NCBI GenBank assembly: GCA_029269725.1
Contig: JARJHS010000005.1
Span: forward strand, 292,608-356,607
Direction of reading: 5' to 3'
DNA length: 64,000 nt
From: Pollutibacter soli
GTDB taxonomy: Bacteria; Bacteroidota; Bacteroidia; Chitinophagales; Chitinophagaceae
Part shown: in pieces, positions 1 through 64,000 of the stretch
Position numbering within the stretch: the first letter of the stretch is position 1
Layout: each line of letters opens with the position of its first letter
The notes under the pieces: model-generated
Databases searched by the model: none
Told to the model about the DNA's origin: nothing
The model's input: the letters and a program-made list of their open reading frames with translations, nothing else
Position numbers and translations under genes: made by a program

Positions 1-314
1 AGTCCAAGTCGCTTTCCCGATAACTTTAAATAGGTAAGCATTTGCAGGTGATGGACGTTCGCAAGTGATTCGACTGATTTTATTTCAACCAATACCAGGT
101 CATTAACAACGATATCCATTCTGAAACCACATTCCAGTTTAATGCCTTTGTATACGACCGGTAATGGCACTTCCGAATAAGCCTTGAGACCAGCCTTGTT
201 TAGTTCAAAAGCCAATGCAACCTTATAAACTGATTCCAATAACCCCGGACCAAGTTCATTATAAACATTAAAAACACAACCTCTGATTAGATAGGATATT
301 TCATTTTCTGTCAT
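1..314 (-). CDS. GxxExxY protein, C-terminus cut by window edge
   Basis: Reading leftward from an ATG at 314, about 104 codons stay open to the window edge, so the C-terminus is missing. The protein begins MTENEISYLIRG and carries the family signature G-P-G-L-L-E-S-V-Y (G24, E27, Y30). It also has a PD-(D/E)XK-like core, with D67 followed by E77-I-K79. GxxExxY proteins are small, mostly uncharacterised bacterial proteins with a nuclease-like fold; their role is not known. It is a clear paralogue of the gene at 25124-25525, with the signature and the acidic/lysine core at identical residue numbers. Function is not assigned. Confidence 0.85.
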   Translation of the reverse strand, partial: MTENEISYLIRGCVFNVYNELGPGLLESVYKVALAFELNKAGLKAYSEVPLPVVYKGIKLECGFRMDIVVNDLVLVEIKSVESLANVHHLQMLTYLKLSGKRLG

Positions 315-556
315 GAAGTAAAATTGAAATTGATTCTGCATTCCGGAATGTTGTTTTAAGCATTTCAAAACGTTTTTTTCTCCTCCCATTTTGGTGATTT
401 TCTCGAATTATAAAGTTCCTCATGACTGACCAGAGCTTTTGCCCGTTGGCCATCCCAAGGAAAATGGTGTTTATAGCATTTCTCCGACAAATAGTCTTGT
501 AGCAAATTTCATCATATTCAATATTTAATTATATCATTGCCGTGGTAATTGATCTT

Positions 557-1339
557 ATGGCAACCTACATCGGTATCGGATTCTTTGTAGTCATCATTTT
601 ATTATTTGTAAAATTTAGTAAGAAGGCAAATGCACCTCAACCTGTTCCTGCTTCAAATAACATTGAAGACCTGCTAAGCAAACATGTTTCTTTTTATCAG
701 CGATTATCTTCCGGCCAGCAGGAATCATTTTCAAAAAGGGTTAGTCAGTTTTTATCTGCAACGAGGATAACACCTGTTGGTAATGTACAACTGACAGATC
801 TCGACAAAGTTTATATTGGTGCGAGCGCGATTATTCCGATTTTTCATTTTCCAGAATGGCAGTATACAAATCTCGATGAAGTGCTTGTGTATCCCGGCTC
901 ATTCGATGAAGGATTTCAACAGCATAGTAAGGATCGGAATGTACTCGGAATGGTAGGAGATGGCGCATTAAACCGTCAGATGATTTTATCACAGGAATCA
1001 TTGCGGCAGGGATATGAGCAAAAAAATGCTGGCAATACCGGTATACATGAATTTGTTCATCTGCTTGATAAGTCAGATGGTGCTACTGACGGACTTCCAG
1101 AATTTTTTATGCCTTCTTCGTTGAAGGATCCCTGGCTGAAACAGGTGCACAGAGCTATTGCCGAAATCAGGCAGAAAGGCGATGATATCAATCCATATGC
1201 AGGAACCAACGAAGCGGAATTTCTTGCAGTGATTTCTGAATATTTTTTCACGAAGCCGGTGCTACTGGAGCAACATCATCCGGAAATATATCAGATGCTT
1301 CAAACGATGTTCAGGAAAAAGGATGGTCAGGGGAAATAG
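557..1339 (+). CDS. MtfA-like zinc metallopeptidase (family M90)
   Basis: A 260-residue protein with one N-terminal membrane segment (about residues 4-20) and a soluble domain. The zinc motif H-E-F-V-H is at H164-E165-H168 and is followed by LLDKSDG, as in the MtfA/M90 family. Downstream, the acidic segment N-E-A-E-F-L-A-V-I-S-E-Y matches the region that completes the metal site in this family. E. coli MtfA is a peptidase that interacts with the Mlc repressor; the membrane anchor seen here is common in Bacteroidota versions. An upstream in-frame GTG at 542 is possible, but the ATG at 557 starts directly before the membrane segment and is preferred. It converges with the next gene, 20 bp away. 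Confidence 0.85.
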   Translation: MATYIGIGFFVVIILLFVKFSKKANAPQPVPASNNIEDLLSKHVSFYQRLSSGQQESFSKRVSQFLSATRITPVGNVQLTDLDKVYIGASAIIPIFHFPEWQYTNLDEVLVYPGSFDEGFQQHSKDRNVLGMVGDGALNRQMILSQESLRQGYEQKNAGNTGIHEFVHLLDKSDGATDGLPEFFMPSSLKDPWLKQVHRAIAEIRQKGDDINPYAGTNEAEFLAVISEYFFTKPVLLEQHHPEIYQMLQTMFRKKDGQGK

Positions 1340-1359
1340 CATAAATGACCAGAGCCTGG

Positions 1360-2118
1360 TTACGTAACTTCTTCAATTACTTCACCAATAAGCATAAATC
1401 CGGCAATCTTAAAACCGGCTTTCAACAAAGTTTTCATCGATTTTTTATTTTCGATACCGGTGCGTGCGGCAGGTACCCGGCCATTCAGATAACTTACTTT
1501 TTTTACTTCCTGGACCAGGTAACTTCCGAACCCTTTCAATCGTTGATCTTCTCTTACTTCCATGTACAGATCGCAGAAAGGGAAATTATAGTGGGTAAGA
1601 TACCCACCGGTAGCTACTACTTCATTATTGAATTCGATCAAATAATCACCGACAGGTTCAGCAAAATGTTCAAAAATGATATCTTCTTCACGGCGTTTTC
1701 TGAAAACAGCAGACACAGGTTTTAAATGGGTTGTAACATTTTCTTCAAAAAGAATAATATCAGCGTTGATGTTTTTCGCGAAACGATAGAGAAGGGAAGT
1801 GGTCAGCAGATCATTGCTCTGGCTTTCAATTACCCTTGCCTTCGAATTTTCAAGCAATTTTTCAAAAGCAGTCTCGGAAATATTTCTGAAACCCTGCAGA
1901 AGAAAAAATTCAAAAACACAATCACGGTCACTTATATTATTACGTCCTGCCACTGAGCCATATCCGACCCTTTGGTCGTCGCAGGAGATTATGTATTCAT
2001 CTGCCCAGCCGCGCTCATGCCGTGCATTATATCTGATCTGGAAATTGTTTTCCTGGAGATAGAGTTCGCGAAGTGGCAAAACATCTTTAAGAGTCGCTTT
2101 GAAACATTCGATCTGCAT
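1360..2118 (-). CDS. GNAT-family N-acetyltransferase
   Basis: About 252 residues. The C-terminal half has a GNAT core: a beta strand with DLYMEVRE, then the acetyl-CoA loop R-L-K-G-F-G-S-Y-L, and later GIENKKSMKTLLKAGFKI, the usual N-x-x-S-x-x-x-x-x-x-K-x-G-F segment. The N-terminal half is less conserved and may be a second, degenerate acetyltransferase-like domain. The substrate cannot be told. An in-frame ATG exists 27 bp upstream (2145), but MQIECFKATLKD is the typical start of such a domain. It is the last gene of a leftward group with the DUF2809 and ThuA genes. Confidence 0.8.
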   Translation of the reverse strand: MQIECFKATLKDVLPLRELYLQENNFQIRYNARHERGWADEYIISCDDQRVGYGSVAGRNNISDRDCVFEFFLLQGFRNISETAFEKLLENSKARVIESQSNDLLTTSLLYRFAKNINADIILFEENVTTHLKPVSAVFRKRREEDIIFEHFAEPVGDYLIEFNNEVVATGGYLTHYNFPFCDLYMEVREDQRLKGFGSYLVQEVKKVSYLNGRVPAARTGIENKKSMKTLLKAGFKIAGFMLIGEVIEEVT

Positions 2119-2170
2119 GAAGGTCGTTAAAAATGAAGGTATCAAAAATCGACATGCCGCTGTTTTATTT

Positions 2171-2545
2171 TCATCTTTCTTTATTGAACCGAAATTTTTC
2201 CCAAATGATGACTACAGCGATTCCCGCCGTGTACATGAGCATATCCATCCATTCGAAGTAGCTCCCGAGAACAGTGTGTGCAAGTTTATTACGGGATATC
2301 CCAAGCTTCGCAGATAGCTGAAGCCATTGAAGAAATTCGATAAAATAAGCAAAGAGTAATACCCGAATTGCGGCTTTTAAAACCGATGCGTTAGTGAATG
2401 ATTTCACAAAACAATACAACATGATCACTACAAGGAAATCCCCGATATAGGGTCTGACGATTTTATCATTAACAAATAAGGCGATCAGAATTTCGATCAT
2501 CAATAGCAATGCCGCGATGATAAAGTAAGTTCGGTTAAAAATCAT
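2171..2545 (-). CDS. DUF2809 family membrane protein
   Basis: A 124-residue protein with about four predicted transmembrane segments (near residues 6-25, 35-50, 57-75 and 99-115). The pattern R-P-Y-I-G-D-F-L-V-V near residue 30 and L-G-S-Y-F-E-W-x-D near residue 92 is characteristic of DUF2809, a family of small bacterial membrane proteins with no assigned function. A longer reading from 2590 adds 15 non-hydrophobic residues; the ATG at 2545 is chosen because it starts immediately before the first membrane segment. It sits between the ThuA gene and the acetyltransferase on the same strand. Confidence 0.8.
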   Translation of the reverse strand: MIFNRTYFIIAALLLMIEILIALFVNDKIVRPYIGDFLVVIMLYCFVKSFTNASVLKAAIRVLLFAYFIEFLQWLQLSAKLGISRNKLAHTVLGSYFEWMDMLMYTAGIAVVIIWEKFRFNKER

Positions 2546-2617
2546 AGGTTGACTGATAAACAAATTGCGGTTACAAAGGTGCAACCGCAATTCAATAAAT
2601 ATCGGGAAGAATAGTTT

Positions 2618-3376
2618 TTATTTTTTACCAGTCGCAGCCCACAGAATTCCTGCATAAACGTGGTCCAGAAATGCTTCATTACTGTAATTGGTGGGGATAT
2701 GGCCAAGCGCCGTATAGAAAGCCCTTCCACCATCATAGTCGTGGTACCAGGCAATGGGATGCATTCCATTGGTTTCACTGTTTTTTTTATTTCCCCATTG
2801 TGCTTTGGGGTTATAGGTTTTTTCATCAACAGCAAGGATATATTTCAGCCCGGTTGTTTTTTCGGGAGAAAAGTCATACCACTCATCTGTCCATAATTTC
2901 CCATTTGACAAACCCTGTAAGCCGGGAAAACTGGCATCGAGTACCTGGAGTTTTGCGGTTTGGTTAGCCGGATGAATATTGAACATCCTGCCTACCAGTT
3001 TTGTGTACCATTCCCAGTCATATTCAGTATCCGAAGCGCTATGGATTCCGACAAATCCTTTTCCGGATTGAATAAATCTTTCCATCACTTTCTGCTGGGC
3101 AGTATCAAGGATATCACCAGTAGTATTCAGGAAGATGACCACTTTGAACTGTTCAAGATATTTATCATTGAATCCACCGGGGTTCTCCCAGAGTACAACA
3201 TCAAAAAAATTCCGTTGCCCCAGCTGTTGCATTGCCAGTACACCTGCATGAATAGATTCGTGATGCCAGCCCTTTGTATTCACTACGAGCAGGGCTTTAA
3301 ACTGTTTTTGTGCGGAAGCGGATTGAGCCAATAGAAAGGTCAGAATTACCAGGAAATTCAGTCGCAGAATTCTCAT
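2618..3376 (-). CDS. ThuA-domain secreted protein
   Basis: A 252-residue protein with a signal peptide (hydrophobic residues 7-17, then SASAQ). The mature part is a single ThuA domain: the start KALLVVNTKGWHHESI, the central GKGFVGIHSASDTEYDWEWY and the end HDYDGGRAFYTALGHI are all family hallmarks. ThuA is named for a Rhizobium trehalose-utilisation locus and has a glutamine-amidotransferase-like fold. In Bacteroidota, secreted copies often accompany DUF1080 and sugar oxidoreductases, and have been linked to 3-keto-sugar metabolism. Here it is about 50 kb from the DUF1080 gene, so any link is weak. It is first in a leftward run with DUF2809 and GNAT. Confidence 0.88.
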   Translation of the reverse strand: MRILRLNFLVILTFLLAQSASAQKQFKALLVVNTKGWHHESIHAGVLAMQQLGQRNFFDVVLWENPGGFNDKYLEQFKVVIFLNTTGDILDTAQQKVMERFIQSGKGFVGIHSASDTEYDWEWYTKLVGRMFNIHPANQTAKLQVLDASFPGLQGLSNGKLWTDEWYDFSPEKTTGLKYILAVDEKTYNPKAQWGNKKNSETNGMHPIAWYHDYDGGRAFYTALGHIPTNYSNEAFLDHVYAGILWAATGKK

Positions 3377-3437
3377 AATCGTTGATTGGTTAATGATTGG
3401 GAAGATAGCGATTTTCGATCAATGGGCAACGAGCTGA

Positions 3438-3477
3438 ATTCACACCTGGCAGGTCTTAAGACCTGCCAGGTGTGAAT
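3438..3477. repeat. 40-bp perfect palindrome (ACCTGGCAGGT family)
   Basis: The two 20-bp arms are exact reverse complements, centred on TTAA. The core is AAGACCTGCCAGGT. No uridine-rich tail follows on either strand, so it looks like a dispersed REP-like palindrome rather than a classic terminator. It lies between the leftward ThuA gene and the rightward small lipoprotein gene. The same core is tandemly amplified at 7902-8050. Confidence 0.85.
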
Positions 3478-3533
3478 CGCCTTTCAGGGAAAACTTTATG
3501 CATAACTTGCTCTTTTACATTCGGAGAACCGGC

Positions 3534-3562
3534 AACCTGGGAGGTCTAAGACCTCCCAGGTT
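3534..3562. repeat. 29-bp palindrome, AACCTGGGAGGTCT variant
   Basis: Two perfect 14-bp arms (AACCTGGGAGGTCT and its complement) are separated by one A. It is a sequence variant of the palindrome 60 bp upstream, with GGGAGG in place of GGCAGG. The two copies together occupy the gap between the ThuA gene and the small lipoprotein gene. Confidence 0.8.
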
Positions 3563-3607
3563 GGGGTAGCTGGTATGAAATTTTAAATAGTATTTTAAAC
3601 AAATCAC

Positions 3608-3778
3608 ATGCGTAGCCTGATTGCATTTTTCTCGGCGTTTTTTTTGATGATTACCCTGAACTCCTGTGAACTCGTAGGCGGAATTTTCAAAGCAGGATTT
3701 AACACAGCTATATTTCTTGTTATACTGGTCGTGGTAATAATATTGATATTCGTATTCCGGGGAAGGAATAAGAGTTGA
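3608..3778 (+). CDS. Small lipoprotein with one membrane segment
   Basis: A 56-residue open reading frame that starts with a lipoprotein signal: a hydrophobic run, then the lipobox L-N-S-C at Cys20. It continues ELVGGIFKAGF and a strongly hydrophobic segment (residues 34-50) ending in RGRNKS. This layout, a lipid-anchored N-terminus, the V-G-x-I-F-K-A-G motif and a C-terminal membrane helix, matches a family of tiny Bacteroidota proteins that databases often mislabel as phosphatidate cytidylyltransferase. No enzymatic function is plausible at this size. It stands alone between palindromic repeats and the convergent xylanase gene. Confidence 0.7.
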   Translation: MRSLIAFFSAFFLMITLNSCELVGGIFKAGFNTAIFLVILVVVIILIFVFRGRNKS

Positions 3779-3852
3779 GTAATGCTATCTTAAGTGCAAG
3801 AGAGGCCCCAAAATTTCATAGGTCGGCTATTTTCCTGCTTACCACGTATTAC

Positions 3853-4914
3853 TCACTGAAAATTCATCACTGCATCAAAAGCCCTTTTCGGTTTCAGATC
3901 CTTATCAAACAATAATGGATAGTTCTTTCTGCCACGCACGGGGAAATTATCAAGCCAGCTTCTCCGGTCAGAAATGTTCCAGAATGTGATGCTGGTTATC
4001 TGTTTTTTGTATTTGCGGAATATTGCAAAAATTTCCCGGTATTTTTCAATTTGTTTTTGCTCTTGTTGAGGGGTGAATTCAGCCGGAATAGTTCCGGGTT
4101 TAAAGGTCGAATCCGGACCGGAGGGGTAGACGGATAAATCCAGCTCGGTTACCTGGAGATTTACATTAAGTTTTGAATAGAGTTGCAATGCGCTATCAAT
4201 TTGTGCCGCAGAAGGATGATAAATGTTCCAGTGTGCCTGCAGCCCCAAACCACTTACCGGCACACCCTGGGATTTTAATTCGCTGATAAGACGGTATATC
4301 TTTTCTCGTTTCACAGGATCTGTTTCGTTATAATCATTATAGAAAAGAATCGCATCGGGATCTGCGTCGTGCGCCCACTGAAATGCAAGGTTGATGTATT
4401 CCGGGCCACAAATCTTTAGCCAGTTTGAATTTCTCAGGTATTCGTTTGGGTTATCGCTGATGGCTTCGTTCACTACATCCCATGCGTAAATCTTTCCCCG
4501 GTACCTGGTGACAACTGTTGTAATATGTTCTTTGAGTCGCTTAAGCAATATTTCTTTATTCACTTCCTGTCCATTGGCATCTTTAAAAATCCAGGCCGGT
4601 GTTTGATTGTGCCATACCAGGGTATGACCACGTACTTTCATTCCACTGCTTTGCGCAAATGCAACAATAGAATCCGGTCCGGCCCAGTTATATTGGTCTT
4701 CCTGCGGATGAACCGGACCCATCTTCATTGCGTTTTCTGCTGTCACACTATTGAATTGTGAAACAATCAGTTTCGCTTCATCTGTTGTTGTGGACCTTGG
4801 TGTGATTGCAACGCCAATGGTAAAAAATTCGCTGTAGCGATTAGACAGTGATTGTGAGAAACCACTCTGTAATGAAAGCAGAAGTACTATAAGAAGAAAA
4901 TAGCCCGGGCGCAT
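3853..4914 (-). CDS. Endo-1,4-beta-xylanase, GH10
   Basis: A 353-residue secreted enzyme with a signal peptide (residues 1-20, ending SGFSQS) and one complete GH10 catalytic domain; no binding module is present. The acid/base glutamate is E150 in W-D-V-V-N-E-A and the nucleophile is E257 in V-T-E-L-D-L. Substrate-cleft motifs RGHTLVWHNQTP (95-106) and the C-terminal FWNISDRRSW are also present. GH10 enzymes cut the beta-1,4-xylan backbone with retention of configuration. It is divergent from the symporter at 5165, with 250 bp between, which suggests joint use for xylo-oligosaccharides. It has no copy of the CTTGTATATACAAG operator. Confidence 0.95.
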   Translation of the reverse strand: MRPGYFLLIVLLLSLQSGFSQSLSNRYSEFFTIGVAITPRSTTTDEAKLIVSQFNSVTAENAMKMGPVHPQEDQYNWAGPDSIVAFAQSSGMKVRGHTLVWHNQTPAWIFKDANGQEVNKEILLKRLKEHITTVVTRYRGKIYAWDVVNEAISDNPNEYLRNSNWLKICGPEYINLAFQWAHDADPDAILFYNDYNETDPVKREKIYRLISELKSQGVPVSGLGLQAHWNIYHPSAAQIDSALQLYSKLNVNLQVTELDLSVYPSGPDSTFKPGTIPAEFTPQQEQKQIEKYREIFAIFRKYKKQITSITFWNISDRRSWLDNFPVRGRKNYPLLFDKDLKPKRAFDAVMNFQ

Positions 4915-5164
4915 GCGAATGGTTTATCTCCGAAATTAGCGATTATAAAAGAAAGTTCGCCAACGGTCAGGTGGTACGGTTGCCGGAGAAATGATTGGTC
5001 CCGAAGTCATTCCATTTCTAAACCTATTATCCTCACATAAACTGACTTTCGACTTACCACCTTTCATCTTTCAACTTCATCTCCGCCTTTCGTAATTCGT
5101 ACTTTGAACTTCCTAAATATTCTCTATCTTACCAGGAACATCAAACTTCCAAATCAACTGCTAT

Positions 5165-6796
5165 ATGAATTTTCTCGGCCCGGTCGACTGGATTTTTATC
5201 GTCATCTATCTAATCATTATCGGTGGCATATCGGTATGGAGTATCCGAAAAAGTAAAGAGTCCGCATCCGATTATTTTCTCGCTAACCGAAACCTCGGTT
5301 GGTTTGTTATCGGCGCTTCCATTCTCGCGTCGAATGTCGGATCGGAACATATTGTTGGCCTCGCAGGTTCGGCTGCGCGGTCGGGAACGGTTCTCGGTCA
5401 TTACGAATTGCATTCTTATCTCGTACTTGTACTGGGTTGGGTTTTCGTCCCTTTTTACATGCGGAGCCAGGTATATACGATGCCTGAATTCCTCGAGAGA
5501 CGATTCAATCCTCAATCACGCCGGTTGTTATCGATCATACAATTGCTCAGTTATGTAATTACAAAAGCATCGGTGACCATTTTCGCGGGTGCACTTGTGT
5601 TTAACCAGTTTTTCGGAGTTAATTTCTGGACGGGTGCGATCATCCTCGTGGTTGTCACCGGAGTCTATACCATATTTGGAGGCTTACATGCTGTGATGTA
5701 CACTGAAGCTATCCAGGCAATTGTATTATTACTGGGCTCAGCGGTATTACTCGTTTTCGGTTTAAAAGAAGTAGGAGGGTGGGATAGCATGATCGCTTCA
5801 ATTCCAAAAGGTAAACTGAACATGTTCCCGCCACTCAGTGATCCTGAATTTCCCTGGGTCGGGATATTGTTTGCGTCGCCCATTGTGGGGCTTTGGTATT
5901 GGTGTACGGACCAACATATCGTTCAGCGCTGTCTCGCAGCACGAAATGAACGCGAGGCACGTAGGGGAACCATCTTCGCTGCTTACCTGAAATTACTGCC
6001 TTTCTTTATTTTCCTGATTCCAGGTTTGATTGCATATGTACTGCATCAGCAGGGAAAACTCGTTCTCGATGATACCAATGCGGCATTTCCTGCGATGGTA
6101 AAACAGATCATGCCGGTGGGTCTTCGCGGGTTGCTGGCCGGTGGATTACTTGCCGCATTGATGAGTTCGCTCGCATCTGTATATAATGCATGTTCCACTT
6201 TGTATACAATGGACATCTATCAAAAATCGCATCCCAATGCTTCTGAAAAAGAGCTGGTGAAAGTCGGGAGAATTGCAACAGGTGTGGTGGTGTTATTAGG
6301 GATGGCGTGGATCCCGTTGATGGGAAAGATTTCAACCGGTCTATACGATTATCTGCAAAGCGTACAGTCCTACCTGGCACCTCCGATCGCTGCAGTATTC
6401 CTGCTTGGCGTTTTCTTCCCACGGCTGAATGCGAAAGGAGCTTACTCTGCAATGGTGATCGGTTTTATTCTGGGTCTGCTGAAATTGACATTACAGATGA
6501 CTGCAGAGAATTTTGCACCAGGTGGGTTTATCCATTCCTTTGCTACACTGAATTTTTTGTACTTCTGTATTTATCTTTTCATCTTCAGTATTGCCGTCAT
6601 GGTGGTAGTGAGCCTGTTGACTCCCACGCCGGCAGAAGAACATGTCCGTGGACTTACTTTTGCGACAACCGTTGCTGAAGATCGTGCTGCAAGCCGCGCC
6701 AGTTGGAATAGAACTGACGTAATACTTTCGTTGTTCGTAGTGGTGATTATTCTTTGTGTTTTCGCCTACTTTTCTCCGTTAGGCGTCGCAAAATAA
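5165..6796 (+). CDS. Sodium/solute symporter (SSS family, SGLT-like)
   Basis: A 543-residue integral membrane protein with about 14 hydrophobic segments. The N-terminal region DYFLANRNLGWFVIGASILASNVGSEH is the SSS signature, and GSEHIVGLAGSAA resembles vSGLT-type sugar transporters. The later block GLRGLLAGGLLAALMSSLASVYNACST carries the conserved serines of the second sodium site. The family couples inward sodium flow to uptake of sugars or related solutes. The divergent GH10 gene makes xylose or xylo-oligosaccharides a possible cargo, but specificity cannot be read from sequence. A terminator follows at 6855. Confidence 0.9.
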   Translation: MNFLGPVDWIFIVIYLIIIGGISVWSIRKSKESASDYFLANRNLGWFVIGASILASNVGSEHIVGLAGSAARSGTVLGHYELHSYLVLVLGWVFVPFYMRSQVYTMPEFLERRFNPQSRRLLSIIQLLSYVITKASVTIFAGALVFNQFFGVNFWTGAIILVVVTGVYTIFGGLHAVMYTEAIQAIVLLLGSAVLLVFGLKEVGGWDSMIASIPKGKLNMFPPLSDPEFPWVGILFASPIVGLWYWCTDQHIVQRCLAARNEREARRGTIFAAYLKLLPFFIFLIPGLIAYVLHQQGKLVLDDTNAAFPAMVKQIMPVGLRGLLAGGLLAALMSSLASVYNACSTLYTMDIYQKSHPNASEKELVKVGRIATGVVVLLGMAWIPLMGKISTGLYDYLQSVQSYLAPPIAAVFLLGVFFPRLNAKGAYSAMVIGFILGLLKLTLQMTAENFAPGGFIHSFATLNFLYFCIYLFIFSIAVMVVVSLLTPTPAEEHVRGLTFATTVAEDRAASRASWNRTDVILSLFVVVIILCVFAYFSPLGVAK

Positions 6797-6854
6797 AGTG
6801 AGGGGTAAGGGGATGAGACTGGATCAAATTTTAGATTGATATTTCAAAACTTAC

Positions 6855-6887
6855 GGTCGCTGCTGATGCAGCGGCCTTTTATTTTTT
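6855..6887 (+). terminator. Intrinsic terminator after the symporter
   Basis: A 9-bp stem GGTCGCTGC / GCAGCGGCC (one U-G wobble) with a TGAT loop is followed by TTTTATTTTTT. It lies about 60 bp after the symporter stop codon and reads rightward. Confidence 0.85.
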
Positions 6888-6941
6888 CTATCTATATAAA
6901 CTGAGGGATAAAACCGACCCCGCATTTAGTACCTCCTGCAT

Positions 6942-6972
6942 AAAAAAAAGCGGACCAGCCGAAGCCGGTCCG
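6942..6972 (-). terminator. Intrinsic terminator after the DUF2383 gene
   Basis: On the minus strand, the stem CGGACCGGC / GCTGGTCCG closes a TTCG tetraloop and is followed by eight T residues. It lies 160 bp beyond the stop of the leftward DUF2383 gene. Confidence 0.85.
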
Positions 6973-7131
6973 TTATATTTCTTAAGGTAGAATTTACGAA
7001 AAACGCAGGGATCAAATACTTCAATTCGAGACAAAATGCTGGTCGAGCAAATTGTTGATCGGAGTGGAATATTAATTATCTCAATGGTACCTTACGTTTT
7101 AAGTGATTTATTTTACGTGTAACGGTTAATA

Positions 7132-7599
7132 TTAAGCGTTCGCTTTTTGCCTGTCACGCAACGCTTTGATGTTGTCATGAGCATTGCGAAGTTTACGTTG
7201 CTGTTCGCGCACCACACTCGCGATTTCTGGTGACAATTCATCGCTATCTTTCAATGCGGCTTCATATGCGCGCTGCGCAGCATCTTCACCGAACTCACAG
7301 GATTCGAGCACAGATTTTCTGTCTTTACCTGAGAACGTGGCTTTCACATCCATCCATGCGCGATATATCTTGCCCCGGAGTGTAGTGTCCGTAGTGGGTT
7401 TTTCGCCTTCAGCGAATACATATTTTTTAAGCTCTGTAGCGTACTGGCGACTGTCTGCTGCAAGGTCTGCGAAAAGTGTTCTCAGATCGCCATCACCAAT
7501 ACCTGTTTCTTTTGATGCTTTCTCATATCCTGCCACACGGTCATTATTGATTTGAATAAGGTCATTTAATATTTCAGCTGTTTTTTCATTCTGTTTCAT
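7132..7599 (-). CDS. PA2169/DUF2383 four-helix-bundle protein
   Basis: A 155-residue soluble, all-helical protein. It starts MKQNEKTAEILNDLIQINNDR and continues with GYEKASKET, LFADLAADSRQYATELKKYV and the later CEFGEDAAQRAYEAAL, which is the DUF2383/PA2169 pattern: a ferritin-like four-helix bundle. The family is common in stress-response gene sets, but its biochemical role is unknown. The reading frame extends 61 codons upstream to 7782 without coding character, so the ATG at 7599 is used. It appears to be monocistronic with its own terminator. Confidence 0.88.
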   Translation of the reverse strand: MKQNEKTAEILNDLIQINNDRVAGYEKASKETGIGDGDLRTLFADLAADSRQYATELKKYVFAEGEKPTTDTTLRGKIYRAWMDVKATFSGKDRKSVLESCEFGEDAAQRAYEAALKDSDELSPEIASVVREQQRKLRNAHDNIKALRDRQKANA

Positions 7600-8879
7600 A
7601 TTATAGAGGTTTAAATGGTGAACAAAAGTTTTGCATTTCTGGTTGCAATCGCTCTTATATTCAAAAAACCGTACCATTTGACTGTATTGAAGAAAATCCC
7701 CCTGAACTGTTTTCAACCGCGAGAACGTTGTGGAGATATATGCACGCTTTGTTGATGGGAACACGCGAAAACCGGAAGGCAATAATTGAGATGAATTTCC
7801 CTTCCGATAAAATTTAAATTGTTGAAAATCACTGCATAAAGATTTTCTCTGGGGTGATTGGGTGGTTGAACCTTGGGGGTGCTAAACCTCCCAGGTTTAA
7901 GACCTGCCAGGTCTTTAAACCTGCGAGGTCTTTACACCTGCCAGGTCTTTACATCTGCCAGGTCTTTAAACCTGCCAGGTCTTTAAACCTGCCAGGTCTT
8001 TACACCTGCCAGGTCTTTACACCTGCGAGGTCTTAAAGACCTGCCAGGTATCGATTGACGGACGGAATTGTTGAAACACTTATCGGTGAATTTTTGCAAT
8101 TTCATCCCGGCACCGCTGATTCTACCCAATTGTCAAGGTGTTAGGGCGCATGACCTGCTTAATCAAGCAGGGTTAGTACATCAATATGTTTTGACCGGTG
8201 CTGGAAACATTGGTCGCTACAGTAGAACGATCGAAACCAATGTACACCTGCGGGAATTTCATTGATTCGCCCAGGCAATTCCAAATCGGTTACTCCTCTC
8301 CGAAAGCAGTTGCAGGAATTGACCTTTAGGCAGGTTCAAAGACTCTCGCCCGTTTATCAACAGAATACCAAACGCCACGATCAGCTTTGCGCAGATATCA
8401 TTTTACATCACCCGAAAACTGAAGTAGCAAAGGTTATAACTGCGGATAAAACTTTGATCCATCTTCCGAAGCTGATGGTTCGTCACTTGTTACTGGGAAA
8501 AAGTAAGGATAGTTTGGGAAAATTATATGACAACAGATCACCATGTTCATCCCGTGCAGGATTTGGAGGGTAAGCGGTCGCGCGGGCATTTGTACACTTT
8601 GGAAAGGAATTTATTAAAGGTTCGGAGAAGTCAGATGAATTGAATTCAAAAATCTAAGCTTTTATCTCCGGATAATTCCTAATGGGATTATCAGTTGACA
8701 GCGGGTAAATATTGTTTGCTTACTATCATCCGGGGTGCATGATGGCACTCCCGATTTCGTTTGTTTTGGCTGGTTAGCTGATGCATGGAACGTTTTTCGT
8801 TTCGACACATTTATCATATATTTAATACCATACTTTGCTGGCATAAAAATTTTATCGGTCAGAATAAACTAAAACCATT
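7600..8879. other. Gene-poor 1.28 kb region
   Basis: No convincing intact gene was found between the DUF2383 gene and the metallopeptidase. The region holds the 17-bp tandem array (7902-8050). Two short, overlapping frames at 8068-8265 and 8262-8573 match no family I recognise. The reverse strand of 8100-8500 shows several interrupted protein-like stretches, which would fit a decayed gene, but no identity can be given. Confidence 0.5.
7902..8050. repeat. Tandem array of a 17-bp unit, about 9 copies
   Basis: The unit ACCTGCCAGGTCTTTAC is repeated head to tail. Units begin at 7902, 7919, 7936, 7953, 7970, 7987, 8004, 8021 and 8039. Variation is limited to GCCAGG/GCGAGG, ACC/ATC and the last base. 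Each unit contains the self-complementary ACCTGCCAGGT core of the dispersed palindrome at 3438-3477. There are no unique spacers, so it is not a CRISPR array. The frame that crosses it (repeating CQVF) is a repeat artefact. Confidence 0.9.
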
Positions 8880-9734
8880 ATGAAATGGATTGGCAGACGG
8901 AGTAGCTCAAATGTTGAAGATCGCAGGGGAATGTCAGGAACTGGTCTTGCAGTGGGTGGCGGTATCGGAGGTTTGATTATTTATTTAATTTTTTCATTGC
9001 TATCGGGCAACGGGATAGATCCTTCGCAGATACCTGATCTTAATCCGGGGCAGAGTAGTAGTGCGCCGATGTCAGAGGAACAAAAAGCAGAAGATGATCA
9101 ACGTGCAAATTTTGTCGGCGTAGTGCTCGCCGACACGGAAGATGTATGGTCTAAGATTTTTGCAGATAATGGCTCCCAGTACCGGAAACCAACGCTTGTA
9201 CTGTTCCGCGGACGGGTTCAATCGGGATGCGGAAATGCGAGTGCAGCATCGGGGCCTTTCTATTGCCCGCTTGACGAAAAATTATATATCGATTTATCAT
9301 TTTACGAAGAACTGCAGGAACGTTTCAAAGCGCCAGGCGATTTTGCTATGGCCTATGTAGTTGCACATGAAGTAGGGCATCATGTTCAGAAACTGATGGG
9401 CACAGCAGAAAAGGTAACCAGGATCCGTCAGCAATCCAGCGAAGCTGAAGGAAACAGATATAGTGTAATGTTGGAACTGCAGGCTGATTTTTATGCAGGG
9501 CTTTGGGCAAATCATGCGCAGAAAATGTTTTCAAGTCTTGAAGAAGGTGATATTGCGGAGGCATTGAATGCCGCGAATGCAATTGGTGATGATCGCCTGC
9601 AAAAACAGGCAACGGGAGAAGTGGTACCGGATGCATTTACTCATGGAACTTCACAACAAAGAATGTACTGGTTCAAGAAAGGTTATGAAACGGGTGATAT
9701 CAGGCAGGGAGATACATTTTCAAGTGAGAGGTGA
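8880..9734 (+). CDS. YpfJ-type neutral zinc metallopeptidase
   Basis: A 284-residue protein with a basic N-terminus (MKWIGRRSSSNVEDRRG), a single membrane segment rich in glycine (residues 21-41), a short linker and a catalytic domain. The zinc motif H-E-V-G-H-H is at H163-E164-H167. SGCGNASAASGPFYCP (115-130) and the later LELQADFYAGLWA with its acidic ligand are hallmarks of the YpfJ/putative neutral zinc metallopeptidase family. The cysteines C117 and C129 may form a disulfide. The cellular substrate is unknown. It appears to be a single-gene unit; a hairpin lies about 150 bp downstream. Confidence 0.92.
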   Translation: MKWIGRRSSSNVEDRRGMSGTGLAVGGGIGGLIIYLIFSLLSGNGIDPSQIPDLNPGQSSSAPMSEEQKAEDDQRANFVGVVLADTEDVWSKIFADNGSQYRKPTLVLFRGRVQSGCGNASAASGPFYCPLDEKLYIDLSFYEELQERFKAPGDFAMAYVVAHEVGHHVQKLMGTAEKVTRIRQQSSEAEGNRYSVMLELQADFYAGLWANHAQKMFSSLEEGDIAEALNAANAIGDDRLQKQATGEVVPDAFTHGTSQQRMYWFKKGYETGDIRQGDTFSSER

Positions 9735-9886
9735 GAAGTAGGTGAGTAGTATGAAGTAAATATTAAGCTGGAATTGAAGGTTTAAATTTATCGTTGGTGG
9801 ACATTTGATTCATCGATTTGATACAATGACCAAATAAAAGATTCCTGGTAAAGCATAGAGATTACGATCAGTTATTGGAAAAATAT

Positions 9887-9914
9887 AATAATGCAGCCCA
9901 TCGGCTGCATTATT
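9887..9914 (+). terminator. Probable terminator hairpin
   Basis: A perfect 12-bp stem AATAATGCAGCC / GGCTGCATTATT closes a four-base loop and is followed by the modest T-rich stretch GTTTAATTG. It is about 150 bp after the metallopeptidase stop codon. The T tract is weak, so efficiency is uncertain. Confidence 0.6.
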
Positions 9915-10356
9915 GTTTAATTGCAATCTGTAAGAGTCACTTAACGATGCGCCCATTCCGATCAATGAAAATGTGGCTAAAAAATATTGACTTTTAAAGT
10001 TGGAACAACAGCTAATGTCAGGCAGGGATCAGATTAATATCGAGCGACTGATGTTTATATAAGAATAAAATCTAATTTTTTTCCGAGTTACGATATACGC
10101 AATACGATCATTATTTTTCTCATGCATCATTTTCCGTCCTCCGGATGTCTTTTTGTTTTAATTATTCTCTTTGACATTTACCGGTTGAATTTCCAGGTGG
10201 TGTCCCTTCACCCCAAAATTTCCCTGCGGATCAGTAATTCCTGTTAACAGGAATGGTAAAGCTGCGTTCGTTATCGCTGGCCATACTGGGTTTACTCCCC
10301 GGGAGAATTGCACATCTGCTAACAGTTTATCAACAGTATTTTTACCGGGAAATTTA

Positions 10357-10370
10357 CATGTATATACAAG
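10357..10370 (+). promoter_or_regulatory. Regulon operator, distal SusC copy
   Basis: CATGTATATACAAG, one mismatch from the perfect palindrome CTTGTATATACAAG. It lies 132 bp upstream of the promoter-proximal copy and has no obvious -7 box beside it on the plus strand. A second site at this distance could support cooperative binding or looping (inference). Confidence 0.7.
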
Positions 10371-10488
10371 AATTTCGACGAAAAGGAACAAACGCGACTT
10401 TTTTTGCAATCGAATGAATTTTTTGAAACGCAGGCCAGTAAAGGTTTTCGCGAAAATTTACCACTCGTAAAAAAAAATTATTCAAAAA

Positions 10489-10519
10489 CATGTATATACA
10501 AGATATAATCCTATATTTG
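10489..10519 (+). promoter_or_regulatory. SusC operator and promoter
   Basis: The operator CATGTATATACAAG (10489-10502) is followed after 9 bp by TATATTTG (10512-10519), an exact match to the Bacteroidota -7 element TAnnTTTG. The operator therefore overlaps the spacer and the -33 region, where a GntR-type protein would control polymerase access. The predicted transcript has a leader of about 95 bases before the SusC ATG. Confidence 0.78.
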
Positions 10520-10618
10520 AGTGGAACAAGGGTGGCTGTATGAAATTTCCACACCGTTGTTTTAGAATTTTTCAGGGTTTCAGTTGTATTTAAATCATAG
10601 TAACCAAAAAACGATTGC

Positions 10619-13600
10619 ATGAAAAAGCAGACTGCTTGTCCTTCCCACAAGTATTTGACGACATTCGGGCGAAGAATAAGGAAAGGCTTATTCTTATCGG
10701 TATTTATGCTCACCGGGGTAGCTGCTCAGCTGACCGCGGCGCCGGAATCAGAAAACAATCTCCGGCATTTTCAACAAACAATTACGGTCACCGGTACCGT
10801 ACGGGACATGAATGGTTCGCCAGTGCCCGGCGCCTCCATCACTGTTAAAGGAACCAAACAAGGAACCACTACCAATTCGGATGGTGCATTTTCAATTGCA
10901 GTTCCTTCGGAGCAATCTGTACTCGTTGTTGAGCATACAGGTTATGTTTCACAGGAGTTCAGGGTAGGAAGTCAGCGGGCATTGGATGTTGTGCTGAACA
11001 TAAAAAATACCTCACTAGATTCAGTAGTGGTGATCGGTTATGGTACAGCACGTAAGTCTGACCTTACGGGTTCTGTTGGTGGTGTAAAACAGGCAACGCT
11101 TGCTGAAAGACCAGCGCCATCACTTGCACAGGGTCTTGCGGGCAGGATCGCGGGTGTACAGGTAAACTCAAACTCCGGTCGGCCGGGCGGAAGAAACAAC
11201 GTACGTATCCGCGGTTTCAGTTCAATCAATACTTCGAACAACCCGTTATATGTGATCGACGGAGTTGCGATGCCGGTGGGTATACAGGTGCAGGCCACAA
11301 ACGCAATTGACTATATCAACCCTGATGATATCGTTTCAGTGGAAGTATTAAAAGATGCGTCTTCAACAGCAATATATGGTGCACGCGGTGCGAATGGCGT
11401 TATCCTCGTAACTACAAGAAGAGGTCGTAACAACACTCCCGGTCGCGTAAGCTATAATGGTCAGTTCAGCACTAATACGCTGGGGCCAAATCCATACGAA
11501 GTACTCAACGCACAGCAGTACCTCGATGTTGAAGATCTGGCATATGCAAACATGGCGAAGTTTGACCCTGCAGGCTGGGCAGCGGGTAAATATACTTCAC
11601 GCAATCCTGCACTCACAAGAACGGACCCGCGTGTTTTCGATGCAAATGGTAAACCGAAATATGACACTGACTGGATGGAAGAAAGTATTCAACATAAACT
11701 TTCTCAGAACCATGATCTGAGTTTTACAGGGGGTGGCAGTACAGGTTCATACTCTATCGGTCTCGGTTATCGCGATGATCAGGGGCTGTTGCTCAATTCA
11801 TTTTTAAGAAGATATTCTGCACGTGTGGCAGCTGATGAACAGGTTAAGAAGTGGTTGAAAGTTGGCGTCACACTCAGCTATAATAATCAGGAGGAAAATA
11901 TAGTTGACCAGGATTACCAGGTGATGCGTAACATCGCTGAAGGTCTTCCTTTTCAACCTGTGAAATATGATGATGGCCGTTGGTCATGGAGTGGTGATTA
12001 TCCCTTTGCTGAGCCTTTCTGGAATCCCGTTCAGCTACTTACTGAAAGGAAATTCATTGTGAAGAGCCAGACTACCATGGGATCAATTTATTCTGATATT
12101 GATTTCACAAAAGATCTGCAGATGCGCACTGTACTGGGTGCAAATGTGTTGAACCAGGAAATTGATCAGGCAGTCAGTCGCGGCTTACAACCCAGTACTT
12201 CAGGTGGTGCAAGTATCAATAACAGTAAAGAGACTTTCTGGTCATTGGAAAACTACTTTACTTATACAAAACGCATTGGTACTGATCATGACCTGAAAGC
12301 CCTGTTGGGTCTGTCATGGCAACACCAGGATTTTAATTCTTCTGCAGTCGGTATTCAAAATTTTTCTACTGATTATTTTCAGTACAATAACCTTGGAGCA
12401 GGAAGCTTCAATCCTACTTATGGTTCCGGACGTTCTTCATTCGCATTCAACTCTTACTTTGGACGCGTTAACTATGCGTTTAAAAACAAGTACCTCGTAA
12501 CAGTAACGGGTCGTGCAGACGGTTCATCAAGATTCGGGGACAATCATAAATATGCATTCTTCCCTTCTGCAGCTTTGGCATGGAGAGTATCTGATGAAGC
12601 GTTCCTGCAGAATAATAAATTGATCTCTCACCTGAAACTCCGTACCAGCTACGGTTTGACGGGTAACTCAGAAATTCCGCCCTACACTTCGCTTTCTGTT
12701 CTTAGTTCAGGATACGTTGGAATTCTTGGTGATGCCCGTGTAGGAGGCACCGGTCTTGGTCGCCTCGCAAACCCTGATCTTCGTTGGGAGAAAACAGCAC
12801 AGTTTGATTTTGGATTCGAACTGGGCATGTTCAACAACAGGTTGAATCTTGAAGCTGATCTTTATTACAGGAAAACAACAGATATGCTGTTGGATGCGCC
12901 TGTGGCAAGAACCAGTGGTTATGCAACGATCAGGAAGAACGTAGGTTCCATGGAGAATAAAGGTCTTGAGTTGACATTGAATGCACTTGTTATCAGTCAG
13001 AAAAACTTCTCATGGAACACGGCATTCAACGTTTCCTTCAACAGGAATAAAGTCTTGTCTCTCGCCACTCCGGCTGATATCTTCGGCGTAGGCGGACCTG
13101 GTTTCACTAACCAGACAAACATAATCCGTGTAGGCGAACCCGTGGGTGCTTACTGGGGGCTTGTACGTCTCGGTACCTGGAGTGAAGCAGAAGCTGCTGA
13201 AGCTGCGAAATATACCAGCTACAGAAACGGTTTGACACTGTTGCCTGGTGATATCAAATACCTGGATGTAAACGGCGACTATGTTATCAACGATGCAGAC
13301 AGGATGATCATTGGTAATGGTTACCCGAACGCTTACGGCGGATGGGCAAATAACCTTCGTTTCAAAGACTGGGAATTCATTCTCGAACTTCAGTATTCAT
13401 TCGGTAACGACATCCTGGATCAGACTAAACACTCCAGTGAAGACCGCCAGTCATTGGCTAACAGTTATAAGAGTGTATTGAATGCATGGACTCCTCAGAA
13501 TCAGAATACACCCATCGCCCAGATCCGTGATACAAGAGCTGGTTATGTAACCAACGTGGATAGCCATTGGGTAGAGGATGGAAGTTTCATCAGAGGTAAA

Positions 13601-13840
13601 AACATTTTGCTCGCCTATAATTTCAAAGGCACAATGCTCGAGAGAATTCATATCAGTAAACTGCGTCTGTTCGCTTCCGTACAGAACTTTTTCCTGATCA
13701 CGAAGTATCCGAACGGCGATCCTGAAATTACGCTCAACACATTTGGTAACGAATCCAACAGGGTATTTGCACAGGGTCAGAACTTCCACGCATATCCTAA
13801 ATCAACCGTTTGGATGTTTGGTGTTTCTGTAGGATTCTAA
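10619..13840 (+). CDS. SusC/RagA-type TonB-linked outer membrane protein
   Basis: A 1073-residue outer-membrane transporter. After a signal peptide (ending near VAAQLTAAPE) comes a carboxypeptidase-like regulatory domain (about residues 57-135: VTGTVRDMNGSPVPGASITV through the conserved GYVSQEF). A TonB plug follows, with VVVIGYGTARKSDLTGSVGGV and the SusC hallmark NNVRIRGFSSINTSNNPLYVIDG. The remainder is the beta-barrel, ending in an aromatic-rich FGVSVGF. It imports glycan fragments with its SusD partner, energised by TonB. It is first in the operon, 27 bp before SusD, behind an operator-controlled promoter. There is no sigma/anti-sigma pair beside it, so control is probably by the GntR protein. 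Confidence 0.97.
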   Translation: MKKQTACPSHKYLTTFGRRIRKGLFLSVFMLTGVAAQLTAAPESENNLRHFQQTITVTGTVRDMNGSPVPGASITVKGTKQGTTTNSDGAFSIAVPSEQSVLVVEHTGYVSQEFRVGSQRALDVVLNIKNTSLDSVVVIGYGTARKSDLTGSVGGVKQATLAERPAPSLAQGLAGRIAGVQVNSNSGRPGGRNNVRIRGFSSINTSNNPLYVIDGVAMPVGIQVQATNAIDYINPDDIVSVEVLKDASSTAIYGARGANGVILVTTRRGRNNTPGRVSYNGQFSTNTLGPNPYEVLNAQQYLDVEDLAYANMAKFDPAGWAAGKYTSRNPALTRTDPRVFDANGKPKYDTDWMEESIQHKLSQNHDLSFTGGGSTGSYSIGLGYRDDQGLLLNSFLRRYSARVAADEQVKKWLKVGVTLSYNNQEENIVDQDYQVMRNIAEGLPFQPVKYDDGRWSWSGDYPFAEPFWNPVQLLTERKFIVKSQTTMGSIYSDIDFTKDLQMRTVLGANVLNQEIDQAVSRGLQPSTSGGASINNSKETFWSLENYFTYTKRIGTDHDLKALLGLSWQHQDFNSSAVGIQNFSTDYFQYNNLGAGSFNPTYGSGRSSFAFNSYFGRVNYAFKNKYLVTVTGRADGSSRFGDNHKYAFFPSAALAWRVSDEAFLQNNKLISHLKLRTSYGLTGNSEIPPYTSLSVLSSGYVGILGDARVGGTGLGRLANPDLRWEKTAQFDFGFELGMFNNRLNLEADLYYRKTTDMLLDAPVARTSGYATIRKNVGSMENKGLELTLNALVISQKNFSWNTAFNVSFNRNKVLSLATPADIFGVGGPGFTNQTNIIRVGEPVGAYWGLVRLGTWSEAEAAEAAKYTSYRNGLTLLPGDIKYLDVNGDYVINDADRMIIGNGYPNAYGGWANNLRFKDWEFILELQYSFGNDILDQTKHSSEDRQSLANSYKSVLNAWTPQNQNTPIAQIRDTRAGYVTNVDSHWVEDGSFIRGKNILLAYNFKGTMLERIHISKLRLFASVQNFFLITKYPNGDPEITLNTFGNESNRVFAQGQNFHAYPKSTVWMFGVSVGF

Positions 13841-13867
13841 TACTAACCTTATTAAACGAATAATCAT

Positions 13868-15409
13868 ATGTTACGTCATAAATCAAAAATAACTTCACTG
13901 GCCTTAGCGGCGCTCCTGTTTGCGGGCACGGGCTGTTCAAAGTTTCTTGACGAGCGTGATCCTTCGAATCTCACGCCGGACAATTTTTACACGATTCCGC
14001 AACATGCTGACGCAGCCATCGCTTCAGTGTACGCACAAACCAGGTTTATCGTAGGTGGTGCGAACATCATTTCAATCAACTACCAGATGGCGGATGCATT
14101 GACAGGTATTGCAAGTACCGAGTCTGCACAGAACTCCGATCTGAATAACCTGCTGGGTCTGGCACATGATGCGGGCAACCAGCACATCATCAACTGGTGG
14201 AATGGCTTGTATAACGTGATCGCACAGGCGAACCTGGTTCTTGACAAGGTTCCCGGCATTAATCCTATGGATGAGGCCACCAAAAACAAAATCCTTGGCC
14301 AGGCGGCTTTCCTCCGCGCATGGGCCTATTTTTACGCGGTACAATACTGGGGCGATGTTCCATTGATCCTGAAACCTCAGACTGCTACTTCAGAAGATTT
14401 TCTGCCTACGCGTACACCTGCATCTGCAGTTTATGATCAGATCGTATTGGATCTGAAAGCTGCTGAAGGTGCCGGATTGCCCTGGACGGATGCAACCGGT
14501 CGTGTTTCACAGGCAGCTGCAAAAGCCCTGCTGGCAAAAGTATACTTAACAATGGCAGGGTTTCCGCTGAACAAAGGCGCAGAGTATTACAAGCTGGCTG
14601 CGGACAAGGCAAAAGAAATCATCAACAATCCAGGTACAATCAACCTGTTCCCTGATTATCTTTCTATTCACACTCCTTCCAAAAAGAATACCGTTGAGCA
14701 TATCTTCCAGATTCAGTTCGTGGCAGGTATCGCCAGTAATAATGATATGCAGATTCTTTATCTGCCAAACTTCAAACCTATTACTGCTTACACTGCCAAC
14801 TTCGGTACTACAGTTCCTATTCCTCAGTTCTATAATTCTTATGAAGCTGGCGACAAAAGAACGAAAGACAGGGAAGGTTATTTCTACACTACTTATTTCC
14901 AGGGCGGCTACGGTGCATCCTATGATCTTGGTGCGCCATATATCTTCAAACATTTCGACGTAGTAGCTAACGGAAGCCCAGGGGTGCCCGGTACTGCTAA
15001 CAGCAGCCTGAATCAGCCACAGATTCGCTTTGCAGACGTATTGTTGATTTATGCCGAAGCACAGAATGAAGTGGGTGGCCCGGATCAATCAACTGTTGAC
15101 GCGCTGAAAAGAATCCGTGATCGTGCTGGGCTTTCAACACCTGCTGTCGGCAGCTTTACAAAAGAAAGTTTCCGTGAAGCAGTATGGCGCGAGCGTTGGT
15201 ATGAACTGGCATATGAAAACATTCTCTGGTTTGATATGATCAGAACAAGGAAAGTGTTCAATGTAACTACAAAAGGATTTGATGATTTCGTTGGCCATAT
15301 CAACCTGAGCACCAACAAACCTTTGGCTGAAAAACATTTGTTACTGCCATTGCCACGTCCTGAGATGCAGAACAATCCAAACCTGCAACCTCAGAATCCT
15401 GGATACTGA
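13868..15409 (+). CDS. SusD/RagB-type glycan-binding lipoprotein
   Basis: A 513-residue surface lipoprotein with lipobox A-G-T-G-C (Cys23). The N-terminal CSKFLDERDPSNLTPDNFYT, the central AFLRAWAYFYAVQYWGDVPLIL (TPR-like helices) and the C-terminal RERWYELAYENILWFDMIRTRK and LLLPLPRPEMQNNPNLQPQNPGY are all SusD signatures. It caps the SusC barrel and captures the substrate. It lies 27 bp behind SusC. A strong stem-loop follows at 15444-15474, before the DUF4185 gene. Confidence 0.97.
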   Translation: MLRHKSKITSLALAALLFAGTGCSKFLDERDPSNLTPDNFYTIPQHADAAIASVYAQTRFIVGGANIISINYQMADALTGIASTESAQNSDLNNLLGLAHDAGNQHIINWWNGLYNVIAQANLVLDKVPGINPMDEATKNKILGQAAFLRAWAYFYAVQYWGDVPLILKPQTATSEDFLPTRTPASAVYDQIVLDLKAAEGAGLPWTDATGRVSQAAAKALLAKVYLTMAGFPLNKGAEYYKLAADKAKEIINNPGTINLFPDYLSIHTPSKKNTVEHIFQIQFVAGIASNNDMQILYLPNFKPITAYTANFGTTVPIPQFYNSYEAGDKRTKDREGYFYTTYFQGGYGASYDLGAPYIFKHFDVVANGSPGVPGTANSSLNQPQIRFADVLLIYAEAQNEVGGPDQSTVDALKRIRDRAGLSTPAVGSFTKESFREAVWRERWYELAYENILWFDMIRTRKVFNVTTKGFDDFVGHINLSTNKPLAEKHLLLPLPRPEMQNNPNLQPQNPGY

Positions 15410-15443
15410 TGAATGATTTTGCGAAAATCTGATACTGGAATGT

Positions 15444-15474
15444 TCTTCCCGGTTGTGTTATTCAACCGGGAAGA
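15444..15474 (+). terminator. Strong stem-loop after SusD
   Basis: A 12-bp stem (arm core CTTCCCGGTTG / CAACCGGGAAG plus a closing T-A pair) encloses a 7-base loop. No T tract follows, so it is more likely a partial terminator or an RNA-processing/stability element. Such an element would keep SusCD transcript above that of the downstream lipoprotein genes. Confidence 0.6.
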
Positions 15475-15513
15475 TTATCCGGAAAGTTTTCTTATTGCCT
15501 GAAATAAAATATC

Positions 15514-16701
15514 ATGAAGGTCGATCAGCAATCATTTCATCGTCTTTTTCCTGTAATTGTTTCAGCGCTGATGCTGTTGTGTCAGTCCTGTAACTCCGGT
15601 AAGGATTCATCGGGAGAAACTGCAGTAACGGGAAAGGGTAAACTAAAACTCAATTTCAGGAACGATTCCATTATCAGGAAACCCAATTTTGAAGGAGACA
15701 ACTGGCATACAACCTGGGCATCTGACGGTAATCAATATGTATTGCAATGTGATGGCCAGGGTTATAACACACAGATCTGGAAACTTATTGGTAAACCATC
15801 GGACTTCAGGTTTGAAGAAGTTTTCTCGCATCCTGGTCCGAAAGAAAAGCCCCACGAGCGTTATTACGGATTCGGTATTCTCGGTGTAGGACCAAATATC
15901 TATCATTATTTTTCTACGCCTGATAAATGGTATACAGATCCTCCATGGAATTTTATCGGTACAAAACTCGTCTATTCGCCGGACACCGGAAAAACCTGGC
16001 ACAACCAGGATCAGTCTACGCCGATCGTATTTGAAGAGACCAATCAACGAAGCAAATCGAACATGGCTTTCTTCAAAGAGGAAGACAATTCATTTTCCTT
16101 ACTTACGATGTTACAGATGGGAAAAGGTTATGAAGACAATACGGACGGTTACGTATATGTGTACTCGCCAAATGGAGGAACCGAAGGTAAAATGAATCAG
16201 TTGGTGATGTTCCGCGTACCAAAAGATAAAATCCTTCAACGTGGTGAATACGAATTCTTTACTGGAACTGCAGATAACGGTAGTGCGAACTGGTCAAAAA
16301 ATATCCAGGAAAGAAAACCGGTGGCAACATTTCCTTCCGGATATGTCAACCGTTTAAAGCATCCGTATTCCTGGCATCCGAGTGTGGTGTATAATAAGCC
16401 TCTGGATATTTACATGATGTCCAACTGGGGTGTGGGGGTTGATACCTCAGGAATGTGGTTTACAAAACCTACTTATCTCGGAATATGGACTTCAAAAACA
16501 CCATGGGGGCCATGGGAACAGATTCATGAAGATAAAGCCTGGTTTCCGCCGGGAGGAACTCCTGAAGGGCAGACTTATCAGCCACAGATCATGCCGGGTT
16601 GGATAGCAGCAGATGGTAAATCATTCTGGCTTTCATGGACACAGTATCCGAAAGGATATTATTTCCAGACACAGCGGGTTGATATTGAAGTGCAGGAATG
16701 A
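15514..16701 (+). CDS. DUF4185-type secreted lipoprotein
   Basis: A 395-residue protein with a lipoprotein signal (lipobox L-C-Q-S-C, Cys26). The mature part has the repeated W-containing blades of a five-bladed propeller of the DUF4185/GH43-like type: DNWHTTWASDGNQYVLQCDG, TKLVYSPDTGKTW, KHPYSWHPSVVYNKPLDIYMMSNWG, TSKTPWGPWEQI and SFWLSWTQYPKGYYFQTQRV. Members of DUF4185 have been linked to arabinan/arabinofuranoside cleavage in actinobacteria and to unknown roles in Bacteroidota. Activity is not proven here. It follows SusD by 104 bp and is a likely part of the same utilisation locus, with a second family member at 17702. Confidence 0.75.
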   Translation: MKVDQQSFHRLFPVIVSALMLLCQSCNSGKDSSGETAVTGKGKLKLNFRNDSIIRKPNFEGDNWHTTWASDGNQYVLQCDGQGYNTQIWKLIGKPSDFRFEEVFSHPGPKEKPHERYYGFGILGVGPNIYHYFSTPDKWYTDPPWNFIGTKLVYSPDTGKTWHNQDQSTPIVFEETNQRSKSNMAFFKEEDNSFSLLTMLQMGKGYEDNTDGYVYVYSPNGGTEGKMNQLVMFRVPKDKILQRGEYEFFTGTADNGSANWSKNIQERKPVATFPSGYVNRLKHPYSWHPSVVYNKPLDIYMMSNWGVGVDTSGMWFTKPTYLGIWTSKTPWGPWEQIHEDKAWFPPGGTPEGQTYQPQIMPGWIAADGKSFWLSWTQYPKGYYFQTQRVDIEVQE

Positions 16702-16911
16702 GGTGACTGCTTGTATGGAAAGCGAGTCAATAACAGGGAATTTTTGCTCTTAAATAAAGTCATATTCAGTCGTCTAATACGGTTAATAGTAAGTTGCGGT
16801 ATTTCTATACCGGAACTTCTTTTTTACGTTTCACGTTAAACGTTGAACGTTCAACCTAGCTTCTTCCCCCGCGGCTAGGGTTTCTTTGCCTGTTCTTAAT
16901 CATATTCTACA

Positions 16912-17661
16912 ATGAGAAAAATATTCGCTGGTTTACCTATTGCACTTTTTTTTAGCCTGACAGTTTCTGCACAGACTGAACCTGAAATGATCAAAGTGAA
17001 AGGAGGATCTTTTATGATGGGTGATAGTAAAGGTGGTGGTGATCCCGATGAAAAGCCCGTTCACAAGGTTACGCTATCGGATTATGAAATTGGTAAAACA
17101 GAAATTACGGTTAAGCAATGGCGTGAGTATACTACGCTCGCGAATCTGAAGATGCCTGATGCGCCCGCCTGGGGCTGGAATGATGATCATCCGATGGTAA
17201 ACGTAACCTGGGAAGAAGCAACAGCCTATTGCGTATGGCTGAGTGGCAAAACCGGCAAAGTATATCGTCTGCCAACAGAAGCCGAATGGGAATATGCTGC
17301 CCGTGGCGGAGCTTCCTCAAAAAATAATTTGTATGCAGGGAGTAATGAGCTGGACGAAGTTGGATGGTATCGTGAGAACAGTAAAGGATCAACGCACCCC
17401 GTAGCCGGGAAGAAAGCAAATGAGCTGGGCATTTTCGATATGAGTGGAAATGCATGGGAATGGTGCAGCGACCTTTTGGATGAATACAGTGCATCCCCGG
17501 CAACAAATCCAACAGGTTCAACAAATAGTGTTTTCAGAATCAGGAGGGGAGGAAGTTGGGATGATATTGCCAAACGAGCCAGACCGACTTATCGTATTGG
17601 TAATTCTCCACGGAGAAGTTATCATTCACTTGGCTTCAGAGTAGTCCGTGCTTCCAGGTAA
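16912..17661 (+). CDS. SUMF1/FGE-sulfatase-domain protein without active-site cysteines
   Basis: A 249-residue exported protein (signal peptide ending LTVSAQ) made of one SUMF1 domain: MIKVKGGSFMMGD, KPVHKVTLSDYEIGKTEITVKQW, PMVNVTWEEATAYCVWL, RLPTEAEWEYAARGG, FDMSGNAWEW and the C-terminal LGFRVVR. True formylglycine-generating enzymes carry two catalytic cysteines in the segment after RGGS. Here residues 213-228 read G-G-S-W-D-D-I-A-K-R-A-R-P-T-Y-R and contain none. No sulfatase is encoded in the window. It is therefore better regarded as a binding or structural member of the fold than as a sulfatase activator. It lies between the two DUF4185 lipoproteins. Confidence 0.88.
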   Translation: MRKIFAGLPIALFFSLTVSAQTEPEMIKVKGGSFMMGDSKGGGDPDEKPVHKVTLSDYEIGKTEITVKQWREYTTLANLKMPDAPAWGWNDDHPMVNVTWEEATAYCVWLSGKTGKVYRLPTEAEWEYAARGGASSKNNLYAGSNELDEVGWYRENSKGSTHPVAGKKANELGIFDMSGNAWEWCSDLLDEYSASPATNPTGSTNSVFRIRRGGSWDDIAKRARPTYRIGNSPRRSYHSLGFRVVRASR

Positions 17662-17701
17662 TAAATCATTCTTCGTTGTAAACAAGTATAAATCATGACT
17701 C

Positions 17702-18919
17702 ATGCCTAAAGCAACAAAACGAAATCCGCTGTTACACTTCGCATCATTGTTAATAATTCCTGCGGTATTTTCCTGCGGCGGCGAACAGAAAGAGAAAGAG
17801 AAAACAGAAACAGGCGCGGCAACAGAAATTACTTCAAAGCCGATTGTCGATATCCGCTTTGATTCTTCCTACTTGCAAATTCCTAACAGTGTAGGTGATG
17901 AGTGGGCCCCGACCTGGGGACGTGACGATGTATTGTTTACAGGGAATGACGATGGATCAAGTTTTGGTCCGGGTAAAAATAATAATCTCGCTTTTGGAAA
18001 ACTGGAAGGAAGCAGTCCTTATAATCTGACAGGTACTACAATAAATCCGATGAATGAGTATGGTTATGCCGGCGAATTAAAAGCAGACAGCGCCAGTTGG
18101 AAAACCATGAACAGTTATAGTGTTGATGGCGTTTTGTACATGTTTGTTACACGTTGTTTATACCCTGAAAAATCGGGTGACACAGCCAATCGTCATGTAT
18201 TCAGAAGTTCCAGTATTATCAAATCAGTAGATGGTGGAAAAACCTGGACGCGCTCTGAAAAAGAAAATTATGATCAGCCCATGTTTCCGGGCAAAAGATT
18301 CGGTGCGCCTTATTTTGTGTGGTTTGGAAAAGATGGCGAAGGATCTGTCGACAACGCCGACAAATACGTATACGCTGTTTCAAACAACGGACATTTCGAA
18401 AGTGGTGATAATTACATCATCGGCAGAGTACTCAAATCGAAACTCGCTGATCTCAATGCTGCTGACTGGACATTTTATAAATCCGGAGATGGTATGAACG
18501 ACGCCAGCTGGGTTGCGAATATGGACGACGCTGGTCACATACTTACGAACACCGGTAACTCCAGCATGACAGGGATGACTTATATCCCTGGTCTGAACAG
18601 GTATATCATGGTTGTGTGGCACTATACCACCTATAATCTCAGAACTGATCCAAGAACCATCAATGAATTTTATGAGGCGCCTAAACCGTGGGGACCATGG
18701 ACGAAATTTAAAACGCTTGATACTAAGGAGTTGGGTTGGTATGTACCTATCGTGGGACAGCGTTTCCAGGAGAAAGTAGATGATAAAACGGTGAAGGCAA
18801 TCCTGTATCCCACGGGTAATTATCAGAAAAAAGAATTGTATAAGCTTAATTATATACCTGTTACTATTTCGACAGAACCCTTGCAGCATAAGGATCCGCT
18901 GTATGTCGGTGGCCGATGA
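17702..18919 (+). CDS. DUF4185-type secreted lipoprotein (second copy)
   Basis: A 405-residue lipoprotein (lipobox V-F-S-C, Cys25, followed by a charged EKEKTE linker). The propeller-like features are DEWAPTWGRDDVLFTGNDDG, YGYAGELKADSASWKTMNSYSVDGVLYMFVTR, SSSIIKSVDGGKTWTRS, NRYIMVVWHYTTYN and APKPWGPWTKF, matching DUF4185. It is only distantly similar to the copy at 15514, so it probably binds or cleaves a different linkage. It starts 40 bp after the SUMF1-domain gene and ends just before the E1alpha operator, which makes it the likely last gene of the SusCD transcript. Confidence 0.75.
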   Translation: MPKATKRNPLLHFASLLIIPAVFSCGGEQKEKEKTETGAATEITSKPIVDIRFDSSYLQIPNSVGDEWAPTWGRDDVLFTGNDDGSSFGPGKNNNLAFGKLEGSSPYNLTGTTINPMNEYGYAGELKADSASWKTMNSYSVDGVLYMFVTRCLYPEKSGDTANRHVFRSSSIIKSVDGGKTWTRSEKENYDQPMFPGKRFGAPYFVWFGKDGEGSVDNADKYVYAVSNNGHFESGDNYIIGRVLKSKLADLNAADWTFYKSGDGMNDASWVANMDDAGHILTNTGNSSMTGMTYIPGLNRYIMVVWHYTTYNLRTDPRTINEFYEAPKPWGPWTKFKTLDTKELGWYVPIVGQRFQEKVDDKTVKAILYPTGNYQKKELYKLNYIPVTISTEPLQHKDPLYVGGR

Positions 18920-18946
18920 TTTAAAATTACCCAGAGAAATATTTAA

Positions 18947-18984
18947 CATGTATATACAAGTTGTCCGCTTAATTTTTATATTTG
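18947..18984 (+). promoter_or_regulatory. E1alpha operon operator and promoter
   Basis: The operator CATGTATATACAAG (18947-18960) is followed after 16 bp by TATATTTG (18977-18984), an exact -7 element. The ATG of the E1alpha gene is only 5 bp further on, so the predicted transcription start coincides with the start codon. The transcript would be leaderless or nearly so, unless another promoter is used. Confidence 0.75.
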
Positions 18985-18988
18985 TTGC

Positions 18989-19990
18989 ATGAAAACAGAA
19001 AATGAACTGGTACTGAGCAAAGCTGATAAGAATAAAGCCGCTGCGCGTTTACTGGAAATGTATGAGCAGATGTTTCTGCTGAGGAGTTATGAAGAAAAAA
19101 TTTACTTCCTGTTTCTTGAAGGTGTGATGCCAGGTACGATTCACCAAAGCCAGGGCCAGGAAGCTTGTGCGGTTGGGATGTTATTTGATTTGCGAAAGGA
19201 AGATTACATGACTTCTACCCATCGCCCGGCAGGTCATTGTCTTGCAAAAGGAGTTTCGCTTGATTCAATGATGGCGGAAATGTTTGCAAAGTCGACAGGG
19301 TGTTGCAAAGGAAAAGGAGGTGCAATGCATACGGGTGATATCAGTGTCGGCGCAATTCCTGCAATTGCGATTACTGCAGGTGGAATGCCCGTAGCAGTAG
19401 GTGTAGGGCTCAGTTGTAAAATGCGAAGAACGGACAATGTTGTGGTTTGTTTTTTTGGTGATGGAGCAAGCAATGAAGGTGCATTCCATGAAGCAATGAA
19501 TGCTGCTGCAATCTGGAAGCTACCGGTGGTGTTTGTTTGTGAGAATAATTTTTACGGAGCTTCCACCCATATCAAACTCGTAACGAATATTGAGAATATA
19601 GCAGATCGGGCTTCAGCTTACGGCATGCCTGGTGAGGTTGTGGAAGGCAATGACGTTGAGCTTGTAAATGAGGCTGCTACCCGCGCCATTGCAAGAGCGA
19701 GAAAAGGTGAAGGTCCAACAATTATCGAACTGAAAACCTATCGCCGTTGCGGGCACTCACGTAATGATGCCTGTGCATACCGCGATAAGGTGGAGGAAAA
19801 AGAGTGGTATGCAAAAGATCCTTTGATCATTTCTAAAAACCGGATCCTCGAAGAGAAATATGCTACTGCTGAGGAACTGGAACAAATTGAAAAACGCGTT
19901 TTACAAAGGATTGAAGACGCTGTTGAATATGCAAAGAATAGTCCGGATCCAAAACCGGAAGATGCCCTGGAACATGTTTACGCTGTTTAA
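18989..19990 (+). CDS. Thiamine-diphosphate 2-oxoacid/acetoin dehydrogenase E1 alpha
   Basis: A 333-residue E1 alpha subunit. The thiamine-diphosphate motif begins at GDG (157-159) and ends at NN (186-187), and THRPAGHCLAKG (77-88) is the conserved entrance loop. With E1 beta it decarboxylates a 2-oxoacid (or cleaves acetoin) and passes the acyl group to the lipoyl arm of E2. Its length and the adjacent separate beta subunit resemble acetoin dehydrogenase and small pyruvate dehydrogenases, so substrate cannot be settled. It is the first gene of the operon E1alpha-E1beta-aldolase-E2-isomerase-kinase, directly behind a regulon operator. No E3 gene is nearby. Confidence 0.93.
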   Translation: MKTENELVLSKADKNKAAARLLEMYEQMFLLRSYEEKIYFLFLEGVMPGTIHQSQGQEACAVGMLFDLRKEDYMTSTHRPAGHCLAKGVSLDSMMAEMFAKSTGCCKGKGGAMHTGDISVGAIPAIAITAGGMPVAVGVGLSCKMRRTDNVVVCFFGDGASNEGAFHEAMNAAAIWKLPVVFVCENNFYGASTHIKLVTNIENIADRASAYGMPGEVVEGNDVELVNEAATRAIARARKGEGPTIIELKTYRRCGHSRNDACAYRDKVEEKEWYAKDPLIISKNRILEEKYATAEELEQIEKRVLQRIEDAVEYAKNSPDPKPEDALEHVYAV

Positions 19991-20016
19991 AAGTTGATTA
20001 AAAAGAGAAGTCGATT

Positions 20017-21036
20017 ATGGCCAAAATGTCAATTGCAGAAGCTTTGAGAGAAGCAATCCGGGAAGAGATGCGCAGAGATGAGCGCGTGTTTTGCCTTGGG
20101 GAAGATATCGATATTCCGGGTGGATTTGGTGGAGCATTTACTGTTACCCTGGGTCTTTCAAAAGAATTCGGTCACGAACGCATATTGGATACTCCTATTT
20201 CTGAAATCATGATCGCAGGCGCCGCAGTTGGTGCTGCGATGACCGGCATGATTCCGATAGCTGATGTACAGTACGGTGATTTTTTGTTTTGTATGATGGA
20301 TCAGCTGGCTGATAACGCAGCAAAGATGACGTATATGTCGGGTGGTACAGTCAGCGTACCTATGGTGATGCGTGCGCCGGTGGGTGCCACTACACGTGGT
20401 GCACAGCATGCACAAAGTCTTGAGAGTTTTTTCACGCATGTACCCGGTCTTAAAATTATTTGTCCTTCAACAGCCTACGATGCAAAAGGTTTGTTGAAGA
20501 CAGCGATCAGGGATAAAAACCCTGTGGTGGTTTTCGAACATAAATTATTGTACGGCAGTAAAGGAAACCGCGCAGAGAAATCAGCGCTTAGCCCTGTCGG
20601 TGAGGTTCCCGAAGAAGAATACCTGATTCCCTTTGGAGAGGGGGTGATACGTAGAGAAGGTACTGACATCACCATTGTAGCGAATCTGCTGATGGTATAT
20701 CGGGCGATGGAAGCTGCAGAGATACTTGAGAAAGAAGGGATCAGCGTTGAAGTAATTGATCCACGTACACTGGTGCCATTCGACTATGAGTTGGTGCTGT
20801 CGTCGATTAAGAAAACGTCCAGGTTGATGATCGTTGAAGAAGATACAAGGAGAAATGGCTGGGGGGCAGAAGTTGCTGCACAGATTGCTGAAGATGGATT
20901 GTATTATCTCGATGCACCCATTATCCGCGTTGCAACATATGATGTGCCCATTCCTTTTGCGCCTGTGATGGAAAATTTTGTTGTACCGTCGGCCGCACGG
21001 ATAGCAGAGGCAGCCAGAAAATTAATGAAAGCCTGA
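20017..21036 (+). CDS. 2-oxoacid/acetoin dehydrogenase E1 beta
   Basis: A 339-residue transketolase-like subunit: MSIAEALREAIREEMRRDERVFCLGEDI, FGHERILDTPISEIMIAGAAVGAAMTGMIPIADVQYGDF, and the C-terminal domain with IEVIDPRTLVPFDYE-type sequence (VEVIDPRTLVPFDYELV) and LMIVEEDTRRNGWGAEVAAQI. It completes the active site with the alpha subunit encoded 26 bp upstream. The gene order alpha then beta is conserved, but the next gene is an aldolase instead of E2, which is unusual. Confidence 0.94.
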   Translation: MAKMSIAEALREAIREEMRRDERVFCLGEDIDIPGGFGGAFTVTLGLSKEFGHERILDTPISEIMIAGAAVGAAMTGMIPIADVQYGDFLFCMMDQLADNAAKMTYMSGGTVSVPMVMRAPVGATTRGAQHAQSLESFFTHVPGLKIICPSTAYDAKGLLKTAIRDKNPVVVFEHKLLYGSKGNRAEKSALSPVGEVPEEEYLIPFGEGVIRREGTDITIVANLLMVYRAMEAAEILEKEGISVEVIDPRTLVPFDYELVLSSIKKTSRLMIVEEDTRRNGWGAEVAAQIAEDGLYYLDAPIIRVATYDVPIPFAPVMENFVVPSAARIAEAARKLMKA

Positions 21037-21052
21037 AATTAAAATAACTACT

Positions 21053-21961
21053 ATGGCATTAGTTTCGATGACCGGTTTAATGAATCATGCGCTGCAAAAC
21101 GGGTATGCGGTTGGTTATTTTGAGGCCTGGAATATGGAATCAATCCTTGCTGTAGTTGATGCGGCGGAGAGAACAAATTCGCCGGTCATCATCGGTTTTG
21201 GCGGACAATTCATAGGAAGCAAAAAGCGAACCGTCAGGGAAAACATTGAACACTACGGATACCTGGGAAAAGCAATCGCCAAGAATACAAAGCTTCCTGT
21301 TGCACTACTACTGAATGAAGCACATACAGTTGATTTGCTGATCAAAGGGTTACACAGCGGGTTTAATGCGATCATGTATGAGTCCCACGATCTCAGTATC
21401 GAAGAATTTACATCGCTGAATAAATACCTGGTAAAGACTGCACATTATCTGGGTGCGGTGGTGGAAGCGGAGATCGGACAGTTGCCGGATTCCGATATTT
21501 CCAGCAATACCATCAGTAAAGGAGAAAAAACAGATCCCGACCTGGCTGCAAAATTTGTGGAGGAATCGGGAGTAGATGCACTGGCAGTCTCGGTTGGGAA
21601 TGTTCACCTGCTGGAATCAGGTCATGCTGAAATTGATTTTGATCTGATCCGTTGCCTTCGCAAAAAAGTAAAAGTGCCTTTGGTGCTTCATGGTGGAACT
21701 GGTATTTCTGAGGATGATCTCAGGCAGGCCGTCTCCTTGGGAATGTGCAAGGTCAATGTGGGCACCATTTTGAAACGAGCGTATCTTAAGTCTATTCAGA
21801 ATTACCTGGGCAACCACGATGTTGATCATATGGATCCGCACAATGTAATTGGCAGGGGAGGTTCTATGGATATGCTTTGCGGAGCAAGGGAAGCGATTGC
21901 GGAAGAAGTAGTAAGATTTATCAAAATTATCGGGAGCGAAAACAAAGCTCACCTAATCTGA
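21053..21961 (+). CDS. Class II ketose-phosphate aldolase-like protein with altered active site
   Basis: A 302-residue TIM barrel of the class II fructose-bisphosphate/tagatose-bisphosphate aldolase family. Retained are E138-type VVEAEIGQ, SVGNVHLLESGHAEIDF (a zinc histidine region), VPLVLHGGTGIS (zinc histidine) and CKVNVGTILKRAY. However, the usual L-D-H segment, which holds the catalytic Asp and the first zinc His, reads L-N88-E89-A-H91. The phosphate/ketose region is otherwise normal, so the protein may use a different metal geometry (H91 may substitute) or a different substrate. It lies 16 bp after E1 beta and 7 bp before E2, clearly co-transcribed. Likely substrate: a ketose 1-phosphate made by the PfkB kinase (inference). 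Confidence 0.85.
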   Translation: MALVSMTGLMNHALQNGYAVGYFEAWNMESILAVVDAAERTNSPVIIGFGGQFIGSKKRTVRENIEHYGYLGKAIAKNTKLPVALLLNEAHTVDLLIKGLHSGFNAIMYESHDLSIEEFTSLNKYLVKTAHYLGAVVEAEIGQLPDSDISSNTISKGEKTDPDLAAKFVEESGVDALAVSVGNVHLLESGHAEIDFDLIRCLRKKVKVPLVLHGGTGISEDDLRQAVSLGMCKVNVGTILKRAYLKSIQNYLGNHDVDHMDPHNVIGRGGSMDMLCGAREAIAEEVVRFIKIIGSENKAHLI

Positions 21962-21968
21962 AGAGCAT

Positions 21969-23198
21969 ATGCTGAGTAAAATATTAATGCCGTCGGGAGG
22001 CCAAACAACAGATGAGATGCTTATTCAGAAATGGAATAAGCACGTAGGCGACACAGTTAAACGCGGTGATATTTTATTTGAAATTGAAACCGATAAGGCA
22101 ATACTCACCGTTGAAAGTTTCGCGGAAGGAGTTTTGCTGGAAGTGAGATTTCCCGAGGGAGTAATGGTGAAAGTGGGAGAAGTGGTAGCGCTGATAGGAA
22201 ATCCCGGCGACCTGGACCAGGAGAAGAAGGAGAATCAAAAACAGAAACAGGAAGAGAAGGTAGATCGGAAAGAAAAGAGAGACGCTGTTGTAAATAAAGA
22301 ACTGGTCGCTGAAACAGACACTCCCGCGAGGTTTAATGGCAGCAAAAAAATCCTTGCATCTCCATTGGCCAAAAGTCTTGCAAAAATTGAAAAGATTGAT
22401 CTCGAAAAAGTAGCTCGTTTCGTTTCGGGTAACCTGATAAAGAAAGCAGATATCAGCAGATATCTCCGGGAACAAACAAAGGCGCCTGTAGAAACAGAAA
22501 TAGAATCCGATCACTATTTCATCGATAACTCGCAGATCCGCAAAACGATTGCAAAAAGAATGCGTGAGAGTCTTAACACGGCTCCGCACTATGTGATCAG
22601 TGTCGATGTGGACATGACTGCTGCCATCGCACTCAGGAATAAGCTCAATAAAAACGGACTTTCTAAACAGGGATTGAAAGTAAGTTTTAATGATCTGCTG
22701 ATGAAAGTCGTCGCAAAAGCTGTTGAGAGTGCTCCTTTGGTGAATGCCAGTTTCTCTGAAAATAAACTGAAGGTCTTCAGAAATGTAAATATCGGTCTTG
22801 CAGTCGCTACAGAAACAGGGATCATTGTTCCTGTAGTACATAACGTCAACAAAAAATCGATTGCTGAAATCACTGCAGATAGTTCGAGGAGTATTGCCCG
22901 GGTAAAAAACAACCAGCTTACCGAATCAGAATTGCAGGGCGGAACGATTACGATTTCAAATCTCGGCATGTTTGGTATAGACAGATTTACTGCCATCATC
23001 AATCAACCTGAAAGTTGTATTCTTGCCGTAGGTGGAATCAGCAAAAAGCCAGTGGTAGTGAATGATGCAGTAGTGATCAGGGATATCATGAATATCACCG
23101 CATCATTCGATCATCGGATCATCGACGGCGCCGTCGGCGCGCCGTTTTTGCAAAAAGTGAGGGAGTTGCTGGAAGATCCGGAGTTGTTGTTGTATTGA
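21969..23198 (+). CDS. Dihydrolipoamide acyltransferase E2
   Basis: A 409-residue E2. It has one N-terminal lipoyl domain (residues 1-77, lipoyl lysine K43 in E-T-D-K-A), a Lys/Glu-rich linker (about 80-105), a short peripheral-subunit-binding domain (ILASPLAKSLAKIEKIDLEKV) and a catalytic domain ending with D-H-R-I-I-D-G (H382, D386). It carries acyl groups from E1 to coenzyme A. The subunit-binding domain looks divergent. The E3 needed to reoxidise lipoamide is not encoded in the window and is presumably shared from elsewhere. It is co-transcribed with E1 and the aldolase. Confidence 0.94.
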   Translation: MLSKILMPSGGQTTDEMLIQKWNKHVGDTVKRGDILFEIETDKAILTVESFAEGVLLEVRFPEGVMVKVGEVVALIGNPGDLDQEKKENQKQKQEEKVDRKEKRDAVVNKELVAETDTPARFNGSKKILASPLAKSLAKIEKIDLEKVARFVSGNLIKKADISRYLREQTKAPVETEIESDHYFIDNSQIRKTIAKRMRESLNTAPHYVISVDVDMTAAIALRNKLNKNGLSKQGLKVSFNDLLMKVVAKAVESAPLVNASFSENKLKVFRNVNIGLAVATETGIIVPVVHNVNKKSIAEITADSSRSIARVKNNQLTESELQGGTITISNLGMFGIDRFTAIINQPESCILAVGGISKKPVVVNDAVVIRDIMNITASFDHRIIDGAVGAPFLQKVRELLEDPELLLY

Positions 23199-23380
23199 GG
23201 AAAAGAATTCAGGCAGGAGTGAGAAGGCAGGAGAGATAGTGAATAGAATAATAGTACTAAGTAAAATGAATTGCAATAGTTTTTGGGTGTCAATAAGATT
23301 TTCTTGAAAGCTTGTTACAATATTCTAAATTTCTAATTCTCCTGCCTCCTTACTCCTGCCTCCTGCCTAAAAAATAAACC

Positions 23381-23929
23381 ATGCTCAAGCCATCCGAAAT
23401 AGAAGAAGCCCGTATCCGTGCCGTTCAGTACTATGATCGTGCAGGATTGGTACTCACAGAAGCGGAAAAAAACCAAATAGAAATTGCTGATTTCGGACTA
23501 AGCGATTTATACAGGATCGGTCTCGAAGTGCTGGTGTATGTGAATACAGAAAGAGTTTGTGCGAAAGAGCTGGTGATGTTTCCCGGGCAGACCTGTCCCG
23601 AACATATTCATCCTACAAAAAATGGAATACCTGGAAAAGAAGAGACGTTTCGTTGTCGCTGGGGTAAAGTTCATTTGTACGTCAGCGGCCCGAAAAACAG
23701 CGAACCTTTCACGGATGGGCTGGATGATCATGCGCAATATTTAAAAGTGGCCCATGAAGTTGTATTATTGCCGGGGGAACAGTATACCATTATGCCGGAT
23801 ACCTGGCACTGGTTTCGTTCAGGAGAAGAAGGTGCTGTGGTTTCTGAATTTTCAACTATGAGTACAGACGACCAGGATATTTTTTCAGATCCGCGGATCA
23901 ACAGGTTTACTGTAGTCGACGAAGCTTAA
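23381..23929 (+). CDS. D-lyxose/D-mannose ketol-isomerase family cupin
   Basis: A 182-residue cupin. The metal-binding set of the D-lyxose isomerase family is visible: H75 and H77 in P-E-H-I-H-P, a glutamate in G-K-E-E-T-F (E87/E88) and H143 in D-T-W-H-W-F. The long insert with HPTKNGIPGKEETFRCRWG is diagnostic of this family. These enzymes interconvert D-lyxose and D-xylulose, and D-mannose and D-fructose. With alpha-mannosidases in the same putative regulon, mannose to fructose is an attractive role. It starts 182 bp after E2, behind a pyrimidine-rich spacer, and is followed 5 bp later by the PfkB kinase. Confidence 0.9.
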   Translation: MLKPSEIEEARIRAVQYYDRAGLVLTEAEKNQIEIADFGLSDLYRIGLEVLVYVNTERVCAKELVMFPGQTCPEHIHPTKNGIPGKEETFRCRWGKVHLYVSGPKNSEPFTDGLDDHAQYLKVAHEVVLLPGEQYTIMPDTWHWFRSGEEGAVVSEFSTMSTDDQDIFSDPRINRFTVVDEA

Positions 23930-23933
23930 TCAT

Positions 23934-24899
23934 ATGGCGGCAAAAAAATCCGGAATTATTTGTGCGGGCATTCTTTGTGCCGATGTGCTCGGTAAAACTA
24001 TTGATCAGCTTCCGGAAAAAGGAAAGCTGAGTCTTGTCGACAAAATTACTTTACAGGTGGGTGGTTGCGCTGCGAATGTAGCCATCAGTCTCGCGAAAAT
24101 CGGGTTACAACCAACGATTGTAGGAAAAATAGGTGATGATAGTCTTGGTAAATTTCTGCTGGATACTCTGCAGAAAGATGAGGTTGATACTTCCGGTTTG
24201 AAAGTAGATGACGCTGTTTCTACTTCTGCATCCATGGTGATGATCTCTACTGACGGGGAACGTTCCATAATCCATTCCTTTGGAGCTAATAGTCATTTTG
24301 CATTTGAAGATATTGATCTCGGTGTTGTTGCTGATGCAAAAGTATTGTTGATTGCGGGCACTTTTCTGATGCCTTCATTTGATGGTGAAGGAACAAGGAA
24401 ACTGTTGAAGTATGCAAAAGAAAAAGGATTGATCTGTTGCATGGATACCGCCTGGGATTCGAAAGGGGAGTGGATGAAAAAAATTGAATCTTCACTCGAA
24501 TATCTTGATTGGTTTATGCCCAGTTACGATGAGGCATTTGAGTTAACAAATCTTAGGGCGCCGGAAGATATGGCAGCTGTTTTCTTCAGCAAAGGCGTGA
24601 AAAATGTAATTATCAAACTGAATGCAGAAGGATGTTATGTGCAGGAACAAGGTAAGGAAGGATTTATTGTTCCTTCTTTCAATCGGGTGCAAGCTGTCGA
24701 TAGTTCAGGCGCCGGTGATTCGTTCTGTTCAGGATTTCTGACCGGCCTTCATGAAGGCTGGGATGTGCGGAAGTCTGCGCGCTTTGCAAATGCAGTCGGA
24801 GCGCATTGTATCATGAAGATCGGGACAACAGCTGGGATTAAATCCAAAGAGGAGATACTTCGGTTTATTGAAGAATATGAGGCTGAGATAATAGCATAG
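23934..24899 (+). CDS. PfkB-family carbohydrate kinase
   Basis: A 321-residue ribokinase-fold enzyme. N-terminal GGCAANVAISLAKIGLQPTIVGKIGDDSLG is PfkB signature 1, and DSSGAGDSFCSGFLTG, with G-A-G-D at about 259-262, is signature 2 and holds the catalytic aspartate. Family members phosphorylate sugars such as fructose, fructose 1-phosphate, ribose or 2-keto-3-deoxygluconate. Its position 5 bp after the cupin isomerase suggests that it phosphorylates the isomerase's ketose product, giving a substrate for the aldolase in the same operon (inference). Confidence 0.93.
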   Translation: MAAKKSGIICAGILCADVLGKTIDQLPEKGKLSLVDKITLQVGGCAANVAISLAKIGLQPTIVGKIGDDSLGKFLLDTLQKDEVDTSGLKVDDAVSTSASMVMISTDGERSIIHSFGANSHFAFEDIDLGVVADAKVLLIAGTFLMPSFDGEGTRKLLKYAKEKGLICCMDTAWDSKGEWMKKIESSLEYLDWFMPSYDEAFELTNLRAPEDMAAVFFSKGVKNVIIKLNAEGCYVQEQGKEGFIVPSFNRVQAVDSSGAGDSFCSGFLTGLHEGWDVRKSARFANAVGAHCIMKIGTTAGIKSKEEILRFIEEYEAEIIA

Positions 24900-25123
24900 T
24901 TTATAAGTTTATAGTTTTTTTTAAAGGCAAAACACAGAGGGATACAGAGAAACAGCCCACAGAGCAAATGCAGAGGATTGACTCGGCTGTTGCTCTGTGA
25001 AAACTCGGCTTCTTCTCTGTGGTTTGTCTTTTTACGAACATCCCACAGAAAACTCTCTTCCATTAATGGGGTTCTTCACATTGAAAAACATTTCTGCAAA
25101 TTTAATTTGCTATAAAATGGACA

Positions 25124-25525
25124 ATGAAAGAGAATGAACTCACGCAACTTGTAATAGGTAAGGCAATTGAAGTGCATAATGATGTTGGTCCGGGAGTCTT
25201 TGAACATGTTTATAAAGAATATCTTGCGTTATTGCTTAGAGAATCGGGCCTTCTGGTTGAGCAGGAGAAACCTATTCCTTTTATAAGAAGGGGAATTAAA
25301 CTTAACTGTGGTTATCGGATGGATCTTCTGGTAGAGAATAAGTTAGTACTGGAGATTAAAAGTGTTGAAGCAATTAATGATGCTCATTTAGCCCAATTAC
25401 TCACTTATTTGAGATTGGGTAACTATCACCTTGGTTTAATTATCAATTTCAACGTTGTAAAATTGAAATCTGGAATTCGTAGAGTGATAAATGGACACGA
25501 ACCGTTAATTTTTAGGGCCACCTGA
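25124..25525 (+). CDS. GxxExxY protein
   Basis: A complete 133-residue protein. The signature is G24-V-F-E27-H-V-Y30, and the nuclease-like core is D67 in Y-R-M-D-L-L, then E77-I-K79. It ends HEPLIFRAT. The family has a PD-(D/E)XK-like fold but no established function. It is a paralogue of the truncated gene at the left window edge. The 224-bp upstream gap contains CACAGAG-type low-complexity sequence and no clear promoter. It converges with the next gene, 15 bp away, and is probably not functionally tied to the sugar operon. Confidence 0.88.
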   Translation: MKENELTQLVIGKAIEVHNDVGPGVFEHVYKEYLALLLRESGLLVEQEKPIPFIRRGIKLNCGYRMDLLVENKLVLEIKSVEAINDAHLAQLLTYLRLGNYHLGLIINFNVVKLKSGIRRVINGHEPLIFRAT

Positions 25526-25540
25526 CTTTATCATTGCATA

Positions 25541-27619
25541 TCAATCTCCAAATTGAATCTCAAGAACCCGTTTATCACTAAACTTCGCATTGATCCATAA
25601 AGTACTTCCATCCCATTGATATTTATCAGCTGCCAATGCAACACCATTCAAACTGATCTTCTTAATCTCCTTCGATGCAAATTTTATTTCAAATGCTGGA
25701 TTCACGCACCAGCTTTGAGGCTGGATAGTGATGTTTAATTTTTTACTGTCGGCAATCAATTTAAAAGCTCTTCTCTCAGATGCATATCCATCCGGTTCCT
25801 GGCGTCCCCCTTTAACTGTCAACGTCGCCGGCTGTGCGAAACTCCTGGATGTTTCCAGCAATGACTGATCAGATTCATCCGTCATCCCGATCAGCCAGAC
25901 CCAGGTTTCTTCACGCATCGGTTTTACAACACCCAATGCATCTCTCGTTTCAAAAGTTTTTGAACGGATCGGCTCAGGTCTTTTATTGGCGAAGGTGATG
26001 AGTGAATTATGTGAAGGTCCCGTCCAGATAGATTCACTTATGCTTCTTCCTGTATTAAACCCCTGGCTCAATGGCCAATGGCCGCCCCAGTATGCCGGAG
26101 TTACAACAAGACCCTGGTCCTTGAAAGGTGCGAATGCCCAGGGTTTTTTGTGCAACAGCGGACTAAAACTAAATGCAGTCAGCGGTTCTTTTTTGTGAAT
26201 TTTCATCCGGTAGATTACAGGATCACCAAGGGTTTTCCATGTGGTATCTTTTTCAGGAAGCGAAAGCGATGCAGATTTTCCTGTTTGATATGAAATAATC
26301 TGCATAGGTTTTTCGGGCATGACATCAAATGGCAATGCAGCCGGTGGTGCAAGAAGAATAAATTCGGCAACCTCATATTCTGCAACAGGCAAACAGGTCA
26401 ATGTAAGTACACGTGTTCCCAGTCCGTCAGGATAGAAATAATAATCTTCCTGTGCAAAATCACCATTCACTTTATAGTTGAAATCGCATGACTGATAGTT
26501 CCATCGTACATGCACACGGGCATTGGTGTTTTCAATAACTTCAACTTTTCCATAACGAAGCTGTTTGTCCATCAATGGTTCCGGGCAATCTTTAAACCCA
26601 TCCAGCGGAGAAATTCTTTCAGCCCATTCATAACTCAGACCTGTATTGTATTTGCTCACCCAGACAGGGATATAGCTTGCACCGCGCCAGAAAACCCAGC
26701 GTGAACCATTGGGTAGAAAAACAACATAGTCCTTCTTCTCAGGAGACCATGCAGAATCGTAACTGAAGGGTTGATTTTTCCCATCAACTATATTGGTGAT
26801 CGGCATATCGTACCTCAGTTTCATTTCTGCTACTCCGAAACCCGGAAGCTTTTGCATTTTCTGCACCAGCATTACATGTACTCCTTTCTCCCACACTTTT
26901 GTTCCACTGGCATCTTTCACGGTTAAATGCAACGAATCAGTTTCCAGGTTGTTCGATGTCGTTGGAAGAGGAATTGCAACGGAAGTTTTTTTATTTCCCA
27001 ATAGTGAAATGGATTTCGTTACTGCTTTTTCCGGCTGTGATGTAAACCATGCCTTTACTTCAAATTTTTCAGTCCCTCTTTTTCTGCTGATCAGCGCCAG
27101 ATCTGCAAAAGACTGCTGCCCGCCATTGATTACCAGCCAATTGGCTGGCGCCAGGATGACACCCATATCAATCGGATGTTTAAACGCAGCAGGCCTTGTG
27201 GCAGCATCACACTCAAACACAGGCAGCGAGGGCTTGCTTCTTGCCAGCTCTTTCCACTGCCCGCTGGTCGTTTTACCCTGTACTATAATTTCATCAGCCG
27301 ATTCCTGTATGGTGAGCCTCGATGAGTCTGATTTTGATCCGGTAAAACTGATCGTTTCAGTAGCTAATTTCTGTCCATTGGAAAGAGAAGTCAGTTGGTA
27401 TGCTGAAAGCCGTGAGCCATTGCCCGGAATGGTAATGATCACATCCATCGATCTGCCGACCCTGTCCAATCCAAAAGGTGGCCTCCAGGCATGTACAGGC
27501 TCAAAGTTGATCGTTGCTGTTTCATTTCCCGTTTGACTGTAACCTCCGGAAAAAAAAATGACGCTGCAAAAAAATGAAAGTAAAATACCGGATATCTTTC
27601 CGTTGGAATAAGAACACAT
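25541..27619 (-). CDS. Large secreted protein of unknown family
   Basis: A 692-residue exported protein (hydrophobic signal at 10-27, ending GGYSQ). I do not recognise a named family. The N-terminal 250 residues look like beta-sandwich material (LHLTVKDASGTKVWEKGVHVML). The middle is rich in aromatics (KDYVVFLPNGSRWVFWRGASYIPVWVSKYNTGLSYEWAE, WNYQSCDFNYKVNGDFAQEDYYFYPDGLGTRVLTL), resembling carbohydrate-binding or polysaccharide-lyase-like beta structures. The C-terminus is another beta domain (FASKEIKKISLNGVALAADKYQW). It is divergent from the GntR gene, with a degenerate operator between them, so it is a likely regulon member acting on the extracellular glycan (inference). Confidence 0.7.
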   Translation of the reverse strand: MCSYSNGKISGILLSFFCSVIFFSGGYSQTGNETATINFEPVHAWRPPFGLDRVGRSMDVIITIPGNGSRLSAYQLTSLSNGQKLATETISFTGSKSDSSRLTIQESADEIIVQGKTTSGQWKELARSKPSLPVFECDAATRPAAFKHPIDMGVILAPANWLVINGGQQSFADLALISRKRGTEKFEVKAWFTSQPEKAVTKSISLLGNKKTSVAIPLPTTSNNLETDSLHLTVKDASGTKVWEKGVHVMLVQKMQKLPGFGVAEMKLRYDMPITNIVDGKNQPFSYDSAWSPEKKDYVVFLPNGSRWVFWRGASYIPVWVSKYNTGLSYEWAERISPLDGFKDCPEPLMDKQLRYGKVEVIENTNARVHVRWNYQSCDFNYKVNGDFAQEDYYFYPDGLGTRVLTLTCLPVAEYEVAEFILLAPPAALPFDVMPEKPMQIISYQTGKSASLSLPEKDTTWKTLGDPVIYRMKIHKKEPLTAFSFSPLLHKKPWAFAPFKDQGLVVTPAYWGGHWPLSQGFNTGRSISESIWTGPSHNSLITFANKRPEPIRSKTFETRDALGVVKPMREETWVWLIGMTDESDQSLLETSRSFAQPATLTVKGGRQEPDGYASERRAFKLIADSKKLNITIQPQSWCVNPAFEIKFASKEIKKISLNGVALAADKYQWDGSTLWINAKFSDKRVLEIQFGD

Positions 27620-27718
27620 GGCAAACTGTTTTTTGGATAGAACAATGAATGGTGTATCGCAGGTAAAAAACGCAGTTCAGTCGATAGAACGGTTAGGAGT
27701 AATGCGAATGTACATAAA

Positions 27719-27732
27719 CATGTCTATACAAC
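27719..27732. promoter_or_regulatory. Degenerate regulon operator between GntR and the divergent gene
   Basis: CATGTCTATACAAC differs from CATGTATATACAAG at two positions. It lies 84 bp before the GntR ATG and 99 bp before the divergent large secreted protein, an expected position for autoregulation. A weak -7-like TAAATTTA lies 1 bp downstream on the plus strand, and a TACATTCG lies on the minus strand at 27712-27705. Confidence 0.5.
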
Positions 27733-27815
27733 TTAAATTTATTTTTTTAGGTGGAATTGTTAAAAAAACGATATTTATTCAATTTTTAAAAAATACTAAC
27801 CTTAATTTTTAGTGA

Positions 27816-28532
27816 ATGCAAAAGGGCGACACGACACCTTTATACCGTAAGCTCATCGAGGATCTTAAAAAAGCGATCGAAGAAGGAAAATATAAAAAAG
27901 GAGAACTTCTCCCTTCAGAAAATGATTTGTGCAAAACATATCATACAACAAGACCCACGGTCAGGCAGGCGCTCTCCGAATTAACAAATTCTGGTCTGAT
28001 TGTACGGCAGCAGGGCAAGGGTAGTATCGTGGCTGAGCCCAGGCGAGGTCTTGGCATTTTATCGGTAAGCGGTGTAACAGCGGGCGTCGGTGACCAGAAC
28101 CTGAAAACGGTGATCCTGGAGAAACCAGTCAAACAAAACTGGCCACCGGAACTGCAGGGCCAGTTGAGTTATGAAGAGCAGGCTGCCGGTTGTATTTTCT
28201 TTACACGTCTTCGGAATATCAATAACGTTCCGATTTTATTTGAAGAAACTTTTCTTTCTGATATCAATCTTCCAAGGTTCACATCCCGCAGCCTGGAAAA
28301 TCGTTCATTCCTGAAAGTACTTAACGAACATTACCAAGTGGAAGTCATTGGAGGCGAACAAAAAATCTGGGCCGTTGCTGCAGATAAAAACAAATCAAAA
28401 CTGCTCAAATTAAAAGCCGGCAGTCCAATCGTTCATATGAAGCGCAAGCTTAAAACAAATGTCCGGGACCTGAATATTTATTCCTGGTTGTATTGTAATA
28501 CGGAGAACTATTATCTGGATGATTATTTCTAG
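27816..28532 (+). CDS. GntR-family transcriptional regulator (HutC/UTRA type)
   Basis: A 238-residue regulator. Residues 1-75 form the GntR winged helix (PLYRKLIEDLKKAIEEGKYKKGELLPSENDLCKTYHTTRPTVRQALSELTNSGLIVRQQGKGSIV). Residues about 95-235 form a UTRA ligand-binding domain (CIFFTRLRNINNVPILFEETFLSD, AGSPIVHMKRKL, LNIYSWLYCNTENYY). UTRA domains usually sense sugar phosphates or similar metabolites. It is the only DNA-binding regulator in the window, and the palindromic operator has the size expected for a GntR dimer. It is proposed to be the regulon's controller; effector and sign of control are unknown. A terminator follows at 28551. Confidence 0.93.
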   Translation: MQKGDTTPLYRKLIEDLKKAIEEGKYKKGELLPSENDLCKTYHTTRPTVRQALSELTNSGLIVRQQGKGSIVAEPRRGLGILSVSGVTAGVGDQNLKTVILEKPVKQNWPPELQGQLSYEEQAAGCIFFTRLRNINNVPILFEETFLSDINLPRFTSRSLENRSFLKVLNEHYQVEVIGGEQKIWAVAADKNKSKLLKLKAGSPIVHMKRKLKTNVRDLNIYSWLYCNTENYYLDDYF

Positions 28533-28550
28533 GCAGCAGGCAGTCTCACT

Positions 28551-28575
28551 ATTAGCGCGACGCTAATGTTTCTTT
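28551..28575 (+). terminator. Terminator of the GntR gene
   Basis: A perfect 7-bp stem ATTAGCG / CGCTAAT with a CGA loop is followed by GTTTCTTT. It starts 19 bp after the GntR stop codon. Confidence 0.65.
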
Positions 28576-29003
28576 AAAAATAACATAGATCGTCTGGGTT
28601 ATAGCCTCTAAGACTCAAAGACTGTAAGGCAGCCCGAAGCAAATCTTTGAGCAACCTTCGAGTCTTGGAGACTTCCCGGCAAAAGGTGGTTATATAGTAG
28701 GGGTATGGAGGCAGGAGAATTAGTGGAAATGGAATAGTGACAATCTTCAATTTTAAAGCTTTTATGAATGCGACGTAATAAAATCTTCCGTAAATTTTTT
28801 GCTCGCTGAATTTTGTTTTTAAAAATTCGAAATCAAATCTGGCTGTGATCATCAGCTTTTCATAATTCAATTTTGGTATTTTCTCTGATTAACCAGTGCG
28901 ACAACTTTTTACCTATTATTCCTTTTTCATTTAAGTACGAAAAGATCATCCGCGGGCATTTACGTCTAACTTTCAACGTTTAACTTTCAAACTTAAAAAT
29001 TAT

Positions 29004-29035
29004 CTTGTATATACAAGTTGAACCTCCTATCTTTA
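29004..29035 (+). promoter_or_regulatory. Operator and promoter of the aldolase/dehydrogenase gene
   Basis: A perfect palindrome CTTGTATATACAAG (29004-29017) is followed after 10 bp by TATCTTTA (29028-29035), a near match to the -7 element. The ATG is about 31 bp further on. The geometry is almost the same as at the SusC and GH38 promoters. Confidence 0.78.
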
Positions 29036-29066
29036 CTTCGCACGTTGAAATTCTAAAACTAAAACT

Positions 29067-31016
29067 ATGGCGATTGCTGACAATGCTTCATTGATAGAAG
29101 CGCGGGTAAATACTTCGCGGCAACTGGGAAATAATAAATCATTGGTTTTGCATGGAGGTGGCAATACATCAGTTAAGGTCACCGAAAAGAATATTCTCGG
29201 GGAAGAAGAAGAGATATTGTATGTGAAGGGTAGCGGCTGGGACCTGGAGACGATAACAGCTGATGGGTTTTCTCCTGTACGATTAAATCACCTGAAAAAA
29301 CTTGCCGAACTCTCAGAGCTGCCTGATTCAGTGATGGTCAACGAGCTGGTTACCCATCTGAAAAAATCCAGTGCACCGGTTCCCTCAGTGGAGGCTATCT
29401 TACATGCAATTATACCTTACCGTTATGTAGATCATACCCATGCTGATGCTTTTGTTGCGATTTCGAATTCAAAGAATGGAGATGAAATTGTAAGAAAAAT
29501 CTATGGCGATACTGTTGTATACGTTCCCTACATCATGCCGGGCTTCGATCTTTCACGACTTGCTGCAGAAATACTGAAGAAAGAACTTACTCCTGACAAA
29601 AAAGGAATGGTTCTGTTGAACCATGGCGTGTTTTCATTTGGCGATACTGCAGAAGAATCATACAACAGGATGATCGAACTGGTAAAACAGGCAGAAGACT
29701 ATCTAAAGGAAAATGCTAACGTAAACAGCGAATCGCCAGAGGCTAAACAGGATGATCAGACGGCCATTGAATTTGCTGATCTGAGGCTTGAAATTTCTAA
29801 GGCAGCAGGAGTTCCGTTAATTGTGAAGAGAGTGGATGATGCAAAGTCGATGAGTTTTGTTTCGCGGGAAGATCTTGCATCGATATCTACACAGGGGCCA
29901 GCAACTCCCGACCATGTGATCCGTACAAAGAGGTTGCCTCTGGTGGGAAGGGATGTCGGGAAATACGTCTCTGAATACAAAAACTATTTCGAAGCAAACG
30001 AGCCTTTAGCGAAAGAAAGGAAAAAAATTCTTGACCCCGCGCCACGTGTAGTTCTTGATCCGGTGTTTGGTGTTTGTGCCGTTGGTAAAACTGCGAAAGA
30101 TGCACAGATCGTTGCAGATATCTATGATCATACGATTGATATTATACAATGGGCAACCGAACTTGGCGGATACAAAGCACTTCCTGCAAAAGATATCTTC
30201 GATGTGGAATACTGGGAGCTTGAACAGGCAAAACTTTCCAAAGCGGGAAAAGGACCTGCATTCACCGGAGAAGTTGCGATTGTTACAGGCGCTGCTTCCG
30301 GCATTGGTAAGGCATGTGCTGATTCATTATTGAAAAGAGGTGCCGCAGTGGTCGGTATTGATCTCAATTCATCAGTAAAAGAACTTTTTAAATCAAATGC
30401 GTACCTGGGATTGGTTTGTGATGTAACTGATCAGCAACAAATAAAAGATGTACTCAGGAAAACAGTGTTTGCATTTGGGGGATTGGATATCCTTCTGTTA
30501 AATGCAGGAATATTCCCTCCAAGCAGCAGAATCGAAGGTATGGCGCTCAGCGATTGGCAGAAAGTAATGCGCATCAATCTCGACGCAAATTTTATTTTGA
30601 TGCATGAAGCATATCCATTTCTGAAAAAAGCATTTCGGGGAGGACGTATTGCCATCATCGGATCCAAAAATGTTCCTGCTCCAGGACCTGGCGCTGCCGC
30701 ATATTCAGCTTCAAAAGCCGCGCTCAACCAACTGGCAAGGGTAGCCGCACTTGAATGGGGAAAAGACAACATCAGGATCAATACAGTTCACCCCAATGCA
30801 GTTTTTGATACAGGTATCTGGACGGACGAAGTTCTCGCTGCAAGAGCGAAGAATTACGGACTTACCCTGGAAGAATACAAAAAGAATAATGTCCTGAAAA
30901 CCGAGATCCGCAGTGCCGATGTCAGTGAACTGGCTGTTGAATTATGCGGAACGCTTTTCGCAAAAACTACGGGCGCACAGATCCCGGTGGATGGTGGGAA
31001 TGAACGCGTGATATGA
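29067..31016 (+). CDS. Bifunctional class II aldolase / short-chain dehydrogenase (rhamnulose-1-phosphate aldolase type)
   Basis: A 649-residue fusion. Residues about 1-220 are a class II (AraD/FucA-like) aldolase, with the zinc motif H-T-H-A-D-A in VDHTHADAFVAIS and a third histidine in LLNHGVF. Residues about 405-649 are a short-chain dehydrogenase with V-T-G-A-A-S-G-I-G-K and Y-S-A-S-K. This architecture matches the bifunctional rhamnulose-1-phosphate aldolase/lactaldehyde dehydrogenase: the aldolase gives dihydroxyacetone phosphate plus lactaldehyde, which the second domain oxidises. No rhamnose isomerase or rhamnulokinase is in the window, so the natural ketose phosphate is uncertain. 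It is controlled by a perfect operator copy. Confidence 0.9.
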   Translation: MAIADNASLIEARVNTSRQLGNNKSLVLHGGGNTSVKVTEKNILGEEEEILYVKGSGWDLETITADGFSPVRLNHLKKLAELSELPDSVMVNELVTHLKKSSAPVPSVEAILHAIIPYRYVDHTHADAFVAISNSKNGDEIVRKIYGDTVVYVPYIMPGFDLSRLAAEILKKELTPDKKGMVLLNHGVFSFGDTAEESYNRMIELVKQAEDYLKENANVNSESPEAKQDDQTAIEFADLRLEISKAAGVPLIVKRVDDAKSMSFVSREDLASISTQGPATPDHVIRTKRLPLVGRDVGKYVSEYKNYFEANEPLAKERKKILDPAPRVVLDPVFGVCAVGKTAKDAQIVADIYDHTIDIIQWATELGGYKALPAKDIFDVEYWELEQAKLSKAGKGPAFTGEVAIVTGAASGIGKACADSLLKRGAAVVGIDLNSSVKELFKSNAYLGLVCDVTDQQQIKDVLRKTVFAFGGLDILLLNAGIFPPSSRIEGMALSDWQKVMRINLDANFILMHEAYPFLKKAFRGGRIAIIGSKNVPAPGPGAAAYSASKAALNQLARVAALEWGKDNIRINTVHPNAVFDTGIWTDEVLAARAKNYGLTLEEYKKNNVLKTEIRSADVSELAVELCGTLFAKTTGAQIPVDGGNERVI

Positions 31017-31169
31017 GGTATAACGCAGAACGTGTAACGTAAAACGTCAGAGCTCGCGTAACCTGAGTATTGACTAAAAGTGGAAAACATTTTATATTTT
31101 TTTGACAGCATTGAAATAGCTTAGGCCTACGTTTAACGTTCAACTTTCAACGATTGCAAATAAACCATC

Positions 31170-32912
31170 ATGGGCTTTGAAATAAAAACCAAAGGAGAAA
31201 TTTACGATGCCGTAATAGTAGGATCGGGAGCGGGAGGAGGAATGGCTGCGAAAATTCTTTCCGAAGCCGGGCTTAAGGTAGCACTTCTCGAAGCGGGTCC
31301 AGATTATGACCCGGCGGATCCTGCGCAGCAGACACAACTGAAATGGCCTTACCAGTCACCGCGGCGCGGTGCGTCAACACCTTTTCGTGCAGGGGGTGAT
31401 TTTGATGCCGCCTATGGTGGCTGGGAAATTGAAGGAGAACCTTACATGAGAGATGCCGGTACAGAATTCGACTGGTACCGCTCACGGATGATTGGCGGCA
31501 GAACAAATCACTGGGGAAGAATCTCCTTACGGTTTGGCCCACACGATTTTAAAAGAAGAAGTCTTGACGGTCTTGGCGAAGACTGGCCTATTTCTTACGA
31601 AGAAATAAAACCTTACTATGACCGAGTAGATAAAATGATTGGCGTTTATGGAACCAATCTGAATATGGAGAATGAGCCCGATGGCTTTTTTCTCCCTCCG
31701 CCCAAACCACGCCTGCATGAATTACTGATTAAAGAAGCTGGAAATAAAATCAATGTCCCTGTTGTTGCTGCACGTAAGTCTGTTCTGACAAGACCAATCA
31801 ATGATTCCCGCGGGTCCTGTTTTTTCTGTGCTCAATGCAACAGGGGATGTTCTGTATACGGCGATTTTTCTTCATCATCAGTATTGGTTAAACCTGCGAG
31901 AAAAACCGGAAACACGGAGGTTATTGTTAATGCGATGGCACGTGAAGTGTCTGTCGATGCGCAAGGAAAAGCAACTGGTGTATTTTATGTTGATCGCACA
32001 GATCTGCAGGAATACCATGTCCGGGGTAAGGTGGTAGTCCTGGCTGCCAGTGCCTGTGAGTCTGCAAGATTGTTGCTGAACAGTAAATCTGCAAACTTTC
32101 CTGACGGTCTGGCGAATGGCAGCGGTGTAGTCGGAAAGTATCTTCATGATTCTACCGGTGCCTCCCGGTCTGCATTCATTCCAAAGCTGATGGACAGAAA
32201 AAGGTACAATGAAGATGGAACGATCGGGATGCATGTGTATACTCCCTGGTGGCTGGATAATAAAAAGCTTGACTTCGCGCGTGGATATCATATCGAATAT
32301 GGCGGAGGAATGGGAATGCCGGGTTATGGTTTTGGCGGAGGTATTGAACGTTTCAATGGAAAGTATGGATTGAAGGCAGGCGAAACAAAAAAAGCCGGCG
32401 GATACGGTGCTTCTTTGAAAAATGATTACCGGAGATTTTATGGAGCGAATGTTGGATTTGCAGGAAGAGGAGAGAGCATTGCGCTCGAATCAAACAGGTG
32501 CGAAATCGATCCGAAAGTAGTGGATAAGTATGGTATACCTGTACTTCGGTTTCATTATCAATGGACAGATCACGAGATCCTGCAGGCGAAACATATGCAG
32601 GATACCTTTGAACAGATCATTGATTCTATGGGAGGAATTGCCATGGGCGATAAACCAGGCAAAGAAAATATGTATGGCCTTGCAAAACCCGGACAGATCA
32701 TTCATGAAGTGGGTACAACAAGAATGGGTAATGATAAAAACAAATCTGTTTTAAATAAAAATTGCCAGGCACACGAAGTGAATAATCTTTTTGTCGTTGA
32801 TGGGGGACCTTTTGTTTCTCAGGCGGATAAAAATCCAACATGGACAATACTGGCATTGTCGTTAAAGACTTCAGAATTTATTGTTGATCAGTTGAAAAAA
32901 CAGAACATCTGA
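31170..32912 (+). CDS. GMC oxidoreductase with Fe-S-type cysteine cluster
   Basis: A 580-residue flavoprotein. The Rossmann motif is VIVGSGAGGGMAAKIL (15-30), and the C-terminal active site contains EVGTTRMGND and VDGGPFVSQADKNPTWTI. Cysteines C217, C220, C223 and C227 in S-C-F-F-C-A-Q-C-N-R-G-C resemble the cysteines that hold the 3Fe-4S cluster in the catalytic subunit of bacterial FAD glucose dehydrogenases. Such enzymes oxidise sugars at C1 or, as glucoside 3-dehydrogenases, at C3, and pass electrons to cytochromes. The small subunit follows 13 bp later. No signal peptide is visible; export may be hitchhiked with the partner. Confidence 0.92.
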   Translation: MGFEIKTKGEIYDAVIVGSGAGGGMAAKILSEAGLKVALLEAGPDYDPADPAQQTQLKWPYQSPRRGASTPFRAGGDFDAAYGGWEIEGEPYMRDAGTEFDWYRSRMIGGRTNHWGRISLRFGPHDFKRRSLDGLGEDWPISYEEIKPYYDRVDKMIGVYGTNLNMENEPDGFFLPPPKPRLHELLIKEAGNKINVPVVAARKSVLTRPINDSRGSCFFCAQCNRGCSVYGDFSSSSVLVKPARKTGNTEVIVNAMAREVSVDAQGKATGVFYVDRTDLQEYHVRGKVVVLAASACESARLLLNSKSANFPDGLANGSGVVGKYLHDSTGASRSAFIPKLMDRKRYNEDGTIGMHVYTPWWLDNKKLDFARGYHIEYGGGMGMPGYGFGGGIERFNGKYGLKAGETKKAGGYGASLKNDYRRFYGANVGFAGRGESIALESNRCEIDPKVVDKYGIPVLRFHYQWTDHEILQAKHMQDTFEQIIDSMGGIAMGDKPGKENMYGLAKPGQIIHEVGTTRMGNDKNKSVLNKNCQAHEVNNLFVVDGGPFVSQADKNPTWTILALSLKTSEFIVDQLKKQNI

Positions 32913-32925
32913 AAAAACAAAACGT

Positions 32926-33615
32926 ATGAACAGGAGAGAGACATTAAAAGCGCTCGCAATATCAACGATTGGAACAGGTGCAATTCTTACCGGATGCGAC
33001 CCCGTCGATAAAACAAAAGCAGCTGAAACTTCAGGTGCTGCCGCTGAATTATTTGGTCAGACACCAGAGGAAATCGAACGAAATAGGAAAATTGCAGCAG
33101 AAAAATTTCTCACCGCTGCTGAATTGAGTACAATCACAGTGCTCGGCGACTGGATAATTCCCAAAGATGAAAAATCCGGATCTGCCTCTGATGCTGGCGT
33201 TCCTGCATTTATTGATTTTATCGTGAAGGATCAGCCGCGATTGCAAACGCCGATCCGTGGCGGACTTCGCTGGATCGATATGAAGGCTGCCAATATGTAT
33301 GGGACTTCGTTTACGGGTAGCAGTAAGGAACAACAACAGGTAATCCTCGATCTGATTGCATATCCTGAAGATGTTCTTCCCGAAAACAAACAGGGCGCTG
33401 CATTTTTCACGCAACTTCGCAATCTCGTTGCCATGGGATTTTTCAGCAGTAAAATGGGCATTGAGGACATGGGTTACCAGGGCAACAAGCCCAATGCCTG
33501 GGATGGCGTGCCTGAGGATGTTCTGAAACAGTACAACCTTGCCTACGACGAACAGACACTAAAAGAATGTCTGAAAATTGAGGATAGAGGTAAGATAATG
33601 GAATGGCCGGCTTAG
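32926..33615 (+). CDS. Gluconate 2-dehydrogenase subunit 3 family protein
   Basis: A 229-residue small subunit. The N-terminus MNRRETLKALAISTIGTGAILTGC combines a twin-arginine-like motif with a lipobox-like L-T-G-C, so the protein is probably exported by Tat and may be lipid-anchored. The domain contains FLTAAELSTITVLGDWIIPKDEKSGSASDAGVPAFIDFIV and ends with NAWDGVPEDVLKQY, as in the gamma subunits of FAD-dependent sugar dehydrogenases. It is needed for folding, export and membrane association of the GMC subunit encoded directly upstream. Confidence 0.92.
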   Translation: MNRRETLKALAISTIGTGAILTGCDPVDKTKAAETSGAAAELFGQTPEEIERNRKIAAEKFLTAAELSTITVLGDWIIPKDEKSGSASDAGVPAFIDFIVKDQPRLQTPIRGGLRWIDMKAANMYGTSFTGSSKEQQQVILDLIAYPEDVLPENKQGAAFFTQLRNLVAMGFFSSKMGIEDMGYQGNKPNAWDGVPEDVLKQYNLAYDEQTLKECLKIEDRGKIMEWPA

Positions 33616-33878
33616 TAGTCGGTACAGGCATGTACACCAGACGCCGTGCATTGCGTTTCTGCGCCTTCAGCATTTCGGCTAGAGATCGTATCGCGCTGTT
33701 GCCATTATTCCATTTTTAAATTTTCTAAGTCCTGAGTCCTAAAAAACAATAGAAAGAATTTTCGTTTGATCCGGGAAAGGACGAACGATTTCTACAAAAA
33801 CAGCCTTCCGATATTGAATTAGTACTAAGGAGTTATCAAGACCGGACCAACCTGATGTGCGATGACATGTACAGGACC

Positions 33879-34496
33879 TTAACTCATATTCACTCCAAAA
33901 TAAATATCCGCAACAGGCAGAGCGGTTTCAATTGAACCAATGCTGAGTTCATCCTTGAGCGATTTATATTCTATGAGTTCCCATAACCCTGCTGCATTTA
34001 TTCGAAATGATTCAATGTGTACTGAAGATGCATCAACCAGGATATATTCTTTCAGTGTCGGAATATCCCTATACAACCGGAATTTCTCACCCTGGTCATA
34101 ATCCCTCGTGGAAGGTGACAATATTTCAATGATGATAGTCGGTTGAACAACGGAATTTTCATCCACACCTGAAGTAATCATATCACCACAGATGATAGAA
34201 ATATCAGGATAGGTAAATAGCGAATTTTCCGGAATGTAGACTCTCAGATCCGGGCCAAATGGCTGACATGGCTTTCCCTTCAATCTGGAAAAAAGTTCTC
34301 CAAAAATATTAGTAAAGATCCTGTTGTGTCTTTTCCCTGCGCCCGACATTGCCAGTAGCTCACCATGTCCCCCCATAGGAAAGACTTCACCCTTGTAAAA
34401 TTCATGTTTTTCAGTCGAAGCTTTTTCCCATTCAAGGTATTCCTCGGCGGTGACTTTATTCTTTCCATAAACCGGTATTGGTTCCCTGATTTCCAT
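33879..34496 (-). CDS. Uma2-family nuclease-like protein
   Basis: A 205-residue protein beginning [27 protein letters not shown]. The Uma2 fold (PD-(D/E)XK) is shown by [13 protein letters not shown], the central [25 protein letters not shown] and [37 protein letters not shown]. The family is widespread, often multicopy, and has no firm function. A six-codon longer start at 34514 is possible. It is the only leftward gene between 28 and 63 kb, and it splits the dehydrogenase genes from the GH38 operon. It looks unrelated to sugar use. Confidence 0.9.
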
Positions 34497-34692
34497 ATAA
34501 CAAATATACATCATGAATAAGCCGATAGTCGTATGCTAAATGCTTATACCCGGATATCAGCGAAATTAATCAGGCGTAAAGTCATGTGCTCACCACTATC
34601 GCTTTCTCTCCTGATGAAGAGCCTCCCGGGTATCGAAGCTTTTCACTTCCCACATTAAACTTTCAACATTTAACTTTTAACTCCCAACTTTT

Positions 34693-34740
34693 CTTGTATA
34701 TACAAGCTGATTTCCCTATTTTTAAACATGTATATACAAG
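34693..34740 (+). promoter_or_regulatory. Twin operators flanking the GH38 promoter
   Basis: A perfect CTTGTATATACAAG (34693-34706) is followed after 10 bp by TATTTTTA (34717-34724), a -7-like box, and after 2 bp more by a second operator CATGTATATACAAG (34727-34740) lying over the predicted transcription start. The operators are 34 bp apart start to start. A protein bound at the second site would block initiation, which favours repression. Confidence 0.78.
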
Positions 34741-34782
34741 TTGGTCATATTGATCAACGGATTGCCAAACAATTGCTGCTTT

Positions 34783-37422
34783 ATGAATGTAAAATCAACA
34801 AACTCCAGAAGGAAATTTCTGTTTAATTCCGCAATCACTACGCTTGGTGTTTTTGCAACAGGTCTTACAGTACGTGCAGCCGATGAATGGGGCAAAGGAC
34901 CACTGGCGCCTGAGGGTACTTTCTATGTGATCCCGCATACACATTGGGAAGGCGCTGTTTTCGCGACCCGTGAGGCCTACCTCAAGATGGGTCACCCGCA
35001 CATCATTACAGCGCTGAGCCTGCTAAAAAGATATCCCGAATACACTTTTGTACTCGATCAGGTCAATTATGTAAAACCTTTCCTGGAACGATATGAATCA
35101 GAATCCCTGGCATTCCGGGAGTTTGTAAAACAGGGGCGCTTACAGATCGTAGGCGCCATGGATTCCATGCACGACAATAATATGCCTTCGGCTGAATCTA
35201 TCGTACGTCAATACCTGTATGGGAAACATTATTACCGGAAAGAACTCGGTGTTGACGTCACAACGGGCTGGGCACTGGATACATTCGGGCATAACGCGCA
35301 GATGCCGCAGATTCTACGCCTTGCAGGATTTAATTCCGTCTGGTTCCAGCGAGGTGTACCGCGACAGGATTTTCCGGCCGAATTTATTTGGAAATCTTTG
35401 GATGGCACTCCGATTGATGCTATCTGGCTGGCACAGAGCTATGTGAACCTCTCACGGGTACCAGAAACCGAAAAAGAATTTACAACATTTGTTGAAAGGG
35501 AATTTAATGAACTTACTCCGAATATGGAGGGCGAAAAGAATCGGGTAGGTCTTGCCGGTATGGACGTGCAGAATCCACAGGAGGTTTTACCGGAACTTGT
35601 TCGCGCTTATAATAAAAATAGTTCACGTCAATTTGATCTTAAATTTTCTGTACCGACAGCATATGAAGCGATCGTTCGGAAACGTACTAACCGGCAGACT
35701 TACAGCGGAGAACTAAATCCCGTTTTCCAGGGAATTTACAGCAGCAGGATAGAACTGAAACAAAAACTGCGTGATGTTGAAACAATACTTACTGCCGCGG
35801 AAAAAACTGCAGCGCTAAATGAAATATTCGGGCGAAAAACCGACGATAGCCTCATCTGGAAAGCCTGGGAGCCTACGCTGTTTAACCAGGCACATGATCT
35901 GATGTCAGGCGTAATGACGGATCATGTGTATGCAGATACTGTCCGTGGATATGAATATGCAGAGCAGGTGGGGAAAGAATTGCTGGAAGAAAATCTTGAC
36001 TATTTATCAGGCCAGATAAATACAACAGGTGATGGCGTTGCAGTGATTGTATTTAATAGTCTCGGTTTGGTTCGCGATGATGTTGCAGAAGCCGATATCG
36101 CATTCCTTGAAACCGGTATCAATTCAATACTTCTGACCGATGATAAAGGGGCAGAGGTTCCCGCGGAGATCATGCACCAGGAAAAATATGATGACGGTTC
36201 CATTCGTACGGCACGTATCATTTTTGTTGCGAAGCAGATACCGTCACTTGGCTACAAACTTTATAGGCTTAAAGGGAAAAAAGAAACTGCGGCAGAATTG
36301 AAACAGGATATTCCGGAAGATCAGATAGAGAATGAATTCTGGCGCATCAAAATTGATCTTAACAGTGGTGCTATTACCAGCGTTTACGACAAAGCCCAGC
36401 AATGGGAAGTTTTGAAAGCTCCAGCAAATGTTGTTTCCAGGCAGTATGATGGAGGCGATTTCTGGGAACTGTACCATAATCTTACCGGTGGAATGGTTCA
36501 GAATACTGCCAAGCAAACTGTTCCCACCACTGAAAAAGAGCGCCTGAGCAATCAACGTTTATATCGCGGACAAAAAGGCGTAATACGTCGTGGTCCGGTG
36601 TACAGTGAATTTTCGGTTAGTCACGGTTTTGGTGCGGCAAATAAATTTTCTACGCGCGTTCGTTTATACACCGGGTTAAAACGCATCGATATTTTCACTA
36701 CCCTATACAACACTGAAAAATTTGTCAGATACCAGGTGATGTTCCCCACCAGTATTCAGAATGGAAAAATTATGCATGAAATTCCTTTCGGTGCATTTGA
36801 ACGACCTGATTCAATGGAATTCCCTGCACAGAACTGGGCGGACTATAGTGACGCTTCAAAAGGACTTGCAGTTTTAAACCGTGGTTTGCCAGGCAACATC
36901 ACGAGCAATTCAACGATGATGGTTTCATTGATGCGGTCGGCAAAAATCGACGATTACCCTTATTTCGGTGGGTATGAACCCTGGATGACTTCTGACACGG
37001 GTTTACAACTCAATAAAACGATGGAGTTTAATTATGCATTGCTCCCTCATAAAGGTGGCTGGCAGGAAGCCGATCTTGCATTTGCAGGACTCTGCTTTAA
37101 TAATCCACTGATCTGCCGGAAAGAAGAACCGCATACAGGAAAGCTGTCTTCAAAATGGAACCTGCTGGAAATTTCAGATCCTGCAGTAATACTAACTTCG
37201 GTAAAACCTGGTGCTGATGGAACGACAATCGTACGTGTATATGAGTCAACCGGGAATGCAAAACAGGCTGTAAACCTGAAATTTAACAGACCGGTAAGAG
37301 AGATTTCTGAAGTGAACCTTATCGAAGATCCGATCTCAAAATTGAACACAACCGGTAATGGTGTGAGCTTTGCAATACGTGGTTTCGAAATAAAAACATT
37401 TCGTATAAGCTGGAAAGCGTAG
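34783..37422 (+). CDS. GH38 alpha-mannosidase
   Basis: An 879-residue exported enzyme with a Tat-like start (N-S-R-R-K-F-L-F) and signal region to about residue 31. The GH38 domain begins at FYVIPHTHWEGA. Here the usual zinc-binding Asp after H-T-H-W is Glu (E56), a conservative change. The nucleophile D166 lies in G-W-A-L-D-T-F-G-H. The middle helical domain (HDLMSGVMTDHVYADT) and C-terminal beta domains follow. It cleaves alpha-mannosides with retention. A TTG-initiated reading from 34741 is rejected because it starts directly on the downstream operator. The next gene starts 22 bp later. Confidence 0.93.
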   Translation: MNVKSTNSRRKFLFNSAITTLGVFATGLTVRAADEWGKGPLAPEGTFYVIPHTHWEGAVFATREAYLKMGHPHIITALSLLKRYPEYTFVLDQVNYVKPFLERYESESLAFREFVKQGRLQIVGAMDSMHDNNMPSAESIVRQYLYGKHYYRKELGVDVTTGWALDTFGHNAQMPQILRLAGFNSVWFQRGVPRQDFPAEFIWKSLDGTPIDAIWLAQSYVNLSRVPETEKEFTTFVEREFNELTPNMEGEKNRVGLAGMDVQNPQEVLPELVRAYNKNSSRQFDLKFSVPTAYEAIVRKRTNRQTYSGELNPVFQGIYSSRIELKQKLRDVETILTAAEKTAALNEIFGRKTDDSLIWKAWEPTLFNQAHDLMSGVMTDHVYADTVRGYEYAEQVGKELLEENLDYLSGQINTTGDGVAVIVFNSLGLVRDDVAEADIAFLETGINSILLTDDKGAEVPAEIMHQEKYDDGSIRTARIIFVAKQIPSLGYKLYRLKGKKETAAELKQDIPEDQIENEFWRIKIDLNSGAITSVYDKAQQWEVLKAPANVVSRQYDGGDFWELYHNLTGGMVQNTAKQTVPTTEKERLSNQRLYRGQKGVIRRGPVYSEFSVSHGFGAANKFSTRVRLYTGLKRIDIFTTLYNTEKFVRYQVMFPTSIQNGKIMHEIPFGAFERPDSMEFPAQNWADYSDASKGLAVLNRGLPGNITSNSTMMVSLMRSAKIDDYPYFGGYEPWMTSDTGLQLNKTMEFNYALLPHKGGWQEADLAFAGLCFNNPLICRKEEPHTGKLSSKWNLLEISDPAVILTSVKPGADGTTIVRVYESTGNAKQAVNLKFNRPVREISEVNLIEDPISKLNTTGNGVSFAIRGFEIKTFRISWKA

Positions 37423-37444
37423 CACCGGAATATATCCAAAGACT

Positions 37445-39703
37445 ATGAAGAGAAGGGAATTTTTAGTTAATTCTGCGATGGCAACAGCCGGGTTGAGTAT
37501 ATCACCTGCAATAGGTAAAGCCGGAATGGTGGACCGGCCTGATGCAAAAAATTATCCTTTTCTCTGGGGATCTGCTTACTATCGCGCACCCATACCCGAA
37601 CCGGAACTTTGGGATGGCGATTTCAAAAAGATGCAGGAGCTGGGCTTCAACAATGTGAAATTCCTGATGCAGTGGCGTTGGTCGCATATTGCAGAGGACA
37701 AATACGATTTTGAAGATTTTAAACAGCTGTTGACCATTGCAGAAAAGTACGGGATTAATATTACGATAAACAACCTCTTTGATGTATCACCGCATTGGCT
37801 TTTTGAAAAATATCCGGATGCCAGACAGGTGATGAATAATGGTAGAATCATTGAACCGTTCGCGGTTGGTCATCGTCATATCGGAGGACATCCCGGTCCC
37901 TGTTATTCTCATCCCGGCGCACGCAAAGAGCGTCAGAAATTTCTGATAGAAGCAGTTAAAACTTTAAAGCCATACAAGGCTGTAAATATGTGGGATGTAT
38001 GGAATGAACCTGAATTGTCGTTCCCGCAGCGTTCACCAATTGATACTGAAAAACTGGTTTGTTATTGCAAATATTGCGAAGCTGATTTTCGTATCTATCT
38101 GCAAAAAAAATATCAGGATCTGAAAAGCCTAAACTATGTATGGGGTAGAAATTATCCGGAGTGGAAATATGTAGAAATGCCCCGATCCCATAGTACGTTT
38201 GTTGATTTTATCGATTGGCGAGAGTTTCATTCTGCTGTAATGACGGATGAAGCAAAATGGAGAATGGAAATTGTACGTGCCAATGACCCTTCCAAAATAG
38301 TTTTTCTTCATGTGGTGCCCAACACCATGATTCCGTTTAATGCAGTAAGTACCTGCACGGATGATTTTGAAGTGGCGAAACTGGGTGATGTATTTGCTGC
38401 TACAATGAATGCAGGCCCATTGTTTACCCCGCAGGTGATTTCCGCCGGAGTCGGAAAGATTTGTTACAACGTCGAAAACCACATCAACGGCGGCGGCATT
38501 TCTATGCATCAGCGAAAAATTGATCTCGCAGCATTACAAAGAGACATCATTCCGCAACTCGGACTTGGAATTAAAGGCATTGTTTTCTGGCAATACCGTT
38601 CAGAAATACTGGGGAATGAATCACCCGCCTGGGGATTGGTGAATACGGATGGGACAGACAGAGAAGTAACCAGGGGTATCAGAACTTTCTGGAAACAATT
38701 GAGTCCGCATACCAATCTCCTGATGAAATCTTTTCCGGATGCACCACCTGTTGGTATCTGGAAAAGCAGGAAGAATGAGATTTTTCACTACTGCATGTAT
38801 GGAAACCTGACGAATCTTTTTGATAACGTCTTCGGATATGCGAATACCTGCTACTGGAACAGTTATGGCTACCGTTATGTTTCCGGAGATATGCTTTCTG
38901 CCGGAGATCTTGCAGGAATAAAATTGCTGATTCTTCCATCTGCCTATTATCTCACTAATGAAGAAGCGAAGTCGATCATCGATTGGGTAAATAGAGGCGG
39001 AACCCTATTAACAGAAGCACATACGGGCGGATATAACGGATCAACTGGAAGGCATAGCCGATATATGCCGGGATTGGGATTGGCCGAAGCTTTTGGTATC
39101 AAAGAAGATTTCACGACAGCTTCTTTTCATTTGCAAATGGATAAATCCGAAGCGCTTAGCTCTGCCGGACCAATGAATGCAGAGACAAAAAAGCTACTCG
39201 AGTCTACTGGTGTAACCGGTGGGAAATTTTACCCGATTCAACTTAAAGATGGAACTGTACTTTGGTCGGCGCTGAGGTATGCCGAAATTTCCGGAACAGG
39301 ATTTACTGTTGAAGGTTATTTCGAAAAAGACCATCCTGTCGCCATTTCAAAACCAGTAGGGAAGGGATATGTGCATTATTATTCCGGATCTCTCGGGATC
39401 GGTGCATCAAAAGAAAATTCCGGTCTGGCAAAATTACTAACCAGGATTTGTGATAAAGCTGGAATCAGGAAAACCTTACAACTCAATTCTCCAGAGATTA
39501 ATGCTGTTCGTGTTGATGAGTTAAAGAACGGTGGGAAAACAGAATTCATCACGGTGCAAAACGCGATGGATAAATCTGTCACTGTCAATCTGAATAGTCC
39601 GGGGGATTTTAAAGGATTATATAGCGAAACTATTTTGAAATCTGGTAGCGGAGTGAAACTGCAGGTTCCTCCCAGATTTGCAGATATTTTTATCAGGAAA
39701 TAA
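37445..39703 (+). CDS. GH42-like beta-galactosidase family enzyme
   Basis: A 752-residue exported enzyme with a twin-arginine-like start (MKRREFLVNSAMATAGLSIS). The catalytic TIM barrel includes FNNVKFLMQWRWSHIAEDKYDFED and the acid/base E188 in W-D-V-W-N-E-P. The nucleophile is likely the glutamate in C-Y-N-V-E-N-H. A cysteine-rich CYCKYCEADF segment resembles the zinc cluster of GH42 enzymes. Next comes a trimerisation (glutamine-amidotransferase-like) domain with DLAGIKLLILPSAYYLTNEE and GGTLLTEAHTGGYN, then a small C-terminal beta domain. GH42 enzymes normally cut beta-galactosides; linkage is not certain. It is co-transcribed with GH38 and the next gene. Confidence 0.85.
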   Translation: MKRREFLVNSAMATAGLSISPAIGKAGMVDRPDAKNYPFLWGSAYYRAPIPEPELWDGDFKKMQELGFNNVKFLMQWRWSHIAEDKYDFEDFKQLLTIAEKYGINITINNLFDVSPHWLFEKYPDARQVMNNGRIIEPFAVGHRHIGGHPGPCYSHPGARKERQKFLIEAVKTLKPYKAVNMWDVWNEPELSFPQRSPIDTEKLVCYCKYCEADFRIYLQKKYQDLKSLNYVWGRNYPEWKYVEMPRSHSTFVDFIDWREFHSAVMTDEAKWRMEIVRANDPSKIVFLHVVPNTMIPFNAVSTCTDDFEVAKLGDVFAATMNAGPLFTPQVISAGVGKICYNVENHINGGGISMHQRKIDLAALQRDIIPQLGLGIKGIVFWQYRSEILGNESPAWGLVNTDGTDREVTRGIRTFWKQLSPHTNLLMKSFPDAPPVGIWKSRKNEIFHYCMYGNLTNLFDNVFGYANTCYWNSYGYRYVSGDMLSAGDLAGIKLLILPSAYYLTNEEAKSIIDWVNRGGTLLTEAHTGGYNGSTGRHSRYMPGLGLAEAFGIKEDFTTASFHLQMDKSEALSSAGPMNAETKKLLESTGVTGGKFYPIQLKDGTVLWSALRYAEISGTGFTVEGYFEKDHPVAISKPVGKGYVHYYSGSLGIGASKENSGLAKLLTRICDKAGIRKTLQLNSPEINAVRVDELKNGGKTEFITVQNAMDKSVTVNLNSPGDFKGLYSETILKSGSGVKLQVPPRFADIFIRK

Positions 39704-39710
39704 AAAAGAC

Positions 39711-41279
39711 ATGACTCTACAAAAAAGATATTTGGCTGTTTACTCTGTTTTCAGTTGTCTGTTTTCTGTTTCTGCCTCTGCCCAGGTTGCAACTAATCTT
39801 ATTCTTCCTGATAAAAACATCACAGAAGCATATGAAAAGGCCGCATCACAAAATGTACTGGCCGCAGTCAACAACAAAATATTTCCCGGATATTTTTCAG
39901 TCTGCGCCGACGGTCTTGGTTTCGGTTATGGCAACACGTATCCTTCGCTGGATGGGCACCAGATGAGTGACGCCTTGCTTTGGCTGGGACAAACAGAAGT
40001 AGTAAAGGGCAACTGGGATTATGTTCGTGGATTTCAGAAATCAAAAGGAGAATTACCTATTGCAATTATTCCTGCCGAAGCTGGAAAAATGATCGGGCCA
40101 AAAGGATTCCAGGCGCCTGTAGATCCCAATGGAGGTTTGTACAAACATTGGGTACCAAAAGATCCGTTGAAGCCGTTGGCAGGTCCGACGTATATTCAGA
40201 ATGCTGATGTGATTTTTCGATTCACTCAGGACAAACAATGGCTGATCAGTCAGCTTCCTTCCATCAACCTAACAGCTGATTATCTTGCCTCGATGGTGAA
40301 TGCACAAGGAGATGTCGGAGGCGCGGGTTACTATGTGGAGCGACCCACACGTGTAGAATTTGATGGTGTATCACAAGGTCATGCAGCAGATGCTTTTTAC
40401 AGACTGGCTGCATTAAACACCATTGCCGGCGATAAAAAATCAGCTGAAAAGTACACAGCACTTGCAAATAAAATCAAATCGAATTTTCAGAACCGTTTCT
40501 GGATGAAAGATCATTTCGCAGAGTACTATAATCCGGAAAGAGGATTTATATCGAATCATGGTTATACCGATGTAGACTGGACATCGATCGCCACGCATAT
40601 GGCTACCCGCGAACAGCAAATTATACTCTGGCCAAACCTGATCAGTCAGCCCTCTTTCTATTATAACGGGATGCCGACAGGTATTTCAACAAAGCCTGAA
40701 ACCTATGAAGCCTGGGAGACTACGTATGCTGACAACCAGGATCTTGCAGCGATGGGAAGGGTTTGGTATATCGAAGCTTGGGCAAGAGCTAATATGAATG
40801 ATGGAAAAGGACTCGTAGAAAGTATTCAACGTGTTTGCAAAGAAGGTCGCGATAGTGGGTATTACTGGCGTGAGCGATACAATGCCAAAGGTGGTTATGG
40901 CGCAAAAAAATACAATGAGTATCCCGCGAACCTGATCCGGATTACACAACGATTTTTGTTTGGAGTTGAGTTTGGTCTTGATGGATCAATTGAACTTTCT
41001 CCAACGGCTCCTGCAGATTTTTGGACTGCTGGTTTTGGTCAGACGATCGACTGGCGCGGCATTCAGTTTACCTACCTGATGAAAGACAAATCGATTTCGG
41101 GGGAGTACCAAAGTGAAAAGGACCAGGTGGTAAAAGTCAGGATAAAAGAAAAGATGGATCCTGCAAAAGCAAAAGTGCTGATCAACGGAAAGTCATTGAA
41201 AAGTAAGGCAGATGGAGAATGGCTGGTGTTTATACTCCCAAAATCATCTGATAAAATTCCTTTGGTGGTGAGTTTTTAA
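39711..41279 (+). CDS. Six-hairpin (alpha/alpha)6 glycosidase-like protein
   Basis: A 522-residue exported protein (signal ending VSASAQ). The pattern DGLGFGYGNTYPSLDGHQMSDALLWLGQ, FDGVSQGHAADAFYRLAALNTIAGDKKSAEKYTALANKIKSNF and KKYNEYPANLIRITQRFLFGVE is that of an (alpha/alpha)6 barrel glycosidase such as GH63/GH78-type clans, but I cannot fix the family. Candidate catalytic acids lie in T-Y-E-A-W-E-T and D-V-D-W-T. The preferred ATG at 39711 is 7 bp after the preceding gene; the upstream in-frame start at 39678 would overlap it. It is co-transcribed with GH38 and GH42. Confidence 0.75.
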   Translation: MTLQKRYLAVYSVFSCLFSVSASAQVATNLILPDKNITEAYEKAASQNVLAAVNNKIFPGYFSVCADGLGFGYGNTYPSLDGHQMSDALLWLGQTEVVKGNWDYVRGFQKSKGELPIAIIPAEAGKMIGPKGFQAPVDPNGGLYKHWVPKDPLKPLAGPTYIQNADVIFRFTQDKQWLISQLPSINLTADYLASMVNAQGDVGGAGYYVERPTRVEFDGVSQGHAADAFYRLAALNTIAGDKKSAEKYTALANKIKSNFQNRFWMKDHFAEYYNPERGFISNHGYTDVDWTSIATHMATREQQIILWPNLISQPSFYYNGMPTGISTKPETYEAWETTYADNQDLAAMGRVWYIEAWARANMNDGKGLVESIQRVCKEGRDSGYYWRERYNAKGGYGAKKYNEYPANLIRITQRFLFGVEFGLDGSIELSPTAPADFWTAGFGQTIDWRGIQFTYLMKDKSISGEYQSEKDQVVKVRIKEKMDPAKAKVLINGKSLKSKADGEWLVFILPKSSDKIPLVVSF

Positions 41280-41290
41280 TTTGAGTTGGA

Positions 41291-43609
41291 TTGAAAAAGA
41301 AATCATTTCATATTGTTTTGTTGATTTCAGTGGGATTTTTTTCAATTCCATCATGTTTTAATAAAGATGGAGGAGATGATCAAAGGTTGCCGGAAAAAGT
41401 CAGCTATAATTTTCATATCCGGCCCATTCTATCAGATAAATGTTTTGCCTGTCATGGACCCGATAAAAATGCAAGACAGGCCGGACTTCGGTTAGATGTT
41501 GCAGATAGCGCTTATGCTGTTTTAAAGGAATCCCCTGGTCAATATGCAATAGTTCCGGGCAATCCGCTGAATTCCGTCGTCTTCAGCAGGATCTCATCCG
41601 AAGATACTTCCGAATTGATGCCGCCACCTTCTTCACATCTCTCTCTCAATAGTTTTGAGGTCCGGTTGATTGAAAGATGGATCAGGCAGGGGGCCACCTA
41701 CGAAAAGCATTGGGCATTTACAGCACCGGTTAAATCTGCGGTGCCAAAAGTTGACAATGAAGCATGGGCCAAAAATGAAATCGATCGTTTTATACTCCAT
41801 ACTCTTGAAGAAAGAAAATCAAAGCCCAATCCGGAATCAGATAGGGAAAGGTTGCTTAAAAAAGTGAGCCTCGATGTGACAGGACTTCTTCCATCAGAAA
41901 AAATGATGGATGATTTTCTGAATGACAAATCCGAAAATGCCTACGAGAAGATAGTAGATACCCTGCTCGCACAGCGATCTTATGGTGAACAGATGGCACT
42001 GCTTTGGATGGATCTCGCACGCTATGCCGATTCACACGGCTACCAGGATGATGGCTATCGTACACAATGGCCCTGGCGCGACTGGGTGATTTATGCCTTC
42101 AATAAAAATTTATCGTACAAAGATTTTGTGAGCTGGCAGATAGCAGGTGATCTCTTGCCGGATCGCTCTAAAGAACAATTGCTTGCTACCGGATTTAACC
42201 GCAATCATAAAATCACTGAAGAGGGTGGTGTAATTGATGAAGAGTATCGTGTGGAATATGTTACTGATCGAACAAACACTTTCAGTAAAGCAATCCTTGG
42301 TATTACAATGGAATGTGCCCATTGTCATGATCATAAATACGACCCGTTTTCACAAAAGGAACACTACGAGTTGTTCGCATTCTTCAACAACGTGACAGAA
42401 GTCGGGCAGGAGTCGGTTATTGGTGGGCCTGAGACCTATGCTAAGAAGCCTTTTATGTCTATCTCAAATGAAGACGCAAACACGATTCTACATTTTGTAA
42501 ATAAGAAAGACACCGGAAAGCTGATAGTTTCCATCATGGGCGAACGGGATACTGCAAGAAAATCGTATATACTTGACCGTGGACAATATGATCAGCACAA
42601 AACAGAAGTGTATCCTTCGACACCCGAGGCCATTCTTCCCTTTAAACCATCCTGGCCAAAGAACCGGTTGGGGCTTGCCGAATGGCTTTTTGATTCTGCA
42701 AACCCGCTTACGGCGCGCGTTTTTGTCAATCTTCTCTGGCAGGAATTTTTCGGGACCGGCATTGTAAAAACTTCCGGGGATTTCGGAATGCAGGGAGCGT
42801 TACCAACACATCCGGAATTGCTGGATTGGCTCTCCGTAGATTTCAGAGAGAATGGTTGGGATATAAAAAGGCTGGTCAGGCAGATGGTTACGTCTGCAAC
42901 GTATCGTCAATCGGTAATAACGGATCCGGATAAACGCAAAAAAGATCCGGAGAATAAATGGCTGAGCTATTCTTCACGAAACCGTGTAAAGGCAGAAACA
43001 GTGAGAGATATCATTCTTGGTTCTGCAGGTGTTTTGAATAAAGAAATCGGCGGTCCCAGTGTTAAGCCTTATCAGCCATCGGGGTTATGGGAGGCAGCAG
43101 CGTCCACCGGGGGAAGCTTTGGTATTCTTGGTACTTACAAACAGGACCACCAGGAAAAATTATATCGTCGCGGTATGTACACTTTCATTAAGCGAACTGT
43201 ACCTCCACCTTCGATGATGATATTTGATGCAAGCAACCGGGATCAGTGTGAAGTATTCAGGTTGAAAACAAACACACCATTGCAGGCATTGGTGATGATG
43301 AATGATCCGGTAGTCCTTGAAGCATCAAGACTTCATGCTGCGAAAATGATGAACGAAGAGAAGAGTGCTGATAAGATGATCAGCCGGGCTTTCAGAAGAA
43401 TTGAATGCAGAACTGCAACAGGTGGGGAAATGAATGTGCTCATGAAATTTTATAATGAAGAGCTGAATTCGTTGACAAAAGAGAAGGCTGTCAGATTGTT
43501 GCAATACGGTGAATCAAAAATCGATACCAACCTTGATATTGTGCAACTCGCTGCATTGACTAAAGTGATAAATACGATCTATAATCTCGAAGAAACTATT
43601 GTTCGGTAA
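41291..43609 (+). CDS. PSCyt1-DUF1549-DUF1553 cytochrome-type lipoprotein
   Basis: A 772-residue lipoprotein (lipobox S-I-P-S-C, Cys21). The N-terminal Planctomycete-type cytochrome c domain carries the haem motif C51-F-A-C54-H55-G-P-D. It is followed by DUF1549 (EIDRFILHTLEERKSKPNPESDRERLLKKVSLDVTGLLPS, LLWMDLARYADSHGYQDDGYR) and DUF1553 (LAEWLFDSANPLTARVFVNLLWQEFFGTGIVKTSGDFGMQG and LQALVMMNDPVVLEASR). The only start in this frame before the signal is a TTG at 41291. These proteins are abundant in Planctomycetes and some Bacteroidota, usually paired with a DUF1501 partner as here. Their activity is unproven; a role in oxidative carbohydrate breakdown has been proposed. Confidence 0.92.
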   Translation: MKKKSFHIVLLISVGFFSIPSCFNKDGGDDQRLPEKVSYNFHIRPILSDKCFACHGPDKNARQAGLRLDVADSAYAVLKESPGQYAIVPGNPLNSVVFSRISSEDTSELMPPPSSHLSLNSFEVRLIERWIRQGATYEKHWAFTAPVKSAVPKVDNEAWAKNEIDRFILHTLEERKSKPNPESDRERLLKKVSLDVTGLLPSEKMMDDFLNDKSENAYEKIVDTLLAQRSYGEQMALLWMDLARYADSHGYQDDGYRTQWPWRDWVIYAFNKNLSYKDFVSWQIAGDLLPDRSKEQLLATGFNRNHKITEEGGVIDEEYRVEYVTDRTNTFSKAILGITMECAHCHDHKYDPFSQKEHYELFAFFNNVTEVGQESVIGGPETYAKKPFMSISNEDANTILHFVNKKDTGKLIVSIMGERDTARKSYILDRGQYDQHKTEVYPSTPEAILPFKPSWPKNRLGLAEWLFDSANPLTARVFVNLLWQEFFGTGIVKTSGDFGMQGALPTHPELLDWLSVDFRENGWDIKRLVRQMVTSATYRQSVITDPDKRKKDPENKWLSYSSRNRVKAETVRDIILGSAGVLNKEIGGPSVKPYQPSGLWEAAASTGGSFGILGTYKQDHQEKLYRRGMYTFIKRTVPPPSMMIFDASNRDQCEVFRLKTNTPLQALVMMNDPVVLEASRLHAAKMMNEEKSADKMISRAFRRIECRTATGGEMNVLMKFYNEELNSLTKEKAVRLLQYGESKIDTNLDIVQLAALTKVINTIYNLEETIVR

Positions 43610-43619
43610 AACCTCGTGT

Positions 43620-45071
43620 ATGTACAGGGAACTTTATGAACATGCATTACATATTAATCGACGCAGATTTTTGTCACGGCTTGCTGTCGGCGTCGGATCC
43701 GTGGCACTTGGTTCGCTATTGATACCGGATCTTTTTAAAAGAAAGGAAGAGGAAGAAACGATGATGAAAGGTCTCGCACATTTTGCACCAAAAGCAAAAC
43801 GGGTGATCTATCTTTTTCAGAACGGCGCGCCTTCACATCTTGAATCGTTTGATTATAAACCTAAACTCAGGGAGCTCTGGGGAACGGAGTTGCCAGCGTC
43901 AGTTCGTGATGGGCAACGACTAACCGGAATGAGTTCTGGTCAGAAATCTTTTCCTCTTGTTGGGTCATTTTTTGATTTCAGGCAATACGGTGAATCTCAG
44001 GCGTGGGTAAGTGATTTATTTCCTTATATGTCAAAGATTGTTGACGAACTCTGTATTATTCGTTCGATGCATACAGAGGCAATCAATCACGATCCGGCAT
44101 TGACTTTTTTTCAAACCGGAGCACAACAGGGCAACCGGCCCAGCATGGGCTCATGGGTAAGCTACGGATTGGGAAGTGAAAACGAGAACCTGCCTGCATT
44201 TACAGTATTGCTGTCCAAAGGAAAGGGAAATGGGCAGGGCGTGTATTCCAAATTGTGGTCAAATGGTTTTCTTGATTCAATTTACCAGGGAGTACAGTTC
44301 AGTAATGGAGAAGATCCTGTTTTGTATCTGAAGGATCCGGAGGGGATGACACGAGAGGATCGCAGGAAAACATTGGACAGGCTTGCAGAATTAAATGAAC
44401 TTTCGTTTAAAGAATTGGGAGATCCTGAAATTCACTCGAAAGTGAGTCAGTATGAAATGGCTTACCGGATGCAGATGGCTGTTCCGGAAGCGATGGATTT
44501 ATCAAAAGAGCCAGACGAGATTGTTCGGTTATACGGACCGGATTGTCTTGTCGCAGGCACATATTCAGCCAATTGCCTGCTTGCAAGAAAACTTTCAGAG
44601 AACGGCGTTCGTTTTGTACAACTTTATCACCAGGGGTGGGATCAGCATCAGAACCTGCCAACGGAAATGGCAGGACAGGCGAAAGATACAGATCAGCCAT
44701 CGGCAGCGCTGATTACTGATTTAAAACAGCGAGGGTTGCTTGATGAAACGCTGGTGATCTGGGGTGGAGAATTCGGTCGTACTAATTATAGCCAGGGATT
44801 ACTTACAAAAGAAAATTATGGCCGCGATCATCATCCACGCTGTTTTAGTCTGTGGCTTGCAGGGGGTGGAATAAAACCCGGAATTGTATACGGAGAAACT
44901 GATGAATTCGGATACAATATTGTACGCGACCCTGTACATGTACATGATCTGCATGCCACCGTACTTCATCAATTGGGGCTTGATCATGAAAAGCTGATAT
45001 TCAAACATCTCGGTCGTCGTTATCGCCTGACCGATGTTGCAGGGAAACTGGTACCTGGAATTATCGCATAA
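43620..45071 (+). CDS. DUF1501 Tat-exported protein
   Basis: A 483-residue protein of the DUF1501 family (alkaline-phosphatase-like fold). It starts with a twin-arginine signal, N-R-R-R-F-L-S-R-L-A-V-G. Core motifs are AKRVIYLFQNGAPSHLESFDYKPKL, LCIIRSMHTEAINHDPALTFFQTG, RPSMGSWVSYGLGSEN and LVIWGGEFGRTNYSQG, with NYGRDHHPRCFSLWLAGGGIKPG near the end. The family invariably accompanies DUF1549/DUF1553 proteins. An upstream TTG at 43599 would overlap the preceding gene; the ATG at 43620 leaves a 10-bp gap and is preferred. Confidence 0.93.
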   Translation: MYRELYEHALHINRRRFLSRLAVGVGSVALGSLLIPDLFKRKEEEETMMKGLAHFAPKAKRVIYLFQNGAPSHLESFDYKPKLRELWGTELPASVRDGQRLTGMSSGQKSFPLVGSFFDFRQYGESQAWVSDLFPYMSKIVDELCIIRSMHTEAINHDPALTFFQTGAQQGNRPSMGSWVSYGLGSENENLPAFTVLLSKGKGNGQGVYSKLWSNGFLDSIYQGVQFSNGEDPVLYLKDPEGMTREDRRKTLDRLAELNELSFKELGDPEIHSKVSQYEMAYRMQMAVPEAMDLSKEPDEIVRLYGPDCLVAGTYSANCLLARKLSENGVRFVQLYHQGWDQHQNLPTEMAGQAKDTDQPSAALITDLKQRGLLDETLVIWGGEFGRTNYSQGLLTKENYGRDHHPRCFSLWLAGGGIKPGIVYGETDEFGYNIVRDPVHVHDLHATVLHQLGLDHEKLIFKHLGRRYRLTDVAGKLVPGIIA

Positions 45072-45084
45072 TCAACTCGCACGG

Positions 45085-47232
45085 ATGAAAACAGTCAATA
45101 AACAGATTGCGGTAAATGTATTAATCGCTCTATCTGCTTTTATCCTGTTCCTTCTTCTTTTCCTGGATCAGATTGAATTACCAGACCTTTTGCAATCTAT
45201 TGGCCGTATGCACCCGGTTCTGTTGCATTTCCCGATAGTGTTGCTATTGATTTCATTCGTTTTTGTATGTATAAAGAAAACTCCAGGAAATAATACCTGG
45301 AGTGCAATGGAGGAATGGTTTCTTTTTGCCGGAGCTGCACTGGCAGGGCTAACCGCAATTATGGGAATCTTCCTTTCAAAGGAGTCTGGATACAATGATG
45401 AGATACTTTTTATTCATCAGTGGGGAGCTATTGTTTTATTTTTCATTGCTGTAATTCTTTACATATTCAACAAAAGGTTTTCACAAAAAATTATTGCCGC
45501 GCGGATTTTTGCAATCTCGGGGACTGTTGTGTTGATAATTTCCGGGCATTATGGGGGTGAGCTTACACACGGGTCCGGTTATCTTACAGGTCCGTTGACT
45601 TCAGCGCAGGAGCAAAAACAGGTTGCATTCCAAGATGCAATGATTTATGAAGATCTGATCAGGCCGGTATTTGCGGCAAAATGCCAGGGCTGCCACAATC
45701 CATCGAAATTAAAAGGGCAGTTATCCCTGACCGATAGCGCAATGCTATTGAAGGGTGGCAAATCTGGAAGGCTTTTTGTGCATGGGTCTCCTGAACTGAG
45801 CCTGATCATGGAACGAATTCATCTTCCGGAGTCCGATAAAAAACATATGCCTCCTGCCGGCAAAACGCAATTGTCAAGGGCTGAAGAAGATCTGATCAAT
45901 GCGTGGATAAAAGACAGCGCAAGATTCAATGTAAAAATTGCTTCTTATCCTGAAGAGGATAGTTTAAGAAAAATGGCCATCGCTTTTCTGCCGGTTCGCA
46001 AAGAAGAAAAATTTGACTTTGCTGCGACGGATGAAAGTAAAATGGAGAAACTCAATAATGATTTTCGTAAGGTCAGGCCCATTGCTGCCAATTCTCCCGC
46101 TTTGGCCGTAAATTTCTTTAACAATCGAGGCTGGTCTGCAAAATCAATTGAAGAATTGGTGGGTGTAAAACAGCAGATCGTTTCAATGGAGCTGCATAAA
46201 GTTCCTGTAACAAATGATGACCTTAAACACATCGCAGGCTTTGTTAACCTGCGGCGATTGAACCTGAATTTTACTCAGATTACAGCTGAGGGCCTGGTTC
46301 ATTTATTACCGTTGGAACACCTGCAATCGCTTTCCTTAACGGGTACAAAAATGGAAATGGAATCTTTACAGCGATATTTGAATGCGGCCAAATCATTAAA
46401 TCAACTTGCTTTCTGGAATTCAGGACTTTCAAAGGAAAATATCCGCAGCCTCGTTGCAGCAAATAAACATATCAGAATTAATGCAGGGAATGAAGAAGAG
46501 GATCAAATGATGCTTCAACTGAATAAAGTTCAATTGAAAAATTCCAGTTCGGTGTTCAGCGAAACTGCCTTCCTGCAATTGAAACACCCAATTCCCGGTG
46601 TTGACATCAGGTATACACTTGATGGCAAAGATCCCGATAGTATTGTTTCGCCTGTTTACAATGGAAAAGATAAAGTTGATAAATCTGTTCTGATAAAAGC
46701 AAGGGCATACAAATCCGGATGGATTTCAGGAGATATAACTGAGTTCAGGTTGTATAAGAGCCGGTATAAACCTGATGCTGTTCAATTGATCACAGCTGTT
46801 CACGAACGTTTTCCGGCTTTGGGAACGGAGAGTTTTTTCGATGGGAAGATCGGAGGCTACAGTCAGTACGGCGACCGTTGGGTGGGATTTTCAGCATTCC
46901 CCATGGAGCTATTGCTGTTACTGAATGATACCGTCAACCTCCGTTCTGTCACTATAAATTATTTGTCGAATCCACCAGCTGGTTTCTTTCCGCCCGGTTC
47001 CTTGGAAATCTGGGGTGGTGAGGATGTTCAGCATTTGAAACTGGTTAGAAAAAAAAATCTGCCGGTCACCTCTAAAGATGAGAAGCTCAATATTTCTTCA
47101 GCGGAAATTAATTTCGATCGCCAAAAATTAAAGTGGATTAAAATCATTGCTCATCCGCAAACTTTTCCTTCCTGGCACAAAGCCAAAGGCAAACTTTCTG
47201 TTTTACTTATTGATGAAGTGCTGCTGAATTAA
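45085..47232 (+). CDS. DUF2231 / cytochrome c / leucine-rich / CHB_HEX_C membrane protein
   Basis: A 715-residue multidomain protein. Residues 1-155 hold about five membrane segments of the DUF2231 type (MHPVLLHFPIVLLL at 42-55). A PSCyt1 cytochrome domain follows with C200-Q-G-C203-H204. Residues about 360-470 contain leucine-rich-repeat-like stretches (LRRLNLNFTQITAEGLVHLLPLEHLQSLSLTGT). Then comes a chitobiase/hexosaminidase C-terminal-like domain (GVDIRYTLDGKDPDSIVSPVYNG) and a C-terminal discoidin-like beta domain. It is the usual third member of the DUF1549/DUF1501 group and may anchor the system and pass electrons. The ATG at 45085 avoids a 38-bp overlap that a start at 45034 would give. 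Confidence 0.88.
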   Translation: MKTVNKQIAVNVLIALSAFILFLLLFLDQIELPDLLQSIGRMHPVLLHFPIVLLLISFVFVCIKKTPGNNTWSAMEEWFLFAGAALAGLTAIMGIFLSKESGYNDEILFIHQWGAIVLFFIAVILYIFNKRFSQKIIAARIFAISGTVVLIISGHYGGELTHGSGYLTGPLTSAQEQKQVAFQDAMIYEDLIRPVFAAKCQGCHNPSKLKGQLSLTDSAMLLKGGKSGRLFVHGSPELSLIMERIHLPESDKKHMPPAGKTQLSRAEEDLINAWIKDSARFNVKIASYPEEDSLRKMAIAFLPVRKEEKFDFAATDESKMEKLNNDFRKVRPIAANSPALAVNFFNNRGWSAKSIEELVGVKQQIVSMELHKVPVTNDDLKHIAGFVNLRRLNLNFTQITAEGLVHLLPLEHLQSLSLTGTKMEMESLQRYLNAAKSLNQLAFWNSGLSKENIRSLVAANKHIRINAGNEEEDQMMLQLNKVQLKNSSSVFSETAFLQLKHPIPGVDIRYTLDGKDPDSIVSPVYNGKDKVDKSVLIKARAYKSGWISGDITEFRLYKSRYKPDAVQLITAVHERFPALGTESFFDGKIGGYSQYGDRWVGFSAFPMELLLLLNDTVNLRSVTINYLSNPPAGFFPPGSLEIWGGEDVQHLKLVRKKNLPVTSKDEKLNISSAEINFDRQKLKWIKIIAHPQTFPSWHKAKGKLSVLLIDEVLLN

Positions 47233-47448
47233 GGGAGGTTGTATGTTGCAGGTGTTTAAGTTATCAGTATCACCCCGCAGATTTGCCTGCAGAAAAATGT
47301 AAAGCATTAAATACTTAGCTGAAACATTTCGTATATATGTTCTGATTTGCCAAGAAAACAAATACAGCCAATCAATAGAAAAATACATTTGATTCCGGGA
47401 AAAACACTTTGGAAATTCCAAAAATGCTTTCGAATTTGCTGAAAGTTC

Positions 47449-47484
47449 CCAGGTATCCGATACTTGCAAGTATCGGATACCTGG
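47449..47484. repeat. 36-bp perfect palindrome (AGGTATCCGATACTTG family)
   Basis: Two exact 18-bp arms (CCAGGTATCCGATACTTG and its complement) meet without a loop. CGGGTTTTTCC follows on the plus strand, so it could double as a terminator for the preceding 715-residue protein gene. Its sequence family is different from the ACCTGCCAGGT repeats in the left part of the window, though both arms end in CCAGGT. Confidence 0.8.
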
Positions 47485-47642
47485 CGGGTTTTTCCGAAAT
47501 TTGTGAAAAGCACGAAACTTCAAAAATTTTCAACTTTATTTTCTTTTAGAATGGGTGCTTGGCACTAATCGCTACCCGCTATTTTCTCTTTTTGCCTTTT
47601 GCCTGCGGCCTAACAACTTCTATTGACTTAAAATAATTTCAA

Positions 47643-47679
47643 CTTGTATATACAAGATGCTGATTTTTCCCTATCTTTA
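47643..47679 (+). promoter_or_regulatory. Operator and promoter of the GH92 genes
   Basis: A perfect CTTGTATATACAAG (47643-47656) is followed after 15 bp by TATCTTTA (47672-47679). The GH92 ATG lies 45 bp further on. The spacing matches the E1alpha promoter class (16 bp) rather than the SusC class (9-10 bp). Confidence 0.77.
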
Positions 47680-47724
47680 AAATCTCGGATATTACGGTTG
47701 CCATAATATAATCAGAAGCTGTTC

Positions 47725-49962
47725 ATGAGAGTTTTATCAACGATTTTATTTCTTTTCTTTTCTGTTTTCTCAAACATATATGCACAGAACAAATTGAATG
47801 TTCTCGACTATGTTGATCCAACCATTGGTACAGTAGGTGAAGTTCTAGGTCCGGCTTTGCCAACAGTACATCTTCCCAACAGCATGGTTCGTGTTTTTCC
47901 TGTGAGAAGAGATCACCTGGACGACCAGATCAGGTACTTTCCTCTTACCTCACCTTCGCATCGCCTGGCAAATGTATTTGGCATACTCCCACTGCAGGGG
48001 AGCGGTGTTGATATCTGGGAAAGAAAGATGATTCGTGAAGAAGAGATCATCAAACCTTATCAATACTATGTTCGCGCAGAAGAAGATGACATCCAGGTGA
48101 CGTTTGTGCCGACCGCAAGAGCAGGTTTTTTTGAATTCAATTTTCCTGAAAAAGGAGAACATTTTCTCCGGATGCAGTTGGTCAGCAAGAAAGGGGAGTT
48201 GGCGGTTTCAGGAAATAATATGATTTCTGGTGTAGAAGAGTTTTTAGGAATGAAAGCGTATTTCTATGCAGAGCTCAATACAGCATTTTCAGGATCAGAA
48301 TTTAAAGAAGGCTCCGGCACTTCTGCATTACTTTTGAAGTTCAGCAATGCTGCTCAAAAAATATCTTTCCGTTATGGCATTTCGTTTATCAGTAGAGACC
48401 AGGCGAAACAGAATCTTCAGAAAGAAATTACAGGCTGGGACATTGGTGTGTATCGTCAGAGTGCAATTAATGTCTGGAACAAAACATTAAACCAAATCAG
48501 CGTACAAGGGGGAACAACATCCCAGAAGCGTGTTTTCTACACCGCGATGTATCGCGCCAGTGAGCGCATGGTAGATATCAATGAATACGGAAAATATTAC
48601 AGTGCTTATGATAAAAAGGTGCACGAAACCAATGAACCTTTTTATGTCGACAGTTGGATATATGATTTCTCCATCGGACTATATCCTTTGCAAATGATTC
48701 TGAATCCTGAAAAGCAAAAATATTTCATCAGATCGTACATCAAAATGTACGAACAGGGTGGATGGATGCCGGGATTCGCTTTGATTGATGGCGATTGGCC
48801 CGCAATGACAGGAAATTATACCGCGGTGTGGATGAATGATGCATGGTCAAAGGGTATCCGAGACTTCGACATAAAGAAAGCTTACGAAGGACTGAAAAAA
48901 AATGCGCTTGAAGCAACGCTCTTACCCTGGCAAAACGGACCAGCAGTTTCGTGGCTGGATTCGTTCTATAACAGAAAGGGATACCTTCCCGGACTATACG
49001 AAAATGAAAAAGAGTATGTAAAAGAAATAACGAATTTCTGGGAGCGAAGGCAATCGGTATCTGTTACGATGGAAACGAGTTATGGAGACTGGGCTGTCGC
49101 GCAGCTTTCCGAAGTTTCCGGAAATGCAAAGGACAAGCCATTACTGATGCAGCGAGCACAGAATTACAAAAAAATGTACCGTGCAGACAAAGGCTTTATG
49201 TGGCCGAGGGATTCATCAGGCAACTGGATTGAGCCTATGAATCCCAGTCTCGCGGGACGTGAATATTATACAGAGAACAATGCTTACACCTTCAACTGGC
49301 ATGCGCGACAGGATCTCGATAATTTGTTTGAAATGATGGGCGGCAGGAAAGCCGCAGAAGCAAAACTCGATCAATTGTTCCGTGAAAATATTGGCATCGA
49401 CAAACCACATTTCTGGGTAATACAACCAGATGCCAGTGGTCTGGTGGGTCAGTATTCCATGGGTAATGAAATGGGTTTCTTCATTCCCTATTTGTACAAC
49501 AACCTGGGAAGTCCCTGGAAAACACAGAAACGTGTACGCATGCTTCTCGAAACATGGTTCCCTGATAATATTTTCGGTTATCCGGGTGATGAAGATGGCG
49601 GTGGAACTTCTCCTTTCATTATTTTTTCGATGGTTGGATTCTTTCCCGTAACGCCAGGTATTCCGATTTATCATATCGGAAGTCCTGTGTTTGAAAAAGC
49701 AACGATCAATCTTCCCGGTAATAAGCAAATGATTATAGAAGCGAAACAAAACTCAGCAGAGAATAAATACATACAGACAGCAACACTGAATGGAAAGTCA
49801 TTGAATCGTTCCTGGTTTACGCATGATGAGTTGATGAATGGCGGTAAGCTGGTATTTGTTATGGGAAAATTGCCGAATAAAAAATGGGGTGCAGATGAGT
49901 CGAGATTACCACCTTCGTTTTTGGAAATTCAAAAGAAAGACATCGAGAACCGGATGAAATGA
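47725..49962 (+). CDS. GH92-family protein, divergent
   Basis: A 745-residue exported protein (signal ending SNIYAQ). The N-terminal beta-sandwich starts VLDYVDPTIGTVGE, and the (alpha/alpha)6 domain ends with FGYPGDEDGGGTSPFIIFSMVGFFPVTPGIPIYHIGSP, the GH92 C-terminal motif. The general-acid region reads Y-Y-T-E-N-N-A-Y-T-F-N-W rather than the usual E-G-N. The segment FYVDSWIYDFSIGLYPLQMI also departs from the common FSLWDTYRALHP pattern. GH92 enzymes are calcium-dependent inverting exo-alpha-mannosidases. The changes suggest another linkage or leaving group. It overlaps the next GH92 gene by 4 bp (ATGA). Confidence 0.87.
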   Translation: MRVLSTILFLFFSVFSNIYAQNKLNVLDYVDPTIGTVGEVLGPALPTVHLPNSMVRVFPVRRDHLDDQIRYFPLTSPSHRLANVFGILPLQGSGVDIWERKMIREEEIIKPYQYYVRAEEDDIQVTFVPTARAGFFEFNFPEKGEHFLRMQLVSKKGELAVSGNNMISGVEEFLGMKAYFYAELNTAFSGSEFKEGSGTSALLLKFSNAAQKISFRYGISFISRDQAKQNLQKEITGWDIGVYRQSAINVWNKTLNQISVQGGTTSQKRVFYTAMYRASERMVDINEYGKYYSAYDKKVHETNEPFYVDSWIYDFSIGLYPLQMILNPEKQKYFIRSYIKMYEQGGWMPGFALIDGDWPAMTGNYTAVWMNDAWSKGIRDFDIKKAYEGLKKNALEATLLPWQNGPAVSWLDSFYNRKGYLPGLYENEKEYVKEITNFWERRQSVSVTMETSYGDWAVAQLSEVSGNAKDKPLLMQRAQNYKKMYRADKGFMWPRDSSGNWIEPMNPSLAGREYYTENNAYTFNWHARQDLDNLFEMMGGRKAAEAKLDQLFRENIGIDKPHFWVIQPDASGLVGQYSMGNEMGFFIPYLYNNLGSPWKTQKRVRMLLETWFPDNIFGYPGDEDGGGTSPFIIFSMVGFFPVTPGIPIYHIGSPVFEKATINLPGNKQMIIEAKQNSAENKYIQTATLNGKSLNRSWFTHDELMNGGKLVFVMGKLPNKKWGADESRLPPSFLEIQKKDIENRMK

Positions 49963-52283
49963 AATTGATTATGGTAAACTGCATTAGCAAAAAATTTCTG
50001 GTATTGAGCCTGGTAATGCCATTATTCATTAATGCGCAGATAATTCAGCATTTCGGAGAGCCCATCAATTATGTGAGTACACTAGTCGGTTCCGATTCAA
50101 AAATGATTTTGTCAAACGGGAATACCTATCCTGCGGTTGCTGTTCCCTGGGGAATGAATTTCTGGACACCACAAACAGGAAAGGCCGGTGCTCCGTTCAT
50201 GTATGAATACAATAGTGATAAGATTCGCGGATTCAAACAAACACACCAGGCGAGTAACTGGATCGGCGACTATGGTCAATTTGCTGTGATGCCTGGAACG
50301 GGAAAGATAAAATTCAATGAAGATGACCGCGCCAGTTGGTTTTCCCATAAAACTGAAATAGCGCAGCCACATTACTACACTGTATATCTCGCCGAATATA
50401 ACACCACGGCGGAGATTACAACGACAGATAGAGCCGCAGTACTCAGGTTTACATTCCCTGAAACCGATAGTGCATTTATTGTAATTGATGCATTGGACAT
50501 GGGATCTTCGATTACCATCATCCCTGAACAGAATAAGATTGTAGGATACACTACAAAAAACAAAGGAAGTGTTCCGGATAATTTCAAAAACTATTTTGTA
50601 CTGCAGTTTCCAAAAGGCTTTCTGAATTCCGCAACATTCAGCGATTCAATTTTAACTCCAGGAAAGTTAACTGAGACTTCCAATCATGCTGGTGCTGTTA
50701 TATCATACAAAACAAAAGCAGGAGAGACAATTGAAGTGAAAGTAGCTTCTTCATTTATCAGCCACGAGCAGGCAGCAAGAAATTTGCTTGAAGTTGGGAA
50801 TGCTGATTTCAATACAATCAAAGAAAGATCAAGACAACTGTGGAACAAGGAACTTTCCAAAATGAAAGTAGAAGGTGGCACCGTTGAACAGGCGAAAACT
50901 TTTTACTCATGTCTTTACAGATGCCTGTTGTTCCCGAGAAAATTCTATGAGATTGATGCAGCCGGGAAAATCATGCATTATAGTCCGTTCAACGGAGAAG
51001 TTCTCCCTGGATATTTATTCACTGACAATGGTTTCTTTGATACATTCCGCGCACTGTTTCCCTTCTTTAGCCTGATGTATCCTGAATTATACGCACAGAT
51101 TCTGCAGGGATTGGCTAATGCATATGATGAAAGCGGCTGGCTTCCGGAATGGACCAGTCCGGGTCATCATCGCGGAGTTACTTTTGGTGCATATTCTGCA
51201 ACCCTGATTGCGGATGCTTATATCAAGGGCATTCGCGGTTATGATATCAATAAACTATATGAAGGTATTTTGAAGAATACTGTAAGTGAGCCTCCAAAGG
51301 ATATCCGCAGTGTGGGTCGATTAGGTGTTACTTATTACAATCAGTTGGGATACGTACCTTATGATGTGGGTGTGAAAGAGAATACTGCCCGCACTCTGGA
51401 GTATGCATACCTTGATTTTACTATTCATCAGCTTGCAAAAGCATTGAAGAGACCAAAAGAAGAAGTCGATCTTTTTGCGAAAAGATCTATGAACTATAAA
51501 GCTCATTATGATCCATCCACCGGCCTGATGCGTGGAAAAAACAAAGACGGAAGTTTCCAATCACCATTCAATCCGTTCAAATGGGGTGATGCATTTACCG
51601 AGGGAAACAGCTGGCATTATACCTGGGCATCTGTTAACGATATGAATGGACTGATCGGATTGATTGGAGGTAAAGATAAATTTGTAAAAAAGCTGGATTC
51701 CGTATTTACATTACCCCCGATTTTTGACGAAAGCTGGTACGGCTACGTAATTCATGAAATGCGGGAAATGCAGATTGTAAATATGGGTCAGTATGTGCAT
51801 GGCAACCAGCCAATGCAGCATGTTGTGTATTTGTACAATTTTGCAGCAACGCCATGGAAATCGCAATACTGGGTAAGAGAGATTATGGATCGATTATACA
51901 ATAGCGGACCAGCAGGATATTGTGGTGATGAAGATACCGGACAGACTTCGGCCTGGTATATTTTTTCAGCGCTGGGTTTTTATCCTGTCGCTCCTGGCAC
52001 AGATCAATATGTTTTTGGTTCGCCTCTTTTCAGGAAAGTGACGGTGAAATTGCCGAATGGAAAAGCATTAACCATTAATGCTCCGCAAAATGGTGTAGCG
52101 AATCGTTATATTGCCTCTATGACGGTGAATGGAAAGAACTATACAAAGAACTGGATCAGCCACAAAATGCTTACTGATGGCGCAACGATCGATATGAAGA
52201 TGACGAGCATGCCTGATAAGAGCAGAGGGGTTGCTGATGCAGATCTCCCATATTCGTTTTCAACCGACCCCGGCAACAAATAA
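49959..52283 (+). CDS. GH92 alpha-mannosidase
   Basis: A 774-residue exported enzyme, closer to canonical GH92. It has NYVSTLVGSDSKMILSNGNTYPAVAVPWGMNFWTPQTG, the helical-domain motif FTDNGFFDTFRALFPFFSLMYPE, GWLPEWTSPGHHRGVTFGAYSATLIADAYIKGI, the general-acid motif F-T-E-G-N-S-W-H-Y-T-W and the C-terminal C-G-D-E-D-T-G-Q-T-S-A-W-Y-I-F-S-A-L-G-F-Y-P-V. The usual G-N-D-D is here G-D-E-D. The GH92 pair overlaps by 4 bp, implying translational coupling and complementary specificities on one mannoside. DUF1080 follows directly. Confidence 0.94.
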   Translation: MKLIMVNCISKKFLVLSLVMPLFINAQIIQHFGEPINYVSTLVGSDSKMILSNGNTYPAVAVPWGMNFWTPQTGKAGAPFMYEYNSDKIRGFKQTHQASNWIGDYGQFAVMPGTGKIKFNEDDRASWFSHKTEIAQPHYYTVYLAEYNTTAEITTTDRAAVLRFTFPETDSAFIVIDALDMGSSITIIPEQNKIVGYTTKNKGSVPDNFKNYFVLQFPKGFLNSATFSDSILTPGKLTETSNHAGAVISYKTKAGETIEVKVASSFISHEQAARNLLEVGNADFNTIKERSRQLWNKELSKMKVEGGTVEQAKTFYSCLYRCLLFPRKFYEIDAAGKIMHYSPFNGEVLPGYLFTDNGFFDTFRALFPFFSLMYPELYAQILQGLANAYDESGWLPEWTSPGHHRGVTFGAYSATLIADAYIKGIRGYDINKLYEGILKNTVSEPPKDIRSVGRLGVTYYNQLGYVPYDVGVKENTARTLEYAYLDFTIHQLAKALKRPKEEVDLFAKRSMNYKAHYDPSTGLMRGKNKDGSFQSPFNPFKWGDAFTEGNSWHYTWASVNDMNGLIGLIGGKDKFVKKLDSVFTLPPIFDESWYGYVIHEMREMQIVNMGQYVHGNQPMQHVVYLYNFAATPWKSQYWVREIMDRLYNSGPAGYCGDEDTGQTSAWYIFSALGFYPVAPGTDQYVFGSPLFRKVTVKLPNGKALTINAPQNGVANRYIASMTVNGKNYTKNWISHKMLTDGATIDMKMTSMPDKSRGVADADLPYSFSTDPGNK

Positions 52284-52308
52284 ATCATCGGATCGAAAAA
52301 AAAGAATT

Positions 52309-52956
52309 ATGAAAATAAAAACGCTCCTATACCTGTGCCTCGTTGCAATTGTAGTCGCATCCTGTGCTGGCAAGGCTGGTGTTTCGCAGGAGAAAGGATG
52401 GGTTAAATTATTTGATGGAAAATCTTTTAACGGCTGGAAGATCAATGAACATCCCGAAACTTTTAAAATTGAAGACGGCGTCATTGTAGTGAATGGTGTC
52501 CGTTCGCATATGTTTTATGAAGGCGCAGTAGGCAATCACGATTTCAGAAATTTTGAATTGAAGGTGACACTGATGACTACCCCAGGGTCCAATTCCGGAA
52601 TATTTATTCAGACTGCTTACCAGGATTCTGGATGGCCTGCAAAGGGATTTGAGATCCAGGTTAACCAGACACAAGGTGACTGGCGTAAGACAGGCAGTGT
52701 TTACGGGCTAAAAGATGTTCGTGAAGTGTATGTAAAAGATAATGAATGGTATGTTGAACACATTATTGTTAAAGATAAAACGATCACAGTGAAACTGAAT
52801 GATAAAGTGATCAATGAGTATACTCAGCCTGATGATTACGTTCCGACAAAAGGAAATGAAAAGCGAATTATTTCGTCAGGAACCATTGCCTTGCAGGGAC
52901 ACGACCCGAAAAGCAAAGTGTTGTACAAAGACGTTAGCATAAAGATGTTGCCCTAA
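52309..52956 (+). CDS. DUF1080 (3-keto-disaccharide hydrolase family) lipoprotein
   Basis: A 215-residue lipoprotein (lipobox V-A-S-C, Cys19). The DUF1080 domain is complete: GWVKLFDGKSFNGWKIN, FEGAVG-type FYEGAVGNHDFRNFELKVTLMTTPGSNSGIFIQTAY, KGFEIQVNQTQGDWRKTGSVYGL and GTIALQGHDPKSKVLYKDVSIKML. It is a concanavalin-like beta-sandwich that Pfam names 3-keto-disaccharide hydrolase. In such pathways a GMC-type dehydrogenase oxidises C3 of a glycoside and this family cleaves the product. The GMC pair at 31170-33615 would fit as partner. A longer reading from 52231 overlaps GH92 and would disrupt the signal. Confidence 0.92.
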   Translation: MKIKTLLYLCLVAIVVASCAGKAGVSQEKGWVKLFDGKSFNGWKINEHPETFKIEDGVIVVNGVRSHMFYEGAVGNHDFRNFELKVTLMTTPGSNSGIFIQTAYQDSGWPAKGFEIQVNQTQGDWRKTGSVYGLKDVREVYVKDNEWYVEHIIVKDKTITVKLNDKVINEYTQPDDYVPTKGNEKRIISSGTIALQGHDPKSKVLYKDVSIKMLP

Positions 52957-53169
52957 ATTAACCTGGCTGTTTCTTCGCGAATCTCCTGGCTGTTCACTTT
53001 GCGGTTTGATGTTCTGATAGCCAAAGAACGCAGAGAAAACAGCCCGCAAAGGCAATACAAAGTAGTCGACAGATCGTAGAGGAGTGTAAACCATTTCGAC
53101 AAAACCGACTGGATTTTTTATCACACCCGCAATGACCGACAAAGTATATCGCGGGCGAAAAATATTTTT

Positions 53170-54597
53170 ATGGCAGTAGTACAGTTGAAAACGGTTAATG
53201 AATCTGCAGCTCCGGCAAAAATTACAGGATATCTTGTATTGATAACAGTTATTGCCTCGCTCGGTGGTTTACTGTTCGGGTTTGATATTGCTGTCATCTC
53301 CGGAATTCTTCCAATTGTAAAAGAACAATTTGGATTTTCTCCGGCACAGGAAGGCTGGTTCGTTTCTTCTGCACTGATCGGTAGTATTGTTGGTGTTGCT
53401 TTTTCAGGCGAATTGAGTGATCGCTTCGGAAGAAAAAAGATGCTTGCATTATCCGCGTTTCTGTTTTTCTTTTCTGCATTGGGCTGCACTTTGTTTCCTG
53501 ATACATTCTGGATCATTACATCACGGATGGTCGGTGGAATTGGTATCGGCGTGGCATCGATCATTGTTCCATTGTACATTTCAGAAGTGGCGCCAGCTTC
53601 GGTAAGGGGAAGTCTCGTTACCTGTTACCAGTTAGCCGTCACCGTCGGGATATTGATTGCCTATCTGGCAAATGCTGGATTGCTTTCATACGCCACAAAC
53701 CAGGCCGGAAACAGTGGCGGTGGTTTGTTCCATTTTCTTTTTGTAGAGGAAGTCTGGCGTGGAATGTTCAGCATTCTTGTTCTTCCATCCCTGATTTTCC
53801 TCGTTGGGTTGTTATTCGTCCCGGAAAGTCCGAGATGGCTGATTATGAATTCTCGTTTGTCCGAAGCCGTTAATATTTTTACTGCTATTTCTAAAGATCC
53901 CGGTGGCGCTGTAATGGAAGCGGAACAGGTGAGTAAACATAGTAAGAATGAAAACGGCAGTTATAAAGAATTGCTTGAGCCCGGTATCAGGAGGGCATTG
54001 CTGATTGGTATTTTGCTGCCTTTACTTTCCCAGTTCAGTGGAATAAATGCAATCATATATTATGGTCCTACGATATTACAGAGTGCGGGCCTTGAACTGA
54101 GCGATTCACTCACGAGTCAGATTTATTTCGGTGTTGCAATAGTTCTGTTCACATTCATCGCGATCTGGAAAGTGGATGGCATGGGCAGAAGGAAATTGTA
54201 CCTGGTGGGAACTGCATGCGCAACGGTGAGTTTATTCCTGACAGGGCTCTGTTTTTATTTTGGATATACGGGTGTCTGGCTTTTGCTTTGTGTCTTGCTA
54301 TTCCTCGCGAGCTTTGCCTTTTCTATCGGCCCGTTGAAGTTTGTGGTGGCCTCAGAAATTTTTCCAAATAAAATCCGTGGTCGCGCACTTGCCATCAGTA
54401 TTATGACGATGTGGATCGCAGATGCAATACTCGGCCAGCTGACACCAATTTCATTAAAAAGTTTAGGCACGGCAGGCACATTCTGGGCATTTGCAGTATT
54501 TTGTTTAATAGGTTTTATAGTTGTCTATAAGATATTACCGGAAACAAAAGGCAAGTCACTGGAGCAGATTGAAGATTTCTGGAAGAAAAGTAAGTAG
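53170..54597 (+). CDS. Sugar porter of the major facilitator superfamily
   Basis: A 475-residue protein with 12 predicted membrane segments. Sugar-porter motifs are G-R-K-K-M after the second helix (DRFGRKKM), VPLYISEVAPASVRGSLV, the mid-loop P-E-S-P-R-W-L, QFSGINAIIYYGP in helix 7 and the C-terminal P-E-T-K-G. These transporters (xylose/glucose/galactose proton symport types) move monosaccharides across the inner membrane. Position behind the GH92 and DUF1080 genes suggests uptake of released monosaccharide. The 213-bp gap upstream shows no operator copy, so it may depend on the GH92 promoter or its own. Confidence 0.94.
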   Translation: MAVVQLKTVNESAAPAKITGYLVLITVIASLGGLLFGFDIAVISGILPIVKEQFGFSPAQEGWFVSSALIGSIVGVAFSGELSDRFGRKKMLALSAFLFFFSALGCTLFPDTFWIITSRMVGGIGIGVASIIVPLYISEVAPASVRGSLVTCYQLAVTVGILIAYLANAGLLSYATNQAGNSGGGLFHFLFVEEVWRGMFSILVLPSLIFLVGLLFVPESPRWLIMNSRLSEAVNIFTAISKDPGGAVMEAEQVSKHSKNENGSYKELLEPGIRRALLIGILLPLLSQFSGINAIIYYGPTILQSAGLELSDSLTSQIYFGVAIVLFTFIAIWKVDGMGRRKLYLVGTACATVSLFLTGLCFYFGYTGVWLLLCVLLFLASFAFSIGPLKFVVASEIFPNKIRGRALAISIMTMWIADAILGQLTPISLKSLGTAGTFWAFAVFCLIGFIVVYKILPETKGKSLEQIEDFWKKSK

Positions 54598-54844
54598 TGA
54601 GTAGTAAATTGCGTGTAGGTGTTTAAAGTTGGCACTTTGCGCATTTGCTGAAGATCATTTAAAAAGTAATTATGCATGAAGCGGTAATTACCTATTGCCT
54701 TAATAAGAAAAGAAAACTGAATACAGAAAAAGTGTGTAATACACCTCAACCAGCTGTTTCCTGCACAGTACTGTGGGGACCTTTTACTTTTCCTTTTGCG
54801 TTCCTATTGCCTTTTGCCTCCTGCCTATTGCCTAAATTTGACTG

Positions 54845-57682
54845 ATGGACATTTCTGCAGAACTGAAAAATATTTTGCCTTCCGATCGGATAAAGACAAG
54901 ATTAATCGACCTGCTTTCTTACGCATCTGACGCGGGATTTTATCATCTGCAACCCAGGGCTGTTGTGCAGGTAGTTTCCGAAAAGGAAATTGCAGATCTG
55001 TTTAGATTTTCTCATCAAAATCAGATACCTCTTGTGTTCAGAGCCGGAGGTACAAGTTTGTCGGGGCAGTCGATTACAGACGGCATACTGATCGATTTAA
55101 GTAAATACTGGAACCGGATCACGGTGGAAAATGAAGGTGCAAGAGTACGTGTGCAGCCAGGCATAACCGGTAGTATGGTGAATGCGCGACTTCGTAGACA
55201 TTATCGGAAGATCGGCCCTGATCCTTCAAGTATCAGCACGGCATTGATGGGGGGAATTCTTTCCAATAATTCCAGCGGCATGTGTTGTGGTGTTGCAATG
55301 AATGCTTATCATACCACCAGGTATATACGATTTATGCTGCCGGATGGAAAAACATTCAGTACTGAAAATCAGGATGATTATTTCAGATTTGAGGATGAAT
55401 GCAAAGAGTTATCGGCATCTCTCTTATCGTTTCGAAATGAAATTATTTCGAACAAAATGCTGAATGACCAGATCCGTTCGAAATACCAGACAAAAAATAC
55501 GGTAGGTTATAGTCTTAACTCATTTATAGACTATGATCATCCTTTGGATATTTTTAGTCATTTGCTAATTGGCGCAGAAGGTACACTTGCATTTATTGCA
55601 GAAGCTGTGCTGGAGACGGTGCCTGATCCGCCGCACAAAGCAACTGCGCTCATTTATTTTCCGGAAATATTTTCTGCCTGTCGCGCCATAGTGCCTCTAA
55701 TTGAAGCCAATGCTGCAATGGTGGAACTGATGGATCGTGCTTCATTGCATGCAGTTTCCAATTATAAGGGTATCGATCCTTTTATAAAAACGCTCGATGA
55801 AAAGGCGGCGGCCTTACTGATAGAATTCCAGGCTAACAGCCTGGATGAATTGACTCATGCCGTTGATGCATTTCTGGCAGTGTCTTCTGATTTAAATTTT
55901 TTAAATACACCCGTTTTCACCAGTGATCCTGTCGAGAGAGAATTCTACTGGAAGATCCGAAAAGGACTCTTTCCGGCAGTAGGAGCCGTTAGAGCGGCAG
56001 GAACTACTGTTATACTTGAAGATATTGCCGTACCTGTACATCGGTTAGGTGATACTGTTCTTGACCTGCAGGAGTTGTTCAGAAAATACAATTACAGCAA
56101 TGCAATCATTTTTGGTCACGCCAAAGATGGAAACCTGCATTTTGTAGTAACGCAATCATTTGCTACGACTGATGAAATCAACAGGTACGATGCATTTCTT
56201 CAGGAAGTAATTGAGCTGGTGGTAAAAAAATACGGCGGTGCACTTAAAGCCGAACATGGTACAGGCAGGAATATGGCGCCTTTTGTTGAAACAGAATGGG
56301 GGCCTGACGCGTACAGGATCATGAAACAGTTGAAAGCTGCTGCTGATCCTCATGCGCTGTTAAATCCTGGTGTAATTATCAATGACGACCCTGAGGCGCA
56401 TAGAAAAAATCTGAAACAGATGCCTGTGGTGGAATCGGAAGTAGACAAATGTATTGAATGCGGCTATTGTGAACCCGTTTGCCCTAGTCGCAACTTAACG
56501 ATGACGCCCAGGCGAAGAATAGTAACACGAAGAGCATTATCGCTTTTAAAAAATGCAGGTGAGGAACAAAAATTTGCTGATGTGTTGAAAGATTATCAGT
56601 ACGATGGTCTTGAAACCTGCAGCGTAGATGGTATGTGTTCTACTGCTTGCCCTGTCGATATCAATACCGGTGATCTGGTAAAGAGACTGAGAGCAGAAAA
56701 TCATTCAGATTTCAATAGTCGCATGGCGCTGGCTGTAAGTAAAAATTTCGGAACAGTAGCGATGGTGGTTCGGACAGCATTAAACATTGGTCATGGATTG
56801 AATTCTTTGTTCGGAAGAAGAACAATGACGACGATGACCACTGGGATCAGGAAGCTGATTCCGGCGTTTCCGAGGTGGACTGATCAGATCAGCAAGCCAC
56901 CGGATCTGGGAATTCTGGATAAAAAACGACTCATTGGAAATCCGACTCAGAAATCGATCGTGTATTTCCCTGCCTGTATTTCCAGATTGATGGGTTCGAG
57001 TGGAGAGGGGAAAAAGGACCAGGTGCAGACTTTTATTGATGTTGCCGAACGGGCTGGATTTAATGTAATCATTCCGGAATCAACGAGGCAAAACTGTTGC
57101 AGCCAGATTTTCAGTTCGAAGGGATTTGCCTCTGCAGCAGCGTACAGCGCAAATAAATTCATCGAAGCAGTATACAACGTAAGTAATGATGGAAGTTTTC
57201 CTCTCGTTATCGACGTGAGTTCGTGTGCATATACGCTGCATCATGTTCGTAGTAAGTTAACTGAAGATAACCGACATAAGTTTGATGGCCTGCAAATATT
57301 GGATAGTGTGGATTTTTTACATGATATGGTTTTACCATTTGCAAAACTGAAAAAACTACAAAAGGTTGTCGCATTGCATCCCGTGTGTTCTTTAAAGAAA
57401 ATGGCAATTGAAAACAAGTTTAATAAAATTGCATCGGCTTGTGCATCATCCGTACATGTACCGATACATGCAGGGTGTTGCGGCATGGCTGGTGACAGAG
57501 GATTTTTATTTCCCGAACTAACAGCATCGGCCACACGACCGGAAGCGATTGAAGTTTCATCAGTGGATTTCAGTGGATATTATTCGAGTACAAAAACATG
57601 CGAAATGGCTATGTCGGAGGCTACCGGGAAGAATTATGAATCGATTTTGTACCTGGTTGACGAAGCGATGGGAAGAGGTTGA
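54845..57682 (+). CDS. FAD-linked oxidase with Fe-S and CCG domains (D-lactate/2-hydroxyacid dehydrogenase type)
   Basis: A 945-residue fusion. The N-terminal FAD_binding_4 domain is shown by PLVFRAGGTSLSGQSITDGILIDLSKYW, GPDPSSISTALMGGILSNNSSGMCCG and LIGAEGTLAFIAEAVLETVP. The FAD-oxidase C domain ends with KYGGALKAEHGTGRNMAPF. Next is a two-cluster ferredoxin region (C536-I-E-C-G-Y-C-E-P-V-C-P and C592-S-V-D-G-M-C-S-T-A-C-P). The C-terminal CCG-type domains (CCSQIF, CCGMAGDRG) resemble heterodisulfide reductase/GlpC. Such proteins oxidise D-lactate, D-2-hydroxyglutarate or glycolate. Here it could consume lactate or glycolate produced by the aldolases (inference). Confidence 0.92.
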   Translation: MDISAELKNILPSDRIKTRLIDLLSYASDAGFYHLQPRAVVQVVSEKEIADLFRFSHQNQIPLVFRAGGTSLSGQSITDGILIDLSKYWNRITVENEGARVRVQPGITGSMVNARLRRHYRKIGPDPSSISTALMGGILSNNSSGMCCGVAMNAYHTTRYIRFMLPDGKTFSTENQDDYFRFEDECKELSASLLSFRNEIISNKMLNDQIRSKYQTKNTVGYSLNSFIDYDHPLDIFSHLLIGAEGTLAFIAEAVLETVPDPPHKATALIYFPEIFSACRAIVPLIEANAAMVELMDRASLHAVSNYKGIDPFIKTLDEKAAALLIEFQANSLDELTHAVDAFLAVSSDLNFLNTPVFTSDPVEREFYWKIRKGLFPAVGAVRAAGTTVILEDIAVPVHRLGDTVLDLQELFRKYNYSNAIIFGHAKDGNLHFVVTQSFATTDEINRYDAFLQEVIELVVKKYGGALKAEHGTGRNMAPFVETEWGPDAYRIMKQLKAAADPHALLNPGVIINDDPEAHRKNLKQMPVVESEVDKCIECGYCEPVCPSRNLTMTPRRRIVTRRALSLLKNAGEEQKFADVLKDYQYDGLETCSVDGMCSTACPVDINTGDLVKRLRAENHSDFNSRMALAVSKNFGTVAMVVRTALNIGHGLNSLFGRRTMTTMTTGIRKLIPAFPRWTDQISKPPDLGILDKKRLIGNPTQKSIVYFPACISRLMGSSGEGKKDQVQTFIDVAERAGFNVIIPESTRQNCCSQIFSSKGFASAAAYSANKFIEAVYNVSNDGSFPLVIDVSSCAYTLHHVRSKLTEDNRHKFDGLQILDSVDFLHDMVLPFAKLKKLQKVVALHPVCSLKKMAIENKFNKIASACASSVHVPIHAGCCGMAGDRGFLFPELTASATRPEAIEVSSVDFSGYYSSTKTCEMAMSEATGKNYESILYLVDEAMGRG

Positions 57683-57833
57683 GGGCCAAATTCAAAAGGC
57701 CCGATTTTCCCAGATCACGCAGATTAAATACACGCAGGTTTTCGCAGAAAAGGATTTCTGAAAATCAGTGTGAACAGATTTACAAAGCCCGTTGTTTGCC
57801 CAATGAAGATCGGAATTGAACGATAAACATACG

Positions 57834-58862
57834 ATGCCATACAAACGGAGAGAGATAATACTGCATAATCCAGCGACACGACTACAAATTGCTTTAGATG
57901 GTGGAGCCATAACCGATTTTCATCTGACTTCAGACAACATCAATCCGCTGACTTTTCGTTTTTCAAAAGACCAGATGCCTGTACGAAATAAAAATGGTGC
58001 CGCTTACCAGGGTCATTTTTTATGTTTAGGGAGATGGGGTGAACCTTCCCCGGGGGAGAAAGCAGCCGGCTTACCTGATCACGGACAATTTGCGAACCAG
58101 GAATGGCAATCTGATGATAGTACAAGTTTATATGTTCACATGTCTGCGGGAAGTAAGCTTGAGGGATTGTCAGTGGATCGGAAAATAACACTGGATCCGG
58201 AACAATCGATATATGTATGTACTGAAACTGTACATAACCCAACACCGCTCGGAAAAGTGTACAACATGGTGCAGCATCCTACGATCGCGGCACCATTTTT
58301 AAATGAACAGACACGGGTGTATTGCAATGCTGAAAGAGGTTTTCATTTTTTGCATCACAAAGAGATCGAACAATTCAGTTCAACATGGCCAATGGCTAGA
58401 ATGGATATTCTTTCTGAAACAGATATGCGTAGCTCACTTCCATCAGTTACGTCCGTTCATTCTTACGTCGTTGACGAATCGGATGAGTGGGGTTGGATAC
58501 TGGCCTGGTCGCCGGTAAGTAAGTTGTTGCTGGGATATATCTGGAAAAGATCTGAATATCCATGGATCAATTTGTGGCGGGATTATCATGAAGGAGCCAT
58601 CAGGTATCGCGGACTGGAGTTTGGTACAAGCGGAGTTCATCAGCCATTCAGTGAAATTATGACTACGGGATGTTTTGAAGTATTTGGTCAGAAGACTTTT
58701 GATTATATCGATGCAGGTGAATTCAAAACAAGAAAGTACTGGTCGTTCCTGGTTCGGCCTTCATTTGAAATTCTGGATGAGATAACGTTGAATATTGAAG
58801 GAAGGCAATTGACTATCATCTCAGGAAATGAAAAGATTTCTATCCTGCTTCCATGGACATAA
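57834..58862 (+). CDS. Galactose-mutarotase-superfamily (aldose 1-epimerase-like) protein
   Basis: A 342-residue cytosolic-looking beta-sandwich protein: IILHNPATRLQIALDGGAITDFHL, FLCLGRWGEPSPGEKAAGLPDHGQFANQEWQ, YVCTETVHNPTPLGKVYNMVQHPTIAAPFL and ILAWSPVSKLLLGYIWKRSEYPWINLWRDYHEG. The D-H-G and Q-H-P histidines could be the catalytic pair of the superfamily. It is more like the uncharacterised mutarotase-fold proteins in polysaccharide loci than GalM itself. A TTG six codons upstream is disregarded. It precedes mannonate dehydratase by 82 bp, which suggests uronate or mannonate metabolism. Confidence 0.75.
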   Translation: MPYKRREIILHNPATRLQIALDGGAITDFHLTSDNINPLTFRFSKDQMPVRNKNGAAYQGHFLCLGRWGEPSPGEKAAGLPDHGQFANQEWQSDDSTSLYVHMSAGSKLEGLSVDRKITLDPEQSIYVCTETVHNPTPLGKVYNMVQHPTIAAPFLNEQTRVYCNAERGFHFLHHKEIEQFSSTWPMARMDILSETDMRSSLPSVTSVHSYVVDESDEWGWILAWSPVSKLLLGYIWKRSEYPWINLWRDYHEGAIRYRGLEFGTSGVHQPFSEIMTTGCFEVFGQKTFDYIDAGEFKTRKYWSFLVRPSFEILDEITLNIEGRQLTIISGNEKISILLPWT

Positions 58863-58944
58863 ATACAGAAAACTATACATTTTTGACAACTTACTTTCCC
58901 ATCAAACGATAACTTATTACCTATATCTTAAAACCTACAACTTA

Positions 58945-60132
58945 ATGACTAACAGCAACGAGTACCCAATGATACAAAGTATGCGATGGTATGGACCCGA
59001 CGATCCTGTACAGTTGCCGGACATACGGCAGGCAGGTGCAACAAGCGTTGTCACTGCACTTGATCATGTCCCGCTCGGCGGCGTCTGGACTAAGGATGAT
59101 ATCATCGAAAGAAAAAAGAAAATCACTGATGCAGGGCTGGATTGGGATGTTGTGGAAAGTATTCCTGTACATGAAGACATTAAAACACGGAACGGGAATT
59201 ACTATGAGTATATCGAAAACTATAAAACATCAATTCGGAACCTGGCTGCATGCGGAATAAAAACCATCACCTACAATTTTATGCCAGTTTTGAACTGGAG
59301 TCGTACTGATCTTGAATTCAAAGTTGAGGATGGCTCAAAAGCATTGCGTTTCGATCGTACAGCATTCACCTGTTTTGATATTTTTATTCTGAAAAGAAAG
59401 AATGCAAAAAATGAATATACTTCGGAAACGATCAAAAAGGCTGAGCAGTACCTGAATGAACACAGTGCGGAAGAACTGCAGAAACTTCAAAACAATATTA
59501 TTGCCGGTCTTCCTGGTTATCAGCAGGCATTCACATTGGAACAATTTAAAAGCACTATAGAAGCTTACGACGGAATAACTCCTGAACAGCTGAGAGAAAA
59601 TCTTATTCTCTTTCTGCAGGAAATTATACCTGTTGCAGAATCAGTCGGCGCAAGAATGGCTGTGCATCCGGATGATCCTCCGTTCCCGCTACTTGGTTTG
59701 CCGAGAATAGTAAGTACTGCTGTCGATCTTGAGTTATTAATGAACGCTGTTCCTTCCAAAGCAAATGGGATCTGCTTCTGTACGGGATCCTATGGTGTCC
59801 GTGCCGATAATAATCTTCCGGAAATGATCAGGCAATTTGCTGATCGTATCTATTTCTTCCATTTACGAAATACGAAGCGAAATGAAGCAGGTGACTTTTT
59901 TGAAGACAATCATCTGGATGGAAATACTGACATGTTTTCGGTTATGAAGGAGTTGATCGTTTTATCTGATAGCCGCAAAGAGCGAATAGTCATGCGGCCC
60001 GATCATGGTCACCAGATGCTGGATGATCTTTCGAAAAAAACAAATCCGGGTTATTCTGCCATCGGGAGATTACGCGGGTTGGCAGAGCTTAGGGGATTGG
60101 AGTTGGGAATAAGGCGGATGATGTATTCATAA
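58945..60132 (+). CDS. uxuA: Mannonate dehydratase
   Basis: A 395-residue TIM-barrel enzyme of the UxuA family: MRWYGPDDPVQLPDIRQAGATSVVTALDHVPLGGVWTKDDI at the start, DWDVVESIPVHEDIKTR, AHPDDPPFPLLGLPRIVST-type MAVHPDDPPFPLLGLPRIVST, GICFCTGSYGVRADNNLP and HLRNTKR, and the metal-binding MRPDHGHQMLDD. It dehydrates D-mannonate to 2-keto-3-deoxygluconate. The PfkB kinase at 23934 might in principle act on that product. UxaC and UxuB are not in the window. An upstream reading from 58828 overlaps the mutarotase gene and lacks family similarity; the ATG at 58945 is preferred. Confidence 0.94.
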   Translation: MTNSNEYPMIQSMRWYGPDDPVQLPDIRQAGATSVVTALDHVPLGGVWTKDDIIERKKKITDAGLDWDVVESIPVHEDIKTRNGNYYEYIENYKTSIRNLAACGIKTITYNFMPVLNWSRTDLEFKVEDGSKALRFDRTAFTCFDIFILKRKNAKNEYTSETIKKAEQYLNEHSAEELQKLQNNIIAGLPGYQQAFTLEQFKSTIEAYDGITPEQLRENLILFLQEIIPVAESVGARMAVHPDDPPFPLLGLPRIVSTAVDLELLMNAVPSKANGICFCTGSYGVRADNNLPEMIRQFADRIYFFHLRNTKRNEAGDFFEDNHLDGNTDMFSVMKELIVLSDSRKERIVMRPDHGHQMLDDLSKKTNPGYSAIGRLRGLAELRGLELGIRRMMYS

Positions 60133-60216
60133 CAGAATATTCATTACAAAAATTACATCAACTATTTAGTAAAGACTGAGAAAGGAATTCCGTAGTTTCC
60201 CCAAAATTTCACTGGT

Positions 60217-60750
60217 ATGAATGCGGCGGAACTCAGTTTTCATCTTCTGCAAAACCACAAAGCTTTTGAAGATTATATAGGAAGCCTGGATGAGAAATTG
60301 TTGGTTTCAGCACCCGAAGGTAAGTGGACACCCGCTCAGCATTTTGATCATATACGAAGGTCAACAGGCGCAGTCACCCAGGCCATGCGACTTCCGAAAT
60401 TTGTTTTTCGTTTTATGTTTGGCCTCGCAAATCGACCTTCAAGAACATTCGATGCGCTCGTTGAAAAATATCAGACAAAGCTTAAAGATGGAGGAAAAGC
60501 AGGAGGACGATTTGTACCGGAAAAAATTTCCTCCCGGCAACTTGCGATGATCAATAAGGAATATGAAAAAGCCATCACCGGGTTGGTGAATAAACTGAAA
60601 AACTGGAACGAAAATGACCTTGATCGATATATACTACCGCATCCGCTGCTCGGGAAGTTAACTATTCGAGAGATGATGTATTTTACAATATACCATGTGG
60701 TACATCACCATCACTTATGTTTAAAACAGTCAGTAGATAGTACAAGGTAA
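60217..60750 (+). CDS. DinB-like four-helix metal-binding protein
   Basis: A 177-residue protein with DinB/YfiT features: an N-terminal helix (ELSFHLLQNHKAFEDYIGSL), the metal histidine region GKWTPAQHFDHIRRS, and the C-terminal LTIREMMYFTIYHVVHHHHLCLKQ. DinB-family proteins bind a metal through three histidines. Many are thiol-dependent transferases, for example bacillithiol S-transferases, but the role here is unknown. It appears separate from the sugar run. Confidence 0.85.
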   Translation: MNAAELSFHLLQNHKAFEDYIGSLDEKLLVSAPEGKWTPAQHFDHIRRSTGAVTQAMRLPKFVFRFMFGLANRPSRTFDALVEKYQTKLKDGGKAGGRFVPEKISSRQLAMINKEYEKAITGLVNKLKNWNENDLDRYILPHPLLGKLTIREMMYFTIYHVVHHHHLCLKQSVDSTR

Positions 60751-60837
60751 AAGCCTGACTGCCGCAAGCAGGTTTTAGAAAATTAGTGTTTTGTGCCAGT
60801 CATCAATTTTGGAATGACTATCTATCCGTAATAATAA

Positions 60838-61839
60838 ATGAATGTTGATTTTCTAATTATTGGTCAGGGGATAGCAGGAACGCTGCTGAGCTTTGAACTT
60901 CTGAGTAAGGGATACTCAGTGATTGTTATCGATAAGATTCAGACAAATAGTGCAAGCAATGTTGCAGGTGCCGTTTTGAATCCGATCGTTTTCAAAGGAA
61001 GAAAAAATGCAACAGAACGAAACAAGCAGATAAAAATCGCAGTAGACACTTACGAAAAATTAGGCGATAAACTCAGTCGTGCTTTTATCCGCAAAACAAC
61101 ACTTGTAAAGTTTGCCGGATCCGAAGAGGAATTAATTAATCTGGAAAGTAGTACTGGCCTTTCCGCAGTAAAAGAAAGTTTGTCAGCTTCACCCGATATG
61201 GAAGTTGCAGAATATTTTTACAATACCCATGGCTATATTTCAGTTTCACCTGTTTGGAAAATCAATAACCAGCATTTGCTTTCATCCTGGAGAAATTTTC
61301 TTCTTCAAAACAATTTGCTGATCGAAGAACATTTTGATTACAGCGATTGTAAGATTTTTCCTGATTCAATTAAGTATAAAAATCTTCACTCCAAAAAAAT
61401 AATCTTTTGCGAAGGGGTAGGGGCTCTTGCTGATCCATTTTTAAAAACCGATTCGTTTGTAAAAAATCGTGGAGATGTTTTAATTATACGTATACCTGGT
61501 TTTAAAACGGAAAATATTTTTCAGAAGGATTATCGCCTCATACCTCTGGGAGATGAATTGTTCTGGCTGGGCAGTAATTATCGATGGTCATTTGAAACCC
61601 TGGAACCAGATGCTGAGTGGCGTACTCATACAGAAAAGGCTTTGACAAACTGGCTGAAACTTCCTTTCAAAGTTGAGTCGCATCTTGCAGCTGAGCGACC
61701 GACTACAGCCGGACAACAGGTCTTTGCTTCTCATGTCGGCAATCATCAGCATGTATTCTGGTTGAATGGACTTGGAACAAAAGGTTTCACAATAGCTCCT
61801 GCTGTTATACAAAATTGGTTGCCGGAATTAATCAGTTGA
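60838..61839 (+). CDS. FAD-dependent oxidoreductase (DAO fold)
   Basis: A 333-residue flavoprotein beginning VDFLIIGQGIAGTLLSFELLSKGYSVIVIDK, a classic dinucleotide-binding beta-alpha-beta. The region SASNVAGAVLNPIVFKGRKN and the C-terminal FWLNGLGTKGFTIAPAVI match the D-amino-acid-oxidase-like fold. The substrate cannot be read. No signal peptide. It stands alone between DinB and the cytochrome gene; its C-terminus is a typical length for single-domain members in Bacteroidota. Confidence 0.87.
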   Translation: MNVDFLIIGQGIAGTLLSFELLSKGYSVIVIDKIQTNSASNVAGAVLNPIVFKGRKNATERNKQIKIAVDTYEKLGDKLSRAFIRKTTLVKFAGSEEELINLESSTGLSAVKESLSASPDMEVAEYFYNTHGYISVSPVWKINNQHLLSSWRNFLLQNNLLIEEHFDYSDCKIFPDSIKYKNLHSKKIIFCEGVGALADPFLKTDSFVKNRGDVLIIRIPGFKTENIFQKDYRLIPLGDELFWLGSNYRWSFETLEPDAEWRTHTEKALTNWLKLPFKVESHLAAERPTTAGQQVFASHVGNHQHVFWLNGLGTKGFTIAPAVIQNWLPELIS

Positions 61840-61953
61840 TTCCCGCAATTCAACTTCTTTTTTTGGCATTTCATTACCATTGAACTTCCTCTTGCGATAC
61901 AGTTGATTCAAATTGCTATGGATTAAACACTGTACAAATAAAAAAATCAAACC

Positions 61954-62544
61954 ATGCGCAACAGGAAAATTTTGACGGCAGTTACCATTGTAATCGCAAT
62001 GACAGGCATCTACTCCTGTCTTGACAGCCGTGCTAAAGATGAAAAACCAAAACCAATTACCCAGGAAGAAAAAGTAAAACGCGGTGAATACCTCGTGAGC
62101 TCCATTGGTTGTGACGATTGTCATTCTCCCAAAAAATTGGGTCCCAACGGTGAGCCGGAGGTTATCTCTGAACTGCGATTATCCGGATACCCGTCTTCAA
62201 GATCCATTCAAAAGCCAGACAGTAATGTAATCAAACAAGGATGGATGTTGTTTGGTACCGACCTGACTTCTGCTGCAGGTCCATGGGGTATGAGCTTCGC
62301 AGCTAATCTCACGTCTGATGCAAGTGGTATCGGCAACTGGACGGAGGATCAGTTTGTATATGCCATCAGGAAGGGCAAATTAAAAGGACTGGAGAATAGT
62401 CGCGCGATTCTCCCGCCTATGCCCTGGTTTGTGTACAGAAATCTGACAGACGATGATCTGAAATCCATTTTTGCTTATCTCAAAACTGTACCTGCTGTTG
62501 CTAATGTAGTGCCAGGGCCTAAACAGGTTGCAGACATTCGATAG
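61954..62544 (+). CDS. Mono-haem cytochrome c lipoprotein
   Basis: A 196-residue lipoprotein (lipobox G-I-Y-S-C). A single haem-binding motif C-D-D-C-H follows KVKRGEYLVSSIGCDDCHSPKK. The probable axial methionine is in the AILPPMPWFVYRNLTDDDLKSIFAYLKTVPAV segment, typical of diheme-like cytochrome c homologues that accept electrons from GMC dehydrogenases. It could receive electrons from the GMC enzyme at 31170 (inference). Confidence 0.9.
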   Translation: MRNRKILTAVTIVIAMTGIYSCLDSRAKDEKPKPITQEEKVKRGEYLVSSIGCDDCHSPKKLGPNGEPEVISELRLSGYPSSRSIQKPDSNVIKQGWMLFGTDLTSAAGPWGMSFAANLTSDASGIGNWTEDQFVYAIRKGKLKGLENSRAILPPMPWFVYRNLTDDDLKSIFAYLKTVPAVANVVPGPKQVADIR

Positions 62545-62638
62545 CAAATTTCAGGTGGATGAATTTATTCGAAGGCAGAGCTTGTTTGGTGGCTAAGCTT
62601 GTCGGGACCAGCAAATGAGCTTTATTTAAATTGTGGTT

Positions 62639-63553
62639 ATGAAAAACAGGAAGAAGATTTTGGTGACAGGATATACGGGCGTGTCGTCAATCGTTGCATC
62701 AGCACTTAACAATGATGGACGTTTTGCAGTAAGCGTATTGTTTACAGGAGATGAAACAACGGAATTGAAAAAGCTGGAGATGAACGGAATTCTTTCAAGA
62801 CAACTTACAGCCTGGGAAACAAATCTTCTTGCTGATGCGATGAGAGGCTATGACGCAGTGTTTGGAACAACTACGGATCGTGCTTATCATAAAAATGAAT
62901 TTGAATACGGTAAGAAGTTGATTGATGCTGTGAAAATAGCCGATGTGAATCATTTCGTTTTTGAATCAAGGCCGGCCTATCACGCGATCAGCAACAGTGT
63001 TTTCAGTGTACCTAATTTTGATACAAAAGCGTTGCTTGAACATTATTGCAGAACCATCGGAATCAATGCGACATTTATTCATCCTTCTTTTTATTTCGAA
63101 CATTTCTTTGATGACAAATTTCTTCGGATAGATAAAACGGGCAAACTGTATTTCGGATTTCCACAGGGAAAAACATCCTTAGCGATGTGTTCGATCAAAG
63201 ATATCGGGCAGGTAGTGACAATGATATTTCGGTTTCCCGAACAATATGTCGGCAGAGTAGTAGGAATTGTTGGAGATGAAAGAAGCTGCACAGAATATGC
63301 TTCGATATTTTCAGAAATTCTAAAAGTGAATGTGGAGTACAGGAATATGTCGAATACTGAATATATCCTCAATGGCGGTTCGGCAGAGTGGGCGGATATG
63401 TTTGATGTACAGAGAATTTTTATAAAAAGCAGAAGTCGTGAGCTGATCGAAAGTTATGGACTTAACCCGGCAATGACATCGTTCCGCAGATGGGTAAAGA
63501 GAAATAGGAATCAATTAAGGGAATTGATTGAATCCGGGGAATTCAGGCAATAG
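62639..63553 (+). CDS. NmrA-like NAD(P)-binding protein
   Basis: A 304-residue Rossmann-fold protein of the NmrA/atypical short-chain type: KKILVTGYTGVSSIVASALNNDGRFAVSVLFTGDE, AVFGTTTDRAYHKNEFEYGKKLIDAVKIADVNHFVFESRP and MCSIKDIGQVVTMIF. Glycine-rich motif G-x-x-G-x-x-S at the N-terminus is slightly unusual (V-T-G-Y-T-G-V-S-S). Such proteins act as redox sensors or reductases. The GTG at 62633 is an alternative start two codons upstream. Confidence 0.85.
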   Translation: MKNRKKILVTGYTGVSSIVASALNNDGRFAVSVLFTGDETTELKKLEMNGILSRQLTAWETNLLADAMRGYDAVFGTTTDRAYHKNEFEYGKKLIDAVKIADVNHFVFESRPAYHAISNSVFSVPNFDTKALLEHYCRTIGINATFIHPSFYFEHFFDDKFLRIDKTGKLYFGFPQGKTSLAMCSIKDIGQVVTMIFRFPEQYVGRVVGIVGDERSCTEYASIFSEILKVNVEYRNMSNTEYILNGGSAEWADMFDVQRIFIKSRSRELIESYGLNPAMTSFRRWVKRNRNQLRELIESGEFRQ

Positions 63554-64000
63554 GTAATAGGCAACGGGCAAAAGGAAACAGACGCCGATTAAAAGTCCTA
63601 TACGAACGATGATCTCATAGCCATGATTTCATTCATGTGGTACAAGGAAATAGGATTTTTGACGCAAATCATGCATTGAAATACCAGGAGGATTCAATTG
63701 CCCCGGGCTTCAGCTGTGATGAAGGGAAATAAAAGAATCCGGGCTTTGGCCCGGGAGAGAAGGAATTCAAAAGCGCGGCAACTACGGATAAAAAATGAAG
63801 GTTTTCAATTTGATTTCCTTTGAACTTATTTCAACAAACAATAGTCACGTTCCGGGAAAATGTAACATCACCATAGTCTGCTGATCTCCTAAACTCGCAA
63901 AAACTACTACTGTCCGCCGTCTACCGTGTACTGTCTGTCCGTATGAATTGACGAAATCGACGTATGAATTGTAAAAATCGACGAATCAACTGGGCGAAAG
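63554..64000. other. Intergenic right end of the window
   Basis: No gene is visible in these 447 bp. The stretch starts with purine-rich GGCAATAGGTAATAGGC sequence, the reverse complement of the pyrimidine spacers seen elsewhere. It holds a small CCGGGC-TTTG-GCCCGG-like hairpin at 63739-63754 and a 21-bp direct repeat at the edge. Confidence 0.6.
63940..63981. repeat. 21-bp direct repeat, two copies at the window edge
   Basis: CGTATGAATTGACGAAATCGA (63940-63960) is followed immediately by a copy with two changes near its middle (63961-63981). A third, more divergent copy may begin at 63982. The array may continue past the window. Confidence 0.65.

What the first reader, a model, noticed from the sequence alone, without database searches (positions are those of the whole stretch)
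10357..47679. A 14-bp palindrome marks a multi-operon carbohydrate regulon
CTTGTATATACAAG or CATGTATATACAAG occurs at 10357, 10489, 18947, 29004, 34693, 34727 and 47643, with a degenerate copy at 27719 beside the only GntR gene (27816). I found none elsewhere in the window. Every copy but 10357 sits at a promoter, upstream of SusC, the E1alpha operon, the aldolase/dehydrogenase, GH38 and GH92. The perfect symmetry and size suit a GntR dimer. The asymmetric copies all have the CATG arm on the side away from the gene.
Basis: partly seen in the sequence, partly recalled or inferred. Interest (0 to 1): 0.8.

Follow-up and report, generated by a model that had tools for sequence, protein, structure and literature searches.

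The report
Sugar-gene switch with conserved DNA docking site
A repeated 14-letter DNA palindrome in this Bacteroidota genome is very probably the docking site of one neighbouring repressor protein that switches a set of glycan-eating genes together; the protein family and this type of site are known, but this branch and the gene set it seems to control may be undescribed.

Summary
Confirmed and extended. The seven exact copies and the degenerate 27719 copy are real. The own genome has 8 exact places: 7 in the window, 1 before a lactonase/dehydrogenase pair on another contig. The GntR at 27816 is the genome's only UTRA (HutC-type) protein. In the genus only the 2 of 41 genomes that have this gntR have the palindrome. 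Sites stand at orthologous promoters in relatives; the GH38 and SusC operator pairs are kept, so copy 10357 is no orphan. In 72 of 134 sites a -7-like box starts 23-25 bases after the operator start, so the arm often supplies the -33 TTG: probably repression by covering the promoter. NagR-type phosphate-pocket residues suggest a sugar-phosphate inducer. The core 12-mers equal the published TreR box, but the protein is not TreR. The arm-orientation rule fails at the off-window copy. Binding, effector and direction are unproven.

The parts
27816..28532 (+). GntR/HutC-type regulator: GntR HTH plus UTRA effector domain; the only UTRA protein found in the genome
   Evidence: (PF00392, PF07702); AlphaFold model resembling YydK, YvoA/NagR, DasR, PhnF
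27719..27732 (.). Probable autoregulatory operator, degenerate (CATGTCTATACAAC); the close relative G033 has CATGTATATACAAC upstream of its gntR
10357..10370 (.). Distal operator of the SusC/SusD genes (CATGTATATACAAG), 132 bp from the proximal one; the relative G463 has such a pair 129 bp apart
10489..10502 (.). Proximal operator of SusC/SusD; -7-like TATATTTG at 10512-10519 (+23)
10619..13840 (+). SusC-type TonB-dependent receptor
13868..15409 (+). SusD-type lipoprotein
18947..18960 (.). Operator of the E1alpha genes; TATATTTG at 18977-18984 (+30); same CATG arm and +30 spacing in L067
18989..24899 (+). Putative operon: E1alpha, E1beta, class II aldolase, E2, lyxose/mannose-isomerase-like protein, PfkB kinase
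29004..29017 (.). Operator of the aldolase-II/SDR gene; arm TTG, 20 nt, then TATCTTTA (29028-29035)
29067..33615 (+). Bifunctional aldolase/short-chain dehydrogenase, GMC oxidoreductase, gluconate-2-DH subunit 3 homologue
34693..34706 (.). GH38 operator 1, arm TTG as -33; -7-like TATTTTTA at 34717-34724
34727..34740 (.). GH38 operator 2 at the presumed transcription start; the 34-bp spacing and CATG arm are kept in G033
34783..47232 (+). GH38 alpha-mannosidase, GH42-like, rhamnosidase/MGH1-like (weak), PSCyt-PSD1, DUF1501, PSCyt-DUF2231 (GH38 start taken as the in-frame ATG at 34783)
47643..47656 (.). Operator of the GH92 genes; TATCTTTA at 47672-47679 (+29); kept in G033
47725..52956 (+). Two GH92 family proteins and a 3-keto-disaccharide hydrolase

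Best explanation
The palindrome (core TTGTATATACAA, best form ACTTGTATATACAAGT) is the operator of the HutC-type GntR regulator encoded at 27816. A regulator dimer sits on the operators, whose outer TTG often serves as the -33 promoter element, and so blocks the housekeeping sigma factor at SusCD, the E1/E2-aldolase-isomerase-kinase genes, the aldolase/dehydrogenase gene, GH38, GH92, its own gene and a distant lactonase/dehydrogenase pair. Two operators at SusC (132 bp apart) and at GH38 (34 bp apart) tighten the block. A phosphorylated sugar made from imported mannose-type glycans releases the protein. Supported by sequence: operator identity, pairing with this gntR clade, conserved placement, -33/-7 geometry. 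Inferred: repression rather than activation, inducer identity, cooperation of paired sites, mannoside substrate.
For: Genome specificity: 8 places against 0 for the control; only UTRA protein found in the genome. Palindrome counts without prior pattern around 80 homologous gntR loci put TGTATATACA (24 loci) and TTGTATATACAA (18 loci) first. CTTGT-N4-ACAAG within 300 bp upstream of gntR in 65 of 77 loci exactly and 73 of 77 with at most 1 mismatch; controls 14 and 40 of 3850. Genus: palindrome in 2 of 41 genomes, the only two of the 41 with the full-length orthologue. Exact 14-mer in 12 of 12 relatives' genomes, 29 sites, 25 within 50 kb of gntR (my arithmetic); in the order the own genome plus 4 of 197 others have it, and in those 4 no UTRA protein was found. 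Orthologous promoters keep sites in G033 and L067/G463. TAnnTTT[GAC] at +23 to +25 on either side in 72 of 134 sites, control 53 of 8531. Residues: R46 (NagR R48, reads G-4) 34 of 34; N36 (at the place of NagR R38, which reads G-5; the base here is T) 34 of 34; R131, R133, S164 (NagR phosphate ligands R133, R135, S165) 34 of 34.
Against: No binding or expression data. In L067 no site within 2 mismatches precedes the GH38 or GH92 homologue. The gntR site here is degenerate. Within the window only 29004 and 34693 fit TTG-N20-TAnnTTT exactly; 10489 (+23, ATG arm), 18947 (+30) and 47643 (+29) do not, and the -33 element was not found in Flavobacterium johnsoniae (PMC7366714, passage). 4 of 77 loci lack the site within 1 mismatch. 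A UTRA protein of another clade (L053, Val at position 36) also has GTATGTATATACAAAT upstream, so the core is not exclusive to this clade. The relatives are not independent lineages; NagR's sugar-contact Glu145 is Glu in 17 and Asp in 17 of 34, and its stacking Tyr167 is Leu here and Phe in 31 of 34, so the sugar differs.
Confidence: 0.88

Rival explanations
1. The palindrome is the site of another regulator (another GntR-type protein or a SusR/HTCS activator) and the UTRA-GntR is only a neighbour.
For: The genome has three more hits to the GntR DNA-binding part, and glycan loci are often run by HTCS or SusR-like systems (PMC3878776, passages).
Against: The site lies upstream of 73 of 77 homologous gntR genes with at most 1 mismatch and is absent from the 39 congeners without this orthologue, 22 of which do have another GntR-domain hit (20 of 35, 2 of 4). 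Asn at HTH position 28 goes, weakly, with A/T at the operator position in the published survey.
Confidence: 0.06
2. The protein activates rather than represses, with the palindrome as an activator site.
For: Two sites stand 5-6 bp further from the -7-like box (18947 at +30, 47643 at +29), and 10357 lies far upstream.
Against: The commonest geometry puts the arm on the -33 element and GH38 operator 2 lies at the presumed start; NagR of the same subfamily is described as blocking transcription (PMC4333415, abstract passage).
Confidence: 0.12
3. The repeats are a dispersed element or chance AT-rich sequence without a regulatory role.
For: The sequence is AT-rich; a dispersed extragenic repeat does exist in this genus.
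Against: The 39 congeners without the gntR, 102.9 Mb by the rounded sizes, hold no copy; the sites recur at orthologous promoters of diverged genes.
Confidence: 0.01

Closest known systems
TreR of Bacillus (GntR/HutC, trehalose operon)
   Same: The TreR box of B. licheniformis is given as TTGTATATACAA and ATGTATATACAA (PMC11356801, one passage): exactly the two 12-mers found here. TreR is listed among HutC-subfamily regulators (PMC4494728, passage).
   Different: NCBIfam TreR model TIGR02404 scores 91.6 against a cut-off of 211.95; no treA/treP-type genes among the Pfam results for the genes at the operators; different phylum and promoter type.
NagR/YvoA of B. subtilis and DasR (GntR/HutC)
   Same: Fold, DNA-reading Arg48 and wing Gly69 equivalents, phosphate-pocket residues.
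   Different: NagR reads G at -5 with Arg38; here that residue is Asn and the base is T. No nag-type genes were seen at the operators.
ManR (BT2103) of Bacteroides thetaiotaomicron
   Same: A GntR-family regulon for mannose and alpha-mannosides with SusC/D-like proteins and mannosidases, predicted by comparative genomics (PMC3878776, passages).
   Different: Its motif is in a figure that is not held and its sequence was not fetched; orthology and domain type untested. The genes here (E1/E2, aldolases, PSCyt/DUF1501, 3-keto hydrolase) are not those named in the passages.
HutC-subfamily consensus NyGTMTAKACNy (PMC4494728)
   Same: GTATATAC fits; GT and AC are 4 nt apart.
   Different: That survey held 1 HutC regulator from Bacteroidetes, reading its taxonomy columns as FadR, HutC, YtrA (passage).

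Membership tests
GntR family, HutC subfamily | GntR winged HTH at the N-terminus | tested here: met
   PF00392, E 1.5e-17, 63.5 bits, cut-off 27
GntR family, HutC subfamily | UTRA effector domain of chorismate-lyase fold | tested here: met
   PF07702, 56.5 bits, cut-off 23.8; model matches UTRA structures
GntR family, HutC subfamily | Operator NyGTMTAKACNy | tested here: met
   GTATATAC in all seven exact window copies; that the protein binds them was not tested
TreR (trehalose repressor) | Score above the TreR equivalog cut-off | tested here: not met
   91.6 against 211.95 bits
TreR (trehalose repressor) | TreR box | tested here: met
   Same 12-mers as in PMC11356801
TreR (trehalose repressor) | Controls treA/treP-type genes | tested here: not met
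   No such genes among the Pfam results at the operators
NagR/DasR | Arg38-type contact with G at -5 | tested here: not met
   Asn in 34 of 34; T in the operator
ManR (BT2103) | Orthology with BT2103 and the same motif | not testable with these tools
   Sequence and logo not at hand; only text passages were read

The most novel reading that the evidence does not exclude
A Bacteroidota-wide, undescribed HutC clade whose operator doubles as the -33 promoter element, ancestrally paired with a 2-oxoacid dehydrogenase (E2 homologue near 55 of 80 gntR loci) and recruited in Chitinophagaceae and Sphingobacteriaceae to run alpha-mannoside loci that include a planctomycete-type cytochrome/DUF1501 module and 3-keto-sugar enzymes, switched by a ketose phosphate made by its own isomerase and kinase.
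Probability: 0.45. Interest if true: 0.55.

Novelty: new member of a known kind. Interest (0 to 1): 0.42.

Why it matters
Glycan loci of Bacteroidota are best known for HTCS and SusR-like control (PMC3878776, passages; ECF systems from background knowledge). Here one cytoplasmic HutC regulator appears to run import, hydrolysis and central catabolism together over 37 kb and at an unlinked pair of genes. The operator is exact enough that a string search finds candidate members in genomes carrying the gene (12 of 12 tried), which makes the unresolved sugar pathway testable. It also shows operators built into the unusual Bacteroidota promoter.

Tried and rejected
Degenerate genome matches: with up to 2 mismatches the count does not exceed the reversed control (75 against 83), so these were not used. 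Of the six single-mismatch places in the own genome (L009-L014), three (L010, L013, L014) lie at what look like sugar or sugar-acid genes by my reading of the translations, without a domain search, and three do not; candidates only. TreR identity was rejected on the model score and gene content. The four genomes of the order that have the 14-mer without a detected UTRA protein were looked at: 2 of their 5 sites lie inside an ORF by my caller; treated as chance. The exact sugar pathway could not be settled: UxuA (58828, above the NCBIfam cut-offs), SMP-30 and an SDR nearest the aldose-dehydrogenase model but below its cut-off (256.3 against 341) suggest an oxidative mannose route, but no site within 2 mismatches lies before UxuA. 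A palindrome search at gntR homologues of 34-38% identity gave sites at L050 and none at L051 and L055; L054 gave no output. Papers: only passages of PMC11356801, PMC3878776, PMC7366714, PMC4333415 and PMC4494728 (section 11 of the last in full) were seen; other titles were seen in search listings only. That the clade may be undescribed rests on searches in the open-access library only.

Full report
Observation. All eight coordinates are right. The palindrome is far above chance in the window (8 matches against a mean of 0.62 in shuffles, largest 3) and TTGTATATACAA is the only recurring 12-bp palindrome there. In the whole genome (37 contigs, 6,117,590 bases) the exact pattern CWTGTATATACAWG occurs at 8 places: 7 in the window and 1 at C5:108784; the reversed control has 0. 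With two mismatches the number does not exceed the control (75 against 83). The eighth place lies before an SMP-30/gluconolactonase-like gene followed by an SDR.

Who binds it. The gene at 27816 encodes GntR plus UTRA domains and is the only UTRA protein found in the genome, although three other hits to the GntR DNA-binding part exist. In the genus the palindrome occurs in 2 of 41 genomes, G000 and G033. These are the only two of the 41 with the full-length orthologue (93% identical in G033): 37 were searched and the other 4. G029 has a distant UTRA protein (27% identity) and no palindrome. The 39 other genomes, 102.9 Mb by their rounded sizes and several of them incomplete, hold no copy; 22 of them have some other GntR-domain hit (20 of 35, 2 of 4).

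Footprinting. A scan of named genomes found 182 relatives, of which the best 80 loci were kept. Counting all palindromes over the 80 loci without a prior pattern puts TGTATATACA (24 loci) and TTGTATATACAA (18 loci) first. Three loci with under 100 bp upstream of gntR were dropped. In the other 77, CTTGT-N4-ACAAG lies within 300 bp upstream exactly in 65 and with at most one mismatch in 73; random stretches of the same loci give 14 and 40 of 3850. The centre varies (ATAT, ATTT, AATT, CTAT and others) while the arms stay.

Regulon in relatives. Twelve genomes with a 55-79% identical orthologue were searched whole. 12 of 12 hold the exact CTTGTATATACAAG, 29 sites in all. From the contig ranges, 25 of the 29 lie within 50 kb of gntR; the exceptions are 1 of 1 in G459, 2 of 3 in G460 and 1 of 2 in G461. 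In 198 genomes of the order only the own genome and 4 others have it, and in those 4 no UTRA protein was found. I looked at 14 of the 29 sites, chosen because they lie away from gntR. None lies inside an ORF by my simple caller; two (L194, L197) overlap the first bases of a called ORF. The genes I judged downstream are GH92 (3), DeoC-type aldolase (3), GFO/IDH oxidoreductase (4), SusC (1), PSD1 (1), a sialate-type esterase (1) and one ambiguous case between a 3-keto-disaccharide hydrolase and a zeta-toxin-like kinase. The direction was chosen by eye from the nearby -7-like box.

Conserved architecture. In G033 the AldII/SDR, GH92 and gntR genes have a site upstream (that of gntR with one mismatch), and GH38 (86% identical) has both sites with the same 34-bp spacing and the same CATG arm. 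No G033 contig with the E1alpha or SusC promoter was in hand. In the syntenic Chitinophagaceae genome (L067, L200 = G463) E1alpha, gntR (one mismatch), AldII/SDR and SusC have sites. SusC (72.5% identical) has two, 129 bp apart, the distal one with the CATG arm; the window has 132 bp. So copy 10357 is a conserved distal operator. Of the four exact CATG-arm copies of the window, three have a CATG counterpart (10357, 18947, 34727) and one a CTTG counterpart (10489). Against this, no site within 2 mismatches precedes GH38 or GH92 in L067.

Mechanism. Bacteroides promoters carry TTTG near -33 and TAnnTTTG at -7 (PMC7366714, passage; the same passage says the -33 motif was not identified in Flavobacterium johnsoniae). 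Over 134 operator-like sites (arms with at most 1 mismatch, listed centres) in the loci at hand, TAnnTTT[GAC] starts 23-25 bases after the operator start on one side or the other in 72, against 53 of 8531 control positions; position +24 alone has 50 of 231 non-redundant flanks. In the window 29004 and 34693 fit TTG-N20-TAnnTTT exactly; 10489 has +23 with an ATG arm, 18947 +30 (and a weaker TAATTTTT at +23), 47643 +29; 10357 and 34727 have none. The simplest reading is repression by covering the promoter, with a second operator at the presumed start of GH38. This is inference.

Specificity and effector. By the alignment with NagR, Arg46 corresponds to Arg48 (reads G-4) and Gly67 to the wing Gly69, each 34 of 34 in an alignment of 34 of the 81 sequences at hand. 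Asn36 stands where Arg38 reads G-5 in NagR; the operator here has T. PMC4494728 section 11 reports Arg at HTH position 28 with G/C, and Asn weakly and without significance with A/T; residue 36 is that position by the Pfam alignment. Against exclusivity, a protein of another UTRA clade with Val there (L053) also has TGTATATACA upstream. Arg131, Arg133 and Ser164, equivalent to NagR phosphate ligands, are 34 of 34, which points to a sugar phosphate; the sugar-contact positions differ (Glu/Asp 17/17 for Glu145; Leu here, Phe in 31, for Tyr167). The AlphaFold model (pLDDT 85.4, pTM 0.67) matches YydK, YvoA/NagR, DasR and PhnF.

Biology. GH38 and GH92 proteins, a lyxose/mannose-isomerase-like protein (39.1 bits, above the Pfam cut-off of 20.8 but far below the NCBIfam equivalog cut-off), PfkB and aldolases suggest mannose-type glycans. 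The E1/E2 genes are notable: an E2 homologue lies in 55 of 80 gntR loci, E1alpha in 44 and E1beta in 41. Outside L067 identity is about 26-42%, and in the one distant locus examined by domain (L090) E1 is a fused protein, so orthology is not shown; many contigs are short.

Known things. The core 12-mers equal the published TreR box (PMC11356801, passage), but the protein is well below the TreR cut-off. ManR of B. thetaiotaomicron is the nearest functional precedent (PMC3878776, passages); kinship could not be tested. The clade and regulon look undescribed in searches of the held library, which lacks most subscription journals.

Noticed in passing
window 7880-8066: A tandem array of 17-bp units (TTTAAACCTGCCAGGTC-like), 8 registers; a related stretch at 3534-3562.
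   Followed up: no
window about 28527-28585: A hairpin-like extragenic element downstream of gntR; 34 of the 44 matches in the relative G033 are to it, so it looks like a dispersed REP-like repeat.
   Followed up: partly
window 25541-27619 and 17702-18919: Two proteins (692 and 405 aa) without a Pfam match at E 0.01 that are conserved in the syntenic relative L067 at 53.7% and 78.6% identity.
   Followed up: no
G000 C1:428776, C12:68145, C32:499218 (L010, L013, L014): Single-mismatch operator-like sites next to what look like sugar or sugar-acid genes by my reading of the translations; possible further regulon members.
   Followed up: partly
L022, L052, L053, L213: A second UTRA clade in the same class with LPNEV or LPNEI in place of LPSEN and ATGTA-type sequences upstream.
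   Followed up: no
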